From: Ulota crispa
Taxonomy: Eukaryota; Streptophyta; Bryopsida; Orthotrichales; Orthotrichaceae
DNA length: 64,000 nt
Assembly (NCBI GenBank): GCA_963920765.1
Contig: OY987252.1
Coordinates: 1,738,501 to 1,802,500, forward strand
Reading direction: 5' to 3'
Each line of letters begins with the position of its first letter. Position 1 is the stretch's first letter. The notes under the pieces are model-generated. The model was not told the DNA's origin. It made no database searches and saw nothing but the letters and a program-made list of their open reading frames with translations. Positions 1 through 64,000 of the stretch are shown here, piece by piece. A program made the position numbers and the translations under genes.

Positions 1-1464
1 GAGAAATGGAGAGACTCAAATCCAGAGGCTTTGGCACTTGCGCAGAAGGAGAAGGAGACACATGCGCCGCGCCAAAGCCAGTTAAACTTGCGCCACCACA
101 GCATCAACTAGCAAGAAGCAACTGGCCCAGAAAAGTTCCGGTGGAAGGATCTGCAAACGGACAAAGGGGAATTAACTGCAAAAGTAGAACTAGGGTTAGA
201 AGTAATAAGTAGAAGTAAAATAAAGTTTGTTTACTTAGGAAGATACTAGCTACTTCTTGTTGTGGCAAGCTGGAAGTCTTGGATCCAAGATTTTCAGATC
301 TTAGATCTACTTTTGGTGGAATTTTAAGAAGTGGAGGGAGGTCCACAGCTTTTCTGGATTAAGGAATGAAACTTGTCATTCCTTGGTCAACAGTTTTTTG
401 ATAGGGAACTCTTCGGGGTTCCTCAAGGATTAGCTATTAAAGGTAGAACTAAGATTGTTGCCTTGGATGTTTTCATATTTTCAATTTCCTTAATGCAAAG
501 CAAAGTTTCAAATTTCCACTTCAAAATTCTTAGTTGATCCTTTGGTGTACTCTTGCTCTGCCGACAATGCTAGAACCATTGTTTAGTGCGGATAGCCAAA
601 CGTTGATCACTGGAAAGAGAGAGTAACCCCTGGGTTTTGTCTGATCTGGTTTCTGGAGTATCATTGAGGTGGTTGAAAATTTGTGTGTACTAGAAAGTAG
701 TTTTTGTTTGGGTTTATGATCAGGAGACTTTTGTGAGAAATAGCCATCCTTAAACTAGGTACAATCTGAATAGCAATCCAGATTTACGCTAGTTGATGAT
801 TGAAGTGGTTCCTCTACCACCAAGAGTGATTGTGAGCAAAGGAACAGGTATCTACTAGTTATCTAGTTACCAGTCTCAGCAAAGGAAACTAGATCCGGGC
901 AGGTTTGACGTTGTATTAATTTGGGGTTATAGGGGTTTCATATGTGACCTGCTAGTTTGGATTAATTTTTGGATTGACTGTGAGGAAATACTTGCATCTC
1001 TTTGTCTATGTGTTCTTTCTTGTTGTTTTGTTTAGTGATATTTTAGTCACTCTAAACTTTCAAAGGGTAGGATTTCACTCAGCCTTCCTTAATTTCAAAT
1101 AGCAAAATCCTCTGGTATAGAAGCTAAACTTCTATAAGTTGTAACCATTGTTGAACCCGGATCCGGAAGCGGTACATGATATTGAACATTCCTTCTAAGA
1201 TTCCAAATAGTTATGGTAGATTATTGTGTATAGGAAGATCTAATTAGGAGTTGGACAGTATGGGAGAGTAGAACTTCCGGTTATATATCTTGTGTGTGTG
1301 TGTGTATGTGTGTGTGTCATAAACCAGATCTCTACATCATGTTCAAGTCATCTTTTAGGAACTACAAACTAAATCCTCGTGGAACGATAAACAAGTCATC
1401 TTTTTGGTGTTTTAAGTCACTTTTAATGCCATTTGGAGGATAAGTACTTTCTTGTGCTACAACA
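1..1464 (+). mobile_element. 3.6-kb dispersed repeat, copy 1 (3' part, cut by window edge)
   Basis: From about base 100 this stretch aligns by eye with 44,900-46,213 and with the reverse complement of 52,376-53,650. Shared landmarks in order: a basic protein tail ending at the TAA at 173-175, a 'TCATTCCTTGG' stretch near 377, 'GGATTAGCTATTA' near 427, 'GGGTTTATGATC' near 710, a GT microsatellite at 1291-1317, and a terminal 'GATAAGTACTTTCTTGTG'. Similarity stops just after 'GTGCTA', about 1455-1464. Only the last residues of the protein remain (readable as KKQLAQK then a basic tail). Most of this copy is therefore the long 3' untranslated part of the family. The upstream end lies outside the window. 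Confidence 0.85.
1291..1317. repeat. GT microsatellite inside repeat copy 1
   Basis: A (GT)n tract interrupted by one AT step. Equivalent tracts lie at the same relative place in copy 2 (46,036-46,059) and copy 3 (52,539-52,562, as CA), so it is a built-in part of the repeat family rather than a local expansion. Confidence 0.9.
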
Positions 1465-4149
1465 ATATGCAACTGGTTTTGCTTTGCAAAGGCAATATAC
1501 AATTGATTTGTATTTTTGTATAAAATTTAACTATGGCATACTAATTTCTATAGTTATAGCTTGGCGCACTATATGTCATTGCTTGTGCTTCTGATGTAAT
1601 ATTTCTATAAGAAATACATAGCTTCAACAATAACTACGTGACTAAATCTCAATGACACAAATAAATATCCTTCTTCATGAGAACTCAATTGGAAGTATAC
1701 AAAGCCAAGCTAGCATTTATAACATCAATTTGAATAGATGAGATTTTGAGGACACATTCAATTGTATCCTTCTTAATTTTGGATTTCCATACTGTCATGA
1801 GAGTACTGGTTTTTTCCTGGATTGGATCTTGAGTCTCATTCACTCTCCAATGCAAACCTTTTGTAGAGTCCCATCTAGTGTAATATTTTTGAAAACCTCC
1901 CGTACGGTAGGACAAAAGTATTGAATAAACACACAAGTATGGTGCTCTGGATTATTAAATGGGTTGAATAAAACTCTAGCAATCCACATAGGCCGTGTAT
2001 CTCCATTTGTATGTCAAATTGCAAGGAAATAGCCTTCATATACATCACGTGCTACACAAAATGACTATTGTGGGCGATTGCGTAGAGTGCCCACATAGGT
2101 TTCATCTTCAGCAAACTCTTCATGAATCTCAGTGTCTTCAAGTAATTGATCTTCAATGGACTCTTCTAATCAAGAAGATGGCCAAAAATTGTCAATCAAC
2201 AAAGGACACAGTCGAATTGGTACTTCCAAGCTCGCTTTAATTGCCCGCCAGTAAAATATCAAATGTTCATGGCATCACCGCTCTTGTCTACGTTACACAA
2301 TGTTTCCCAATAATTGATAAAACCTAAGAGCCATTTGGAAATGTCATCCAAACTATGAATGGGAAGGTGTGCAACGAGCAATGGCACATTGCGCGGCCAT
2401 TAGAAGCAACCAAGTGATCTTGGTAAAGAACTCAAATTTGAGGTTTGGAAGGGATTGGGCGAATGAGACACCTCCAACAATGATTGGGAAGAACTGCTGC
2501 AAATACCTATTGTATTGACAGAGGTCAAAGTAGATTGTACAAAATTCTTTTGGGAACATTGTGTATCAATGCAACAAAATGATATTCTGAAATTTTTTTT
2601 TGCTTTGCACAAATCACAAACCGCAATCATTTTTTGAACTTTAAAGTATCAACTTGCATTGCACAAATAAAGTTGAACTCTTACATGTTGTCATAAATAA
2701 ATTGACTGCAGTTGTTAGGTAGTTGTATCCTAAAAAACAACTATACATTGAAAATGCAACTGCAATATGACTAAAGAGTAAACCTCCAGGAACAACTATA
2801 AATTGAGTGAGGTCAAATACAAACAATTGAGATTCAACTACAACACAACTACCCTATTATAACGCATTCACATAATAATCATGAAGGGTAATAGCAGCAC
2901 ATCTAACAACATATGAGAATAAAAGAAATGAGGCAAATGCTAGATTCTTAAGAAAGAAACTGTATCTCCAAACCCTACTGGATGTAGTCACACAATAATT
3001 GTTTTGTAGTAGTAAATCAGTCGTGTCCTTCCCAAAAACAACTAATTTACAATTTTTTTTAATGCAGTAATTTACCCTATTTACACTAACGACTATGGAA
3101 GTAATTTCAGTCACCTAAACCGCCCAAAGCTAGAAAAGGGTCTTGGGTATTATGCACTAGCATGGAAAAAACCAAAGAGATGGTGGTAAAAACAAGCAAA
3201 AACAATGGAGTTGTTTTTGAGTTAACTCGCAGTAGTAAAAGTTTAGGAACAATTAACAAGCAACTACAATACAACTCTAAACTCTAGAACGCATTCACAC
3301 TAAACCCCAAACATGAGTAGTTGAACAATATTAGCTGCCTACAGCAAAGAAATGGCAGCCTGAAATGTTAAGAGAGCAAAAAATAAAGAGCAGGAGTAAG
3401 AACAACTACTGCAGTTGCAAGTGAGTTGTTTTTTAGTAGTACTGCAGTTGTCAAAACCACTCAAGAACAATTGCGGTGGTACTTGGATGATTAATGGAAT
3501 CCATATGAATGGATACCATCCATGACTAGATTGAAAGTTGATGATGATAAAATTTTCTGTCCTCATTAGTTGATTAGCTAGTTTTTGCAATAGTGCGGAC
3601 AACTACAATACAACTGTGAGTTATTTAGGGTACCCTCTTTGTTGTTGGACTATTTTTTTGAGTGACCATGTGATTTTCTAGTTGTTTTCTAGTTGTACCA
3701 CGGCTTAGTTGCATTTCAGTTGGATAATTGTAGTTGTATATTGCGATTTTTCTTCTAGTGTTTAAGTCCTAAACAATTTTTTAAAATTGTGCCTCTATTT
3801 ATAATATTTTATAGCTCATGCCAAAACTTTAGTCATTGGTAATAGCATTGAATCACTAGTAATGGCAAACATTCATTAAAAAAGTCATACATCTTAAGTG
3901 CCTTCAACTCTAATATCTAGTAGAACACATTCAACAACCATGTCTCCACATACAAATGATACAATGACACAATCATTCCAACATCCATAATTTGCAAAAC
4001 TTAGCATTTCATACTTAAAAAAGATAGAGATTTACAATGCTTTTCTAAAGTTGCTATAGAACTATTAGAACACCCTTCAATACACTTTTGATTGTGCTAA
4101 AAAATTCTATATCGTATTGCAGTTCTATACTACAATACACCTTCTCAAA
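1465..4149. other. AT-rich spacer with a decayed unidentified (-) ORF
   Basis: No gene that I recognise. On the minus strand, 2,560 down to 1,685 gives amino-acid-like stretches broken by many stops, for example RWDSTKGLHW near 1,865 and an acidic run (EESIEDQLLEDTEIHEEF) near 2,130. This could be an old pseudogene but I cannot name a family. From 2,580 to 3,770 the DNA is low in complexity, with the word 'CAACTACAA(T/C)ACAACT' recurring near 2,835, 3,265 and 3,600, twice followed by 'ACGCATTCACA'. Confidence 0.4.
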
Positions 4150-5586
4150 AAACAAGTTCAAGTGGCTTCATCAACCACGGACAATCCATGAGGTGGTGCA
4201 CCACGTCATAGCAAGTCGGTCTTCTCTCAACGTAATGCTCCATTAGTTTGCGTAACTTCATTACAAAGTAATTTCATGTTACTGAACTATTGAATGAGTC
4301 CTTGTCAAACTTGTAATCATCCCCAATTTTCATCATTAACGCCAACTTCCCTATAGAGAACAAGTCTGCTTTCACCAAATATTTGTGTGTTGCTTGCATC
4401 ATCTCTAGGTTATTATTGGGGTTTTCTTCTAAAAATGTACATATTAACTCTGGGGCCACCCACCATTTGCCCTTCAATGTACAATCCTTTTGTTCTTGTT
4501 TTTTATATATGTAATGGACTAATGCAAGGTGTACCCTTCTTGAATCCGACTAGATATCCTCCAGACACAAATCCCAATGTTGATAACCTCCTTTGAAAAT
4601 GCTAGGAAATGGAAGAGTATGTTTGATGGGGACAAATCATTGTGTAGCACCCTTGCATCATGCACAAGACTAGTGACATACAATAGAGCCCATGCCAATT
4701 TTGCCTAGTGCCTTTGATATAGGCTAACCTTCTTAACCTATTCCACTGTGAATTCCTTCACTAGCTTTATTTCATGCCACTCAACGGATGACACCACCTT
4801 GTCATTCAATAAAATCATATCCCTCAAGTGACCACCATTCCACCATAATGTGTATGCCTCCATTGTTTAGACATGGACCGCTAGAAATTTGATAATGCCA
4901 GGATGATTCAATGGAATCACGAGTGCTTTAGTGGAACGCTCAATCCTTGCTTGATGTAGGTTTCTTGTCTTGGAATTTTTTTCCTGCAAATTCTATGTGT
5001 TCCCCAATTGAACTCATTCCACAAATGCGTAATTTGCGCACCTTCTTGTACCTACCAACGCTATCAAATCTTGTGAGGGCCTCAAGCTCAACTTGTCTGG
5101 GGATCCAAGGCACACAAGATGGAACATCCTTCATGAATAGAGCCTTCAAAACAAAATTGACACACCTCTCATGAGTTGCTTTGACAACCTTTTCATTGCA
5201 CTCATCCACCACTCCATTTTCTTGCAAAATTCCTTTGCTGCTTTGCCCTCGACATATCTTGGCAATTCAAGGTGTAAGTCAATCATGAGTTTCTTGGTGT
5301 TGAATATGCAGTGTTGCTGACAGTTTCCCATCTAAGCCAAAAATCGATTGCGATACGTCTCTTGCACGTCCATGAATTCGTCATTCTTGTTGCATTTTTG
5401 CAAAAACAATGCCATCAACTTGTCCTTCAATTTGATGATGCTTGCCTCACAATTTCTCAAATACTTCTTGTCCAAGTCTTTGGTGCTTTTACTCTCACAC
5501 CCCTCCAAGGCCACCTTGTACAAGTAGTTCAAATATTTTAGCGGCAAATAATCAAAATCCTTGTCGTTCATTGTCTTTGCTTTCAT
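4150..5586 (-). pseudogene. Ser/Thr-type protein kinase pseudogene
   Basis: Read on the minus strand from the ATG at 5,586. An N-terminal helical, charged region (to about 5,150) is followed by recognisable kinase subdomains: a glycine-loop-like stretch with AGKKF as the nucleotide-lysine segment (about 4,950-5,030), HPGIIKFLAV (about 4,890), the catalytic loop LHNDLSPSNILFHF (4,604-4,645; H-N-D-L in place of H-R-D-L, with the downstream N kept), WWVAPEL containing the APE motif (about 4,445-4,470), KADLFSIGKLALMM (subdomain IX) and RPTCYDVVHHL (subdomain XI, near 4,190-4,220). The DFG position reads IGICVW, which resembles divergent plant kinases but lacks the metal-binding Asp. Stops and frame changes separate the blocks, so it cannot make a kinase. 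Kinase identity is secure; the subfamily is not. Confidence 0.8.
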
Positions 5587-5799
5587 TGCCTATGATGGAG
5601 CCACAAATCCCACTTCCGCAACTACAGGTATTTTTGGAACAAAATCATTGGAATTGACAAGGTCCCAACTTGAACTCGGAACATACGGCAGATATGACAA
5701 AGTACCGCGGCTACTGCCTTCTCTTAGACTCAACATGTTTGCCATTGTGTGCAAAAAAGGACAAAAAGATGGCGTTGGCAAAAAAATTGAAACCTCTTC

Positions 5800-6200
5800 T
5801 ACCAAATAAATTGCCCTTGGCCCATGTGCACGCATCTAGCAACTACGAGGTCTCTGGAAGCCGTTGCGCAGGGCCAAAAGTGGAGATTGCGGGTTTGTGG
5901 AGGCCTTAAGTACCCGCGGTCGCACGAGGGGGCACGTGTTGTGCATGGGCAACTGCGGGCACAAATGGGACCAGCAGTGCGGGGCACGTGCCCGATGAAG
6001 TAAAGTCACAAAGAAAGGGGTGCCTACACGAAGGCAACCGCGGGTCCAGCTGAGACCACCGGCCTAGCGCACAATCCAAATAAATCAACAAAGCAAGGGA
6101 AGGGTGCCTACAGATGGCATGACTGCCGGCAAGGGCAACCACATCTATGTGCTACTATGGATGGGGGCAATTGCAGGTGCTAGCGCGGCAGAAGCCTTCC
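5800..6200. repeat. GC-rich patch with recurring GGCAACCGCGGG-like words
   Basis: A sharp GC-rich island in AT-rich DNA. The words TGCGGG, ACCCGCGG, CAACTGCGGGC, GGCAACCGCGGG, TGCCGGCAAGGGCAACC and GCAATTGCAGG recur irregularly. Seen on the other strand they match the GCGGTTGCC words at 57.4-57.7 kb. No gene supported. Confidence 0.5.
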
Positions 6201-6214
6201 CTCTTTTTTCAATG

Positions 6215-6840
6215 ACATACAACCTTCTTGGAGGAAGTAGAACAAATTTCAAGTCATTCCCACTATTTTTGCTACAAATTTTTAATTAACACACCAATAC
6301 CCTATCATTTGGCAAGTATTTGAACATGCAAGCCCCAAGGGGGTCACCTTCAACAATGTTTCAACATAATTCCAAAAAATTTCCACATGTCACACTCCCT
6401 TATTGGAGGATGTTGTACAAATTCCAAGTCATTCCCTTACTTTTTGCTATGAGTTTCAAATAAATCCCCCCAATCCCATCTTTTGGCAAGTATTTGAATA
6501 TGTGACTCTTGGCAGGGGCACCCTTAACCATGTTTTGAAATAATCCCAAAATATTCCCACATGTCACAAACCCTTATTACAAGATATGGTACAAATTTCA
6601 AGCCATTTCCAAACTTTTTGATATGAGTTTTGAAAAAACCCCACAATATCCCATCCTTTGGCAAGTAATTGAATATGTGACCGCCAAAGGGGTCACCTTG
6701 AACCATGTTTCAATATAATCCCAAAATATTCCTACATGTCACACACCCTTATTGTATGATGTAATACAAATTTCAAGTCATTTCCACACTTTTTGCAATG
6801 AGGCCTAAATAAACCCCTTAATATCCCATCCTTTAATGCC
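6215..6840 (+). repeat. 175-bp satellite array 1 (three full units plus partials)
   Basis: The word 'CCCATCCTTTGGCAAG' or a close variant starts at 6,300, 6,475, 6,650 and 6,825, an exact spacing of 175 bp. Each unit runs through 'TATTTGAATATGTGACC', 'CCATGTTTCAA', 'CCACATGTCACAC', 'GGTACAAATTTCAAGTCATT' and 'TTTTTGCTATGAGTTT'. It is the same family and orientation as the array at 47,411-48,560. The last unit breaks off at about 6,837 close to LINE sequence. Confidence 0.92.
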
Positions 6841-6979
6841 TTGAGAGGCTTTGCTCTGCCATTGGCGGTTTCATTAGACAAAGTGTGTGAAGAAGGGTGG
6901 AGGGGAGAAGTCAAATGTACTTCTCCCCGAGGTACAAAATAGGGGTGACCATTTCCCATTATAAATTGATTCTAACTCT

Positions 6980-8480
6980 GGTTTTTTTTTTCCTTGCTTT
7001 TATCTGCTAGGTGCATTGCTTTCTAGATTCCCATTTTTGCATGAAGAGTATCGACCCAAGCAGAATACATTATGTGCTCCCCTTTGAAGGGCTGTTGTGA
7101 AAAACATAAGCCACATCTGGCACCCAAATTTGCTAGAGAATGTGTGTCCTTAAAAGATCCTAGGGTTGGAAGTTGAACACATATTTGCATACCGGACTTG
7201 TGTTGCAAACTTGGAATTGACCAAGAAGGGAGAGGTCACAGCTAGTCACCTCAAGCACGTTGACACTCCTAGCTAGCTGGTTGTACCTACGCCAAATTTT
7301 TGCAACTACAAGGCAGTCCCAGAACAGGTGTCGCTCTATCTGGAGGGGATGCTCACATATTGGATAATGTGTGGAGAAGCCCGGTACAGAGCCTAGCCAG
7401 TCACCAGTGGATAAGCTATTGTTTAAGAGGAGCTACATGAATGTGGCCACTTGCTTCAATGTTAAGGAGTGCTAGATAAGGGAGTATATTGTCTTTGATT
7501 GATCTGGAGTGTACCCTAGCTTTCTCATCCTCTGGGTGCAAGGGGGCTATTCACCCACGCTGTTGAGGTGTGCTTTGTATCTGCATTTCATAGAGTAATA
7601 GAAAAGAGTTTCCTTCAGGGCGCTGATCTTTTCCCACTCCCATTTGGCGGAATCCCACAGCAAATTGAGCTTTGCGTAACCCGGGTAAGCCCAAACTTTG
7701 TTTTTTCCATGGGGTAACTCTAGGGGGTTGCAGATGGTGAAGGAGTGATGGAAGGGCTCCCATAAGACTACCCTTGCAAGCTAGAGATCGGCAATAGGGA
7801 GGGGCTATTTGTAGCTGTATGACGCTAACATGTCTATGCCATTAAGCTTTCCTAGTTTGATTGCTATTTTGTCTTCAAACTCGGGATCTACTATAAAGTA
7901 GAAGCTATCATTTGTGTGGCAGTACGTCCTATCTCCTGCTCTCCATTCCTCGTTTCTTCTTCTTGACTCCCAGGGAATGTGGTTGATTATTTTGAGTCTT
8001 TTTGCTTGCTTGTTTCTTGCAGCTGTCGTGCGTGGTGGGAAGTTGCAAGTGATGTCTCCAAGGAAAAGCCAATTATTTCTCTCCCTACTCCATAGGTCTA
8101 AGACATTTTTGATCCCAGCCTTTGCCTAAAAGTGGAGGCCTGAGGGTGTGCCAAATCCTAAGAGTGTTTCCATGGCTTTTGTGATTAGGGGATTTCCAAA
8201 CAACTGCTAACCTAGGATGAGCTCTTGAGTGGTCGAGTCCCCTCTCCATAACTATTTCGTAATATCTGTGAAGGCTTTGAAGCTGGCCCTTATCACAAGA
8301 GACCAGTTCTTGTCTTTTTGAACAACTTTGCTGGAGAATAACCAATACGGGGAGCAGTGCTACTTAGAGTTCCTTGCACGTCTATTGGTGAGAATCTGTC
8401 TCTAATGAATACCTTCCAAGGTTTGCGGCCTGGGGCAAGACCATGGATTACAAGTCATTAGGTGTGGAATTGAGCCTTGA
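6980..8480 (-). mobile_element. LINE retrotransposon fragment: C-terminal ORF2 and 3' end
   Basis: Read on the minus strand this is the far C-terminal part of a plant LINE (non-LTR retrotransposon) ORF2, heavily interrupted by stops. Recognisable parts: a stretch reading WLFLGDITCNFPPRTTAARN (about 8,000-8,070), a segment ending in a tryptophan-rich SAKWEWEKISALKE (about 7,600-7,650), and a zinc-binding reverse-transcriptase tail (zf-RVT type): LSTGDWLGSVPG, CEHPLQIERHLFWDC, VAKIWRRYNQL (about 7,270-7,420). The transcript 3' end would be at the left; a T run at 6,982-6,991 may be the copied poly(A) tail. The element is 5'-truncated. It covers the domain missing from the longer LINE at 38.5-47.1 kb. 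Confidence 0.82.
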
Positions 8481-8617
8481 GAAGGCCTCTTTTGTTTGAG
8501 GAAATTTGAATCCGGGCTATGTCCAAAAAAATTGAACAAGCGCAATCAATTGAATCTGGTGGTCGTAGTGAGTAGTTCAAATTTGGGCAACTTAAAAAAT
8601 TATCACCTCTTGTCCTT

Positions 8618-8705
8618 TCACCTGTCATTTTCACACTCGCCATTTTTTCACCTGCCTATTTCTCACCCCCCTATTTCTCACATGCCTTTTTCACACCAAG
8701 CAATT
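8618..8705 (+). repeat. Short C-rich minisatellite (about 15-17 bp unit)
   Basis: Five or so degenerate copies of 'TTTCTCACCNNCCTA', just upstream of the coding-like region that starts at 8,787. In one frame it encodes repeated F/I-S-H-x-P. Confidence 0.6.
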
Positions 8706-8786
8706 TCAAAACCTTGCACCAATTTTGAATTAAATTGTGATGCTGTTAACCTGCACTATTTCTTTGCTGCATAGTGTTGTTTCAAA

Positions 8787-10513
8787 ATGGGAAAGAATGG
8801 TAGGTATGAGTTGTCTGCTATTGTAAATGCAAAATATGCACCTCTTGTGAATTGTAGTTGCATGCAGGAGAAACAAACACCAAAACTAGAGTTTCCAATT
8901 TTACGTGATTGTGGAGCAACAAATGTTGATTTGTGGACTAATGGTTCAATATCTCTGCACCATCCTCATTCAAATACTTGTCCTAGATTTCAAATAGTGA
9001 GTGAATTGCTTGAATTTATGGGAGATGGCAAGTGTAATCGGTTAGGATATGTTGAGAGTCTTTGCAATCTCAACACTTCAATGCAATACCATTTGCTTGA
9101 GGCCATGGTTGTTACATTGGGCCGCCCATCTGCTTGCCCATCCGTTTGCCAAAAGTGCCCGATTGAACTCATGTCAATTTGATGTAGTCAACTCATAGTG
9201 GACTTCAAAAAATGGTACAAAATGCTAAAAAAACTTACTTTGTATGTGTTGGTGATACTCATTGGTTCCAACATGAAGTCAAAATGTGGATTTAAAGCCA
9301 TATCATGTGATAAAAATGAAAAATAATAATTTGATTCTTCCATTTTTAGGTCAAAAATCCTAAAAATGGTCATAAAACTATGAGAGGATAGACACATCCG
9401 CCCGTCTTGTCTTGTTCGCCTGCTTGACTCTCTCGTCCAATAGCCAAAAGTTGCCTAATGTAACAACCATGCTTGAGGCTGAAAGAGAAATTTTGTCAAT
9501 GAGAGATCAAGTGCAAGTACTAATGCATAGTATAGAAGAAAGAGGCAGCTTGCTCAAATTTTACAAATCTGAGGAGTATTGCTGAGAGAAATTAGTAGAG
9601 CAAAACCAGGCCTTGTTGTTGGCTAACAAAGAGAAGCAATGCATGAAGGCTATGTATGAAGATCAATTAAGAACACTTGGAGTAGCAAATGCAAAGCTAG
9701 TTGAGAATTGATGGCAAGTGCAACTAGACTTTTGGATTGAAATTGAGTCTCTTAATGAGTGTCACTCAAAAAAGTTATCTGCTATAGTACTAGAGTTGAA
9801 ACGTAATAAAGCTACTCTGAGGCGCCAAGAAATTGTCTCTCAAATTTAGTTAAAACTCCCTATGGCTGCATTAGCATTGTGAGAGACAGGAAAGATTTAT
9901 TAGCCTCAGCACCGGGCAGCGAGTATGTAGTGCAAACAATGAGACTAGCACAAAATATAATTGTCTTTGCCACAGCACAACATATTCAATCCTCAAGTTA
10001 TGTTTCTGGCTCTCAACAAAGGCTTTGTGGTAGCAAAGACATGAAGTTTCAAATTGGTAAGGTCCTCACATGCATGTTGTCTCAAACAGAGGTTACAACA
10101 ATCTGCAAAGATCCAAAGTTGAGTATTGTTGGTGTGCATGTGGCCAATTTTTATTTAAACAAAATTGGTGAACAAGTGGGAGCAACGGACATCTTAGAAA
10201 CATATGACCGGAATGGTATCACATATTCTAGCTACAGGGCTATATACAAACACTTTAAAAGTGCCACAAATGTTGCTAGACAAGGCCTTTGAGTAGGCTA
10301 TCTACCAAATCCACATCAAGTATCCATTGCTAGGAAGATGCTCAATTTGAAGTTAGCTAAGTACGTTGGAGAGTATTATTCTCTTACCACCCATTGCCAA
10401 GTCAAGCAGCAATGAACATGTGAAGGAGCATTTGAACAAAATGAATTCTATCTTTGTTGATATAGAGCAAGTTCAACAGACAATGGTCGTATTATATGGC
10501 TTCACGGAATCTG
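8787..10513 (+). pseudogene. Unknown multi-exon gene, exon 1 (coiled-coil), split by a hAT-type MITE
   Basis: The open frame begins MGKNGRYELSAI at 8,787 and runs to HLLEA at 9,103. There the 368-bp MITE (9,104-9,471) interrupts it. If the MITE and one 8-bp duplication are taken out, the frame continues without a break as LLEA-EREILSMRDQVQ, then a long heptad-rich coiled coil (about 9,480-9,860) with two in-frame stops. After a single-base frame change near 9,860 a further ORF runs 9,879-10,292. A second frame change near 10,400 leads to EHLNKMNSIFVDIEQVQQ and a donor site at 10,514 (GTAAAT). No family is recognised for this part. Its partner exons are at 11,795-12,865 and 13,341-13,625. Confidence 0.6.
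9104..9471. mobile_element. hAT-type MITE, copy A (368 bp)
   Basis: The ends are inverted repeats: CATGGTTGTTACATTGGGC at the left, and GCCTAATGTAACAACCATG at the right. The flanks carry an exact 8-bp direct duplication CTTGAGGC (9,096-9,103 and 9,472-9,479). An 8-bp target duplication and a terminal CA...TG are typical of the hAT superfamily. No coding sequence inside. It sits in a coding exon. A second copy of the family is at 26,151-26,396. Confidence 0.93.
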
Positions 10514-10683
10514 GTAAATCTACATCTTTGATAGTATGTCCATAAATAGTTGTCGCATGGTTTGTCATGATAATTAATCTAAGTTTTTCATCACATTGTG
10601 CTCGTTCCTATTATACAGAGGAATGTATCCTCTAGGATTGATAAAAGGATTGTATGATAAGCATTGGCTTAGCTATTGTATGT

Positions 10684-10800
10684 TCTGTTCATTGAGCGCT
10701 GGCACCAAGATACACGTTCATTGAGCCTTGGTACCAAGAGTTCATTGAGCATTGATACTAAGATATACGTTCATTGAGCATTGATCCCAATCTTGATATT
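10684..10800 (+). repeat. Short tandem repeat, about 23-30 bp unit
   Basis: Four copies of 'GTTCATTGAGC' followed by a variable 'NTTGGTACCAAGA' (starts near 10,687, 10,717, 10,740 and 10,769). It lies in the proposed intron between 10,514 and 11,794. Confidence 0.75.
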
Positions 10801-11300
10801 GTGTCAACATACTTAAGTTGAATATGGAATTGTTTTAATTATTTCAAGTGCATGTGTAAATATATTTGCAATCGATTTACATGGAATTTAATCTCTTAAG
10901 CTCTTGATCCCTTTCTCTTTGAGAAAATAAATCAATCAAGGGAACAAACTCAAAAAGTTTGATTAGAAGTTCTAGTCAAGACTCTAAAGCAATTGCAACT
11001 TCCTTAATTAGTCCTTCATGGTTGGCTTAAAGATTCCCTTGCCTTGATTACTTCTTATTTTGGTAGCTAGCAAAGTTATGTTGGTACTCAGTCAAATTAA
11101 AGGCAACCAAAAGATTCCAGTCAAAGAACAATTATCTCGTGACACAATACTCACGGGGAAGGTTTGGACAAGAACTTATTCATTGATTATTCTTGTTGTG
11201 GAAGAATCTCTGTTATTGCTTGTGTCGCCACATTCATAATGCATATTGTTGGTTCTATTTGGAACATGTTATTACAAAGAAGTCCCTAAATAGTAGAATC

Positions 11301-11549
11301 ACAATATTTGTTAATTTGGGAAATTTTCTTTCCCAAAATCAATTGTAGGGGAATTGAATTTTGAATTTCTAAGGATAATATGGGGATTTAAAGTGAGTTT
11401 TTTGATAATGCCTTCAAGATATTTCATCATTGATGTAAGGTCTTAAACAAATCATTATAAAATTCACTCAAAATCCCCAAAAATCTTTTAAAAACATAAA
11501 ATCCAAAAGTATCAGAAATGTGTTTTTTCCCCATATTAACAAATATTGT
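11301..11549. mobile_element. Intronic foldback (MITE-like) element, copy A
   Basis: Inverted repeats at the ends: ACAATATTTGTTAATTTGGG at the left and its near reverse complement at the right (ending ATTAACAAATATTGT). The inner arms also pair: 'AAAGTGAGTTTT' against 'AAAATTCACTC'. The core 'TTCATCATTGATGTAAGG' is shared with copy B at 12,966-13,213. No target duplication is clear. Confidence 0.7.
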
Positions 11550-11794
11550 TTTTTGATGATTGCTGAGGAAGTACTCTACATTAGTACCCATTCTTGCAGC
11601 AACATTTCTTTTCTTTCACAAATTAGAGCCCATGATACTCATTAAATTCATGACTTATGTAGTCATGCACTTCATTAATCTTTCTTGCTTTGACTTTGAA
11701 GTTGATATTGATAAAAGCCTTTATGCAATTTGTAGAAACTTTTATGTTAAATTATAACTTACTTTGCCTATCTTATCTTGTGCATCTTCTATAG

Positions 11795-12865
11795 AATTGG
11801 GAGACAAACCATTAATTTTGGATTAAAGCTTGATGAAGCTGAGGTAATTCATGGACAGAAGATGGAAAGAATGTTGATTACGGTAATGACTCGGGCACTT
11901 GACCGGAATATCAATCCAAAAAGTGAATTTTACTTCTCCGTTCAATCAGAACAAGAAATTTGGCTTGTTGCATCCTTTCAAGTCCCTTGTGAGTCATACA
12001 AAATTTTGAGTTGGATTTTTAACAAGACATAGATTTGAGCTTTAATCAAGGCACAAGGAGAAGGTCAGTTGTTACAAGTTCCTGATATTGGCAAATTTGC
12101 TATTGAGTGGCACTTAGCCGTTGACTTGAAAACAATAAAATGTATGTATGGATTATCAATGGGTGCAAATAGCTTGCATAGTTGTATCTATTGTTGTCAA
12201 GAGTGTGTAAGGCCTGTTGTGGGGACTCTTGCTCTCAATAGTCAGAAGTATACTTGGTGTGAAGAGTTGTTTTCAAAGAAGGTGGGGGTAAAATTGTTAT
12301 TTGGTGACGCCACCTTTGGACAATGGAGGCCCATTTTAGCCATCCCTTTGGATTGGGTACATATTTGTACTCTACATGCCTTCAACCAAATAATTGAAAA
12401 GATTATTCATATGCATTTCATGCATATATGGACTATTCAAGAGCCAGGATTGCAAAAGCAAGATGTGGATGAAATGCAACAAGTTGTGTCACTAATTGGT
12501 GCGCACGAAGGAAATGTAATCATCTTCAAAGATGAGAATCTATTAGGTAGATCTAATAGTGTACCAAATAAGCCAAGTTTTAGTGGTGCACATGCTTTGA
12601 AGTTTTTCAAAAACAACCCACTTGAGCCTCAAAATCCTTGGAAGCTTTATGTTGATGTTATCAATGCAGAGAAAAATAATATGAAAAAAGGACAAACAAA
12701 GCAGGACCGCTTTGATCAATGGCAGATGTTGGATGGCTTGAGGTCATACTTTAGTGGTCTACAACTTGTAGAAAACAAATCTGCATGCGACTTTAAAAAG
12801 AAAGTTGAAGAATGGGGTCATTAGTACATTAAGTGCTTTGGGAGCACCATGTCACCCACTACATG
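11795..12865 (+). pseudogene. Unknown multi-exon gene, exon 2 (transposase-like D and C-x2-C pattern)
   Basis: The exon begins after CTATAG at 11,794 and is open almost throughout (a frame change and stop near 12,030). The longest clean ORF is 12,069-12,824, 251 residues. Visible: EWHLAVDLKTIKCMYGL followed by GANSLHSCIYCCQEC, an Asp followed by a C-x2-C pair, as in several DDE/RNase-H-like transposase families; then DWVHICTLHAFNQIIEKIIH and GAHEGNVIIFKDENL. Near 12,828-12,865 a stop and frame change disturb a stretch readable as HVTHYM just before a donor site (GTGAGC at 12,866). The resemblance to DDE-type transposases is inference from the pattern only; a host gene of unknown function is equally possible. 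Confidence 0.55.
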
Positions 12866-12965
12866 GTGAGCACTTCTTATGTTATGTCACTTCACAACTA
12901 AAAATTAGTACTTAGCTAACCATTCATGAACATACTATATTGCAAATCTTGTTGAAAGTAAATAA

Positions 12966-13213
12966 TGCATTTTTCATTAAATTGGGAAAAACACTTTTCC
13001 AAAATGTATTTTGAGAGTACTAATATTTGCATTGGTGAGATTATTTTGGTGATTTGAAGTGAGTTTTTTTTATAATTCATGTAAGGTATTTAATCATTGA
13101 TGTAAGGACTTGAAGGAAGCATCATAACATTCACTCAAAATCACCTTAAAACTCTTAAAAATGAAAAATTTAGAAGTCCCAATATGTAAGTTTTTTCCCA
13201 ATTTAATGAATAA
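12966..13213. mobile_element. Intronic foldback (MITE-like) element, copy B
   Basis: The ends are inverted repeats (TTCATTAAATTGGGAAAAAC at the left; its complement ending 'TTTAATGAA' at the right). Inner arms 'GGTGATTTGAAGTGAG' and 'CACTCAAAATCACC' pair. It shares its core with copy A. It lies in the intron between 12,866 and 13,340. Confidence 0.7.
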
Positions 13214-13340
13214 CGTTTCAAATCCTTTATATTGAAAATCAAATAAAATTTAAACTATACAATAAATATAGCTCTGTACTGCTTCAACTTACTTTGCTTT
13301 GGATGGCATATCATGGTTTGTCATGCACCTTATTTTGTAG

Positions 13341-13625
13341 AACAATACAATAGCCTTGCAATATGGAGTTGCCAAGGAATGGAGAATAGTCACCATACGG
13401 CAAAAAATGCCTATCAAAGGCATACTCAACATTCAAGTGGGATTACAAGAAAAAGCCCACTTGTATAAACTTACCAACATTGGTATTGTATCATTGCTCA
13501 TTGATTTTGAAACAAAGATGCTATTGGGTGATTGCAAGAAATACTTGTACTATTTTTTGTCCTCTTCACCTCTTGTAGGTGCTTTTTGGCTTGTAACTTT
13601 TGTGCAACAAGTTCTTTTGAGCTGA
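13341..13625 (+). pseudogene. Unknown multi-exon gene, exon 3
   Basis: An open stretch directly after TTTTGTAG at 13,340, beginning NNTIALQYGVAKEWRIV and ending at a TGA at 13,623-13,625. The last third is hydrophobic (about 13,540-13,600) and may already be intronic or untranslated. No family recognised; assigned to this gene by its position after an acceptor site and by strand. Confidence 0.4.
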
Positions 13626-16259
13626 AATTTTAGAGGAAGGAACATGTCATAGATACAGACCTTTTGTAATTTTTGCAATTTTTTTAAAATTATTTTCCTA
13701 TTTTTGAACAGCCCTTGAATAGGTGTCTACCTTGCCCATTTTGGGGGTTTTTAATACTATTTTGGGTCTAAAAAAGCTTTTCTAGGGCTATAAATCAGGA
13801 ATGTTGTTTATGGAGCATGCTTACATGCATTTCTAAAAGGGTTTTGCAAAATTATAAATTCCATGGCATCTACATTGTCTCAAAGTGGGCATCCTATCTC
13901 CCTTCATTGGCAAAATACAAAGAAATTCCTTAGCAAAGCAATTGAACCATGTGAATGGATTTAATGGATTCTCAAATGGCCAATTTTTATTTTATTTTAT
14001 TGAATTATCTTACTATTTTCTAAAAAGCAAGAAAGAAATTGGCTTTTTAAGGTGATTTTATTTTGCCCATAACTTTTAGAATAAAAATTTTCAAGGTCTG
14101 AATTTTCACAAGTATGCTATTTTAAGTGCTTTACAAATTTTCCATATTTCATTTTATTTAAAAAAATTATTCCAAAAGCTCATAGTACTATCTGATAGTA
14201 CCAGCACTAAGGGTGTTTGCGACAAAATTGTGAAGTGTTTCTTGCAACTACCCTATCGTAAATGTGAGTGACTTTGGTACATTGACTAGAGAGGCTGCAA
14301 TATAAGCAAGGCAAGAGGCATCATTGAAATCCTCTTCAATAACTCATAGTGCCCTTTGGCAGTCTAAATGCACCCAAAAAGAAAGCCAGTGGGTTCCAAC
14401 ATCCGCAAATTTGGATCATATCCCTTAAAGAAACATCAATCTCTTAAAAAAAGCCAAAGTTTTTTTGGCAATAAACATAAATCTTTCATCATGTGTTGTT
14501 CATTCCGTCTATTCACTTTGTTGGTAGTTTTGCTATGAATTATCCACATGGTAAAGTCTGAATCAACCATTGTTCTAATTTGTATTGGAATTTCTTGATG
14601 CACATCATATAATGACCATGATATTCCGATCTTTAACTCATATTGGATTTCTCCCATCTCACAATTTATAGTGACCATTTGTACAGGATCAACTTGGTTG
14701 ATAGCCTTCCACAATGAGCTTCCTGATGCCCTGTATTGGTTGTACACAAAATTTATATACAATATTGATCTAGAAATATGATACCTAAATTTCAAAGAAG
14801 ACAGATCAACTATGGTCTTGATCACATCAACTCCAAATGAGATTTTGGTGTCTCACCTTCCATCCATCAGTGATGAACGTAATTTTGTAGTGGCATGTTT
14901 GTAAACAAACATTGTTGGGGTTTTGAGCATATCAACTCCAATAGAGAACAAGTCTATGAATACAGCAATTGGCATGAACCATGAAAGATGAGTTTGCTTG
15001 CTACTAATATGAGGTTGCACTGAATTCTAAAAGTCGTGTTGTAACTTTGCTCAAAATGCCTCTGTTGTCCACTTGTTCGGCAAGGGCCATTTTGGGGAGT
15101 CAAAGTGAGGCAGCGCAATGGATTGTAGTATACCAAAACTAGATGGTGAAAAGCTTGGTATGTATGAAGAGTTATAAAAGAAAATGCTGCCTTCTAGAAG
15201 TTCTGAGTGAGATCAAGTGCCACGAGTCAACTCTCCAATCTTTGAATGTATAACCACAATAATAATTTTCATCATGCATTTTGGATCCACCCAATCCTGG
15301 TAATCAAAAGGATATAGATTTGGCAACACAAAATGTGCACATTAGCTCATGTATATTTGATTTGTAGAAATCTCAAACTATGTTTGGATTTAGGTTTTGA
15401 AGCACTTGCCTTTAAAATTAGAGTTTATAAACTATGGAACATTTTCTTATAAGTCATTGCCTCTTCAAATTGGATAGAGCTACAAGGTGAGAGTACACTA
15501 GAGGTATACCACTTTGGGTGTCACAACCCAAAAATGGAGGTAAACATGATTTTGTATTTGAAATTGCACAAAGTTTAAAAGGGTTTTGCTAGATTTTTAT
15601 TTGTTTTCCTATTATCTATATGAGTTAAGTACACAAGATCATAATTAAAATTGTTAAAAAAAACATTCTAAGTTGTTAGAATTTATACTTTTGTAAATCA
15701 CTATTAAAATGTCACAGTACCAGAAAAGTACTAGAAAATTATGGAAAAGTAGTAAAATTTTGGACTTAGAGAAATCATATTCTTCCACCCTTACTTCACA
15801 AGAGACATCCATGGTTCTTCTATCTAAATTTGCATTCAAATTTCTATAAACATCAAATTTTTTTCAAATATCTACAAAAATAATGCTCATTTTTTGCTCA
15901 TTTTTTGGCAAGGGATGATTTTGTGAAAAATTATGTTTTCCTTAATTGTGTTTAAGATTCCAAATGATTGCAACTAGGTCTAGAATGGCTAAAAAATAAA
16001 TTTCCAAAAAAATGTTTTACACAAAAGTTATTCAATATTTTAGTGTTTTTGATGTGTTTTTGTACACTAAATATAGTAAAAATTGTGCCAAAAGTGGTAC
16101 ACCTTTAGTGTACTTTCACCCTACATTATAGTTATACAAAGGTGCTTGGATAAAATCAACCTTTGTAAAAATGCCATATTTAACTACTTTTGGACTTTGG
16201 AAAGTCTAGAATTCATAATAACCACAATTTACGCCAATACAAGGAATCAAAAAAGCTTC
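13626..16259. other. AT-rich spacer, one unidentified (-) ORF
   Basis: Mostly AT-rich DNA. A minus-strand ORF at 14,436-14,825 (129 residues, starting MIKTIVDLSSLKFRYHIS) is the longest. It shows no motif I know, and its neighbours on that strand are stop-rich, so it may be a pseudogene scrap. Nothing else supported. Confidence 0.4.
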
Positions 16260-16800
16260 CAATGACCAGTGCGAACTGGAATGTCATGTTAATAGATCCT
16301 TGGATGTGGATGAACTTTATACGACTACATGTGGGGATCCCTTGATGTATAGCGCATAATCTAATGTTAGTAAAGCAATTCCTTCTTGTGCACATCATCA
16401 TTGTTAGAATGTATTGTAGATAGTTCCTTGGACAACAATGTATACAATTGCATCAGGGGATACCTCAATGTAAAGTGCATAATCCAAGGTTAGTACAACA
16501 ATCCTTTCATGTGCAAATCATCATTGCCAGAAAGTCTTGTAGATAGTTCCTTGAACAACAATGCAATTTATAAAACTCCATCAAGGGATCCTCCTATGTG
16601 CAAAATCTAAGGTCAATAAGGCAATTCATAATTGCGCAAATCATCATTGTAAGAATTTCTTGAAAATAGTTACTTGGACATGGATGAAACTTATACAACT
16701 GCATCAGGGGATCCCTCGATATATAGTGCATAATCTAATGTCAGTATAGCAATCCATTGCTATGCACATCATCATTGTCATATGTATTGGAAGATCCCTC
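16260..16800 (+). repeat. Tandem array of about 123-128 bp, four units, each with the GGATCC palindrome
   Basis: Equivalent points start at 16,333, 16,456, 16,584 and 16,707. Each unit contains a 'GGGGATCCCT(T/C)GATG'-like core, then 'AGTGCATAATCTAATGT', 'GCAATCC', 'GCACATCATCATTG' and 'TAGTTCCTTGGAC'. It marks the left edge of the palindrome block. It is the only place where the palindrome is part of a longer tandem unit. Confidence 0.85.
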
Positions 16801-18430
16801 AATGAAATTCCACGGAATATCTTCCTAAGTAAACAGCAAAACCCTCTGAAATTGGCAATCGATTGAGGCCGCCAAAATTTGGCCATCACTATACGCATGC
16901 TTGGAGTGGAGGCAACAAATGGCAATGCACTAAATGTCAAAGCCTAGAGAGACTTAGCACCAGCGTATCATGAATACGTTAGATGTTTTTGATGAAGATA
17001 TGTGTATACCTAGAGAAACAAAATGAACACATGCTTGCAGTGACAATTTTGGGGACGTGGGTGCAAGCATTGAATTGCAACTTGAATACAAATCATATTT
17101 TACAGCAAACTAGTGAAGTGGCAAAGTTTGTCATATGATGGTGATTGCAATTACAGCATCTATATATGAAATTTGTCTACGTAACATAACACTACATACG
17201 ATAGAATACTTCAATGTTCAAACAATATTACACAATATAGTACATTGCTTTATCTCCCAATGTCATTGATGAACCATAGTGGTTACTGAGGAACACATCC
17301 ACCTAGTAAACGCCCCACAAATTCAACAAATTACTGCATAATCATGTCAAAATACAATGCCATATCAAAGAGTGAAAAAATTAAATGCAATTGTGAGTAT
17401 GAAACAAACATGCAACCAATCCAATAAGAAAAACAAAATAACAAACCTAGTTATTATGCACATTCAAGCAAGAGTGAAGTAGCATGACAAAAATGATTTT
17501 CACAACTAACGTATATTTATGAAAAAGAAAAATTATATTTTCATTATCACAATGGTGGCCGGGAAAGAACGTAAAGAAATGATGGAAGCTAAAGCCACAA
17601 ATTTAAAAAAGGAGCAAATCATTGACAAAAAACAACATTATATCCAATATCACAATTCAAATATTTAATAAACAAGTCTTTACATGACAAGCAATGAAAT
17701 CCTAATATTTGAACCAATATACAAAATCACAATATATTGAGTACTAGCCCAGAATCCATATAGTAGAAAACTAGGATAACATCAAGGGATCCCTCAATGA
17801 AAATTAAATCTAGAGAGCACGTCGCCAATGATCATTGGGGGATCCCCCAATGAAATGAGACCCTAGACCTAGAAACTAAAGGAGGATTGGGGGATCTCCC
17901 AATAAAAGATGAGCTTGAAAAAGAGGTTCATGATCATGGGTCAACCTTGTTGGACATATTCAGATTCTCTAATGCAGCTTCCTAGCTTTTCTTGGGAATC
18001 ACTCTGGTTATCAGATCCACAACCTTTGACCAAGTCAAATATACAACACATGTAGCATCAACCCAAGTTGGGGCACTGTTCTCAACCATCCATTTCCCGT
18101 GGCAGCAATTACGGTACTTATTTCCAAGTTTGTTTCGGAGTTATCTGGCTGTTAGTCCTGAAGAAAGAACTTTCCAATATTTTCATCTCCTTCTACTCTA
18201 CATATAGTAGAGAGCACTTGTCCTAACCAAACTGCACAAACAACAAGGCCCTTGGGTCTCAGTAAAACCCATGAGCTAGGTCAAACACCGAGCCAAGGGT
18301 TAAATCGCTCCGTTGGCGCTTCATTAGCAGGGCCGCAATAAGGCTCAACCTCCTCAGCTTTTGGAATATCATTCTTGGGGTTACCCTCCGCCCCTGTACA
18401 AGGCAAATTGTATTGTGCTAGCCTCCAGTC
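16801..18430. other. Spacer with three palindromes, no gene
   Basis: AT-rich DNA. A cluster of three palindromes lies at 17,781-17,903, spaced 52 and 51 bp. No coding sequence is convincing; an ORF at 17,992-18,207 has no recognised motif and lies opposite the tail of the DUF7869-type gene. Confidence 0.45.
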
Positions 18431-18439
18431 ATGATGAGG

Positions 18440-20390
18440 CTAGAAGCTTTCCACCAATTCCAATGGACGGTCGAGTAGTGGCTGCTATAGCTCATAGAGC
18501 ACGTGACTCCAATATTTGACATAAGGAGAAATTGCAATTGCATATCCTGCACACTTTATACTCCCATACTTCTAGGACTCAATGTACTTCTGCAGTCCAA
18601 CTAAAATAAAACTCTTGTTCAAGGTAGCTTTTCAAGTTGTTTTCCTTGCCTTATCTTGGTTTCATGTAGCACTTGGAACTTTGCTATCTTGCATGGGCTT
18701 GAAGGGAACCGGCTTAGGGCAACCAAGAGGGAGCATTGGCCGGCCGCTACTGTCTTCCTTTGAAAGGCGTGTAGATGGTCTATTTGAAGGAAGCGAATTA
18801 GTATCAATGGCAGATTTCTTGTACCTCATTACCGGCACCCCCTTATTGTCAACGTAGAACCGGAAGAGGTGCATATCACCCAAACCAAGTAGCCTGGCAA
18901 AGCCACTACATTGACAATCTTTTATAAAAGACTTGAAGTCCGCAACCTCTTGTATTATCTCCAACATGAAAGATAAATCCTAGAACTGCATAAAGGATTG
19001 TATCAAATTAGCAACTACGAATGTATTGCTGCTCTTCAAGGCTTTAGACAGATAACTAAAGTAAGCATTGATGTCTTTGTGAGTGTGCTCGACTTGCAAG
19101 AATCCAACTTGAATCTCTTTAAAGACACCACAAGCAGTGAGAAGTGACAAAAATGCCATCAAATATTTGTTTTTGTTATCCTTTGCAGAATTGTAAAGCC
19201 GAAGATATAGATTTTGAGGCAACGGTGCGGATCTGACACAAGCTCCAGGTTCTGTTAATTTCAAACTCTTCATACACCTAGATTTCCCTTTGAGAAGTGC
19301 CTCAAAAATTGGATTTGCCGATGCATATGGAAAGAGGTCCTCAGTTTCATGTATTGGAGGTCCCTCTAATCGATGAAGTAATCTAGCTAGCGACAACACG
19401 GTGAAATTGGAGTCACTCGGCCAACAAGATGGAGCATAATGAGCATATGCTCCGTCCGTGTGGCCATGAGCTACCATTCCAGTAATAATCATTGGCAATT
19501 GCCCAAGTCCTGACGTCCCTTTCATTGTGACTCTCATCCTAGGAATAGCTGTTTTGGATGTATCCATTTTTTTGTGAATGAGACAAAGAAGTTCCCATGG
19601 GTTCCTCTTGGACTTGTCATGCCATGAAACATACAGACAATGGTAGGACAATTGGTGGTTCAAATGTTTTGTTTGCTGCTTCATGAACTCAACATATTGG
19701 GGAGTTCCTTTTGGTGTTTTCAAAAGGAACTGCTGAAGTTGATTGCAGGTACTACACTTAGCAAAGTGCTTTCGACAGGTTTGATAGCCACATCGATAAA
19801 AAGTGTTCCTTTTTGATTCTACTTATGGTAGACTGGCTCACCGGAGGAAGTCCGTAGTCAACGTTTAACTGCACAATCACCACAAAATGAATTCAGAAAG
19901 GGCTTCATCAACAAAGAAGCAAACCATAGCACCAAAAAGACAGCATATGACGTGGTGATTTGCCTGGAATGATAAAATGGAAGAGTAGAACAAATCATCC
20001 GAGGATCCCCAATGAAGAAAATCTCCGCAAAAATAGGTAGAGAGACTTATTTCATTCGCCTTTGCCCGGACACGTTTCCAATTATTCCCAACAGGTGGAA
20101 ACTTGAGAGTGTCCATCCTGCCATTGTCAATTGAGCGCATTTGATGAGGCATCTGATCAGTGTTGTTGTCAACAATCGCTTGCATAGTTCCAGTGACTTG
20201 AACAATTTGAACTCTAGGACACTTAATTCCCTTTTTACCGTGAATTCCAATAATTATGCCAGCCTTGTATTGGTCAATGTAATTGTGATAAGTGGATTTT
20301 GGATTTCCATGGATCAATTGCCACACAATTGTGCAAACCTCAAATCTATCAAGTGTGATAAACTTGCGCTTGCGGATATTGTCTAGTTTA
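18440..20390 (-). pseudogene. DUF7869-type transposon-like gene, decayed
   Basis: Read on the minus strand: an N-terminal part KKGIKCPRVQIVQVTGTM with MPHQMRSIDNGRMDTLKFPP (20,090-20,260); a 178-bp intron (19,869-20,046, GT/AG), across which the frame continues NEI to NVDYGLPPVSQSTISRIKK; a cysteine pair in FAKCSTC (about 19,750); IHKKMDTSKTAIPRM (about 19,550); LPMIITGMVAHGHTDG; then the part most typical of DUF7869 proteins, LYNSAKDNKNKYLMAFLSLL and VEHTHKDINAYFSYLS (19,040-19,200); and a tail with DFKSFIKD and DMHLFRFYVDNKGVPVMRYK (18,800-18,950). These proteins resemble RNase-H-fold transposases and are common in non-flowering land plants. Here the usual GHTH reads EHTH, and frame changes near 18,970 and 19,730 break it. 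Confidence 0.78.
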
Positions 20391-20724
20391 TGAATCTATT
20401 CCTCTGCTGCAATCGCATATTCACAACGATCTTCAAATGATTTCAAGTAGAACTTCTAACAAATCATCAATGTCAGGTCTTGGGAAAAAATTGATAGCAG
20501 CAATTGTTGCAGCATTTTTGCAAGCTAACCTTTTGAATTTCAACATCCTGAGTTTTGGAAACATATTGTGAGTCTTTGTTACGCAGGCTCAGTTTTTACA
20601 CAATGAATTGGTAAGGCGCTTTCAGCCTACCACCAAGATATGCTAGGGGGTCTTGGACAACGGGAAAAGTTGCAAAATGCTCAAGGGTCTCAGCCAAGGA
20701 CTGACCATCCGGAAACCAGCACAA

Positions 20725-21329
20725 TTATAGTGGCCATTGAGAGTGTGTCATAATGAGGTCCTTGTTGCCAACAAACACATCCAAGACAATAACTCCCACA
20801 TCTTTGTCACCCAAGGTTCCACCTTGGAAATGATTATCCGGCTGGCAGCAATTTATTCCACCGGAAGAAAGAAGCTGCCTGTCAATATCTTTGTAGTGGA
20901 CTTCCAAACCAAGCCACTTATCTGGATGAATGAATGGAGACAAATCCATTGGGGATCCCTTAATGACTTCACCACACAAGAGACTCTCTACAAAATAGCT
21001 TTGTCAATGACATCCGCTAGCAACCTCAAATCCCTCTGACATGGGTCAATAGATATTGCACGAGCGCCTGCAATGATAGAAAGCAGCCGCAATAGAATAT
21101 AGATCCATGGCTGTAAAAGGATGATGACACCAAGCCATTGACCTTGAGGGCGAGCCTCCACAACAATAGCGGCTCCAATTTCTCCAACTCTTGTAACAAA
21201 AAGCTTGGCCGCATTGCCATTATAGATGGCTTGCAAGTTCTCAGTGGAATTCTGAGATTCTTCAAATGAAGGCAGATGAATCCTAGAGAGGGGAAAGTTG
21301 TTGACAATGGAATTGTTGAGAGCATCCAT
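20725..21329 (-). pseudogene. Possible upstream exons of the DUF7869-type gene
   Basis: Two minus-strand ORFs, 21,329-20,988 (113 residues, starts MDALNNSIVNNFPL, contains a hydrophobic run PQGQWLGVIILLQPWIYILL) and 20,979-20,725 (84 residues, MCGEVIKGSPMDLSPF). The palindrome at 20,947-20,965 is read within the second as KGSPMD. They lie just upstream of the DUF7869-type region, on the same strand, separated by stop-rich sequence (20,400-20,720). I recognise no domain; linkage to that gene is inferred from order and strand. Confidence 0.4.
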
Positions 21330-21673
21330 TTTTCTTGACTCAAATGAGAATTTGAGATCAATTTATAAAGGTTAGGCAAGTCCATAATGTAGACATTTGA
21401 CTAAATCAAGCAAACCGTATGCTTGGACCTAGATGCAAATGAAGCAATCAAACATACCCAACACTTTTTGGCCAATAGCAACTACTAGAATTCAATTACA
21501 AAATAAGCATGTATCTTAAACCCAGTAAAAATTTAGAGGTTCCCTATAAACGGTATGAATATGACTACATAATAATCAATAAGAATTCAGCAAATACCAA
21601 ATACTAGTGCAGCATTCCATATATAATTATTAGAAAACGGCGGTGTAGACTGAACTACAAACTGCATTCAAAG

Positions 21674-22346
21674 TATCCGGTGATTCCCCAATGAGAGTAA
21701 TCAATTTAGGACATCATGAGGTTTGCAAAGCATTTAGAACATAGTGACCTCATTACATAAATTGAATTTGACAACAACCAGAAAATAAAAACGTCATCAA
21801 CACCGCCAAAATATGACTCAAGAAAATGCTATCTGAGGATCTCCCAATAGAAATTGAATCAATGACCATTGAAGTACCTCCCATAAGTGGTTCTAAAAGT
21901 AGAGAGACTTCTAACAATTGACATTTGTCTTGAAATATTGGGGGATCCCCAAATGCAGTCATCTCTAGAATTGAAGAGGACCCACATCCATCCAAGGATC
22001 CTCGGACAATAGTCCATATCTTTCAAACACTTGTATGACTATTACAAGATGTATTTACCAAATGCGTCAAGGGATCCCCATTTGCTACACTTTGTGAAAT
22101 CAAGGAAGACGCATATCTATCCGAGAATCCCCCGACAATGATTGTAAAATTCCAAAGCTTACTGAGACTATTTTGCAATGATTATTTCAAATCTATCGGG
22201 AAATCCCTTGATGCCTTATATCCATGACTACTGATGGACAATCATCTATCCAAGGATCCTCGATGGCTCATTTACATGCATCAGCTTTTGTCAGACAATG
22301 TACATTCCAGATATAATCACGATACTTATCCAGGGATCCCCTGATA
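21674..22346. repeat. Palindrome cluster 2 (nine copies)
   Basis: Nine GGATCC-centred palindromes in 670 bp, many with start-to-start spacing near 52 bp (21,936 to 21,988; 22,066 to 22,117; 22,194 to 22,247), the rest about 75-80 or 105 bp. Intervening sequence is unique. No coding frame. Confidence 0.85.
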
Positions 22347-23939
22347 TAGACAGGTCATGATGAATTACAATCATCGGAGGTAAATATGCAAGAGTTGACT
22401 GTATTGCATTTAGCTGAAGATAATCAGAGTAAATTGGCCAAAACACTGCCATCTAGGTAACAATTGTATGGTATCACCTAATCAGGATTTTTGATAGGGT
22501 TAAATCTCACACATCCCATTGTCCGTACATAATGATTTGTGTTATCATTCATAATTGCTATAACAAAAAAATCTACTTGGTGATTGACTAATTCACTGTA
22601 GGACTCGTTATAAGATAACCAACCACTTCAAATCTTATCACAAAAGTCACAAACATGGTTGAATTTAGATATACCGCTCATTGGAATTGACCAACACATG
22701 ATAATATTGGATAATCACAGAAATTGCTACACACCATGGCCAAATGGCAAGAAAGTTGAGCAATTGAAGCATTTTCCGTGCAAATTCAAAATTCAATGCG
22801 TGTGACAACTACATAGACGAGCATTGTACTTCCAAATCAATTGCAGAGTGGTGACTTGCAAATTTATAATGAGGATTGAATCATAAAACGTGGAAAGCAT
22901 GCATGCATACCTCTAGCAGACTGTTGAATAATGACACTCGGCGCACTCCCTCAATCCACGCTGATCCACATTGCTATTTAGATAATATTCCTTGCCATCT
23001 TGCCACGCTGTGTTGTTGCGTCAAGAAATCAAGACTAAAGTCAACAAGCACAAAACTTACTAACAATCTTGATCCTTGACTTCAGTAACTTTGTTGCAAT
23101 TCATACAAAACTTTGAAATGAATGAAACAAAAGCAAGCTACATCAAATCAGCTCAAAAACTAGACTTGGAGCAAGAGTGAAAATGGTTGTGATGCCATGC
23201 GAAAGCTAGATCACGGCTGTTGCTACAAGTCTCAAATCCCGCCTTCTATTTTGTGAGAGCTGTTTTGAATTTGAAAATTGGTCTTGCCATTGGAATTTAA
23301 AATTCATATTTGTCGTGGAAATGTCTACAAGGAGGAATGATGATGTGGAGTAGTACATCATTCACGGTATCGCAAGGTAGAATGAGTGGCCGGCTATTCT
23401 TGTAATTTTTTAACGGAACAAAGCATAAACAAGTATATATTTCACCTCACCTCGTCTTTTACCTCTGTCATATTGACAATACAAAATCTATTCACACAAA
23501 CTAGCACTCCAACCTTAGATACATACTAGTCACAAATCTACAAAATGACTCAATATAAAATATTCAATGATAATCAATTTGATGAACATGGTAGCGTCAA
23601 TTTAAATGAACCAACATAAACCACTTCTTTCTATCTAATTAGCATTGGCAAAATAATCCATGAATTTTTCTACGAGGACAACAGCACCATTTTTGTCATT
23701 AGACTCCCGATGATACTAAAAAATTTCATACGCTAATTAGAATATGTTGTACTAGGTAGATCACCATCCCACACAAGATCCTCTTCATCTAGATTTACTC
23801 CACCAATTCATTTAAACCACAATGAGTTTTGGGTAAAGGCAGTCCACATTAGGACAATGATAAATACTTCCACAAAATCTACGCAATGCCGCATATGGTA
23901 CATTCACCATGGGGTTCAGATATAGTTACTATCCAACCT
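22347..23939. other. AT-rich spacer, nothing recognised
   Basis: No gene, array or palindrome seen. Short ORFs (for example 22,876-23,079) have no recognisable content. Confidence 0.5.
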
Positions 23940-25560
23940 TGCTTAGTAATCATTTAGAATTAACCTCTAAAGTCATATGTCTACAAAGGACTCATGTAAA
24001 GGGGGAGAACACTAAGAATGTGTCATTTTATTCCACAATAATTCCTCAACGGTAGCTTACAAGATCCTCACCATGTGGTTCAACAATCAAATTATGATAG
24101 CTGCTTTTACAGTGAGAATCACTCCCTTATTGCAGCAAAATTCAAAGGGTTTAGGATTTAGGGTTCTTTATTGGGATTATGTCATAGAATTACCCAAAAA
24201 TTCCCAAAAGCCCCTTACATTACCCTAACCACAAGGTTCAAAATTTACTGCATTCTAGCATTGCTTGCTGATCATTAAGTATTATCCTCTTAGTTCATGT
24301 AACTACAGGGTGTCTAGGCCTCTAGGGTATTGGAGACCCCATTTACAAAAATGTCAACTAATTCAAGAAATGATCCCAATTGCACCTTCACATTTGCTCA
24401 CTATTTGAAGAAGTTGTCATTCCATTCCATCCTTGATTGCTATTCATTTGGAAGTAACTCCGTAATTCATGTAAACATTGATGGGTTTAGGATGTAAGGG
24501 GAGCCCAATGGGATTGGGTCAACTCATTCCACAAAAACTCTCCGCAACCCCTTTTGCTACCTTGACCGGGTAGATAAGTATTCATCTTGTTCTAAAATTT
24601 TTATTGTATTTATTGAAAGTTAACTCTTTTGTTCATCTTAACTAAAAAGGGATACGGTATAAGAGGAGTCCAATGAGTTTGGGTCAATTAATTCCACATA
24701 TAATCTCCATACCCCCTTATTCTATCGTGACCACGTGGTTCATTTTTTGTCTCATTCTGACCTTGGTTGCTAATCATTAAGAGTTAACCCATTAGTCCAC
24801 AGAAACTAAAAAGGGATAGGGTATAAAGGGAGTCCAATGAGAATGGCTCAATTAAATCCACAAAGAATTTCCCAATACCCCTTACAATACCTTGACCAAG
24901 TGGTTAATTTTTTAATCCATTCTTACTTTGCTTGCTTTTCATTTAGAATTAACGGCGTAGATCATGTAAACTAAAAACGCATAGGGTATATGAAGGGCCC
25001 ATCGATATTAGGTCAATTAATTCCACAAAAATTCCACATAGTTGCTTACAATACTTGAACCACGTAAATTAAATTTTTATATCATTTTGATCTGTTTTGC
25101 TACTCATTTAGAATTAACCCCTTCAATCATGTAAACTAGACACACATAGAGTATAAAGGGGGCCCAATGATATTGGGTCAATTCACTCCATAAAAATTCC
25201 TTGTAAGGCCTTACAATACCTTGACCAAGTGGTTCAGTTTTCAATCCATTCTAATCTTTTTTGCTATTTATTTAGAATTAACTCCTTACTTCATGTAGAT
25301 TAGGAACACATAGGGTATAAGGGGGGCCCAACGATATTGGGTCAATTAATTCCACAAAAATTCCCTTTAGCCCCTTACAATACCCTGACTATGTGGTTCA
25401 ATTTTTAATCCATTCCAACCTTGATTGCTACTCATGTTGGATTAACCCTTTCATTCATGTAAATTGCAAAGGGTTTTGGGTTTAGGGGGCCTTCACTTGG
25501 ATTATTTCAACCAAATCCACAACAATTACACAATGAGCCTTGTAGTACAATCATTATGTG
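23940..25560 (+). repeat. 165-bp satellite array (about ten degenerate units)
   Basis: Equivalent points around 'GGGCCCAATGATATTGGGTC' start at about 24,338, 24,504, 24,669, 24,833, 24,998, 25,163, 25,327 and 25,490, i.e. every 163-166 bp. More divergent units lead in from about 24,007 and 24,166. Each unit also holds 'AATTCCACAAAAATTCC', 'CCCCTTACAATACC', 'CATTCTAACCTTG', 'ATTTAGAATTAACC' and 'TCATGTAAACTA'. Unrelated to the 174-bp family. Confidence 0.9.
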
Positions 25561-26150
25561 ATACTAATATCATTCCAATGGTATGCAATTGAACTTACTG
25601 AATAGTTCACCTAAACCACAAACTTAGGGATGAGATAATGGAGTCCTCCTATGAAGGGATCATCTTAAAGTGGACCTCTTACGTCCTCTTGAGTTCAAGG
25701 ATATAATTTTATGATCCATCTATAAATTGAAGGTAAGAAAGTCCATTAACTCTACCATATTCACATATCTTGGATAGGTCACAAGTGTTTATTTGTTTAG
25801 GACATCATTGGTTTATTTTCATCTTAAAACTATAATATAACAAATAATTTTATGATTGGATTAGTGATATGTAATTATAGTTTATCTATGAAAGGGTTTG
25901 ATTCTTGTCTTCACACCTTTTGAAATCTAAAAGAGATTAAAGAAGTCATACTCTAAGGTCACAACTTTTCCTAGGAGCAAAAACGCTTGAAGAATGTGAG
26001 AAATATCTGAATCATAATGTTCTTCCATTTATTATTTGAATTAGAAGATATGAATGTACTAAAGGAAATAAAATAAAGATATGACATAATTGTATGTGGC
26101 ACCATTACAATTATACACACACACTAAAAGAATATGAAAGATGTTCTAAA
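25561..26150. other. AT-rich spacer
   Basis: Nothing recognised apart from the 8-bp duplication GTTCTAAA (26,143-26,150) that borders the MITE at 26,151. Confidence 0.5.
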
Positions 26151-26396
26151 CAAGGTTGTTACATTGGGCGAGATTTTGCTATTGGACAGGGCAAGTAGAC
26201 AGACAAACGGGTCCAAATGGGGTGGTTGTCCACTCTAAAATTAAGAAGTAGATGTTCTGGCATAAGTGCAAGGTTGTGTCAAAACCTATATTGAAATAAA
26301 ATACTAGAAAAAAAGGTATATGTGTCCGTGCCTTCACCATTTATATTTGCGTCGGATGGACAAACGGGTAAGAATTGGTCCAATGTAACAACCATG
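26151..26396. mobile_element. hAT-type MITE, copy B (246 bp)
   Basis: Ends CAAGGTTGTTACATTGGGC and CCAATGTAACAACCATG are inverted repeats matching copy A (9,104-9,471). Flanked by an exact 8-bp duplication GTTCTAAA (26,143-26,150 and 26,397-26,404). No coding sequence. Confidence 0.92.
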
Positions 26397-27001
26397 GTTC
26401 TAAACAAAATAATGTACTATCAACATTCATCTTTTAGGAGTAACACTAATTCAAATTCTTCTTCAAATAAATCAAGTAACAATTTCAAATAATGCTAATG
26501 ATTGTGTCTTGCAATAGCAAATAATTATCAAGAACTTATACAATAATTGAATTTGTAGATAAATAAGGTATCTTAGTAAAATATGATTATAAATTTATTA
26601 ATTTGGACCTTGTTGACAAATATTGAAATGTGAGCAGTTAAAATACTGACAAGCAAATTAGTGATGTTGCTGGTAGCTTTGAAATATATAACAAAATGAA
26701 TAAGATTATTAATGCAAGTTTAAAATACTTAAATTCATTGTAGATGAAAATAATCACAGATAACAAAAAATCCTCATTTGAACTAAACTAAAATTTGTGG
26801 CAATAATTTATCATTTAGCATTAAAAATGTTAAGCTAATGTTTGAACACTGTTGAAATAGGCATACTTAGCTTTGAAAACAGATATCACAAATTTAAAAT
26901 GGACATGGATCACTAGGGGTTTAAGGTTGCTTATTGGTGGGATTAATCTAGCTATTCACCTTCATCATTGACAGGTTAGTAATAATCTACATCATGCGCA
27001 C
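26397..27001. other. AT-rich spacer
   Basis: Very AT-rich; no coding signal, array or palindrome seen. Confidence 0.5.
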
Positions 27002-28283
27002 TTGAGTGCTCTGGCACCCAAAAATTCTAGATCTGATGGAGACAATGGCGCTTTCATGTGGCGGCTTCATCATGAGCGCGTTTCCAAAACAGGAACGCAA
27101 GCGAGTTCCCATTGGATGGGAACTATGTCTTCTACTTTCCCCCTAATGCAATACAAGTTTTTTTGTTGTCCTCCAAATGTTTGTTTTGTTTTCAGCCTTG
27201 CGCAATTAGAATTGTTGCTTGCGGTTTTACATTTCAACCCCGCTTTATTAGTCAAATATTGCTTTGCGTAGATTGTTGATCAGGTACTTGTTGCGGCGAC
27301 ATAGGCATTTGTCAGTGGGGCAACATTTGCTGCGAGGCGCAATGATCTTTGCATGCCTAGAGCATCATCAAGCTTGAGCACTAAACCCTGGTAAGGAATC
27401 ACAACTCTCTTTGACAATTCAACAATGAAGTTGTTTGGACGCCTCTAGCAATGCTTTGCTATAGGAAAATTTGTCATTGCAGATCAGTAGTCTTCATTGG
27501 CTAAAAATGTAGCTCTATGGAAGATTGTAGTGAGGGCATGGGTTGCAGTATGTGTTGCTATTGAAGTTGTGAAACATGGTATTGATCAAGAGGAAACATG
27601 GAAATGGGTGAATGTTGTATTGGTCCACAAAATTGTGATACAACAATTAGGATCGTTTTGTTTTGTTGTCTATGCTAAGCATATTAGAGTTTAGCAAAGT
27701 AATGCTTGCAAGTTTATTGGGTGCAAGGATGTGGTTGCAATGATTAGAATAAGCTGGGACTCCTATTGCTATTATTTAGATTCAATTGTGTGTGACATAC
27801 TAGTAATCCTAGATGCTAATGAAGCAGATTAGCATTTTACAGTGGCAGAAATTGAGAGGGTACGGACAACAACACAAGAGGAAATCCAATGTTTGGCGAG
27901 AGTAACAAAGTTCATTGGCGTTGGATGTGATTAACTTTCAAAGCTGCAAATTTTGCACAAGTGCATTGCAAATCGAATTTTGCAGTTAGTTGATTATTCT
28001 TGTATTGATACATGTGATTGTATTAGTTAATTGGTTGAGGTAATGCAAGCGCGTGACAACAAAAAATTTAACTATAACATAGAAATGTCTACCGCTCTTG
28101 AAATAGATCATACGGAACTATGCCGTACAGTTGACAAGAGCATGTGTTATGATTTGCAAGCCTCCGGTATTGTTGCATTGCTGTTGTGACAAATGAAACG
28201 TTCATTGTCATTAGCAACTGCTTCTCTTGCAATGGCGCCTCCTGCTCAAAGAGTGGCAAGCAATCCTGTATGGAATCACCCAT
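27002..28283 (+). pseudogene. Coding-like stretch, unidentified, possible first exons of the 29-37 kb region
   Basis: A plus-strand frame with few stops: 27,497-27,694 (MAKNVALWKIVVRAWVAV) continues past a TAG through KFIGCKDVVAMIRISWDSY and, after another stop, FTVAEIERVRTTTQEEIQ (to about 27,930). A separate open stretch at 27,002-27,160 begins MSALAPKNSRSD. No domain recognised. The strand and the mostly-TAG decay match the coding region downstream, but I see no direct link. Confidence 0.35.
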
Positions 28284-28419
28284 AAGTTGTTCATATCTTC
28301 ATATCTCACTCCTTGCTCATATGACATAGAACAAAAACCAAACATTCACTGCACAAAAAATGTCAAGATGACAGCAAGGTATATGACAAAATTAATTGGA
28401 CAATTACAATATTACTATG

Positions 28420-29196
28420 TATCCGAGGATTGCCCAATGATGACCCCAAAAATCTGATATGCGACAACAATATGCAGCGGGGCGCATGTCATGTATGTGA
28501 CATCCGGGGATTCTCCAACAAATTGTGATGCAACAAAATGCATTCCAAAACCATCTGGGGATCCCTAGATGGCAAATCCTCTCTGCCTTAGATTAAGATA
28601 ATGACCAGAATCCATGAACAGCAGAGAATTAGGAACTTGGGAACTATATCTAGGGATTCCTTGATAAGTAGGTCACAATAGAGTAAGTGTACACGAAATG
28701 GAACTCAGTTACACAATTGTTCCTATCAAACTATGATAACTCCATCCAAAGATCTCTAGATAGATTAATCTAGTTTGCAAGCATAGGTTTAAGACTATTT
28801 GGGGATCCCCCGGTAAAGAAACAATGAGCTCCAGCGCAAGGACTTCAAGGACCGCGGATCCTCAAATGGCAAGTTATGTAGTGCTCATTTCATTTGAGGA
28901 TCCCCCGATAGAATGGCTATGATGGAAAGGAAATATTCATGAGTAATGGTGGATATCCGGATACAAAATTGCACTACTTGCAGCCTGTCCGGGGATCCCC
29001 TGATAGAAATATGGCATCAACAATTATATGGATAGTAGTGTAAATGAATTCATGGACAAGATACATCACGTTCCGCATTGCATCCGGAGATCCCTTGATG
29101 ACTTCTTAGTGGCAAACCAAACAGTAGAGAGATCCTATCAGTGACATTGTGCCAGGAATTGAATACTCATACATTACCAGGGGATCCCCCAATGAG
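28420..29196. repeat. Palindrome cluster 3 (eleven copies)
   Basis: Eleven GGATCC-centred palindromes in 780 bp, with start-to-start spacings of 81, 51, 95, 96, 54, 53, 41, 95, 95 and 94 bp, mostly near 50 or twice that. The sequence between is unique and non-coding, except that the last copy is read in the ORF from 29,149 as TRGSPNE. Confidence 0.88.
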
Positions 29197-31618
29197 TTCA
29201 CCTTTCTATGTTTTGATGTTAGGTATATTCAAATGTGCAAACCTAGTGACAACAGTAAAGCTTCAGAGGAGCAAAGATCTGTAAGGCTGGCGCATTACAT
29301 TGACCAATGGGCTCCGTTGTTTACATATGAAGGACTTAACCCGCCAAATGCAGTGTTAAGGTGCTACAAAAAAGTAACGGCCTAGGATCTGGAATGGAAG
29401 GCCGTGCCCAATTCAGATGTCCTCATCTACCCTTAGCTTGTGGATGGCACCGGAAGCCATCAAAGGCATGGCCTAAATGTTGTTGACATGCAAGGACTGG
29501 ACAATAATTTAGTGCTTGTTGTTGTCATTGAGAAACGCCCGGGATCAAACAACATCCTATACTATGGGTTGATTTTGGACTACACTGTCCTGTCAAAATC
29601 GCTTGTTAAGATTTTGATCGAGCAAGGATTGTTGCTTAGCCACAACAACTGTCTAACTTTTAGTCAACATGAAATGAAAGTTTAGTGGAGTATGATAGAA
29701 GAAGCCTGAGTAGCTAAGGAATCCAATGTAAACAAAGTTATTGTTAGACCATAGCGGCCATCACTGCAAAAGAAGAACAAGAAGAGAAATGCCATGGTTG
29801 GGGCTCTGAGTTACGTAGCCGAACCATCAGAGTTGGGAAAAAAACATAAGTCAGAGCTTGAACTTTACAAATGTGTGAAGATGGACGAGGTAGATGTTCA
29901 AAAGCTCACTACGGCGCACATGAAGAAAGTGAGAGCACTCTACAAGAAGAGCTTCGACCCATTCTACAAGTGGAGGAGGAAAGCATTTGCAAAGGACAAC
30001 AGCAACCTACTACATGTCAACTTCAAGTATCTACACAGGGCCCTGCATAGAAAACTTGTGTACAGACCTATCATTGACAAGCAATTACAAGGGATAAAAA
30101 ATAACGCTTGAATATAAGGTGACTTCCACGGCAAGCACTGGTACATTGTTGTTCTTCCGCTCAAAATGAGTGGTTACGGTTCCAATGGTGTGGATGATTA
30201 TTACGACGCGGCCCTAAAGAAATTGGACATCAAGGAGAAATCCCACTAATATATCATTGGTGGGCAACACATGGTGGAAGCGTACAAGCAGCTAGTCACT
30301 GTCGATGAGTTTGATGATGATGGCAAGAAGGAGGAGGCATCCACATTCAACATAGTCTTGGTGTGGGCTCCTCAAGACAATTTCAACCAATTGGTGCACC
30401 TGCCGAAGGCCCTCAACCAAAATATTGCTGAGAACCAAAAGGAGCAGACCTTCATCTAGCAGCTAAGGACCGCCAAAATCCGTTGGAGACTAATGGAAAG
30501 TTTGCAGCCCTCTTTAAATGGGAGACATCACTCAGAGGAGTATTATGTAAGCCTCTTGACCAATGAGAATTATATCATGTATCTTCTATTTGGGGATCCC
30601 CAGATAGATAGTTGGACATCTTGGAAAATGTTAGTTACCAATCCTCTAATGTTTGTCCTTGTCTGCACAAAAATTCTTTCCATCACTTGTCACTATATTC
30701 TCCAATTCAAAAGCCAGTGACAAAAATAGCGAGTCCAGAATATTGTTGATGTTTCTTGAAAATGACCTCAATGTTGAAAGGTGGTACTCAATTGAAGAGC
30801 AATACATGAAAGGATATCTATCGGACGTTGCCGATAAAATCAACGACAGCGGCAAGGCTAAAAGGAAACCCCTCACCAAGTCCAATTTCAAATTCATGTA
30901 TGGGCTACGCGCAGAGGACGTTTTTGTGATTGCTGAGCAGGTTGAAGCAAAGACAAAATGCATGAAGAGCTCAAAGGGGCAGAATATTACCGGCAATGTT
31001 TCGTTGCCATTGAAGGATGTAGCAAAGCGTATCTGTCTTCATTGCATGATGAAGAATGAGCTTATGAATCACTACAAGAATTTCCTGCTTTGTTGTAAGA
31101 AGCCAAAGTATGTTGACTACACAATTGCAGAGTGGGATTTGCTAGCAGCGGAGAAGAACAAAATAGAGGACAATATCAAGCTCTGGGTCAATAGAGCACT
31201 AGAAATAGTAGCAAGGAGGCAATGGTTTGAAGAACAAAACTAGCCAATCAACAAAAATTATGACCCAGTCAAATGTTTGGCCTTCATTAAAGAAATGTGG
31301 AGGCTAGCAAAGGAAGTCGCCCCCGCTCATTGTGGCATCGTGGACAGGGACAAGGAGTACAAAAATAGTCACCTTTGCATGACCATGGATTCCAAAACCT
31401 GGAATTTAGGCGAGTTGTTATCAACACTTGACATCCCGACATGGAGGGGAGTAAATGTGCATCACATGTACTTCTGCTTTATGTTAGAGGAGGCAGAAAA
31501 TGGAAGTGTAGGCTCTATCAAACTAGAAGAGCGGCAATAGAGAAAATTGTTCAATGTCCTTGAGCTGAATGTTCCAAGCCAGCAGCTGTCTGTAATTGCC
31601 AGATCGCCTGCCGTGATT
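29149..31618 (+). pseudogene. Decayed gene with ParB/sulfiredoxin-like motif, 5' part
   Basis: Plus-strand blocks in one direction, broken by stops: 29,149-29,690; 29,794-30,111 (lysine-rich; NFKYLHRALH, RPIIDKQLQGIKNN); 30,115-30,459 (GDFHGKHWYIVVLPL, then YIIGGQHMVEAYKQL, then FNIVLVWAPQDNF and QNIAENQKEQTFI); and, after a palindrome-bearing interval (30,589), 30,754-31,243 (helical, KRKPLTKSNFKFMYGL) and 31,277-31,618. The order 'replaceable positions / preferred values / I-x-G-G-Q-H-x-x-E-A' resembles the ParB/Srx fold, in which G-x-H-R-x-x-A is typical. That is an inference from a short motif; the rest is unidentified. The CACTA-type MITE at 31,619 interrupts the coding frame. Confidence 0.55.
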
Positions 31619-31793
31619 CACTACTAGAAAATTGTGTTAGAATCCACCTAAAAATGTAAGGTAGTTTATGTTGAGTTCCATGTTTCTAACACAAAATTTT
31701 GTTGAACAACGCAAAATTTTGCATTGGAAACATGGAACTCAAAATAAACTACCTTACAATTTTAGTGGATTCTAATGCAATTTTCTTCTAATG
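31619..31793. mobile_element. CACTA-type MITE 1 (175 bp), inserted in coding sequence
   Basis: It begins CACTACTAGAAAATTG and ends CAATTTTCTTCTAATG. Long arms of about 70 bp pair around a short centre (left 'GGTAGTTTATGTTGAGTTCC', right 'GGAACTCAAAATAAACTACC'). The CACTA start and 3-bp duplication ATT (31,616-31,618 and 31,794-31,796) are those of the CACTA/En-Spm superfamily. Removing it with one ATT joins the frames as SPAVI-LTNFEGSALIV with no shift. Confidence 0.92.
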
Positions 31794-31796
31794 ATT

Positions 31797-32541
31797 CTGA
31801 CAAATTTTGAGGGATCTGCATTGATTGTGACTCATATAAAGGCGCAGCAGAGGGAATCAAAGGCTAAAGTGTGGTCTCACCACTGTGTCAACTACTTCCC
31901 TGTTTCTAGCAATAATTTTTCTCGACCAGCCACTGGGACCAAATTCAACATAAACGTGGTCTTTCTTTTCAAGTATGACCTAAAGTAGAGCAAGCAAAAT
32001 TGCTTTGCTCTCAACTTCACTGGACTAAGGGCTCGAAGACCCTACTATAACACAGATGACACAAGGGATATGAATAGCTTCTAAAAGAGGAATAAGTTGC
32101 CATGGATGAGAGTGAAGATTGCCACTGATGTGTTCCTTGACCACATCACCAATAACATGATAGTAGTAATGTTAACGATGGTCTTGAATTCACTCATCTT
32201 GGGCTGGTGAGAGATCTACCATCTCCAAACCCTCTAATTAATAAACATTCTATCAAGCACCTTGTCGTAGGAGTGTTGACAGTTTTTTGATGGATTTTCT
32301 CAAGTTGGGCAAGCTAAGTGCATTTTCAGCACCTTATAGAGTCAAAGCGCAATCTTTTGGACGACAAATTTGGGAGCACGTCAGATTGGCAGATAATGCG
32401 AATGCAGATAATCTAATTGCTGATATTCCTAGAGTTGCTAATCCAGCTCCAAATGTAGTCTAGGAAGAACCGAGGGAAGAAACATTAGACCACATGGTTG
32501 GTTCTCAATACCTCGCCCGGAGGCGGCTCAACGATGTCAAG
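31797..32541 (+). pseudogene. Continuation of the ParB-like gene after the MITE
   Basis: The frame resumes as LTNFEGSALIVTHIKAQQ and runs to 31,988. Further blocks in changed frames follow (KLPWMRVKIATDVFLDHITNN, about 32,095-32,160). The last, 32,290-32,541, is 84 codons beginning MDFLKLGKLSAF with one TAG at 32,461-32,463, and ends exactly at a donor (AAG then GTACAA). It is phase 0 and joins the next three exons in phase. Confidence 0.55.
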
Positions 32542-32695
32542 GTACAAATTCTGAGCTGCCCATCTGTGGATCCCCAATGGCTGCGTTATAGATATCATTT
32601 GGTTGCTCTCATTGGGAGATTCCTCTATGCTCTTTGGTGTCTTCAATAAACACAACAGAGATCCTTCTCATTCTAACTCTGTTCCTTGATTTTAG

Positions 32696-32812
32696 GATTC
32701 CCACAATGAACCTCCTCGGTCTCAAAGAGGCAAGAGGATATCCACGCGATTGCCATCTAGGCACTCAACTCGGTCCCACAAACCCGTGCAATGTCGGCTC
32801 AGTGTTGTAGAG
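32696..32812 (+). pseudogene. Basic exon, 39 codons (phase 0)
   Basis: Bounded by TTTTAG before and GTTTGT after. Open throughout; begins DSHNEPPRSQRGKRIS, rich in Arg, Ser and His. The introns on both sides (32,542-32,695 and 32,813-32,968) each hold two GGATCC palindromes. Confidence 0.65.
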
Positions 32813-32968
32813 GTTTGTCTTTTTATCTAACCATTGGGGGATCCCTTGATGGATCTACCCTTGCATTGCAATACTCTCTCTCATCAGGGGATCCCCCGAT
32901 GCCATGAGTTGTTTGAATCAATAAACTCAATTCTAGTTTTAGTTTCTAACCACTTGAATTACTTTTAG

Positions 32969-33130
32969 GATTTGCTCCCAAAATCACCTTCGTTGCGTAG
33001 GGGTTACGGGAACCCAAGTTTGTTGGATCAGCGCCGAACTAGGGAGCCTTTGGCTGAACGACAGACAAGGAAGTCGTCCAGCTCCTTGGAATCCATTGAC
33101 GACAATCATGACTCACCTATGGTCAACTAG
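32969..33130 (+). pseudogene. Basic exon, 54 codons (phase 0)
   Basis: Bounded by ACTTTTAG before and GTTTGA after. Reads DLLPKSPSLRRGYGNPSLLD onward and ends with TAG at 33,128-33,130 directly before the donor, probably a mutated CAG. The next intron (33,131-33,328) again holds two palindromes, 49 bp apart. Confidence 0.65.
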
Positions 33131-33328
33131 GTTTGAACTTTTCATATTGTAAGCGTGTAGGTCAAGACATGGAACAATCAGTATTTGACACTTATCAGAG
33201 GATCCCGGATGCTAAACAATTTTGGGAGTTTTGATAACTTCTATCCGGAGATCCCCCGATGTCATTTGACTCTAGATAGAATCCTATTTGTTGATTATGA
33301 TGTTCATCAATTCTTGTTGCGTGTGCAG

Positions 33329-34360
33329 GATGCGCTTCAAGTACCATCTCAAAAGCAAACATAGACTTTGAGTCAGGTGAAGCAGAAGAACGTTGCTGGC
33401 CCTTTTGACAAATCCCCAACTCGGAGGTCTAATGCAAGTTTGGACCGGAGTGGTGCCAAGGCATCCAAGAAATTTTTTCCTGCGAGGAAGACGCGCAGTT
33501 CGTTGAAGAGGCCAGACTGCAAAAAGAAGGACCTTGCTCCATGGGCTTAGCGTGCCTAGGGTAATGCCAAAAAGAAATAGCCAGAGGTTGGGGTGTATCA
33601 GACTTTTGACATTGAAGATGACGCGGAAAAATTGGACGTGTCCAAGAGAGCTGAACGCATATGTCGTCAATCACTTGTAACCAGGCGTCCACCTCCCCCT
33701 ACAAGTAGGTTGATCCCGACAATTCCAGCCCCACCTACATTTGACCCTACCCAAGCGGCTGCCACCCCCTTTTCTCTGCTATTAGTGTCCAACCGTCCAC
33801 AACCTGCCGTAGCCCATTCACAGTAATCACTTGCACATCCTTGCTCTCGTCTTGTGGTTTTGTCTTCATCAACTTCAAGTGGAGGTCTCGGGGATTCAAA
33901 TGCAGGCATCAATGCATTGGAGGATCCACAGATACCCCGCAAACCCTCGCCTGATCCTATACATATTTCCATGGATGAGTCCCAATCAAGTCCTGTGGAA
34001 CTCATAACTGAGGAGGTTTGTTTCGACACATTGAAGGACATCCGTCCTTTTAGTCCTCCAACTACAATTGCTGGGCAGGCTTTATTGTATTCTCAAGTAA
34101 ATGTTGGCACACCATATGAAGGGCCGACTGTGACCATGACCAATGCATCACCCCTTAGCCCGTCAACTGCTCCTTTGCTGGGTGGTTTGGGTGTGGCCAA
34201 TTCTAATATTGCCACACAAGCAGAAGTTTTGACTGATTATGTTAGACTAAGGCATAGATTCAGCCAACTTGTTTTTTATTTCCAATTTCATTTTCCTCTA
34301 AAACATTTTCCTTTGTCAATTTCTTCTAGCAGATTTAAAGCCATGAGGCTACCGCTATGA
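33329..34360 (+). pseudogene. Long disordered exon (basic, Pro/Ser-rich)
   Basis: It follows GTGTGCAG and stays in one frame for about 1 kb with only five stops before its end (TAG at 33,362, 33,548, 33,557 and 33,578; TAA at 33,821). Contents: a lysine/arginine-rich first third (SPTRRSNASLDR, KKFFPARKTRSSLKR), an acidic patch (TFDIEDDAEKLD), then proline-rich and serine-rich sequence (TRRPPPPTSRLIPTIPAPP; DESQSSPVELI). This looks like a disordered nuclear protein or linker. The exon probably ends before 34,260; beyond that the frame reads like intron. It lies directly upstream of the FCP1-like domain. Confidence 0.6.
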
Positions 34361-34658
34361 TAAACTTACAATTCATCTTTTGTTTTTGATATTTGTCAAG
34401 AAGAGGAGCTAAATGAAGTAGATGAGTTGGGTAGTCCTTCACTGGCAAGACGGAATACACAGGGTTGTTAGGAAAAGGGGATGGGAGATGAAGAAGTTGC
34501 AGGTGCTGAGAATGACACCTTACTTTGAGACCAACATTGTCCCTTTGACTTCCCAATTTGGTTTCCCTGACGCTAACTTCTTGGCGTCATTGTCCTTTAT
34601 AGATTTACTAGTGCATATTCCATTATTGCCAATGCAGTTGAATGAGGTACCACTTTGA

Positions 34659-35261
34659 CGGTATACTGTAGTTTTAGACTTCAGCAGAGTTATCCTTCAC
34701 AAATATAGAGCCCAAGGAAAGAGCTGTTGTATCCAAAGACCAGGAGCTAGACAATTTTTGAACTGGCTGTATGCTAATGCAACACTCAGGTTCTAGAGTT
34801 GTGCTTCTCAATCTAATATGCAAGTTATGATTGAGTATTTGACACTTGACGTCTCATTTGGTGAACTGGACATTGCTATCTTAACACAGGTTGCTTGCAT
34901 AAAGTCCTTTTATAAGAGTCGTTGTAATCAAGATAAACCATATTTTCTTAAAGACTTAAGGACGTACGCAAAGGTGTGAGTGCATAACCCAACACTTAAA
35001 GACATTCTTTTAGTTGGTGATAGTCCTTATAAAAATCTTTTGAACAATATGTATTGCGCAATCCACCCTCTTTCATGGGATGGGGATCAAAATGACACTT
35101 TCCTCATTAATCTATTGATTCTGTGGCTTGGCGGACTTTACAGATCAAATTAGCTTGTTGTCACCTATGTCAGGAAAAATCCATTGCCGCAAAGCCAGAA
35201 ATGATTAGATGTGGACCCAGAATTAGTGAAGAGCATTTGGCAAGGACTACCACCACACTAG
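34659..35261 (+). pseudogene. FCP1-like (HAD superfamily) phosphatase domain, decayed
   Basis: Single frame with four in-frame stops before its end. In order: RYTVVLDFSRVILHKYRAQG (motif I region; the first Asp is kept but the usual D-x-D-x-T/V reads D-F-S-R-V), RPGARQFLNWLY, SNMQVMIEYL, KPYFLKDLRTYAK (the lysine motif), and ILLVGDSPYKNLLNN (acid motif near the end of FCP/SCP domains), then HPLSWDGDQNDTFL. The order and spacing match the FCP1 homology domain, which removes phosphate from RNA polymerase II tails and similar targets. The missing second Asp of motif I suggests that even the intact ancestor was not a standard phosphatase. Likely the C-terminal half of the gene that includes 32,290-34,360. 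Confidence 0.72.
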
Positions 35262-36484
35262 GACACCCCCTTCTAATGTAAACATCCGGGGATCCCCCAA
35301 TGGTAGTATGTTTCTGTAATGCCGTGCAGGATATTGCAACATCTGAGGAGGCTTTAGTGTATATAGTATGAGTTGTTGTTCATAGTGATAATGTACATTT
35401 GGGAATGAATTATTCCTGTTTATTCAATTGACAACTTCAAAGTCAATCATCTATAGCAATAGTGTTTTGAAGCAATCTGGAGATAATATCTTAAATTTTC
35501 TTACTACATTTGTCTTGAATCAGTGTTACTTACATTATTCATTTTCATGTTTTGGTTCTACCTAGTGCCGTAGAATTGCTGCAATTTTGGTTGTTTCATC
35601 TCTTCAACCATCTGGGGATTCCTTGATGGTACTTTGAGTCTCCAATGTCCTCTAGAATTTTTGAACATTCAAAGAGGTCTAAGTGTGTTTTGTATGATTT
35701 CTTGTTTACATTGTAATCAATCCACTGGGAATACTCTTGTCTTTTTTGATCACTTCCCAAATTCCAAGTCTCATATTCATAATGTATTTGTGGTGCATTG
35801 GTCTAGAGATGTACTCCTACTGGTTATACTTATGTACAATTTTGTGATTCATTAGGCCTACTCATTTCATTCACATGGTTGTGTTCTAGCTCGTGTGTAA
35901 GAGCTGCTGCGTTGTTAGGACTTTTTCCATTAACCACTCAATATGCTGATTGCTCTTATAACTTTCAAATTATTTAATTTGAAATAATTTGCTGCTTACC
36001 TTACTTAGGTAATACAATTCAATGTTTGTATTGTAAGTCGATTGTGTATCCGCATTTACTTTTTGATGTTGCATTTTAGTGTATTGTTCAGTGGATTCAA
36101 ATGATTTTTTCATGCTTCTCCATTGAGTTTGTGATTTAATTAGTTTGGCCTTGTAAGTGAGATGCAAGGTTAGTATATTTATTTTTGCAAAATTTGTTGT
36201 TCTCCATTTATCTGGGGATCCCCTGATGATGGCTTGTTCCTTCAATTGTCATACTTAACTTTTTTGTCAAGTCTTGCATTCCTCATCTTTGACTCTCTTG
36301 TGAGTTTTCATTTTGCAAGAGAGGTTGGTATTTGTACTACATGGTGCTCTATGCATTCCGGGTGGTATAGCAAATCTTCTACCACTTATCAAAGTACATT
36401 TGGGCTTTGTCTGACTAGTTTGGTTTTCTGTTACCCATACACGCTATGGATTATGATTGGCAATGAATCTTGACACACTTGCAG
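35262..36484. other. Non-coding interval with three palindromes
   Basis: T-rich sequence like intron or 3' untranslated DNA, with palindromes at 35,283, 35,609 and 36,209. Small ORFs have no recognisable content. Confidence 0.45.
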
Positions 36485-36733
36485 AGCTTCTTTGACGTAT
36501 TATTCCCGCAGATGTTGTCTCCCAGTTTCAAGTTTTAGCAAGATCTATTGGATATCACAGCAATAAGTTTGGGCCCTCCTCTTCTGAAATTGTTATGTTG
36601 CTCCTACAGAATCCTGGCACGCGTAGAATATATAAGAATAGGAGATTGAAAATGCTTGCTGTTGATTCTTTGAATTACCGTCAATTACATGGTCAACTAG
36701 GATATGTACTTATTACAGATGCTACAAGCACTT
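36485..36733 (+). pseudogene. Coding-like exon, unidentified
   Basis: It follows ACTTGCAG; one TGA near its start, then open to a TAG at 36,731-36,733. Reads RIIPADVVSQFQVLARSIGY, then EIVMLLLQNPGTRRIYKNRR and LGYVLITDATS. No domain recognised. Same strand as the FCP1-like domain and inside the palindrome block, so possibly its last exon. Confidence 0.4.
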
Positions 36734-38459
36734 AGTTCTGAATTTTTTACTGTGTAGTGCCTATGTTTTTCCAATAGGCACAAATGTGGTCATTCTATGC
36801 ATATGAATAAAGTTTGGACAATCTTCCTTTGGTATGCGTGTTACGCTCTAGGTATTCTTATGTCCTAATTTGCCTTTGCCTTCAACTTGCCAATTGATTT
36901 TGCTTTTGTCTATTGAATGATTATCACTCTGTACTCATAATTTGGTTTTGCTCTATTGTTGGAGTCACTCTATCAGGGGATCCTTGATGGGTGCTTCTTA
37001 TGGTCATCTATTGATTATCTTAGTAGGGTATAATCTTCCACTACATCTTGATGTGTCCATGACTGTATTATTGTTGTCAAGGGATCCCTCAATACAAATT
37101 GGACAGTAAGATTGGTTGGCAACTCTAGGTTGATGTTCAATTAATACAATTGTTGGCAGTTCTTACTCTTCAGCATCCTTGATTTCTACCCTACCGGATA
37201 CAAGCCACCTTGTGGTGGATATTTCCAACTTGACTAGATGATCAAATGTCCCTTCTCTCTTAATTCTTATTTGATCTACTACTAATTTTTAATCGTATTC
37301 AGTCTTGATTAAGTCTGCGCAATGGCCTCATAGTATTGTCATTCCTGTCTACTCTAGCGCCTTGCCAACTAAGATATCATTTCTCTTTTCATGGATATAT
37401 CTTCTGAGTAATAGTCCCCTATTATACTTTAGAAATTCCCCATTTCTCTTGTGTATCATAAGTAAATGTTTGACTATATGAAATCATTTACAGTAGGGAT
37501 TTTCATAATGATCATGTGCACAATATATCAGGAGATCATGCGATGACTTAGACCGCTCTTCATTACCTTTCTTGCATGTTTCTACACTTAGCACCTTCTT
37601 ATTGCATACTTTAGAGAGATCCCCAAAGTTTACAATCTTGGTCTAGTCCAAAATTCTCTGTATAGTCCAGAAATAGTTAAATATGGCATAAGAGAAACAT
37701 TTGGATAGTGTCAAGGTCCCCATTAGTTTTTTTGTGTTTTAGGTTAGTTGAATGGAGTGTTTCTTTAAAGTCAGTGCTCGGATATGACCAACAATTTTTT
37801 CTTTCCCAAAGCATTGACCTTATCCAAGCACCACTATAGGTGTTTTTTGATTAATTATTGACTAAATCTTTTGCTCAATGATTAAGGAGTTTGCTAGAAT
37901 CTTGAAGTAACACAAATAAGTTAAGTTTCAAATTTTTCCACTTATGCCAAGTGTGCGCAAGTTAAACAAAAGAAGGCTTGCCTTGAGTTTTAAAATAAGG
38001 ATCATACTCTAACTTATTGGAAGGAAATGAATAAGCACATGCAATGAGTCAAAATATTCCACTTGATTTGAATAGAGTCAAACATACATATTAGTTAATT
38101 ACTTCAAACTAGTTTAGAAAATGTTTGGTGCCTAATGCATAAAGGTTCCTGAATGAAACTTACAATTACAAGCTGCATTCAAAGTTGGTATACTTCAATC
38201 AAGATCCCACTGTCGCCTCATATAAGCGTGTTGCACCAGTACAGAAGAAACTATCCCTAAACTTGCACTTAATTTAAATTTCCGCACAATAGCTTTGTAA
38301 GAGCCACCAATACTACAACCACCATGCCTTGTAGCATCCTTTCCGTATTTGCCATTTCTTCCAGGCATGAGTGATATCCAAGAATTAACTTCTACTTTTG
38401 TTGGAATCTAGTTTCCTTTTCTATTTGTTGAGTTGAACAAAAGCACTCCCTCAATAGAA
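36734..38459. other. Right edge of the palindrome block and spacer
   Basis: Last palindromes at 36,971, 37,075 and 37,526. After about 37,560 there are no more, and no coding sequence up to the LINE at 38,460. Confidence 0.5.
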
Positions 38460-41400
38460 CTACGAGGCCTCATTTTTAATCACGTACAAAAATCCAGAAC
38501 TAAGCTCAAAAGTTGTTCGTAACATTGCAAAACTTACAAAACCTCCTTCTTGTGGAAGCTCTTCCCTAAACCACAAAGAGGGCACATGCAAAGCTACCAT
38601 GTGCCCAATAGTAGATGGTCGACAAGATTGGGGGACCCTCAAAGTGCCAGCATGTATGTCAGTTGTCCACATCGGCATTTGTGAATGTTCATACGAGCAG
38701 TTATACAATTGCAAACAAGTAATTGCTTTAATTTGAGGCTTTGTAGAGGCCCAATTCTCCTCCTAATGTTAGCTAATAATACTTGCATTTGTAAGTGTAG
38801 GTCTATCAATTTTATTCCCCCTTTTGCTAGTGGGAGAAAAGCCAAATTCCATCTGACTTTTGTGAATCCTTTGCTCTCATATTTGCTTGTCCAAACAAAG
38901 TTATGGATGAGGGCTTGGATTTTGCTGCTAATGTTTTTGTCAAGGCCGCAACGTGCTGCTGTGAACCAACATGTTGCAAGCAGCACTTGATTGCTCACCA
39001 AGGTTCTTCTTGCCATTGAGAGTTGTTTTGTTGCCCAACTCCTCAGTTTAAGTTTTAGGGATTTCATGAGCGGTTCTGTGTTTGCCCCATCCTATAGGTG
39101 GAATCCCACAAGTGGACCTAGGTAGCAAACTCTTGTCCTTGATTCTACCCATTTGAGGCCAATGTGGGCACCCCATTCAAACATTCTAGGCCTTGGGGAC
39201 GCCCGGATGGTGTTACTCTTGCCCCTTGGAGCCAAAGGCAGTACAATAAATCTCAAGTATCTTGCAGGTTTTCTGTAGATTTTCTTGGTTGCCTTGCAGG
39301 TACAATGCAGTGTTGCCTGCATAGCTGGCGTCAAGAACTGATTCACCATTGGGGAGGGTTAAGCCTAGGATGCCGTTTCTCTCATTTGTTAGGAGGTAAC
39401 CTAGGGAGTCCATGATAATGATAAAGAGGAAGGGTGCCAATAGGCGCCCTTGGTGCATTGAATAAGAGAGGCTAAATATCTTGCATGTTTCCCTATCCAC
39501 CGTCACCGTTGAGGAGGCATCTTTATAAAGGGCTTTGATGCTCCTCATGAATTCAAAAAAAAAGCCTTGAGCTATGAGAATCTCTTCCATGAAGGACCAA
39601 CTAATCCCATCAAAGGCTTTCTCAAAGTCAAAAAGTAGAAGAATAAGATCTTGATCAAATTGCTTAGCCCACCTCATTGCTTTCTAGGCCATGAAAATAT
39701 TGTCAATGATGTGCCGACCTCTGACAAAGCCTGTCTGGTTGGGTCTAATTACTTCTTGGAGGATGGTTTGTATGCGCTTGGCTAGAATCTTAGCTACAAT
39801 TTTGTAGTACGTGCCAAGGAGAGTGATCGGTCGGTGGTTTTTCAGCAATGTGGCTTCACCCTCTTTTGAAATAAGAATGATGTTGCCCCTGCTAAGCTTT
39901 GCCTCCAGTTCCCTTCTTTCCAGAACTTCCTAGATAGTTAGGAAGATGTCATTTTCTACTGATGTTGAGCATGAGGAGTAGAATTTTGAGGGTAAGCCGT
40001 CCATGCTTGGGACTTTGCCGTGAGCTACTTCCTTTGAGGTGGCCTTGGATTCATTGAACAAGTGCCGTTCTATTAAGAGGGCATTGTGTCTTGGCTTTAT
40101 GATCTTTGGAATACACTGTAGTACCTTATGTCTAGCTTCCCTAGTGGCTTCCGTGACAAGGTCAATTGAATAAAGGCTCTTGTAAAATTTGGTCACTATG
40201 GCTGCTTTGTCAATTTGATCCGTGAGTAGCCTTCCGCCTACCAAAAGTTGGGCTATGTTTGAGCCCAAAGGCTTGTCTCCTAGGATTCTAAAGAACTCTT
40301 TATTGCAACAGTTGCCTTTCCTAAACTAGTTTGCCGCGATGGAGTGGTATTTGATGTTAAGGAGCTCAAATGTGATTGCATGGAGTTTTGTTCAAGATAT
40401 GTTGAGCAGTTGTTTGGCTTGAGCATCCCTGAGGTTCTGGCTTAGCCAAACTTCTGAGTAGCTGATACAACTGAGCTGGTCCCTTTCCTACTAGTACATT
40501 TTATTCATCTGCTCTTTTGCTATGTTGTGTGCCGCTGACAAATCCCTGGTATGAGCTGCAGCAATCCATTCCTTCCATTGGTTTTTTTCTAGAGGTCTCT
40601 CCGTCTCCTTCCAAGCTTGGTCAAGTTTCACCTTGACTTGTTCGTCTCTTAGAATTCCAGCATTCATACCCTTGCGTGAGGGCCGTACTTTCAAAGCTTG
40701 GTAGGATCGAGAGAATCACAAGGGCGTGGTTCAATTTTTTTGTGTGGAGGTGGATATATGTGTAGTGTGCCTCCTTGGTTATAAAGTCTTTGGGAGGCAT
40801 AGCATCTATCAATTCTCCCAGCCCTCCTTGTAGGCCCTTGTTGGCCGTTTTTCCATATGAATAGCTTGTTGGTCTCCTTCTGGATGTTGTCCTGATGGGC
40901 AACATAGACGAGACTATAGTGATTTAAAAGCCTCAACCAACTAGCTTTCTCATTGTGATTTTGTCAGCTATATGATCTAGCTTGCGTAAGTCTGTCCGAG
41001 GTGTCTTTAACCATGTTGAAGTCCCCAGCCATCACAAATGCGTTGTATTTGACATCCGTGTCCACAATCTGCTGCCACAACTGCACTCTTTTGCTAGAAG
41101 CACTAGGGGCATAGACATTTATTATGGAAAGGGTAAGGTTACCCTCAAGCAGTAAAGAGATTGACTAGACTCTTTCGAGGCTAGTATTGCTTCTATTGTG
41201 AGTTGGTGTGATATTTTCAGATTTGGAAGGATTACTGAGCCTCCTCTCTAGCATATGTTGTTGCGCTTGATGGTGGCCGAGTTCCACACCTTGTGCCCTC
41301 CCACAAATAGAAAGCTACGGGTATTGTTTTTGCACTTTTCAGTATTGAGCCAATGCTCTTGAAGGAGAATTATTTGTGGGGGAGTTAACATTCTTTCAAA

Positions 41401-41496
41401 TGTTCTCCTTGCGTGACCTTGCTTTTGAGCCCTGTGGTTGCCCATCTCGAACCCTCTAATGTTCAACGTTGCCAATGTGATGCCACGTTCTAACAT
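38460..41496 (-). pseudogene. LINE ORF2: endonuclease and reverse transcriptase, decayed
   Basis: Minus strand. The apurinic-type endonuclease starts ITLATLNIRGFEMGNHR, then IILLQEHWL (41,496-41,330), AFVMAGDFNMVKDTSDRL (about 40,985-41,040) and GRIDRCYA (about 40,790-40,800). The reverse transcriptase: HGKVPSMDGLPSKFY (about 39,985), RPNQTGFVRGRHIIDNIF (39,690-39,750), LLLFDFEKAFDGISWSFME (motif A, intact; 39,590-39,650), MHQGRLLAPFLF, and the active site reading YAGN (39,312-39,323) instead of Y/F-A-D-D: both catalytic Asp are lost. The C-terminal part includes FVWTSKYESKGFTKVRWN and LPLAKGGIKLIDL (about 38,790-38,880). Many stops and frameshifts; the zinc-binding tail and 3' end are missing. 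Non-LTR retrotransposon of the plant L1-like type. Confidence 0.9.
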
Positions 41497-42569
41497 CCTA
41501 ATGAGGAGTTTGTAGTTTCAATTGGAGTGGGGGCTCCTCTGTGGGCATTGGAGTTGACAATGATGGGAGTGGAGAGGGTCCTTGGAAGGATCTCAAGGAA
41601 TCTTGTCTTCTTGGGAGGTTGCAATGGAGAGGCATACATCCTAGGCTGCAAGCCAGTTTCCATTTCCTTTGTGCCTATAAGGTCCTTCCAGGTCTAAAGG
41701 AGACCGTAAGCCTAAGAACGGCCTTTCCATGCTGTGAGTTTCTTGAATTGATATCTAAGCATCAGCCATGAGACATTGGAGTTTTTTTCCTTGGTAGTGT
41801 GAGTAGCCTTGACCATTGCCAGAATTGTCAGCTCCTGTGCCTCAGAATCTCCATTCCGGCGCGATGTCCAAAAGATTGAATCCCAATGATCTACCTTTGG
41901 GGGTTTCTTCAAGCAAGTTTTTAGGTGGTCACTTACTCCCATAAAGATCCTTCCTTGAGTGCTGCAAAGCTCCAGCTCCTCCAAAGAGAAGGTAGTTGGG
42001 ATTGGTCTTGAGAGGCCAAGAGCTACACCCTTAGTTTCTAGTAGGAGCGCAAGGCCTTTGGCCAAGTCTTTGTAAACAATTGGCCATACAGCCACAAATT
42101 TGGGACCTTATGTTTCAGAAGCCAAATTAATTGTCTTAAATGTGTCATATGCCAACTTGGTTGTAAGGGAGTGCTAGAGTTCGCCTTGAGTGTGTGTCAT
42201 TAATCTCTCCAACCATTTTTTCGTGTCCCAAATTTTCCCTTGTATTGGAGAATATGCTGATGTGCTTGCATTCTTTGTGCCCATGTATTTTTGTGTCAAG
42301 GAAGGGGCTACATGATGGTTTCCTAAAGAGAGAGCGGGGGCAACTGTTTTGGTTGGGGAGGCTAATGTTGGAGGTTTTGAAGCCTTTCCCAGCCCTATGG
42401 GTGCCCTGGTATCCGTGTTCTTCCCTTGTGATTGTAGTATCCTCCTTGTTGGTTGGGGTTGTGATACAAGGGTGGCTGCCATGGATGGAGGTTTGTGGCA
42501 ACCTAGCTCTAAGCCCTTTGCATCTAAAGTTTCCTTCTGTTCTGAACTCTCTGCTTGTTTTCCTAGTGG
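41497..42569 (-). pseudogene. LINE ORF1, C-terminal part (left of the inserted repeat)
   Basis: Minus strand, from the insertion point: CPLGKQAESSEQKETLD, then a Ser/Thr/Pro-rich low-complexity stretch to about 42,174; after frame changes a further piece, 42,095-41,712 (MAVWPIVYKDLAKGLALLL). CPLGKQ joins directly to the zinc knuckle at 46,219-46,260 when the 3.6-kb repeat is removed. ORF1 proteins of plant LINEs bind RNA. Confidence 0.75.
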
Positions 42570-42574
42570 GCAAT
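42570..42574. repeat. Target-site duplication GCAAT, left of repeat copy 2
   Basis: GCAAT here against GCACT at 46,214-46,218. Collapsing one copy joins the LINE ORF1 in frame (GHATLEC-PLGKQ), which fixes the ends of the inserted element. Confidence 0.8.
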
Positions 42575-43165
42575 TGTGACAATCCATGATTCAAAAAAAT
42601 AGAGGTATTATATAAAATTTTGGAAAAACCAATCTCTTTCAGTTAAAACTTTTTGTTTTTCTACCCAAAAACATGAGGATTGTTGAAATAAAGGGTTGGT
42701 ATATTATAGTAATTCCAAATTAGATAAACATGATAAAAAGGAACATTTTGGTTCCTACCTTAAACTAGATAACAATTCGGAATTCATCCCTAAATCTAGA
42801 ATTAAGCGCTTTTGATAGCGTTGATGGTACTGGAGCGGTCTAGGAACTCAAATGATGATAGTATTGGACCCGATATTGGGATTGGCCTGGTACTTCAACG
42901 GTGGCCATCAAATCCCTAAACGATGTTTAAAGATGGATGTTTAAAAGTCCAATCATCACCAGCCAACGGCCGCAACAATCTAATCCATTATTGGAATTGA
43001 AATTAGGAAGGGAGGGCAAATGGATTCCTCACTTGCCTTCATTCTCTCACTTTCTTCTTTCTACATCGAAATAGCTTTGAGCAAGTTGGTAGAGCGCTAT
43101 CAGAGCTTTAGCTGTGGGATTGTAGAACTTTCTATTAGCCTCCGGTTTGTATCACTTCTGGAATA

Positions 43166-44975
43166 ATGGGAGGGAGAAAGAGTTAGCTCATATAGCCCTC
43201 TAGTTGGTAATCCTAGGCGTACTGAAGGATCCCAATAAGCAAAAAATGTTGGAAAAGGACCTGCAAAAGATGGATTGCCAAGGATTGCTGGGGTGCCATG
43301 GAACTTGAAGGACAAGGAGATGGTGCGGGAATTGATGGAGGAGCCGCAAAGCTAGTGGGATCTCACAAAGAGAGCTCACTTGGGCACCTGGAAGAAGGAG
43401 GATTGGTGTGTGATTTATCACTTCAATCCCGCTGGAGAAGGGTTGGCTTCTCAAATCAACAAGTTTGCCACAAGTAAACTTATTGCCGGACCCCATGCCA
43501 AGAATGGATATTCGGTCTCGGATAGTAGGAACTCCCAAGAGAGGAGGTTGCTTGAGTTCTTGATCTCATTCTGCTTCCGGTAAAACCAACTTACTTGATT
43601 GTCACTCTAGCCAACACCATCTTTGGGTCATTGTTGGAGGATAGGCCAGTCAATTGGGAATTAGCCTTTTGGGATTTAGTTATTCGGAGGTTAGGGTTGT
43701 TGGAGAACACCAAAGCTTTTGGACTTAGCCCCTTCTTATTTCACCTTTATCACTCTCTAGACCTGTTGGAGAGGAATGAGAGAATGGCCTATAAGTTAGC
43801 AGTAGTGATGTTGAAGCATGACATTACCCCAGAGGCAGAACTGGAAGAAGAACCTAAGGAAAAAAATGAAGGGGAGACCTCAGATCAAGAGAAAAAGAGG
43901 GGAGCCAAAAGGAAGGGTAAAGAACCAATTGAGGGAACCGGATTGTTATAGAAATTGGAAAGGATAAATCCCACGGATTCTCAAGGTACCCGGCCTTTTT
44001 TGACATCAGAAGTCAACTGCAAGGATTTTAGGAGAGGATCATGTTTGATTGGGAAGTTCTTGATAAATTATGTCAGCTGACAAAAGTCTTTCACCCACCT
44101 GAGATATTCAAAGAGGTGAAAACTCTCCTTTAGGTCAAGAGATCTAGTGAGTTGGAGGTCCAAAAATTAACTGGACATGTGATCAACCTTCAGACCCAAT
44201 TTAGGCAAGAAACAAAGGAGGGTGACTAGCCAACAAAGCCTTTTGGGACCTTACCAGCCTCTAGAGTTTCATGATAATTCCAAGCAATGTGGTGTACAAG
44301 GCTAGGTTGTTTTAAATCAGAGTTTTGAAAGAAGGGTCACAAATGGCGCCAAAGCTGGTTGGGGTCTTGGAGGAGTATGCAGAGAGGATGGAGTCGATCC
44401 TGCAGCGGATGAGGGAGATCTTGCATGGTCCCAAGGTAAGACTGGAAGGAAGGGAAGGATCCAAAAAAGCCAAGGAAGTTATACCTGCTATGAAGACCCC
44501 TCCACCTCTGTCACCTTGTCCAACCAAGCGGAAAGAAGCCGAGGAAGTTAGGACTCCACATTCTACCCGATTACCCTGTAAAGTTGGCTTTAGGCTGAGA
44601 GAAGCATCAACGCTCGGATCTCGGACTAGAAGTCAAATCCAAACAACACTTGATAGTAGAGGCGCAGCAAAAAAGCCAAGCTTGCTAAAGAGGAAGACAA
44701 TAGAGATGTGCACCTAAGAATTGACCTCACTGGTCTAGATCAGCCTAGATGACAAACCATTTGCATCCACCACGGACAATGAGAGTGAGTCAAGAGAGTC
44801 TCAAGAAGAATCTGGAGATTCAAATCTTGAAGTGATGGCCGTGTCACAAAGGGGAAGGAAGAAGCCCAACAAGAAGAAAGGGAAGACCGGTAAGGGAGCC
44901 TAAGTTTTAGCTATCAAGAAACAACTGATCCGGAAGGGGGTGCCCGTTGCTTCAAAGAAGAAGAAAGATGCCTAG
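43166..44975 (+). pseudogene. Gag-like ORF of repeat copy 2
   Basis: The start is chosen by alignment with copy 3 (MGGRK here, MGKEKE there). Blocks conserved with copy 3: DLQKMDCQGLLG; LKDKEMVRELMEE; YHFNPAGEGLASQINKF; RRLLEFLISF; a core domain LIVTLANTIFGSLLEDRPVN through LGLLENTKAFGLSPFLFHLY and HSLDLLERNERMAYKLAVVM (43,595-43,825); an acidic Lys/Glu tail; KEGSQMAPKLVGVLEEYAER (44,330-44,390), probably helical; basic Pro/Ser-rich linker; ESRESQEESGDSNLEVMAVS; and an end KKKKDA. About 600 codons, with frameshifts and stops (e.g. TAA at 44,901). The layout 'compact helical domain, charged linker, basic tail' fits a capsid- or gag-like protein, but I do not recognise a named family with certainty. 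Confidence 0.7.
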
Positions 44976-46035
44976 TAATGTTGCAGTAAGAATAACAGTA
45001 GTACTAGGATTAATAAAATAAAGTTTTTAACTTCAAGAAGTAGAAGGAATAGTTTCCTATTGAGATGTACCTTGACGAGCGGATCTAGATTTTTAGGATC
45101 TAAGATTTGTTATTTCCTAAACATTGCAAAACGGAAGGTGGGGGGCCACCATTTTTTGGATTTGCAAAAGAAACGTGTCATTCCTTGGCCAGGAGCTTTC
45201 CAGAAAATGATCTTTTAGGGATTTCTTCAGGATTAGCTATTAGAGGTAGAACTGACTTTGGTGCCTTGGGCAATTTTATTTTTTTGATTCTCCTAATACA
45301 AGCAAAGTTTCTTATTGCGGAACTCCGATTTGATCACTTGGTGTGTTGTGCATGGGAATGTAAGTATGAGAGAAGCCAGAGAGAAGTAACCCCCAAATCC
45401 TATTTGATCTAGTTTCTGGAGCAAGTCAAGGTGGTTGGAAAATTGTGTGTACTAGAGGGTAGTTTCTGTTTGGGTTTATGATCCAGATACTCTTGTGAGG
45501 AATAGCCACCCTTAGACTAGGGCAATTCGGATAGCAATCCCAATGCATGCTAGTCAACAAATTGAGAGGTTCCACTACAACCAAGAGTAATTGTGAGCAA
45601 AGGAATAGTGATTTGCTAGTTATCCAGTTACCATCTTAGCAACAGGAACCAAGTCAGGAAGGGTCCGTTGCTGTAGTAATTTGGAGTTGTAGGGTTTCCT
45701 GCGTGAATTGTTGGTTTGGATCCACTTTTGGACTAGTTGTGAGGGAATACTTGCAGCTTTTTGTCTTTATGTCTGTTGATGTTGTTGTGTTTAGTGATAC
45801 TTCAATCACTCTAAACTTTCAGAGGGTAGGATATCACGTAGCCTTCTACAATTCCAAATTGCGGAACCCTTTGATATAGAGGCTAAACTTTTGTAATGTG
45901 TCATGTGTTTTGTAACCGGATCCAGAAGAGGTACATGGATTGGACACTCCTTTTAGGATTCCGGATTGTGGTGTGAACTGAAAGATGTATTTGGAAGTCC
46001 AATTGGTCAACTAGGGTGCTTCCAGATACTTTTTT

Positions 46036-46059
46036 TGTGTGTGTGTGTGCTTGTGTGTA
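46036..46059. repeat. GT microsatellite inside repeat copy 2
   Basis: (GT)n with a TGC interruption, at the position equivalent to 1291-1317 in copy 1. Confidence 0.85.
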
Positions 46060-46213
46060 CTTGCAAATTACAAACCGGATTTCTTCATCTTATTCCAGTC
46101 AATCTTTAGGATCTATGAACTAAATCCTTGTGGAACAAAAACAAGTCATTTTCTTGGTGATTTAAGCTACTTTTAATGCCAACAAGAGGATAAGTACTTT
46201 TTTGACTATCTTA

Positions 46214-47110
46214 GCACTCTAAGGTTGCATGGCCGTATCTCCGACAGCGGTTGCATTGGTTAGGTAAGCCTGCATAAAGTACCCTTTTATCGTATATCTC
46301 GCAGGTTGTGGCGCACTCACGGAGTACCGGGACTTTCAGGCTTCCTAGAAGTTTGGGTAGTTTGGATATGACATTCCCTATGGATCTTGATGGCCGCTTG
46401 CTTGCCACATATTCCCCTTTGACTAATATGACTCTGCCTTTCTTAGAACCCAAGTGCTTTAGCCAAGATTCTGCTTGGAGTGAGAAGTCCAAGTCTAGAA
46501 ACTAAACTCTTATTGAAGGTTTAAGTGGTGGCTTAGGTTTACGCTTGGGTTTGTGTGCCCCAAAATTGTCTCTCCATTTGAAGAATCTCAACGTTTGGCC
46601 TTCCCAGGGAAGATGAGTTGTGTTTTTGCATTTGGAGGCTCCTTTTGGATCTGGAAATTTGATTCTAAAGTTTCCCATGGCAAGCATGCAAATGTACAAA
46701 AGAATCCAAGATATGCAATTTGAGGGAATGAGTGAGTTCAAGGTGACTTAGAGGAGTACCTAGCCATCTGCCGAGCATCGAGCAGCTGTTCTTTTTGACC
46801 CGTCCCTTGCGAAGTTCTTCGAGCTGCTCCATGTTGATGTCCACTAGTGGTTGCTAGTTGGGATTGATGAAGGGCTTGTGCTGCAACCCCATTTCCTCTA
46901 GTGAGCCTTCTAGTCTTTGTTCTAATATTGGGGTGTGTTGAGGAGGTTCCGCCCCCCATCCAATCTCTTATGTTGATGGAAGTTGCGAAGCTGCTGTTGC
47001 TTGCTATTGAAACTTCTACCATGGTTGAGTCATCGGCCTCTTGTGGCTCAAGAGTCATCTCTTTTGTTTGTGCTTCCTCTTTGGTTGAGTAAAGGTCCCT
47101 CTAGTGTAAA
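46214..47110 (-). pseudogene. LINE ORF1, N-terminal part with CCHC zinc knuckle (right of the inserted repeat)
   Basis: Minus strand. Start taken as the ATG at 47,058 (MTLEPQEADDSTMVEV). A serine/threonine/glutamine-rich first 100 residues, then after a frame change MGNFRIKFPDPKGASKCKN and LRFFKWRDNFGAHKPKRK (46,550-46,690), the kind of RNA-binding region (DUF4283-like) found in plant LINE ORF1. LDFSLQAESWLKHLG follows, and the zinc knuckle CNRCRRYGHATLEC (46,219-46,260, C-x2-C-x4-H-x4-C). The repeat is inserted exactly after this last Cys. Stops at 46,738 and 46,500 show decay. Confidence 0.8.
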
Positions 47111-47410
47111 ATTTTGTGCAATTGGTAGCGATGAGTGACGCAATTTCTTGCTTACTACCCTTGGGCCTTGGTAGATGCTGTCCCACCACTAGCAATGATT
47201 TTCCAAACTAGTTTTCTCCTATCCTTATCAAGATCTGTCTCCTACAATTCTTATTTGTTACATGTATTGTTTCCTCTGATGGTCAGCAGAGTATACTACG
47301 TCCTACAACTTGCAAAGATTTTGAAAGCAATAGTAAAATACCAAATCGTAAGTCAAAGCTACTTTGCTGTCCCTTGAACCCTAATGGTGGAGAGAAAAAG
47401 ATCCCCTAAT
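47111..47410. other. LINE 5' side / junction with satellite
   Basis: Plausible LINE 5' untranslated region. No recognisable motif. The satellite array starts directly at its right. Confidence 0.4.
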
Positions 47411-48560
47411 CCCATCCTTTGGCAAGTATTTGAATATGTGACCCCCAAAGGGGTCTCCTTGAACCATGTTTCAATTTAATCCCAAAATATTCCTACATGT
47501 CACACACCCTTATTGGAAAATGTGGTACAAATTGCAAGTTATTCCTTTAGTTTTAGCTATGAGTTTTGAATAAACACCCCAAAATCCCTTCTTTTGGCAA
47601 GTATTTGACTATGTGACCTCCAAAGGGGACACTTTGAACCATGTTTCAATTTGATTCCAAATCAATCCCACATATCACACACCCTTATTAGTTTATGTGA
47701 TACAAAATGCAAATCATTCTTTTAGTTTTTGCTATGAGTTTTGAATAATCACCTACAATCCCATCCTTTGGCAGTATTTGAATTTGTGAACCCCAAAGGG
47801 GTTACCTTAAATCATGTTTCCACATAATCCCAAAATTTTCCTACATGTGACACATCCTTATTTGAAGATGTGGTTCAAATTCCAAGTCATTCCTTTAGTT
47901 TTTGCTATGAGTTTTAAATAAACCCCCCATAATCCCATCATTTGGCAAGTATTTGGATGTGTGACCCTCAAAGGGTCACCCTGAATTAGGTTTCATTTTA
48001 ATCCCAAAACAATCCCACATGTCACACTCCTATATTAGAGGATGTGGTACAAATTTCACGTCATTCCAACACTTTTTGCTATAGGTACTAAATAAACACT
48101 CCAATATCCCATCCTTTGGCAAGTATATGAATATGTGCCCCCAAAGAAGTCACCTTGAACCATGTTTCAATTTAATTCCAAATAAATCCCACATGTTGCA
48201 CACCTGTATTGGAGGATGTGGTACAAATTGTAAGTTGTTCCCACACTTTTTGCTATAGTTTTTAAATAAACCTCCCAATTTCCCATACTTTAGCAAGCAT
48301 TTGACTATGTGACCCTAAAGGTAGTCACCTTGAACCATGTTTCAATTTGATCCCAAATATTCCCACATGTCACACACCCTTATTAGAGGATGTGGTACTA
48401 ATTTCAAGTCATTTCCTTAGTTTTTGCTATGAGTATTAAATAAACCCCCCCTTATCACATCCTTTAGCAAGTATTTAAATATGTGACCCCATGGAGGTCC
48501 ACCTAAACCATGTTTCATTTTAATCCCAAAATACTCCCACATGTCACACACCCTTAACCC
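47411..48560 (+). repeat. 174-bp satellite array 2 (seven units)
   Basis: Unit starts ('CCCATCCTTTGGCAAG' and variants) at 47,411, 47,586, 47,760, 47,934, 48,108, 48,282 and 48,456: spacings 175, 174, 174, 174, 174, 174. Same family and orientation as array 1 at 6,215-6,840. Because 174 is a multiple of three, a minus-strand frame repeats every 58 residues (RVCDMWEYFGI, then GHIFKYLLKD). Confidence 0.95.
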
Positions 48561-49509
48561 TCTAAGGGCCGATTGATGTGTTTGTGGTTGATTTTGACTC
48601 TTTTTAGTTTGTAGAGAGAGCATGTTAAGGAATTTGATGACGTGGCAAAGAGGATGGATCTAGGGAATTGGAAAGTGAAGAGTTTAGGACAATAATCAGG
48701 CCAATCTAAGGTGGCATGTGGCTAGAGGGTTGAAAAAACTAAAAGAATACCGGCTTAAAATACATCAATATATGCAAAATGATGGTCATAACAACTAAAG
48801 AGTGAGCATAATTCATGATGCATAACACTAAACCCTGCAAGATACTTCCATTTGTACGGTCAAATTTTTTGTTGACATCTATATTCAAAAGCTTGAAAAT
48901 TCCCCCAAATGGCCATACAAAGGATTGCCCACCCTCCAAATCAACCATGGTCCATAAAGGGTTAATGGATGGAATTGTCCATATTCTGAGTAATTCTCAC
49001 ACTTTTGGTTGTTGAATTTGAATACACCCTCCATTCTCTCTAACTTGGGCGCACAAAGACTTGCGATCACATGGGCTTTGTGCACGCGTCTTGAGCGACC
49101 GCCAGTTGGCAACATTTGTAGACACGCGCCATGCAATTGCTGGTCCGGGCCAACTTTGGCCTTTTGGCACATGCTGATGGACCCAGCTCTCCCTACAACC
49201 CATGGTTGCCCTTGCAACTTGCACAAGCCCCTGCAACCGTGATGCTATGGTTGACCGGCAGTCTTCCAACCCGCACTCATCCTAGGGCAACCACAAGTAT
49301 ATCAAGGTTGCCTGCCCTCCTCCAGCACACTTCCCGCACTACGCATCAGCTTCCAAATGCCACGAAGCTTCTGGATGCGTGCACATGTGCAAGGAGTATA
49401 GCTTAGTGGCAAAGTATTGCCAAATTTTTTAGTGACTTGTTTTTTCCAATGCAAAATTACTTTGCATTCAAGAAATATCCTTCAGGTTTGATTTGCAAAA
49501 GGGACAAAG
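48561..49509. other. Spacer with a GC-rich patch
   Basis: 49,020-49,340 is GC-richer and contains irregular TTGGCAAC / GGGCAACC / GGTTGCC words like those at 5.8-6.2 kb and 57.4-57.7 kb. Overlapping ORFs in several frames here look like a composition effect. No gene supported. Confidence 0.45.
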
Positions 49510-50897
49510 ATGGATCCCAACTTGAAGAAGAGGAAACCAAAAGGAGATCATCACCATAGGCAACAAAAAGTTCTTACAGACCCATCGATGGTCGCATTCC
49601 CAGGTTGGCACAACATTGAAGGAGTTTGGACATTGACAATTATCAAGGACTTTGTTGGATGGTGCCATATCAACAAGTTTTTTCCTTACCATCGACACAA
49701 GGTTAATTTGAAACATAACTATGCAAACCTGCATTACCGCAGAGGCAATGCGTTTGTGTGACGATGTGTTGAGGTGTATAGAGTGCTCTATAGTATGCAT
49801 AAAATTCCACAAAGTGAAGTTGAGTTGAGCATATGTCAAATGGTGTACGCAGAAATCATACTAAACCAAACAGTGGATTGGAGAACCATGAAGGCATCAA
49901 AGAAAATTATAGTGTCAAGAACTCTAGACATACCACATGTAGTTATTTCAAGCAATCCACGTGAAGGGTTAGGGCCTCGAAAGTATATCAAAGACATAGT
50001 GGCTGATGTTGACTATGAATGGTCAAATTCATCCAACGCAAGCAGCTTGGATGATGATGCTGGTTTGGAACCCATGGCCAGGACAAAGGAGCCACTAGTG
50101 CAGGTGAATACATCTAGAGTACCACAAGTGGAGTCAATAGTGGAGTTGATTACACTTGAAGTACTACCACTAGTGGAGTCAATACTGGAGGTGAGTACAC
50201 TTGTAGTAATACCACAAGTAGAAGCTGTGGGAGGTGGAGAAACCATGTACATGAAGCCAGTGGGAGAAGTGGAGCAAGTGGAAGGTTGTGAAGAGAATTT
50301 GGACAAAGCACATGAAGATGAAGATCCACAAATGCATACGAATGTAGAGAACAAAGTGGAGGACAACATTAGATTGCTAAAAATTAATCATCAAAGAGGA
50401 GGGAATTATAAAAAAAAATCCTAAAAAGTTTGTTGAAAGAGTTGGAGGATACAAAATGGGAGTGTAATATTATCCAAGAGTAGATGGGGGTGGGTGTTAT
50501 GGAGAATGATGTCGCAACTCTTGAAGCACTTATTCAAACAGGAGAAGTTCATTTGGAGGTCCAGTGTAGGTAGATGAAAGAGTTCAAGAAGTTCTTTGTG
50601 AAGTACAATAAGAGTCAACAAGGGGCCTCTAGCTCAAATGCCAACGCACAAGTGGATGAGCCCCTTCAAAGAATTTTGGATGAGTTCAAGATGGAAGAGA
50701 ATCGTGCAATGCAAGACATGGATCATGTGGAGGGAGCGCAGGCACATTTAATTAAAATGTTAGAGATCAGAGACCTTTCATACATTGACCGGGGTTTGCA
50801 GTTGGATGACGCATATACAAGGATGATTGATATACCTCCAGTGGACATAGTAGACTTGAAGGCCATGTTGTTTTTTTTGAGGGAGGCTATAGAATAG
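49510..50897 (+). pseudogene. Uncharacterised coiled-coil ORF, broken
   Basis: Begins MDPNLKKRKPKGDHHH at 49,510. Runs with one TGA (49,759-49,761) into a frame continuing RVLYSMHKIPQSEVELSICQ and SRTLDIPHVVISSNPREGLG, an acidic serine-rich stretch (YEWSNSSNASSLDD), then about three copies of a 15-residue repeat (50,110-50,230; roughly V-P-Q-V-E-S-I-V-E-L-x-T-L). A frameshift in an A-run near 50,410 leads to a helical part (LLKELEDTKWECNII, MKEFKKFFVKYNKSQQ, LQRILDEFKMEENRAMQDMD) ending at 50,897. No known domain. Could be a structural protein of a retroelement or a lost host gene; no polymerase nearby on this strand. Confidence 0.5.
50110..50230 (+). repeat. Internal coding repeat, about 42-45 bp unit
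   Basis: Three degenerate copies of 'GTACCACAAGTGGAGTC...GTGGAGGTGAGTACACTTG' within the ORF at 49,510-50,897 (starts near 50,119, 50,161 and 50,206). Confidence 0.65.
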
Positions 50898-52370
50898 AAA
50901 AATTATGGTATTACTTTTCAAAGGGAATGGGTAGATGCGCTAGAAAAAAGATGGCATTTTAAAGGGTAGGTGCTTACTCTGGATATGACCTAGAAACCAT
51001 GACAGTGGTACACAGGAATAGGGAGTGGATAAAGAAAATGTAGCAAGGCATAACAAGTAGGATAGCGCAACATGGATGTTGCATGATATGGAGTACATTT
51101 TAGTTTAGAGCTCTATATGTGGTTTTATAAACATAAATATATAAAGAGGATTTTCTACATTGTAAAGTTTCAATTGGAATTACTTTGAATTTTGTGTTGC
51201 TAGTACTTGAATGATTATTTGTTGTATGGGATGCCATCATTGCTATGTTGTGAAGTGGTGATTACTTATGATTAATTTCTGAAGGGCCTAGCACTTTTTT
51301 CTACCAATATCACCAAGGAATGCCACTTCTAAGAACTTCAATAAATTGGGTTTTTATGTTCTGTTTATTGGAAATCCAACTAAGGAATCTAACCCCAATC
51401 TAGATGAGGTATTTGTGGAAATTTTTTTATTCTACATGGAGATTGGAAAGGAGTGAGATATGGAGAAGGAAAGCATTTTTTTCTATTGTTTCTATGGTGT
51501 TCAATGGTCCCTTAGGGGATATACAAAAAAACATATTATTTTCAAGAATCCATGAAGCCAGTCATCCCTTGCGAGGCAACTAGGATTTTGGGCCAGTTCA
51601 TACAATCTCTGGTTTTTACTATTGTTTTGTTCTATTTCAAGTTTGAAGAATTGCTTGAAACAACAAGGTGCGTGAGTATAATTGTAATTTTTCATGGCAG
51701 TGCTGTAGATCTATTTATATAAAACAAAGGACCCTAAAAGTGCTCACCAAATATTTATATTTTGATATATGCTTAATATTATTGAATAATATTACCCTAA
51801 TATTAAATTGTGATCCACATCTCTTTAAATAAGTCATGATTACATGAATGAAAATACTTGCTATGGTAGAGAATACTTTGTAATGAATAAATTATGGTAC
51901 GTTACTCATATAAGTAAATAGCGCAAGAATTTGGAGATGCACCTTACATTTCCTAGAATGTCATACCTTCATTTTTATGCCTAAAGTAGAACCTCCCTAA
52001 ACTAATATGGTTGAGATTCCAAAAATTTGATTAGTTTAAATTATTAGTCAATTTTGTGAAAGTGAAAATGAGGTTACCTTGAAGTTAGTGCCAAGATAGC
52101 TTTATAGGTAGCTTGGGTGTTTTATATTATGACCTTAACATTGAGATTTATGTTAAACATTAGTTTATAGAGCATATTAGTTTAGAGAGGTATTAGTTTA
52201 GGGAGATTATGCTATAGTATTTGAATTATCAAAAATACCCCCGATTGTCTTTAGGAATGGTTGTTTTAGTTCTAGTACTAAAAGACAATAATTTTTTGAG
52301 ATATATGAAAGAACCCATCAAATTTCTTAAATTATCAAAGCTACTGTTGACAACTTCAACATACTAGATG
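50898..52370. other. AT-rich spacer
   Basis: Nothing recognised. It ends with the 5-bp duplication TCTTT (52,371-52,375) that borders repeat copy 3. Confidence 0.5.
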
Positions 52371-52375
52371 TCTTT
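52371..52375. repeat. Target-site duplication TCTTT, left of repeat copy 3
   Basis: Exact match to TCTTT at 56,048-56,052, directly outside both ends of copy 3. Confidence 0.85.
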
Positions 52376-52538
52376 TATGATAGCACAAGAAAGTACTTAT
52401 CTTCTTGTTGGCATTAAAAACAACTTAAAACACCAAGAAGATGATTTGTTTTTGTTCCATAGAGATTCAGTTTGTAGATCCTAAAGATGACTAGAACAAG
52501 ATGACGAAATCCAATTTATAGTTTGCAAGTAATCACAA

Positions 52539-52562
52539 CACACAGACAAACACACACACACT
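52539..52562. repeat. CA microsatellite inside repeat copy 3
   Basis: Equivalent to the GT tracts in copies 1 and 2. Confidence 0.85.
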
Positions 52563-53626
52563 CAAGAGAGTATCCAGATATTTCTTCATTGATAGATCTG
52601 ATTCCTTGATTATAACCTCCTATTTACACCAACAATCCGGACTTCCGGAAGGAGTATCCAATCCTAGTACCTATTCTAGATCCGGTTACAACATAAAGTA
52701 CAAAGAACAGAAGTTTAGCCTCTATATCAGAGGGTTCTACAATTTGATTAAGGAAGGCAGCCTATGTTCCTACCCTCCAAGAGTTTAGAGTGACTGAAGT
52801 ATCACTAGACAAACAATCAAGACAAGAGCACAAAGACGAAAGGGTGCAATTACTTCCTCACAGCCAATTCATAAGGGATCCCAGACTGACAAGTCATGCA
52901 AGAAACCCTCACAACCCCAAAGTACTACAATGATAGACTCTCTCCTACTCGGTTTTGGATGCTAAGATGGTAACTAGATAATTAGTGGATCTCTATTTTG
53001 GTGCTCACAATCACTCTCGGTGGTAGTGGAACCTCTGAAGTCATCAATTATTAAACACCAGAATTGCTATCTAGATCACCCTAGTCTAAAGGTGGTTATT
53101 CCTCACGAAAGTATCCGTATCATAAACCCAAACAAACACTATCCTCTAGTACACACAATTTTCAAACGACTTTGACTTGCTTTTTGACACCAAATTGGAC
53201 AAGATCCAGGGGTTACTTCAATCCCAATTCCCTAGCACTCACATTCTCATGCACAAAACACCAAGTGATCAATTCAGAGTTCTAGGATAAGAAACTTTGC
53301 TTGCATTAAGGAGAATCAAAAATATAAAATCACTTGAGGCAACTAGGTTCAGGGCTGACTCTAATAGCTAATTATGAAGAATACCCAAAAAGGTACTCTT
53401 CCAATTTGCTACTTAATAGGAAATGACACATTCCATTTCCTGATCTAAAAAGTGGTGGTTCTCCTCTATCTCGCAAAGTTCAAGAGATAACGGATCTCAA
53501 ATCCTGAAATTTTGGATGTAGGCGTCTAGGTTCATCTCATCAGGAAGCAACTATTTCTAGTTTCCTGAAGTAAATAAACTTTATTTTATTTATCCTAGTA
53601 CTATTGTTATTACTACTACAGCATTA

Positions 53627-55460
53627 CTAGGCGTCCTTCTTTTTCTTCAAAGCAATGGCCACCCCTTTCTGGGTCAGTCGCTTCTTACCAGATGGCGCTC
53701 AAGTTCCCTTCATTGTCTTCCCTTTCTACTAACAGGGCTTCTTCTTCCCTGTTTATGACAGGGCCATTGCTTTAGGATTGAAATCTTCGGATTCTTCTCG
53801 CGACTCTCTGGAATCACTATCGCTTTCCGTGCTGAAGGCGGATGGCTTGTCATCTAGTTTGATTGGAACCGGTGAAGTCGACTCCCTTTGGCGCTTTTCC
53901 GTGGTTTTCCTCTTCATTGGGCTTGGTGCTTTTGTTGGGCCTCCACTGTTGGGTGTCACCTTGAATTGACATCTGGTCTTAGATTTGGGCGTTGACTCCT
54001 CTTCTGCCTGAAGTCCACCTTACAGAGTAGTCAAGTAGAACGTGGAGTTCTAACCTCCTCGGCTTCTGCTTGTTTCGGGGGACAAGGTGACAAATGTAGA
54101 GTTCTCTTGATAGGGTAAGCTCCTTTAGCTCTTCTAGATACTTCCCCTCCTTCTAATTTTGGGGGCCATTTAGGATGTCCTTCATCTACTGCAAAACCAA
54201 CTCCATCCTCTCTACGTACTCCTCTAAGATCCCGTCTAGCTTAGGCACCAGCTGCGATCCTTCCTTCAGGATTTCAGCATCAAACAATCTGGCTTTATTT
54301 ACCACGTCACTTGGAATTATTACAAAATTCCGGAGACTGGTAATGTCACAAAATGCCTTGTTGTCCAGCTTGGTCTCCTCTGCGTCTTGCCTCAATTGGG
54401 CCCGAAGGTTAATAACCTATCCGGATAACCTCCTAATCTCCACGTCACTTGTCATCTTGATTTAGCAAAGAGTCTTTACCTTATCAAATATTTCATAAAG
54501 GTGAAAGACATCTACCAACACACATAGCCTACCGAGTATTTCCTGGTTAGACATAACCTTCAACTAGATCACTTCCAATTGAGTCATAACCTTGGCAAAG
54601 GGTCGGGTCCCCCTGGAAGTCCTCATGTCCAATCTATTTGGCGCTCCAGTTTCCTCAACCGACTCCTTACATTTTCCCTTGGCTTCCCCCTTTTTCTCCT
54701 AATTGGAAACCTCTTCTTTCTTCTCTTCCTTCTTCTCTTCCTTCTTCTCTTCCTTCACTTCCTCCTTTGATTCCTCTTTTGGTTCTGCCTCCGGAACAAG
54801 ATCATGCTTTAGTATTATTAGGGCTAACCTATAGGCTACCCTCTTGTTCTTGGCTAGTAAGTCCAATGAGTGATATAGGTGGTACAGAAAGGGGCTAAGT
54901 CCAGAGGCTTTAGTATTCCCTAATGTTCTAATCATCTTCAACACATGATCTTGGATCACTATATCCCAACTCATTGGTCTGTCCCGCAATAATGATCTGT
55001 AGATGGTAATGGCAAGGGTAAACGTCAAATATGCAGGTCATTCTAGGAGTAGAATGGGAAATAGAAACTCAAGCAATCTCCTCTTGCGGGGAATCTTACA
55101 TTCCGCCACCAAATAACCATTCTATGAGTGAAGTCCGGTGATAAATTTACTTGAACAGAACTAGTTGTTTTGGGATGCCAACCCCTCTCTGATGGGATCA
55201 AAATGGTAAACTGCAAACTAGTCTTCCTTTGTCCTTAAACCCGGTTGAGCTTGCTTTGTGCAATTCCATTGGCTCCGCATCTCCTCCAACACTTCTCGGA
55301 CCATATCCTTGTCCTTTAGACTCCATGGCATCCCCAGTAATCCTTGACAACCCATCTGTTGCAAATCATCTTCCAACATCTGTTGCTTACTGGGCTCCTT
55401 GGGTATGCTTGGGGTCACAAATTGGAGGGTTATATGAGGCAATTCCTTCTCTTTTCCCAT
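53627..55460 (-). pseudogene. Gag-like ORF of repeat copy 3
   Basis: Starts MGKEKELPHITLQF at 55,460, ends KKKKDA-stop at 53,627. Long clean blocks: 55,460-55,218 (CQGLLGMPWSLKDKDMVREV); 55,028-54,699, the core domain (YRSLLRDRPMSWDIV, NTKASGLSPFLYHLYHSLDL, NKRVAYRLALIILKHDL) followed by a nearly pure Lys/Glu tract; 54,395-54,186 (a helical stretch with LFDAEILKEGSQLVPKLDGI and LEEYVERMELVLQ); 53,959-53,753 (basic, then ESDSDSRESREESEDFNPK). Identity with copy 2 is obvious in all blocks. Stops and frameshifts separate them. About 610 codons in the intact form. Comparing the two copies shows the core domain is better kept than the linkers. Confidence 0.72.
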
Positions 55461-56052
55461 GGTTCTAGTAGTGCTACAATCTAGAAGCTATAGAAAACTA
55501 GTACAATCCCGTAACTAATCTTTGACAGCACTCAAACTCTCTCAGTCACTATCCAGAGGTAAGAGAAAGAAAATGAGGGCAAGAAGGTAAGTGAGGAAAC
55601 AATTTATCCTTCCCTCCTAATTCCAATTCCGGCGGTTGGTTAGATTATTGCAACTGTTGGGATGTGATAATTAGGAATTTAAACATCATATCCCTAACTG
55701 TTGTCAGGGATGTGGCTGCAACCGTTGGTGTACTGGGCCGATCCTAATACTAAGGCCGGTACGGTTTCTATGAGCTCTTGGGCTGCTCCAGTACCATTGC
55801 CGCTATTGAAAATACTTGAGTCCGAATTCAGAGATGAATTCCAGACTTCTATCCAAAATAAAGGGTGACCCATAATGTCCCTGCTTAATAGGTTTTAACT
55901 AGTCCCGGATTACTATGGTATACCAAACCTTTGTTTCAGCTATTCTCTTGTTTTTGGTTAAGAAAACTAGAAGTTTTGGGCTGGAAAGGAGTAGTTTATC
56001 TGGATTTTTTAAAAATATGTATGTTTAGTAAATTTTGGATTGTCACATCTTT

Positions 56053-57416
56053 TTCATAATCTTTGTACATACTTGGCTAATTGTAGGAACTCTTGACATT
56101 CAATATGAATTGAATGCAACTAAAATATTGCAAGGAAGCACTTTTAGCCACATCAAAAAGTTTGCATGTGTGTGTCCTGTAGTAAAGGTAATTATATTGA
56201 TTACATAGTAAATTTGTTACCACTCTGATATTTAGTAATTAATTTGGAAGAAGGGGCAAAAAACCAAAAAGAGAAAAGAGTGTGTTTTGAAAGATAAGAT
56301 GGGATACAACATTGGACATTTCTCACATACATTATGGCATTCTGGTTAATTTTAAGCATGTAGGAGATTCTCTTGTATTTTTAAATAGCTAAGCGGTAAT
56401 TTTGATAATTTCCTTTAAATCAATATCTATCAATATGAGGATAAGCTTGATTTTGTAAAAGTAAAGGTAGGAGCTAAGAGAATTGTATAAGTAAATTAAA
56501 TTGTGGTAACATTTGCATTGAACTCAAAGATTTATGGGAATTTGATCATTTTCAAAATATTTATTAGAAGGAATTATGTGCATGTAGATGTATGTTATAA
56601 ATTGTAATGTCATGAAATGGAATCTCAATAATACATCATCAATGATTTGTAGTCAACTTTCATATGAAAGCATAATATTCATTCTAACAATTGAATCAAA
56701 GGAAAAGTGTTTGTATTTAGTAACAATAATGTGGTTTTGGTGGTTGTGATTGTTTTAACATTACATATAAACAACTTCAAATTATTATTTTTTCTTTTTC
56801 ATGGTGTATAAACTTGTTAGTTTGGAACTTTGTGGTGGGGACTGTAAAAATAGGGAATTTAAACTTAGCATATGCCCAGAGCATGTGGTACAAGTAGTCA
56901 AATCTTGTGATATGGAGGCCCAGAGCAGAGTCATTTTTTTGGTTTTCTCACCAATGGTTAGGTGACAACTTTTGAAAATGGGTTTTAGCTTGCTGGTTTT
57001 GTCCCTATTTTTGGTTGGAGTTGATGATGGGCCCAACTCATGGATTTTTGGAGCATCATGGGATGATTTCTATAGGTAAAAAACATTCATTGGTCATATT
57101 CTAAAAACATCCTTATAACCATTGCCACTACTTAAGTATTGTATTGAATTGGATTAGGCAACACCTCAAAAAAATTAAAACACTTGAATAATTTTGAAAT
57201 GATGGCATCAATTTCAATTTGAAAAGGATTTTATGAAAGCCTAGGCAGCACACGATTTTCATTATTGCAATTTGGCATTTTTGGAAAAAATTTGTCCTTT
57301 CTTTCTTATAGGCTTGAGCTTGTCTTTTATTTTTAAGGCAATTGGACCTTCAATCTCCCAAAAAAAAACACTAGCCTAGAGGTGGGGCCAGATTTAGAGG
57401 ACTAGAGATGAACGTC
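56053..57416. other. AT-rich spacer
   Basis: No gene recognised; a minus-strand ORF at 56,785-57,036 has no motif. Confidence 0.5.
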
Positions 57417-57710
57417 TTTGTACCTGCGGTTGCCCCCGTCATACTTACAATCGCCCTTTGAGTATGTGCGCTTGCACCTGGGCAACCTACGGTAACTGCT
57501 ATAGAACCTGCCGTTGCTCATGCAAGACTAGCAATTGCCCTCTATGCACCTGCACTTGCCTTCCTTGAAGCCACAGTTGCCATTGTTGTATTTGCCCTCA
57601 AAGTTGCCCTTGGAAGACCAGAAATTGCCCTTTTGAATATCAAAAGTGGCCCTCAAAAGACCCAAAGTTGCCCTTCTTGGACCCGCGGTTGCCACATTGT
57701 ACTTGTTTTA
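57417..57710 (+). repeat. Irregular minisatellite with GTTGCC words
   Basis: About twelve occurrences of an NNTTGCCC(T/C)-type word (GCGGTTGCCCCC, GCAATTGCCCTC, CAGTTGCCATTG, AAGTTGCCCTTG, GCGGTTGCCACA and others), separated by 15-30 bp of varying sequence such as 'CCTGCACT' or 'AAGACCAGAA'. Confidence 0.75.
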
Positions 57711-57993
57711 GGAGAAGGGATGTGACATAGTTGTAGATGACGTCAAATCCATTAAGCTGAAGTTGCTCAGTGGGTGATGTGAGTTCCAAATTCAACACCA
57801 GAAGTCCTGAATTTATTTTTTGTTTTAATTAGCTTTGAAATTACATTAATATAAGTGGAATAGCCATTTATGTTGATTTAGAATAGTTAGACCAAATGGT
57901 TAGTGGTACGCTATTTATCCCCTCCATTTGGTAAGACATTAGGAGTGATTTAGTGAGATTTAGTAGTTTTTAGTGAGTTTGAGCAATACGCCT

Positions 57994-58125
57994 ACATGGG
58001 GCTTGGGATTCCCTCCAAAAGTCCCCACTAGCCTAATAAGAGAGGATTTATTTAGGATTTGTTACATGGAGCTTTGGATCCTCTCCAAAAGTCTCCACTA
58101 GCCTAATTAGAGAAGTTTAGTCTAG
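57994..58125 (+). repeat. 51-bp direct repeat
   Basis: 'CATGGGGCTTGGGATTCCCT...CTAATAAGAGAGG' (57,994-58,044) and 'CATGGAGCTTTGGATCCTCT...CTAATTAGAGAAG' (58,075-58,125) are two copies, 81 bp start to start. Confidence 0.75.
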
Positions 58126-58836
58126 GGAATGCTCATACACCATGGCCAAGGGCTACATCACTAGCTTACAACTCAACAACCAACAACAACAACATTTGAT
58201 GCGTCTATACCCAAAGTCCCCCATAACCTTTGCTCCACAGATAGCGTGATTCCAAGCAGTCAACCCCTTTAGGTTATCAGTCAACCCCGGTCAAAGGAGG
58301 TTGACAAAGGGCAATAAAATGTCATTAAAATTCATGGAAGAGTTTCTCAAGGATTTAAGACAATCCCTTAAGTTTCAAGTCATTTTGATAGCGGCAAGGC
58401 CTCAAACAACTCCATCTAGCTTATTTCAAGAACACGTGCAACATCCAATCTCAATACCTTATCCATTTGGAGCCCAATTGACAGAAGCAAGGAGTGTTTC
58501 CTAGCTCCCCCAACAACTTTGGAAGACCTCGTGAAGTCAATTTCTCATTTTTGAATGAATTCCCACTTTTGGGTTTTTCATCCATCCACTTCTAACCATT
58601 CATTCAAGATTCTTGACGCCTTGTAGCTTGGAATTGGGAGTGTAAACAACCAAAACTGGCTATTTTGGATCCACGGGATCCAATGCCACCATTTGTTTGT
58701 TGTTTGGAGCTATGCTCCAAAAGTTATGACAAATATATCCAAATTTCATCCATTTTGAGTTTTTCTTAGATTTTAGGTAGATATCAAAGATCTGTGGATC
58801 TCCTAGATAAAGGGCCAAGGTGTCCTCCCCTAAATG

Positions 58837-58844
58837 TATAAAAG
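58837..58844 (+). promoter_or_regulatory. Candidate TATA box (TATAAAAG)
   Basis: TATAAAAG followed by a pyrimidine-rich, T/C-rich sequence, as at plant RNA polymerase II promoters. What it drove is unclear: downstream come repeats (59.2-60.7 kb) and, 3.2 kb away, the hAT pseudogene. Confidence 0.4.
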
Positions 58845-59219
58845 GAGGCCCACCTCCTCCCAAACCATTACTTTTCATCATCAATTCCCTTTGTTTAGAC
58901 CATTTGGACCCATCACTCATCACTTGTACCTTTCCTTGTAGCCCCACACTAAGCACTTGCCCATCACCCTTGTTCTTGAGCCCTTTAGTGCCCCTACTTT
59001 AGAGTCCCCTTCCTTCCATGCCAAGAGTTAGAGCCTTGAAAGAGAGGTGTTAGTACTTCCAAGCAATTGGGAACATTTAGCACATAGTCTTTTCTTCTTG
59101 TCATACTAACTCCTAGGAAGTTGGATTATGACATGGCAATGCCGCTCTTCCAAACTTCCTAGAAGTCCTAGTTAGAATTGTGGTCATGAGTGGTTATCAA
59201 AGTCTCATAGTTAGAATAG

Positions 59220-60700
59220 GTCCGCTTGTTTAGCAATTTCCATTAGTGCAGCCAATAGTAATTCTCCTCAATCTTCCCTCCAAGAGCCTAGTTAGTAGCA
59301 TTTCCCATTAGTCTCTCCTTCAAGAGCTGAGCTAGTAGCAATTCTCTTCAATCTCCCCTCTGAGAGCCCAGCAATAGTAATTCCCATCGAATCCCACTCT
59401 CTCTTAAGCCTACATTCACCCTCACAACCATGGAGAGCCCAGCACTAGCAATTCCCATTAGTTCCCCCTCTCTCTTGAGCCTCCATCCGTCCTCACATCC
59501 ACCAAGAGCTAAGCTAGTAGCAATTCCCATCAATCTCCCCTTCAGGAGCTAAGCTAGTAGCAATTCTCTTCAATCTTCCCTCAGAGAGCCCAGCCAATAG
59601 TAGTTCTCATCAATCTCAACTCTCTCAAGCCTACATTTACCCTTGCAGCCTCTCTAGAGCTGAGCTAGTATCAATTCCCATCAATCTCCCCTTTGAGAGG
59701 CTCAGCTAGTAGCATACTTATCAATCCCTCAACTCTTGAGAGCCCAATCACCACGCTCTCACTAGTTCCCCTGCCAAGGGCTCATCAGTGGCAATTCTCA
59801 TCAATCCCCCTCTCTCTTGAGCTTTGCATTCACCCTCACAGCTTCTTGAAAGCCCAGTCATAGCAGTCTCATCAATCCCTACTTCTCTCAAGCCTACATT
59901 CATCCTCATAGCCCTCAAGAGCTGAGCTAGTAGAAATTCTCATTAGTCTCCCCACAGAGAACCAAGCTAGTAGCAATTCCCTTCAGATACCCTCCAAAAG
60001 CCGAGCTAGTAGCCATCCTTGTCAGTCCCCTCTTGGAGAACCAAGCTAGTCAATTCCCATCAAATCCCCACCACTCTCAAGCCCTGCATCCATCCTCCGA
60101 GCCACTCCAAGAGCTCGATCATCCTCACAGCCTCTCAAGCACTCCAGCAGTAGCAAGACCCATCAATTTCGCTCTCTCCAGCCCTATCTTCATCCTCATA
60201 GCCTCTCAAGCAACCTAGTAGTAGTAAGACCCATCAATATCCCTCTCTTGAGCCTGTAGTCACCTTCAAGGCCCTCCAAAAGCTAGCTGGTAGCAAGACC
60301 CATCAATTCCTCCCCTCTCGAGCCTTGTATTCACCCTTACAACCTCTCGAGCTCCCCAGTAGCAGCAAGACCCATTAATTATCCTCTCTCGAATGTGCAT
60401 TCATCATCACAACCCCCAAGAGCTAGCTAGCCGCAAGACCCATCAATTTGGCCCACTCTAGCCTTGTATCCATCCTCATAGCCTCTCAAAGCACCCCAGC
60501 AATAGCAAAGCCCATCAATTTTCCTGTCTTGAACCTACATTCATCCTCCCAGTCCTCGAGAGCTAGTTAGTAGCAAGATCCATCAATTTTCCCTCTCAAG
60601 CCTGTAGTCATCCTCACATGCCTTGAGCAACTAGCAGTAGCAATTCCCATCAACCTCCACCCTTGAGCTTGCATTTGCCTTCATGGCCCTCACAAAGCCG
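59220..60700 (+). repeat. Long degenerate tandem repeat, unit about 60-90 bp
   Basis: Roughly twenty irregular units with the string 'GAGCTAGTAGCAATTCCCAT' or variants, then 'CAATCTCCCCTCTC', then 'GAGCCTGCATTCATCCTCAC' and 'AGCCTCTC'. The second half of the array changes to '(AG)CAGTAGCAAGACCCATCAAT'. All units have the same orientation. No unit length is constant. Confidence 0.85.
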
Positions 60701-62064
60701 CAATGCTCAGTCGCCTTGCAAGACTCAAAACAACAGAGGCAGGGCCAATACCCCAAAGCCCAGCCAATACTTGGCAGCCCTCTGATACCTAGCAGCCTTT
60801 GGCAGCTCTAGCCCTTTCCTCTCTTTGGACCAGCCTCAAAATCCAACCTCCAGGACCAGGGCAGGAGATAGGCTAATTAAATCTTCCTTCTTGGGGTTCC
60901 CCCCCCTTCCACCAACTCTCCTTGCTTCTTAATGATTTCTTAAACTAATAAGCTAGGTGTGAATAGGAGCCCATAAAACTCCATATCACTTCACTGGTGG
61001 CTTGTAGTTACTTCATTATTTGGCATACAAGATAGTGAGCCGTCATATTAAGTGGACAATTAGCGCACTAGGTCATCCTTGACATTATTAAGAATTGCAA
61101 AAAGGGACTAAGGAAATCCTCACCCTCTCCTTTGTCCATCACACTATGTTGTGACTATTTGTTACAACCACGTGGTGAGGACTATCCTAAGGGCAGGGTT
61201 ATACCAAATCAACCATTAATAGGTTATGATTATTTGACTCTAGAATAGAGTCACTTATCAGCCACCCCAACACCATCCGGATCTGCACTCAAAGGAGCAT
61301 GGAGGCCATCAACTACCCAACTGTCAATTATGTAGAGCCCCATCATGAGGTATGATCTCTTACACCCACTTCCATTAATTGCCTATGTTTGACTTTCAAT
61401 CCCTTAAAAGAGTCCTCTATTTTTGTTCATCATTGTATGATTGTACATTCATTATGAAGATCCATTGTTTGGAAGGCATTTTTAGTTGGAAATCTACAAC
61501 CAAACCCACCCTCTTGTTATTTTTTCATGCTTAGCTCATTTCCCAGTTAAGATCAGAACCAGGTTGTATTTGAGCTTACTTCTTGAGGAGGAGGTTTGAG
61601 CACTCATAAGCAACTTCTGGTGCTAGGGAGGGGGGATTATAAAGCCAGAGGAGCACCTAACCCTAAATTACCTTGCTTCATTGATGAACTCACGACTTGA
61701 AACGTCAAAAGAGGCTTCCTACGGACTTCAACTCTTTGAAGGGCAACAACCTTGCTTTGTGGGGTTTGAGAGAATCTTGCAACTGGGTTGCTTTGTCTCT
61801 ACTTCTTTTTGTATGACACATTGCTAGATTTTTGTTTTTCCATGGAGAACTTGTGGGGGCAACCCCTCTTTAGATTGTTGTAAACGTGCTCTGAGGTTGG
61901 TGTTGGAGAAGTTCAAGAATTGTTAGGGAGTTGTCCCAAAGGAAATGCTCTATCATGAGATGTGGGGGTTGAGTGAAGACGGCAATGATTTAGCTTAATC
62001 CATGACTGGGTCTACACTAGAGGTTACAGAGGCAGCAGTTCTTTTGTCATAACAAGAATCTGCA
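60701..62064. other. Spacer between the repeat and the hAT gene
   Basis: No coding sequence identified. GGATTATAAAGCC at about 61,634 could be a second TATA-like site close to the hAT reading frame. The N-terminal zinc-finger (BED) part of a hAT protein was looked for here and not found. Confidence 0.4.
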
Positions 62065-64000
62065 AATCCTTTCAATTTGCAAGAGGTACTACCTTCTAAT
62101 CCAAATTGAGTCGATTCTACTCCAGCATCAGTTCAGCGAAGGAGGTTTACTCCAAGTAGTTCATGCTAGATGAGTATGGATGAAGCATTACAGGTGGGTG
62201 TCAAGCAAAAGCTGGATATGACGAGGGCTTCTTTTTTCTATGAGGACAATATTGCTTTCAATGTCGAGCGACATCCAGCTTTTGTCAAGGTGGTGAAGGA
62301 AATAGCAACATCTGGATTGATGTATTTGCCGCCATCATATAATATTGTGTGCACTAAAATAATAGATACAAAAAAGATTACAATGTCAAAAATGGTGTTT
62401 GAGCAAACAAAGCAATGTATTGAATTGTATGGAGCAACAATTTCTTCCAACAAGTGGTCAAATACCAATTCCTGCTTGCTACTTAATGTGATGCTGGTAT
62501 GTCTAGTTGGCAATCACTAGTAGAAACCCATGTTTTTCTTGATGCATTTTGTTGGACGTCTAGTTTTTTTTGTATTAATAATGACATCAAATATAACACA
62601 AAGATGTTAGTTTTGACATCAAAAATAACATTAAGATGTTAAATTTAACATAAATTATAACATTAAAAAAAGTGAACATAAAAAAAAAAGCGTTAAGAAA
62701 AACACGAGTTTCTACTAATGGATGTGTTTTTGGGATCAATTGATACCACTATAGAGAAGAAGGACATTGTGTATACAATAAACACAATGGTTAAATACAT
62801 CAAGGAAGATGGAGCCCATAACATTGTCCAACTGTGTATGGACAATGCAGCAGTGATATTGACAAGAAACCTGGCAAAATTGGAGGAAACGTATCCTCAC
62901 ATGTTTAGGCAAGGATGTGCGGTGCGCATTATGGACTTGCTTATGGAGGATTGGGGTAAAGAGAAGCGGGTTTCAAGACTAGTTGCAAAGTGCCTAGCCA
63001 TTGTGAAGTTCATTAAAGAAATATTATCATATGTTGGCTCTCTTTTGGAAGTACTCAAAGGTGTCATTGCAACTACCTGCACAGACACGTTTTGCAATGA
63101 GCTTTCTCATGATAGACCGCTTGGTGGAATGTAGACAAGCTTAGTTATCTGTGATTACGGACCCCTCATATGTTGAGTTCGAGAGGAGTTTCCTTAATTG
63201 AAGAAACGGTACCAAAGTCCACATGTGTGCACGTTGTGCTTGGGATGACATCCATTCAGATATGTTTTGGCAAGGATGTGCCAATTACTAGTACCTGATG
63301 AAACCTGCAATAGTGGCCCTTTGAATGTTTGACAGAAAAGATCTAGCGATGCTCAAGGCTTGGATGGTAATGCATCAATTGCAGCTTCATGTTTACTCTC
63401 TTAGAGAAGAGCCTTACTTTCTAGATCATGAAACGGCAACAAAATTTGGGAAGCAATTTGACGCTCGATGGAAATTGATGCACACTGATCTCTACTTTGC
63501 CAGTGCGCTACTAAACCCATATTTGGTTGACGTACCAATCATTCAACACAATGGAGAAGGCAAGCGTGCATTGAATTGAGTTATACGGAAGCTCAGCAGG
63601 TCGTTCGGAGTGTTAGAGGACAACGCAATGAGGGAGTTGACGGATTTTGAAGAGAAGACAGGCTCGTTTGACCCACTGCAGGAGGCTTCTGACATCTACC
63701 GCTGTAAACTATTGCCTCACTAATGGTGGAATTGTGTGGATGGGAATGCTCTTCCAAAAGTTACTAAGAGGATTTTGTCTTTGACTTGTTCTGCGTCTTC
63801 ATGTGAAAGGACTTGGAGCAAGTACTCATTTGTGCATAGTAAAGTGCAGAACTGCTTGACTACATCCAAGGCAAAGGCGTTGGTCTATGTTTACGCCAAC
63901 AACAAATTAAGAAGGGAGAAATGTGGGACAAATGCAGCTGATTTTTATGAGAAATATTTGGAGGCAGCAGATATGGAAGAAGAGAACGAGGAGCCACTTT
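62065..64000 (+). pseudogene. hAT transposase (DUF659 and C-terminal dimerisation domain), decayed, runs off the window
   Basis: Plus strand: SVQRRRFTPSSSC, MSMDEALQVGVKQKLDMTRA, then ERHPAFVKVVKEIATSGLMY, CIELYGATISSNKWSN, LLNVMLVCLVG. The CACTA-type MITE interrupts it (62,515-62,720), and the frame resumes with DVFLGSIDTTIEKKD, the DUF659 hallmark, then IVQLCMDNAAVILTRNLA and CAVRIMDLLMEDWGKE. A frameshift near 63,080 leads to TRFAMSFLMIDRLVE; then KAWMVMHQLQLHVYSLRE and LMHTDLYFASALLNPYL (63,360-63,530); finally the hAT dimerisation region LPKVTKRILSLTCSASSCER, TWSKYSFVHSKVQN, KALVYVYANNKLRR (63,750-63,920). Several stops. DUF659 and the SxxCER-W core make the family certain. It has no visible link to the hAT-type MITEs at 9.1 and 26.2 kb. 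Confidence 0.9.
62515..62720. mobile_element. CACTA-type MITE 2 (206 bp), inside the hAT gene
   Basis: Starts CACTAGTAGAAACCCATG, ends with the matching inverted repeat (GAGTTTCTACTAATG); arms of about 31 bp pair with few mismatches. The interior is AT-rich with four degenerate 'AACAT(T/A)AAGATGTTA'-like words. 3-bp flanks AAT (62,512-62,514) and GAT (62,721-62,723) fit a duplication with one change. Removing it rejoins LVG-(N/D)-VFLGSIDTT in frame. Confidence 0.9.

Follow-up and report, generated by a model that had tools for sequence, protein, structure and literature searches.

An array of palindromes in a giant DNA transposon of Ulota crispa as candidate binding sites for an element-encoded ParB/sulfiredoxin-fold protein

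Results

A giant transposon with decayed genes and dispersed palindromes

Here we describe a 64,000-nucleotide stretch of Ulota crispa DNA (assembly GCA_963920765.1, contig OY987252.1, positions 1,738,501 to 1,802,500; hereafter the window), in which a block of palindromes coincides with one DNA transposon at 16171-37689. Its features are as follows, with strand where one is assigned.

16167..16170: left target-site duplication, AAAA; the right one, at 37690-37693, reads AAGA (three of four bases equal)
16171..37689: giant DNA transposon copy, about 21.5 kb, from piecewise alignment to the C4 copy, terminal inverted repeats (TIRs) and target-site duplication
16171..16195, plus strand: left TIR, ATGCCATATTTAACTACTTTTGGAC
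16328..16804: first five palindrome sites (1-5), which sit in a 123-bp tandem repeat close to the left end
17780..17904: palindrome sites 6-8, at intervals of 53 and 52 bp, 3' of gene A
17985..21362, minus strand: gene A, multi-exon, decayed, DUF7869 protein (PF25273, and a protein-level match to the diverged copy C1)
21674..22346: cluster of palindromes 5' of gene A
24421..25463: 164/165-bp tandem array without palindromes, separating the divergent genes A and B
28420..29194: cluster of palindromes 5' of gene B, some of them 94-95 or 51-53 bp apart
29248..31985, plus strand: gene B, decayed
31620..31791: insertion without counterpart in copies C4 and C2 (an alignment gap, with an inverted-repeat look by eye)
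32561..37545: other sites scoring at least 14, at 32561, 32610, 32832, 32882, 33242, 33915, 35283, 35609, 36209, 36971, 37075 and 37526
34422..35150, plus strand: gene C, decayed NLI-interacting-factor-like (FCP1/SCP type) phosphatase (PF03031)
37665..37689, minus strand: right TIR

Alignment of the window copy to the C4 copy proceeds in pieces, mostly at 77-85% nucleotide identity, with outer ends at 16171 and 37689. The TIRs of the element are ATGCCATATTTAACTACTTYTGGACT, matched 280 times at up to three mismatches versus once in a reversed control, and convergent TIR pairs were found flanking palindrome blocks. Exact 4-bp target duplications accompany 9 of 17 such pairs (shuffled mean 0.64, maximum 5 in any of 5000 shuffles). 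This set excludes the L069/L070 pair, because its two ends resemble different elements, leaves the single ends L071-L078 unused, and counts the L059 and L061 pairs (C6), which carry no duplication and may be mispaired. Both edges of the element carry terminal repeats, which the earlier note had missed. An outer pair of GGTGCTTGGATAARRTCAA sequences (16141 and 37832) was rejected as the element end because it is absent from the ends of the C4 copy; it is probably a smaller repeat that received the window-copy insertion.

Sola elements are TIR DNA transposons with 4-bp target-site duplications, and both paired TIRs and 4-bp duplications are found here. CACTA (En/Spm) transposons have CACTA ends and 3-bp duplications; membership was rejected, as the ends read ATGCC...GGCAT and a single pair of the 17 is exact at 3 bp without reaching 4. 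Exact duplications of 5, 6 or 8 bp at the same boundary occur in none of the 17 pairs, which also rejects hAT and KDZ, both characterised by 8-bp duplications. The 164/165-bp array recurs in copies C4 and C2 and is weak in C1 and C7. A mitochondrial reading of the DNA (code 4) was dropped; LEAFY-domain matches are present in the 275 Mb genome.

Element genes and the fold of gene B homologues

Genes A (minus strand) and B (plus strand) are divergent. The stretch 18980-19819 of gene A matches PF25273 (E 9e-30), and its DUF7869 protein is a putative transposase. Gene C matches PF03031 at E 1.5e-9 with stops read through, and is in part conserved with C1. Genome matches to gene B were hand-merged from 47 rows to 38 places and those to gene A (at least 50% identity) to 37 places, some short fragments, such as C11:2833047 and C6:19725184, being omitted.

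Predicted models of the gene B homologues P0001 and P0021, used as queries in place of the broken window copy, match ParB/sulfiredoxin structures, the domain corresponding to an estimated 30010-30560 of the window. With the two-domain model of P0001, Foldseek returned no ParB among its best 50 matches, while a second look and a domain-only model gave ParB. Searches of gene B by Pfam, PADLOC, PDB sequence and hhalign gave no significant match, a viral contig scan found no relative, and Pfam found no domain in the later exons of two copies. ParB CTP-binding motifs have the forms GxxRxxA and ENxxR; two gene B boxes, GGQHTVEA and LNQN..G.Q(K/R)E, were spotted by eye, and hhalign placed the first in register, without significance. 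The sulfiredoxin motif is GCHR, which the GGQH stretch of gene B resembles.

The palindromes are confined to the element and lie outside coding sequence

Palindromes were scored against the consensus YATYN-GGGGATCCCC-NRATR (18 informative positions). At a score of at least 14 the window holds 42 places, 41 of them within 16.3-37.5 kb and one outside (8183), confirming the earlier note's count of about 42 copies in a 21-kb block. All 35 places scoring at least 15 are in the block, as are 47 of the 56 scoring at least 13 (nine outside). The excess over background that the earlier note had claimed is borne out by 20 Markov-1 simulations of the window, which yield means of 0.2, 1.75 and 11.75 places at thresholds of 15, 14 and 13, respectively. 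Similarly, every one of the 30 occurrences of ATYNRGGGATCCCYNRAT at up to two mismatches falls within the block, against a shuffled mean of 0.22. Genome-wide, the palindromes are clustered and not evenly spread: among the matches listed, which cover C1-C6, 48 of 50 exact-core palindromes are at most 25 kb from element genes, a span of about 1% of the genome, and at up to two mismatches there are 1148 places per strand against 405 in a reversed control. The palindromes are a hallmark of one large mobile element.

None of the 41 palindromes falls in coding sequence, defined for this count by protein-level matches as we merged them; those at 19996 and 20946 lie between matched stretches of gene A, and that at 30587 between matched stretches of gene B. 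A spacing of 53 bp is in excess (15/66, null 2.1), and helical phasing in general was not upheld outside this class. Sequences enclosed by such pairs show no relatedness in most cases, with a mean identity of 0.31 vs 0.28 shuffled and one pair at 0.76.

Arm variation and conservation of the sites

The suggestion that the two arms vary together, as if the palindrome itself were kept, was not upheld in a permutation test over ten mirror positions. Lowest p values were 0.24 for the window copy (W, 47 sites), 0.10 for C1 (55), 0.03 for C7 (33) and 0.06 for W and C1 combined (102), at a loose site threshold that admits some chance matches. That the sites represent a self-spreading palindrome or hairpin, kept for its structure, is scarcely credible: perfect palindromes do occur, five left sites sit in the 123-bp tandem repeat and one of ten mirror positions in C7 reaches p 0.03, but the mirror positions are otherwise without covariation, the sequence between neighbours 53 bp apart is mostly unrelated, and the sites are confined to one element family.

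Some of the variation in the arms resembles CpG decay. The CpG at -7/-6 or -6/-5 is retained in 14-30 of 52-86 half-sites per copy, with TG or CA common there. A test for hypermutation of the sites gave results in both directions. Between W and C2 the variable site columns show an excess of transitions, 94 to 18 transversions, compared with 409 to 263 in flanks. Rates of CpG transition are similar in sites (0.26-0.41) and flanks (0.26-0.35). Non-CpG cytosine transitions between C4 and C2 run at 38/279 and 28/265 in sites (0.14, 0.11) vs 95/1373 and 100/1379 in flanks (0.07), although against W they are not higher (0.16, 0.14 vs 0.16, 0.15).

An alternative reading takes the palindromes as targets of DNA modification (core GATC/GGATCC), with gene B a ParB-methyltransferase that chemically marks the element. 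The roughly twofold C4-C2 difference would fit, GATC is present in the core consensus, and PMC12477816 describes the Sola1-1_Ec32 protein of Ectocarpus with ParB-like and N4C/N6A methyltransferase domains. We nevertheless consider this improbable: Pfam found no methyltransferase in the later exons of two gene B copies or in the homologue P0028, and 20-bp sites far exceed the length of a methylation target.

Mean conservation of sites is not above that of flanks (0.77-0.81 vs 0.78-0.88), with the AT and core columns the only ones to stand out. Sites persist in copies that are no longer alignable, with 40/43 and 26/26 outside alignable parts.

A second motif type tracks a gene-B clade

All six loci sampled from one gene-B clade (support 100/100) carry a single symmetric motif change. 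The least decayed half-sites read CATCCGGGGA or CATCGGGGGA in the main lineages and CATCGTGGGA in one other. For the motif count L017, with mixed half-sites (12/32 T-type), was assigned to the main type; there is one place where L018 and L029 overlap. Six DUF7869 loci of the same genome without a gene-B match (34-37% identity), out of roughly 80 such, hold one site in 49.2 kb. Noncoding placement, the 53-bp excess, the lack of arm covariation, persistence beyond alignable parts, the motif change in the sampled loci of one clade and near-absence around six DUF7869 genes lacking gene B together suggest that each site pairs two half-sites for a symmetric dimer, most likely of the gene B product.

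Docking sites for a host transcription factor, serving as promoter and enhancer of the element genes, would account for the clusters upstream of both divergent genes. We regard this as very unlikely, because a shared host factor would not explain a motif that changed in step across the sampled loci of one transposon lineage; the concentration of exact-core matches near element genes also argues against it. A binder within the element other than gene B, such as the DUF7869 transposase of gene A, is a less remote though still unlikely alternative. En/Spm has multiple TnpA sites as accessory transpososome sites, and the palindromes could play that part here: eight are found in the outermost 1.8 kb on the left and three in the outermost 0.8 kb on the right, and gene A, present in the same elements, would equally track the motif switch. 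Against this, the sites are spread through the whole 21 kb, not limited to the ends, and the six sampled gene-B-less DUF7869 loci are almost free of them.

Discussion

The palindromes probably act as dispersed binding sites, placed in noncoding stretches of a giant cut-and-paste transposon, for a homodimeric DNA-binding protein that the element encodes; gene B, with its predicted ParB/sulfiredoxin-fold product, is the most likely source of that protein. Among the possibilities raised by the earlier note, a large element's hallmark and binding sites for a factor encoded in the block stand, the latter as the best reading with gene B's product as candidate binder, and the self-spreading hairpin does not. 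Dimers of the gene B protein would recognise two half-sites and be loaded at numerous sites, frequently at two that are 53 bp apart; the loaded protein may cover the DNA of its own transposon, mark it or loop it. Such a self-DNA label could help to regulate the two divergent genes, shield the element from silencing or assemble a very long substrate for transposition.

More tentatively, and with less confidence, the system may be a eukaryotic counterpart of ParB-parS, in which a plant transposon encodes a ParB-fold protein that is loaded, perhaps as a nucleotide-gated clamp, onto some 40 parS-like palindromes distributed along the transposon's 21 kb, protein and sites having switched specificity together at least once. 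If true, a bacterial-type self-marking protein acts inside plant nuclear DNA, with implications for the mobility of giant transposons or their escape from silencing. A concrete candidate site, a second specificity and many natural copies are at hand, and the self-binding proposal is therefore testable by simple in vitro binding.

The new part is the array of candidate binding sites; ParB-like accessory proteins in giant algal transposons have already been reported. PMC12477816 describes Sola1-1_Ec32 of Ectocarpus as a giant Sola1 transposon of 21.5 kb that encodes its transposase on one strand and, on the other, an accessory ParB-like DNA-binding protein, and giant DNA transposons (KDZ, EnSpm) as enriched on sex chromosomes. 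It proposes that ParB-like proteins of algal transposons bind their own element; the text consulted names no binding sites, and the word 'palindromic' does not appear in that paper. The element here is similar in size (about 21.5 kb) and in having gene B, with a predicted ParB fold in its homologues, opposite gene A, the putative transposase. The protein on the transposase side is DUF7869 here, and the Sola1-1_Ec32 protein carries in addition a DNA methyltransferase domain, which Pfam did not detect in the later exons of two gene B copies or in P0028.

Structure matches place sulfiredoxin and SerK kinases in the fold class of the gene B homologues; to our knowledge these are enzymes of other pathways, without DNA sites. 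En/Spm (CACTA) elements carry many copies of a short motif, subterminal 12-mers, bound by the element protein TnpA. The element described here likewise has many short-motif copies, with an element protein as candidate binder, and differs in its 20-bp palindromes running through the whole element, its termini and its 4-bp duplications. Bacterial ParB-parS, as well as Noc and KorB, resembles it in combining a ParB/Srx-fold protein with palindromic sites, whose lengths are similar to the 20 bp seen here. Unlike the bacterial system, this one is a eukaryotic transposon with about 40 candidate sites in 21 kb and no helix-turn-helix identified; at the level of sequence, candidate sites are present and track gene B.

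Palindromes and the element that carries them

When at least 14 of 18 positions must match, the 20-bp GC-rich palindrome, a candidate binding site of two half-sites, occurs 42 times in the window, against 1.75 in simulated sequence, and 41 of these lie within the block at 16.3-37.5 kb. Raising the threshold to 15 leaves 35 places, every one inside the block (0.2 in simulated sequence). All 30 matches in the window to a degenerate palindrome pattern with up to 2 mismatches (0.22 expected) are likewise there. The earlier note's claims that the palindrome exceeds chance and is confined to the block are thus borne out.

The window (contig C11, 1738501-1802500) is part of a 274.8-Mb genome, in which the LEAFY SAM domain gave six matches above the cut-off (best 1.2e-27), pointing to a probable streptophyte plant. 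A copy on contig C4 aligns piecewise to window positions 16171-37689, mostly at 77-85% identity and with coinciding outer ends, and an inverted repeat, ATGCCATATTTAACTACTTYTGGACT, stands at both block edges. With up to 3 mismatches, the 23-mer of this terminal inverted repeat (TIR) has 280 genome matches, against 1 in the reversed control. Exact 4-bp duplications (CTGG, TTTT, CAAA, ATAA, AAGA, ATAT, TTGG, GGTA and CTAT) accompany 9 of 17 TIR pairs around palindrome blocks, where shuffled partners average 0.64; the window copy is flanked by AAAA/AAGA. Taken together, the coinciding copy ends, inverted repeats and duplications establish the block as one giant cut-and-paste transposon, as anticipated by the suggestion that the palindromes mark one large mobile element. 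The listed TIR pairs enclose between about 16.5 and 49 kb, the longest being perhaps nested or mispaired. Related TIR sequences (e.g. TGCCATATTTAACTACTTATGGA) have many genome matches away from palindrome blocks, which may be smaller relatives. Just beyond the element ends, at 16141 and 37832, lies a pair of GGTGCTTGGATAARRTCAA (two such matches in 6 of 100 shuffles); the element probably inserted into a smaller repeat and so divided it. By eye, remains of a LINE-like reverse transcriptase are seen immediately to the right of the element (38600-42700, minus), and of a hAT-like transposase at 62170-63723.

Gene content and association with gene B

Coding parts were picked out by comparison with the strongly diverged copy on contig C1.

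Contents of the window element
17985-21362, minus: gene A, DUF7869 protein (PF25273, 9e-30), putative transposase
between genes A and B: 164-bp tandem array
29248-31985, plus: gene B, from the C1 comparison, ParB/sulfiredoxin-fold protein as predicted on homologues
34422-35150, plus: gene C, decayed phosphatase of NIF type (1.5e-9, with read-through of stops)

The stretches KMDT(A/S)KT, DNSAKDNKN and HTHKDI(D/N), present in gene A copies, suggest by eye a putative DDD/E nuclease. The window copy is interrupted by stops, which also occur in 34 of 47 gene-B matches across the genome. Contig C11 (6.3 Mb, 2.3% of the genome) holds 9 of 38 gene-B places (binomial p 1.6e-7) and 13 of 37 gene-A places (p 1e-12), and is perhaps a sex chromosome.

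A genome-wide scan, proposed in the same note, allowed up to 2 mismatches to ATNNGGGGATCCCCNNAT and gave 1148 places per strand, compared with 405 for its reversed control. The sites are clustered: among the matches listed, 48 of 50 exact-core sites are no more than 25 kb away from a match to gene A (at least 50% identity) or to gene B. Such neighbourhoods account for about 1% of the genome. Around six other-family DUF7869 genes of the same genome (stretches of 8-8.7 kb, 34-37% identical, with no gene-B match) there was 1 site in 49.2 kb; as far as these six of about 80 such loci tell, the palindromes associate with gene B and not with DUF7869 as such.

Persistence of the motif among diverged copies

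Of about 38 gene-B places, five were read as whole copies, including the one in the window. With the threshold set at 13 of 16, their site counts are 41 (window), 31 (C4), 38 (C2), 43 (C1) and 26 (C7). Copies C4 and C2 can be aligned to the window element. For C1 and C7 alignment succeeds over little of the length (3.7 of 22.1 kb for C1, 3.5 of 23.7 kb for C7), chiefly in gene A, the tandem array and the ends. Because 40 of 43 sites in C1 and all 26 in C7 fall outside these alignable parts, the motif is kept, or re-made, while the surrounding sequence is lost. In the alignable copies, site conservation is on average no higher than that of the flanks. A stretch of about 2.1 kb is common to C7 (17482-19629) and C1 (4667-6753) in opposite orientation at 82% identity, and probably represents one unrelated element that has entered each copy.

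Anatomy of the sites

In the window copy, C4, C2 and C1 the half-site is YATY-N-R-GGGA; in C7 it is YATY-R-T-GGGA. Many half-sites contain CpG or its apparent decay products; CATCCGGGGATCCCCGGATG (or CATCGGGGGA half-sites) and, for the C7 type, CATCGTGGGATCCCACGATG seem to be the forms that have decayed least. CpG transitions are about as frequent in sites as in flanks; non-CpG transitions are more frequent in sites in one two-copy comparison.

The arms had been said sometimes to vary together, as though the palindrome as such were maintained. Mirror positions agree no more than expected, with the exception of one of ten positions in C7 (p 0.03), so that each arm evolves independently, as half-sites for a protein do; the hairpin reading is thereby disfavoured. 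None of 41 sites lies in coding sequence (10.1 expected); they are intergenic, ahead of both divergent genes, and between exon matches. Neighbours are spaced 52-54 bp apart in 15 of 66 cases (window 5, C1 8, C7 2), against 2.1 under the null, with mostly unrelated sequence between them; 53 bp corresponds to five turns of B-DNA. Broader 10.5-bp phasing is not supported once this class is removed (p 0.26).

A switch of motif in one gene-B lineage

Among 30 gene-B loci surveyed over about 3.5 kb each, six (L024, which is part of copy C7, L026, L027, L032, L033 and L034) carry the T-type motif, as in C7, at 2-4 sites each. In the gene B tree these six form one clade (support 100/100) with a single change, the direction of which depends on the root, here placed at the midpoint. 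A change of both arms at dispersed, non-homologous sites within one lineage is what would be expected if a symmetric dimer had shifted its specificity. Mixed half-sites occur in L017 and slightly in L019, L020, L013 and L025; L017 has six identical hybrid sites, catcTAGGGATCCCACaatg, each of which joins a main-type half to a T-type half. The closely similar L033 (C6:274494) and L034 (C6:369244), about 95 kb apart on one contig, are possibly a segmental duplication.

Relation to known systems

The feature is real and ordered, a family-specific array of probable dimer sites, in a giant transposon that is possibly of Sola1 type. Of the readings put forward earlier, that of sites for a factor encoded in the block is favoured over the hairpin, and on balance we lean towards the ParB-fold protein as the putative binder, the best explanation of the palindromes. 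In the literature searched, mostly outside subscription papers, and in the parts of the Ectocarpus study consulted (PMC12477816), a palindrome array in such elements was not reported. The methyltransferase described there for the giant Sola1-1_Ec32 was not detected in the present element, which, going by those parts of the study, is nevertheless probably of the same kind as that giant Sola1 transposon with its ParB-like accessory protein.
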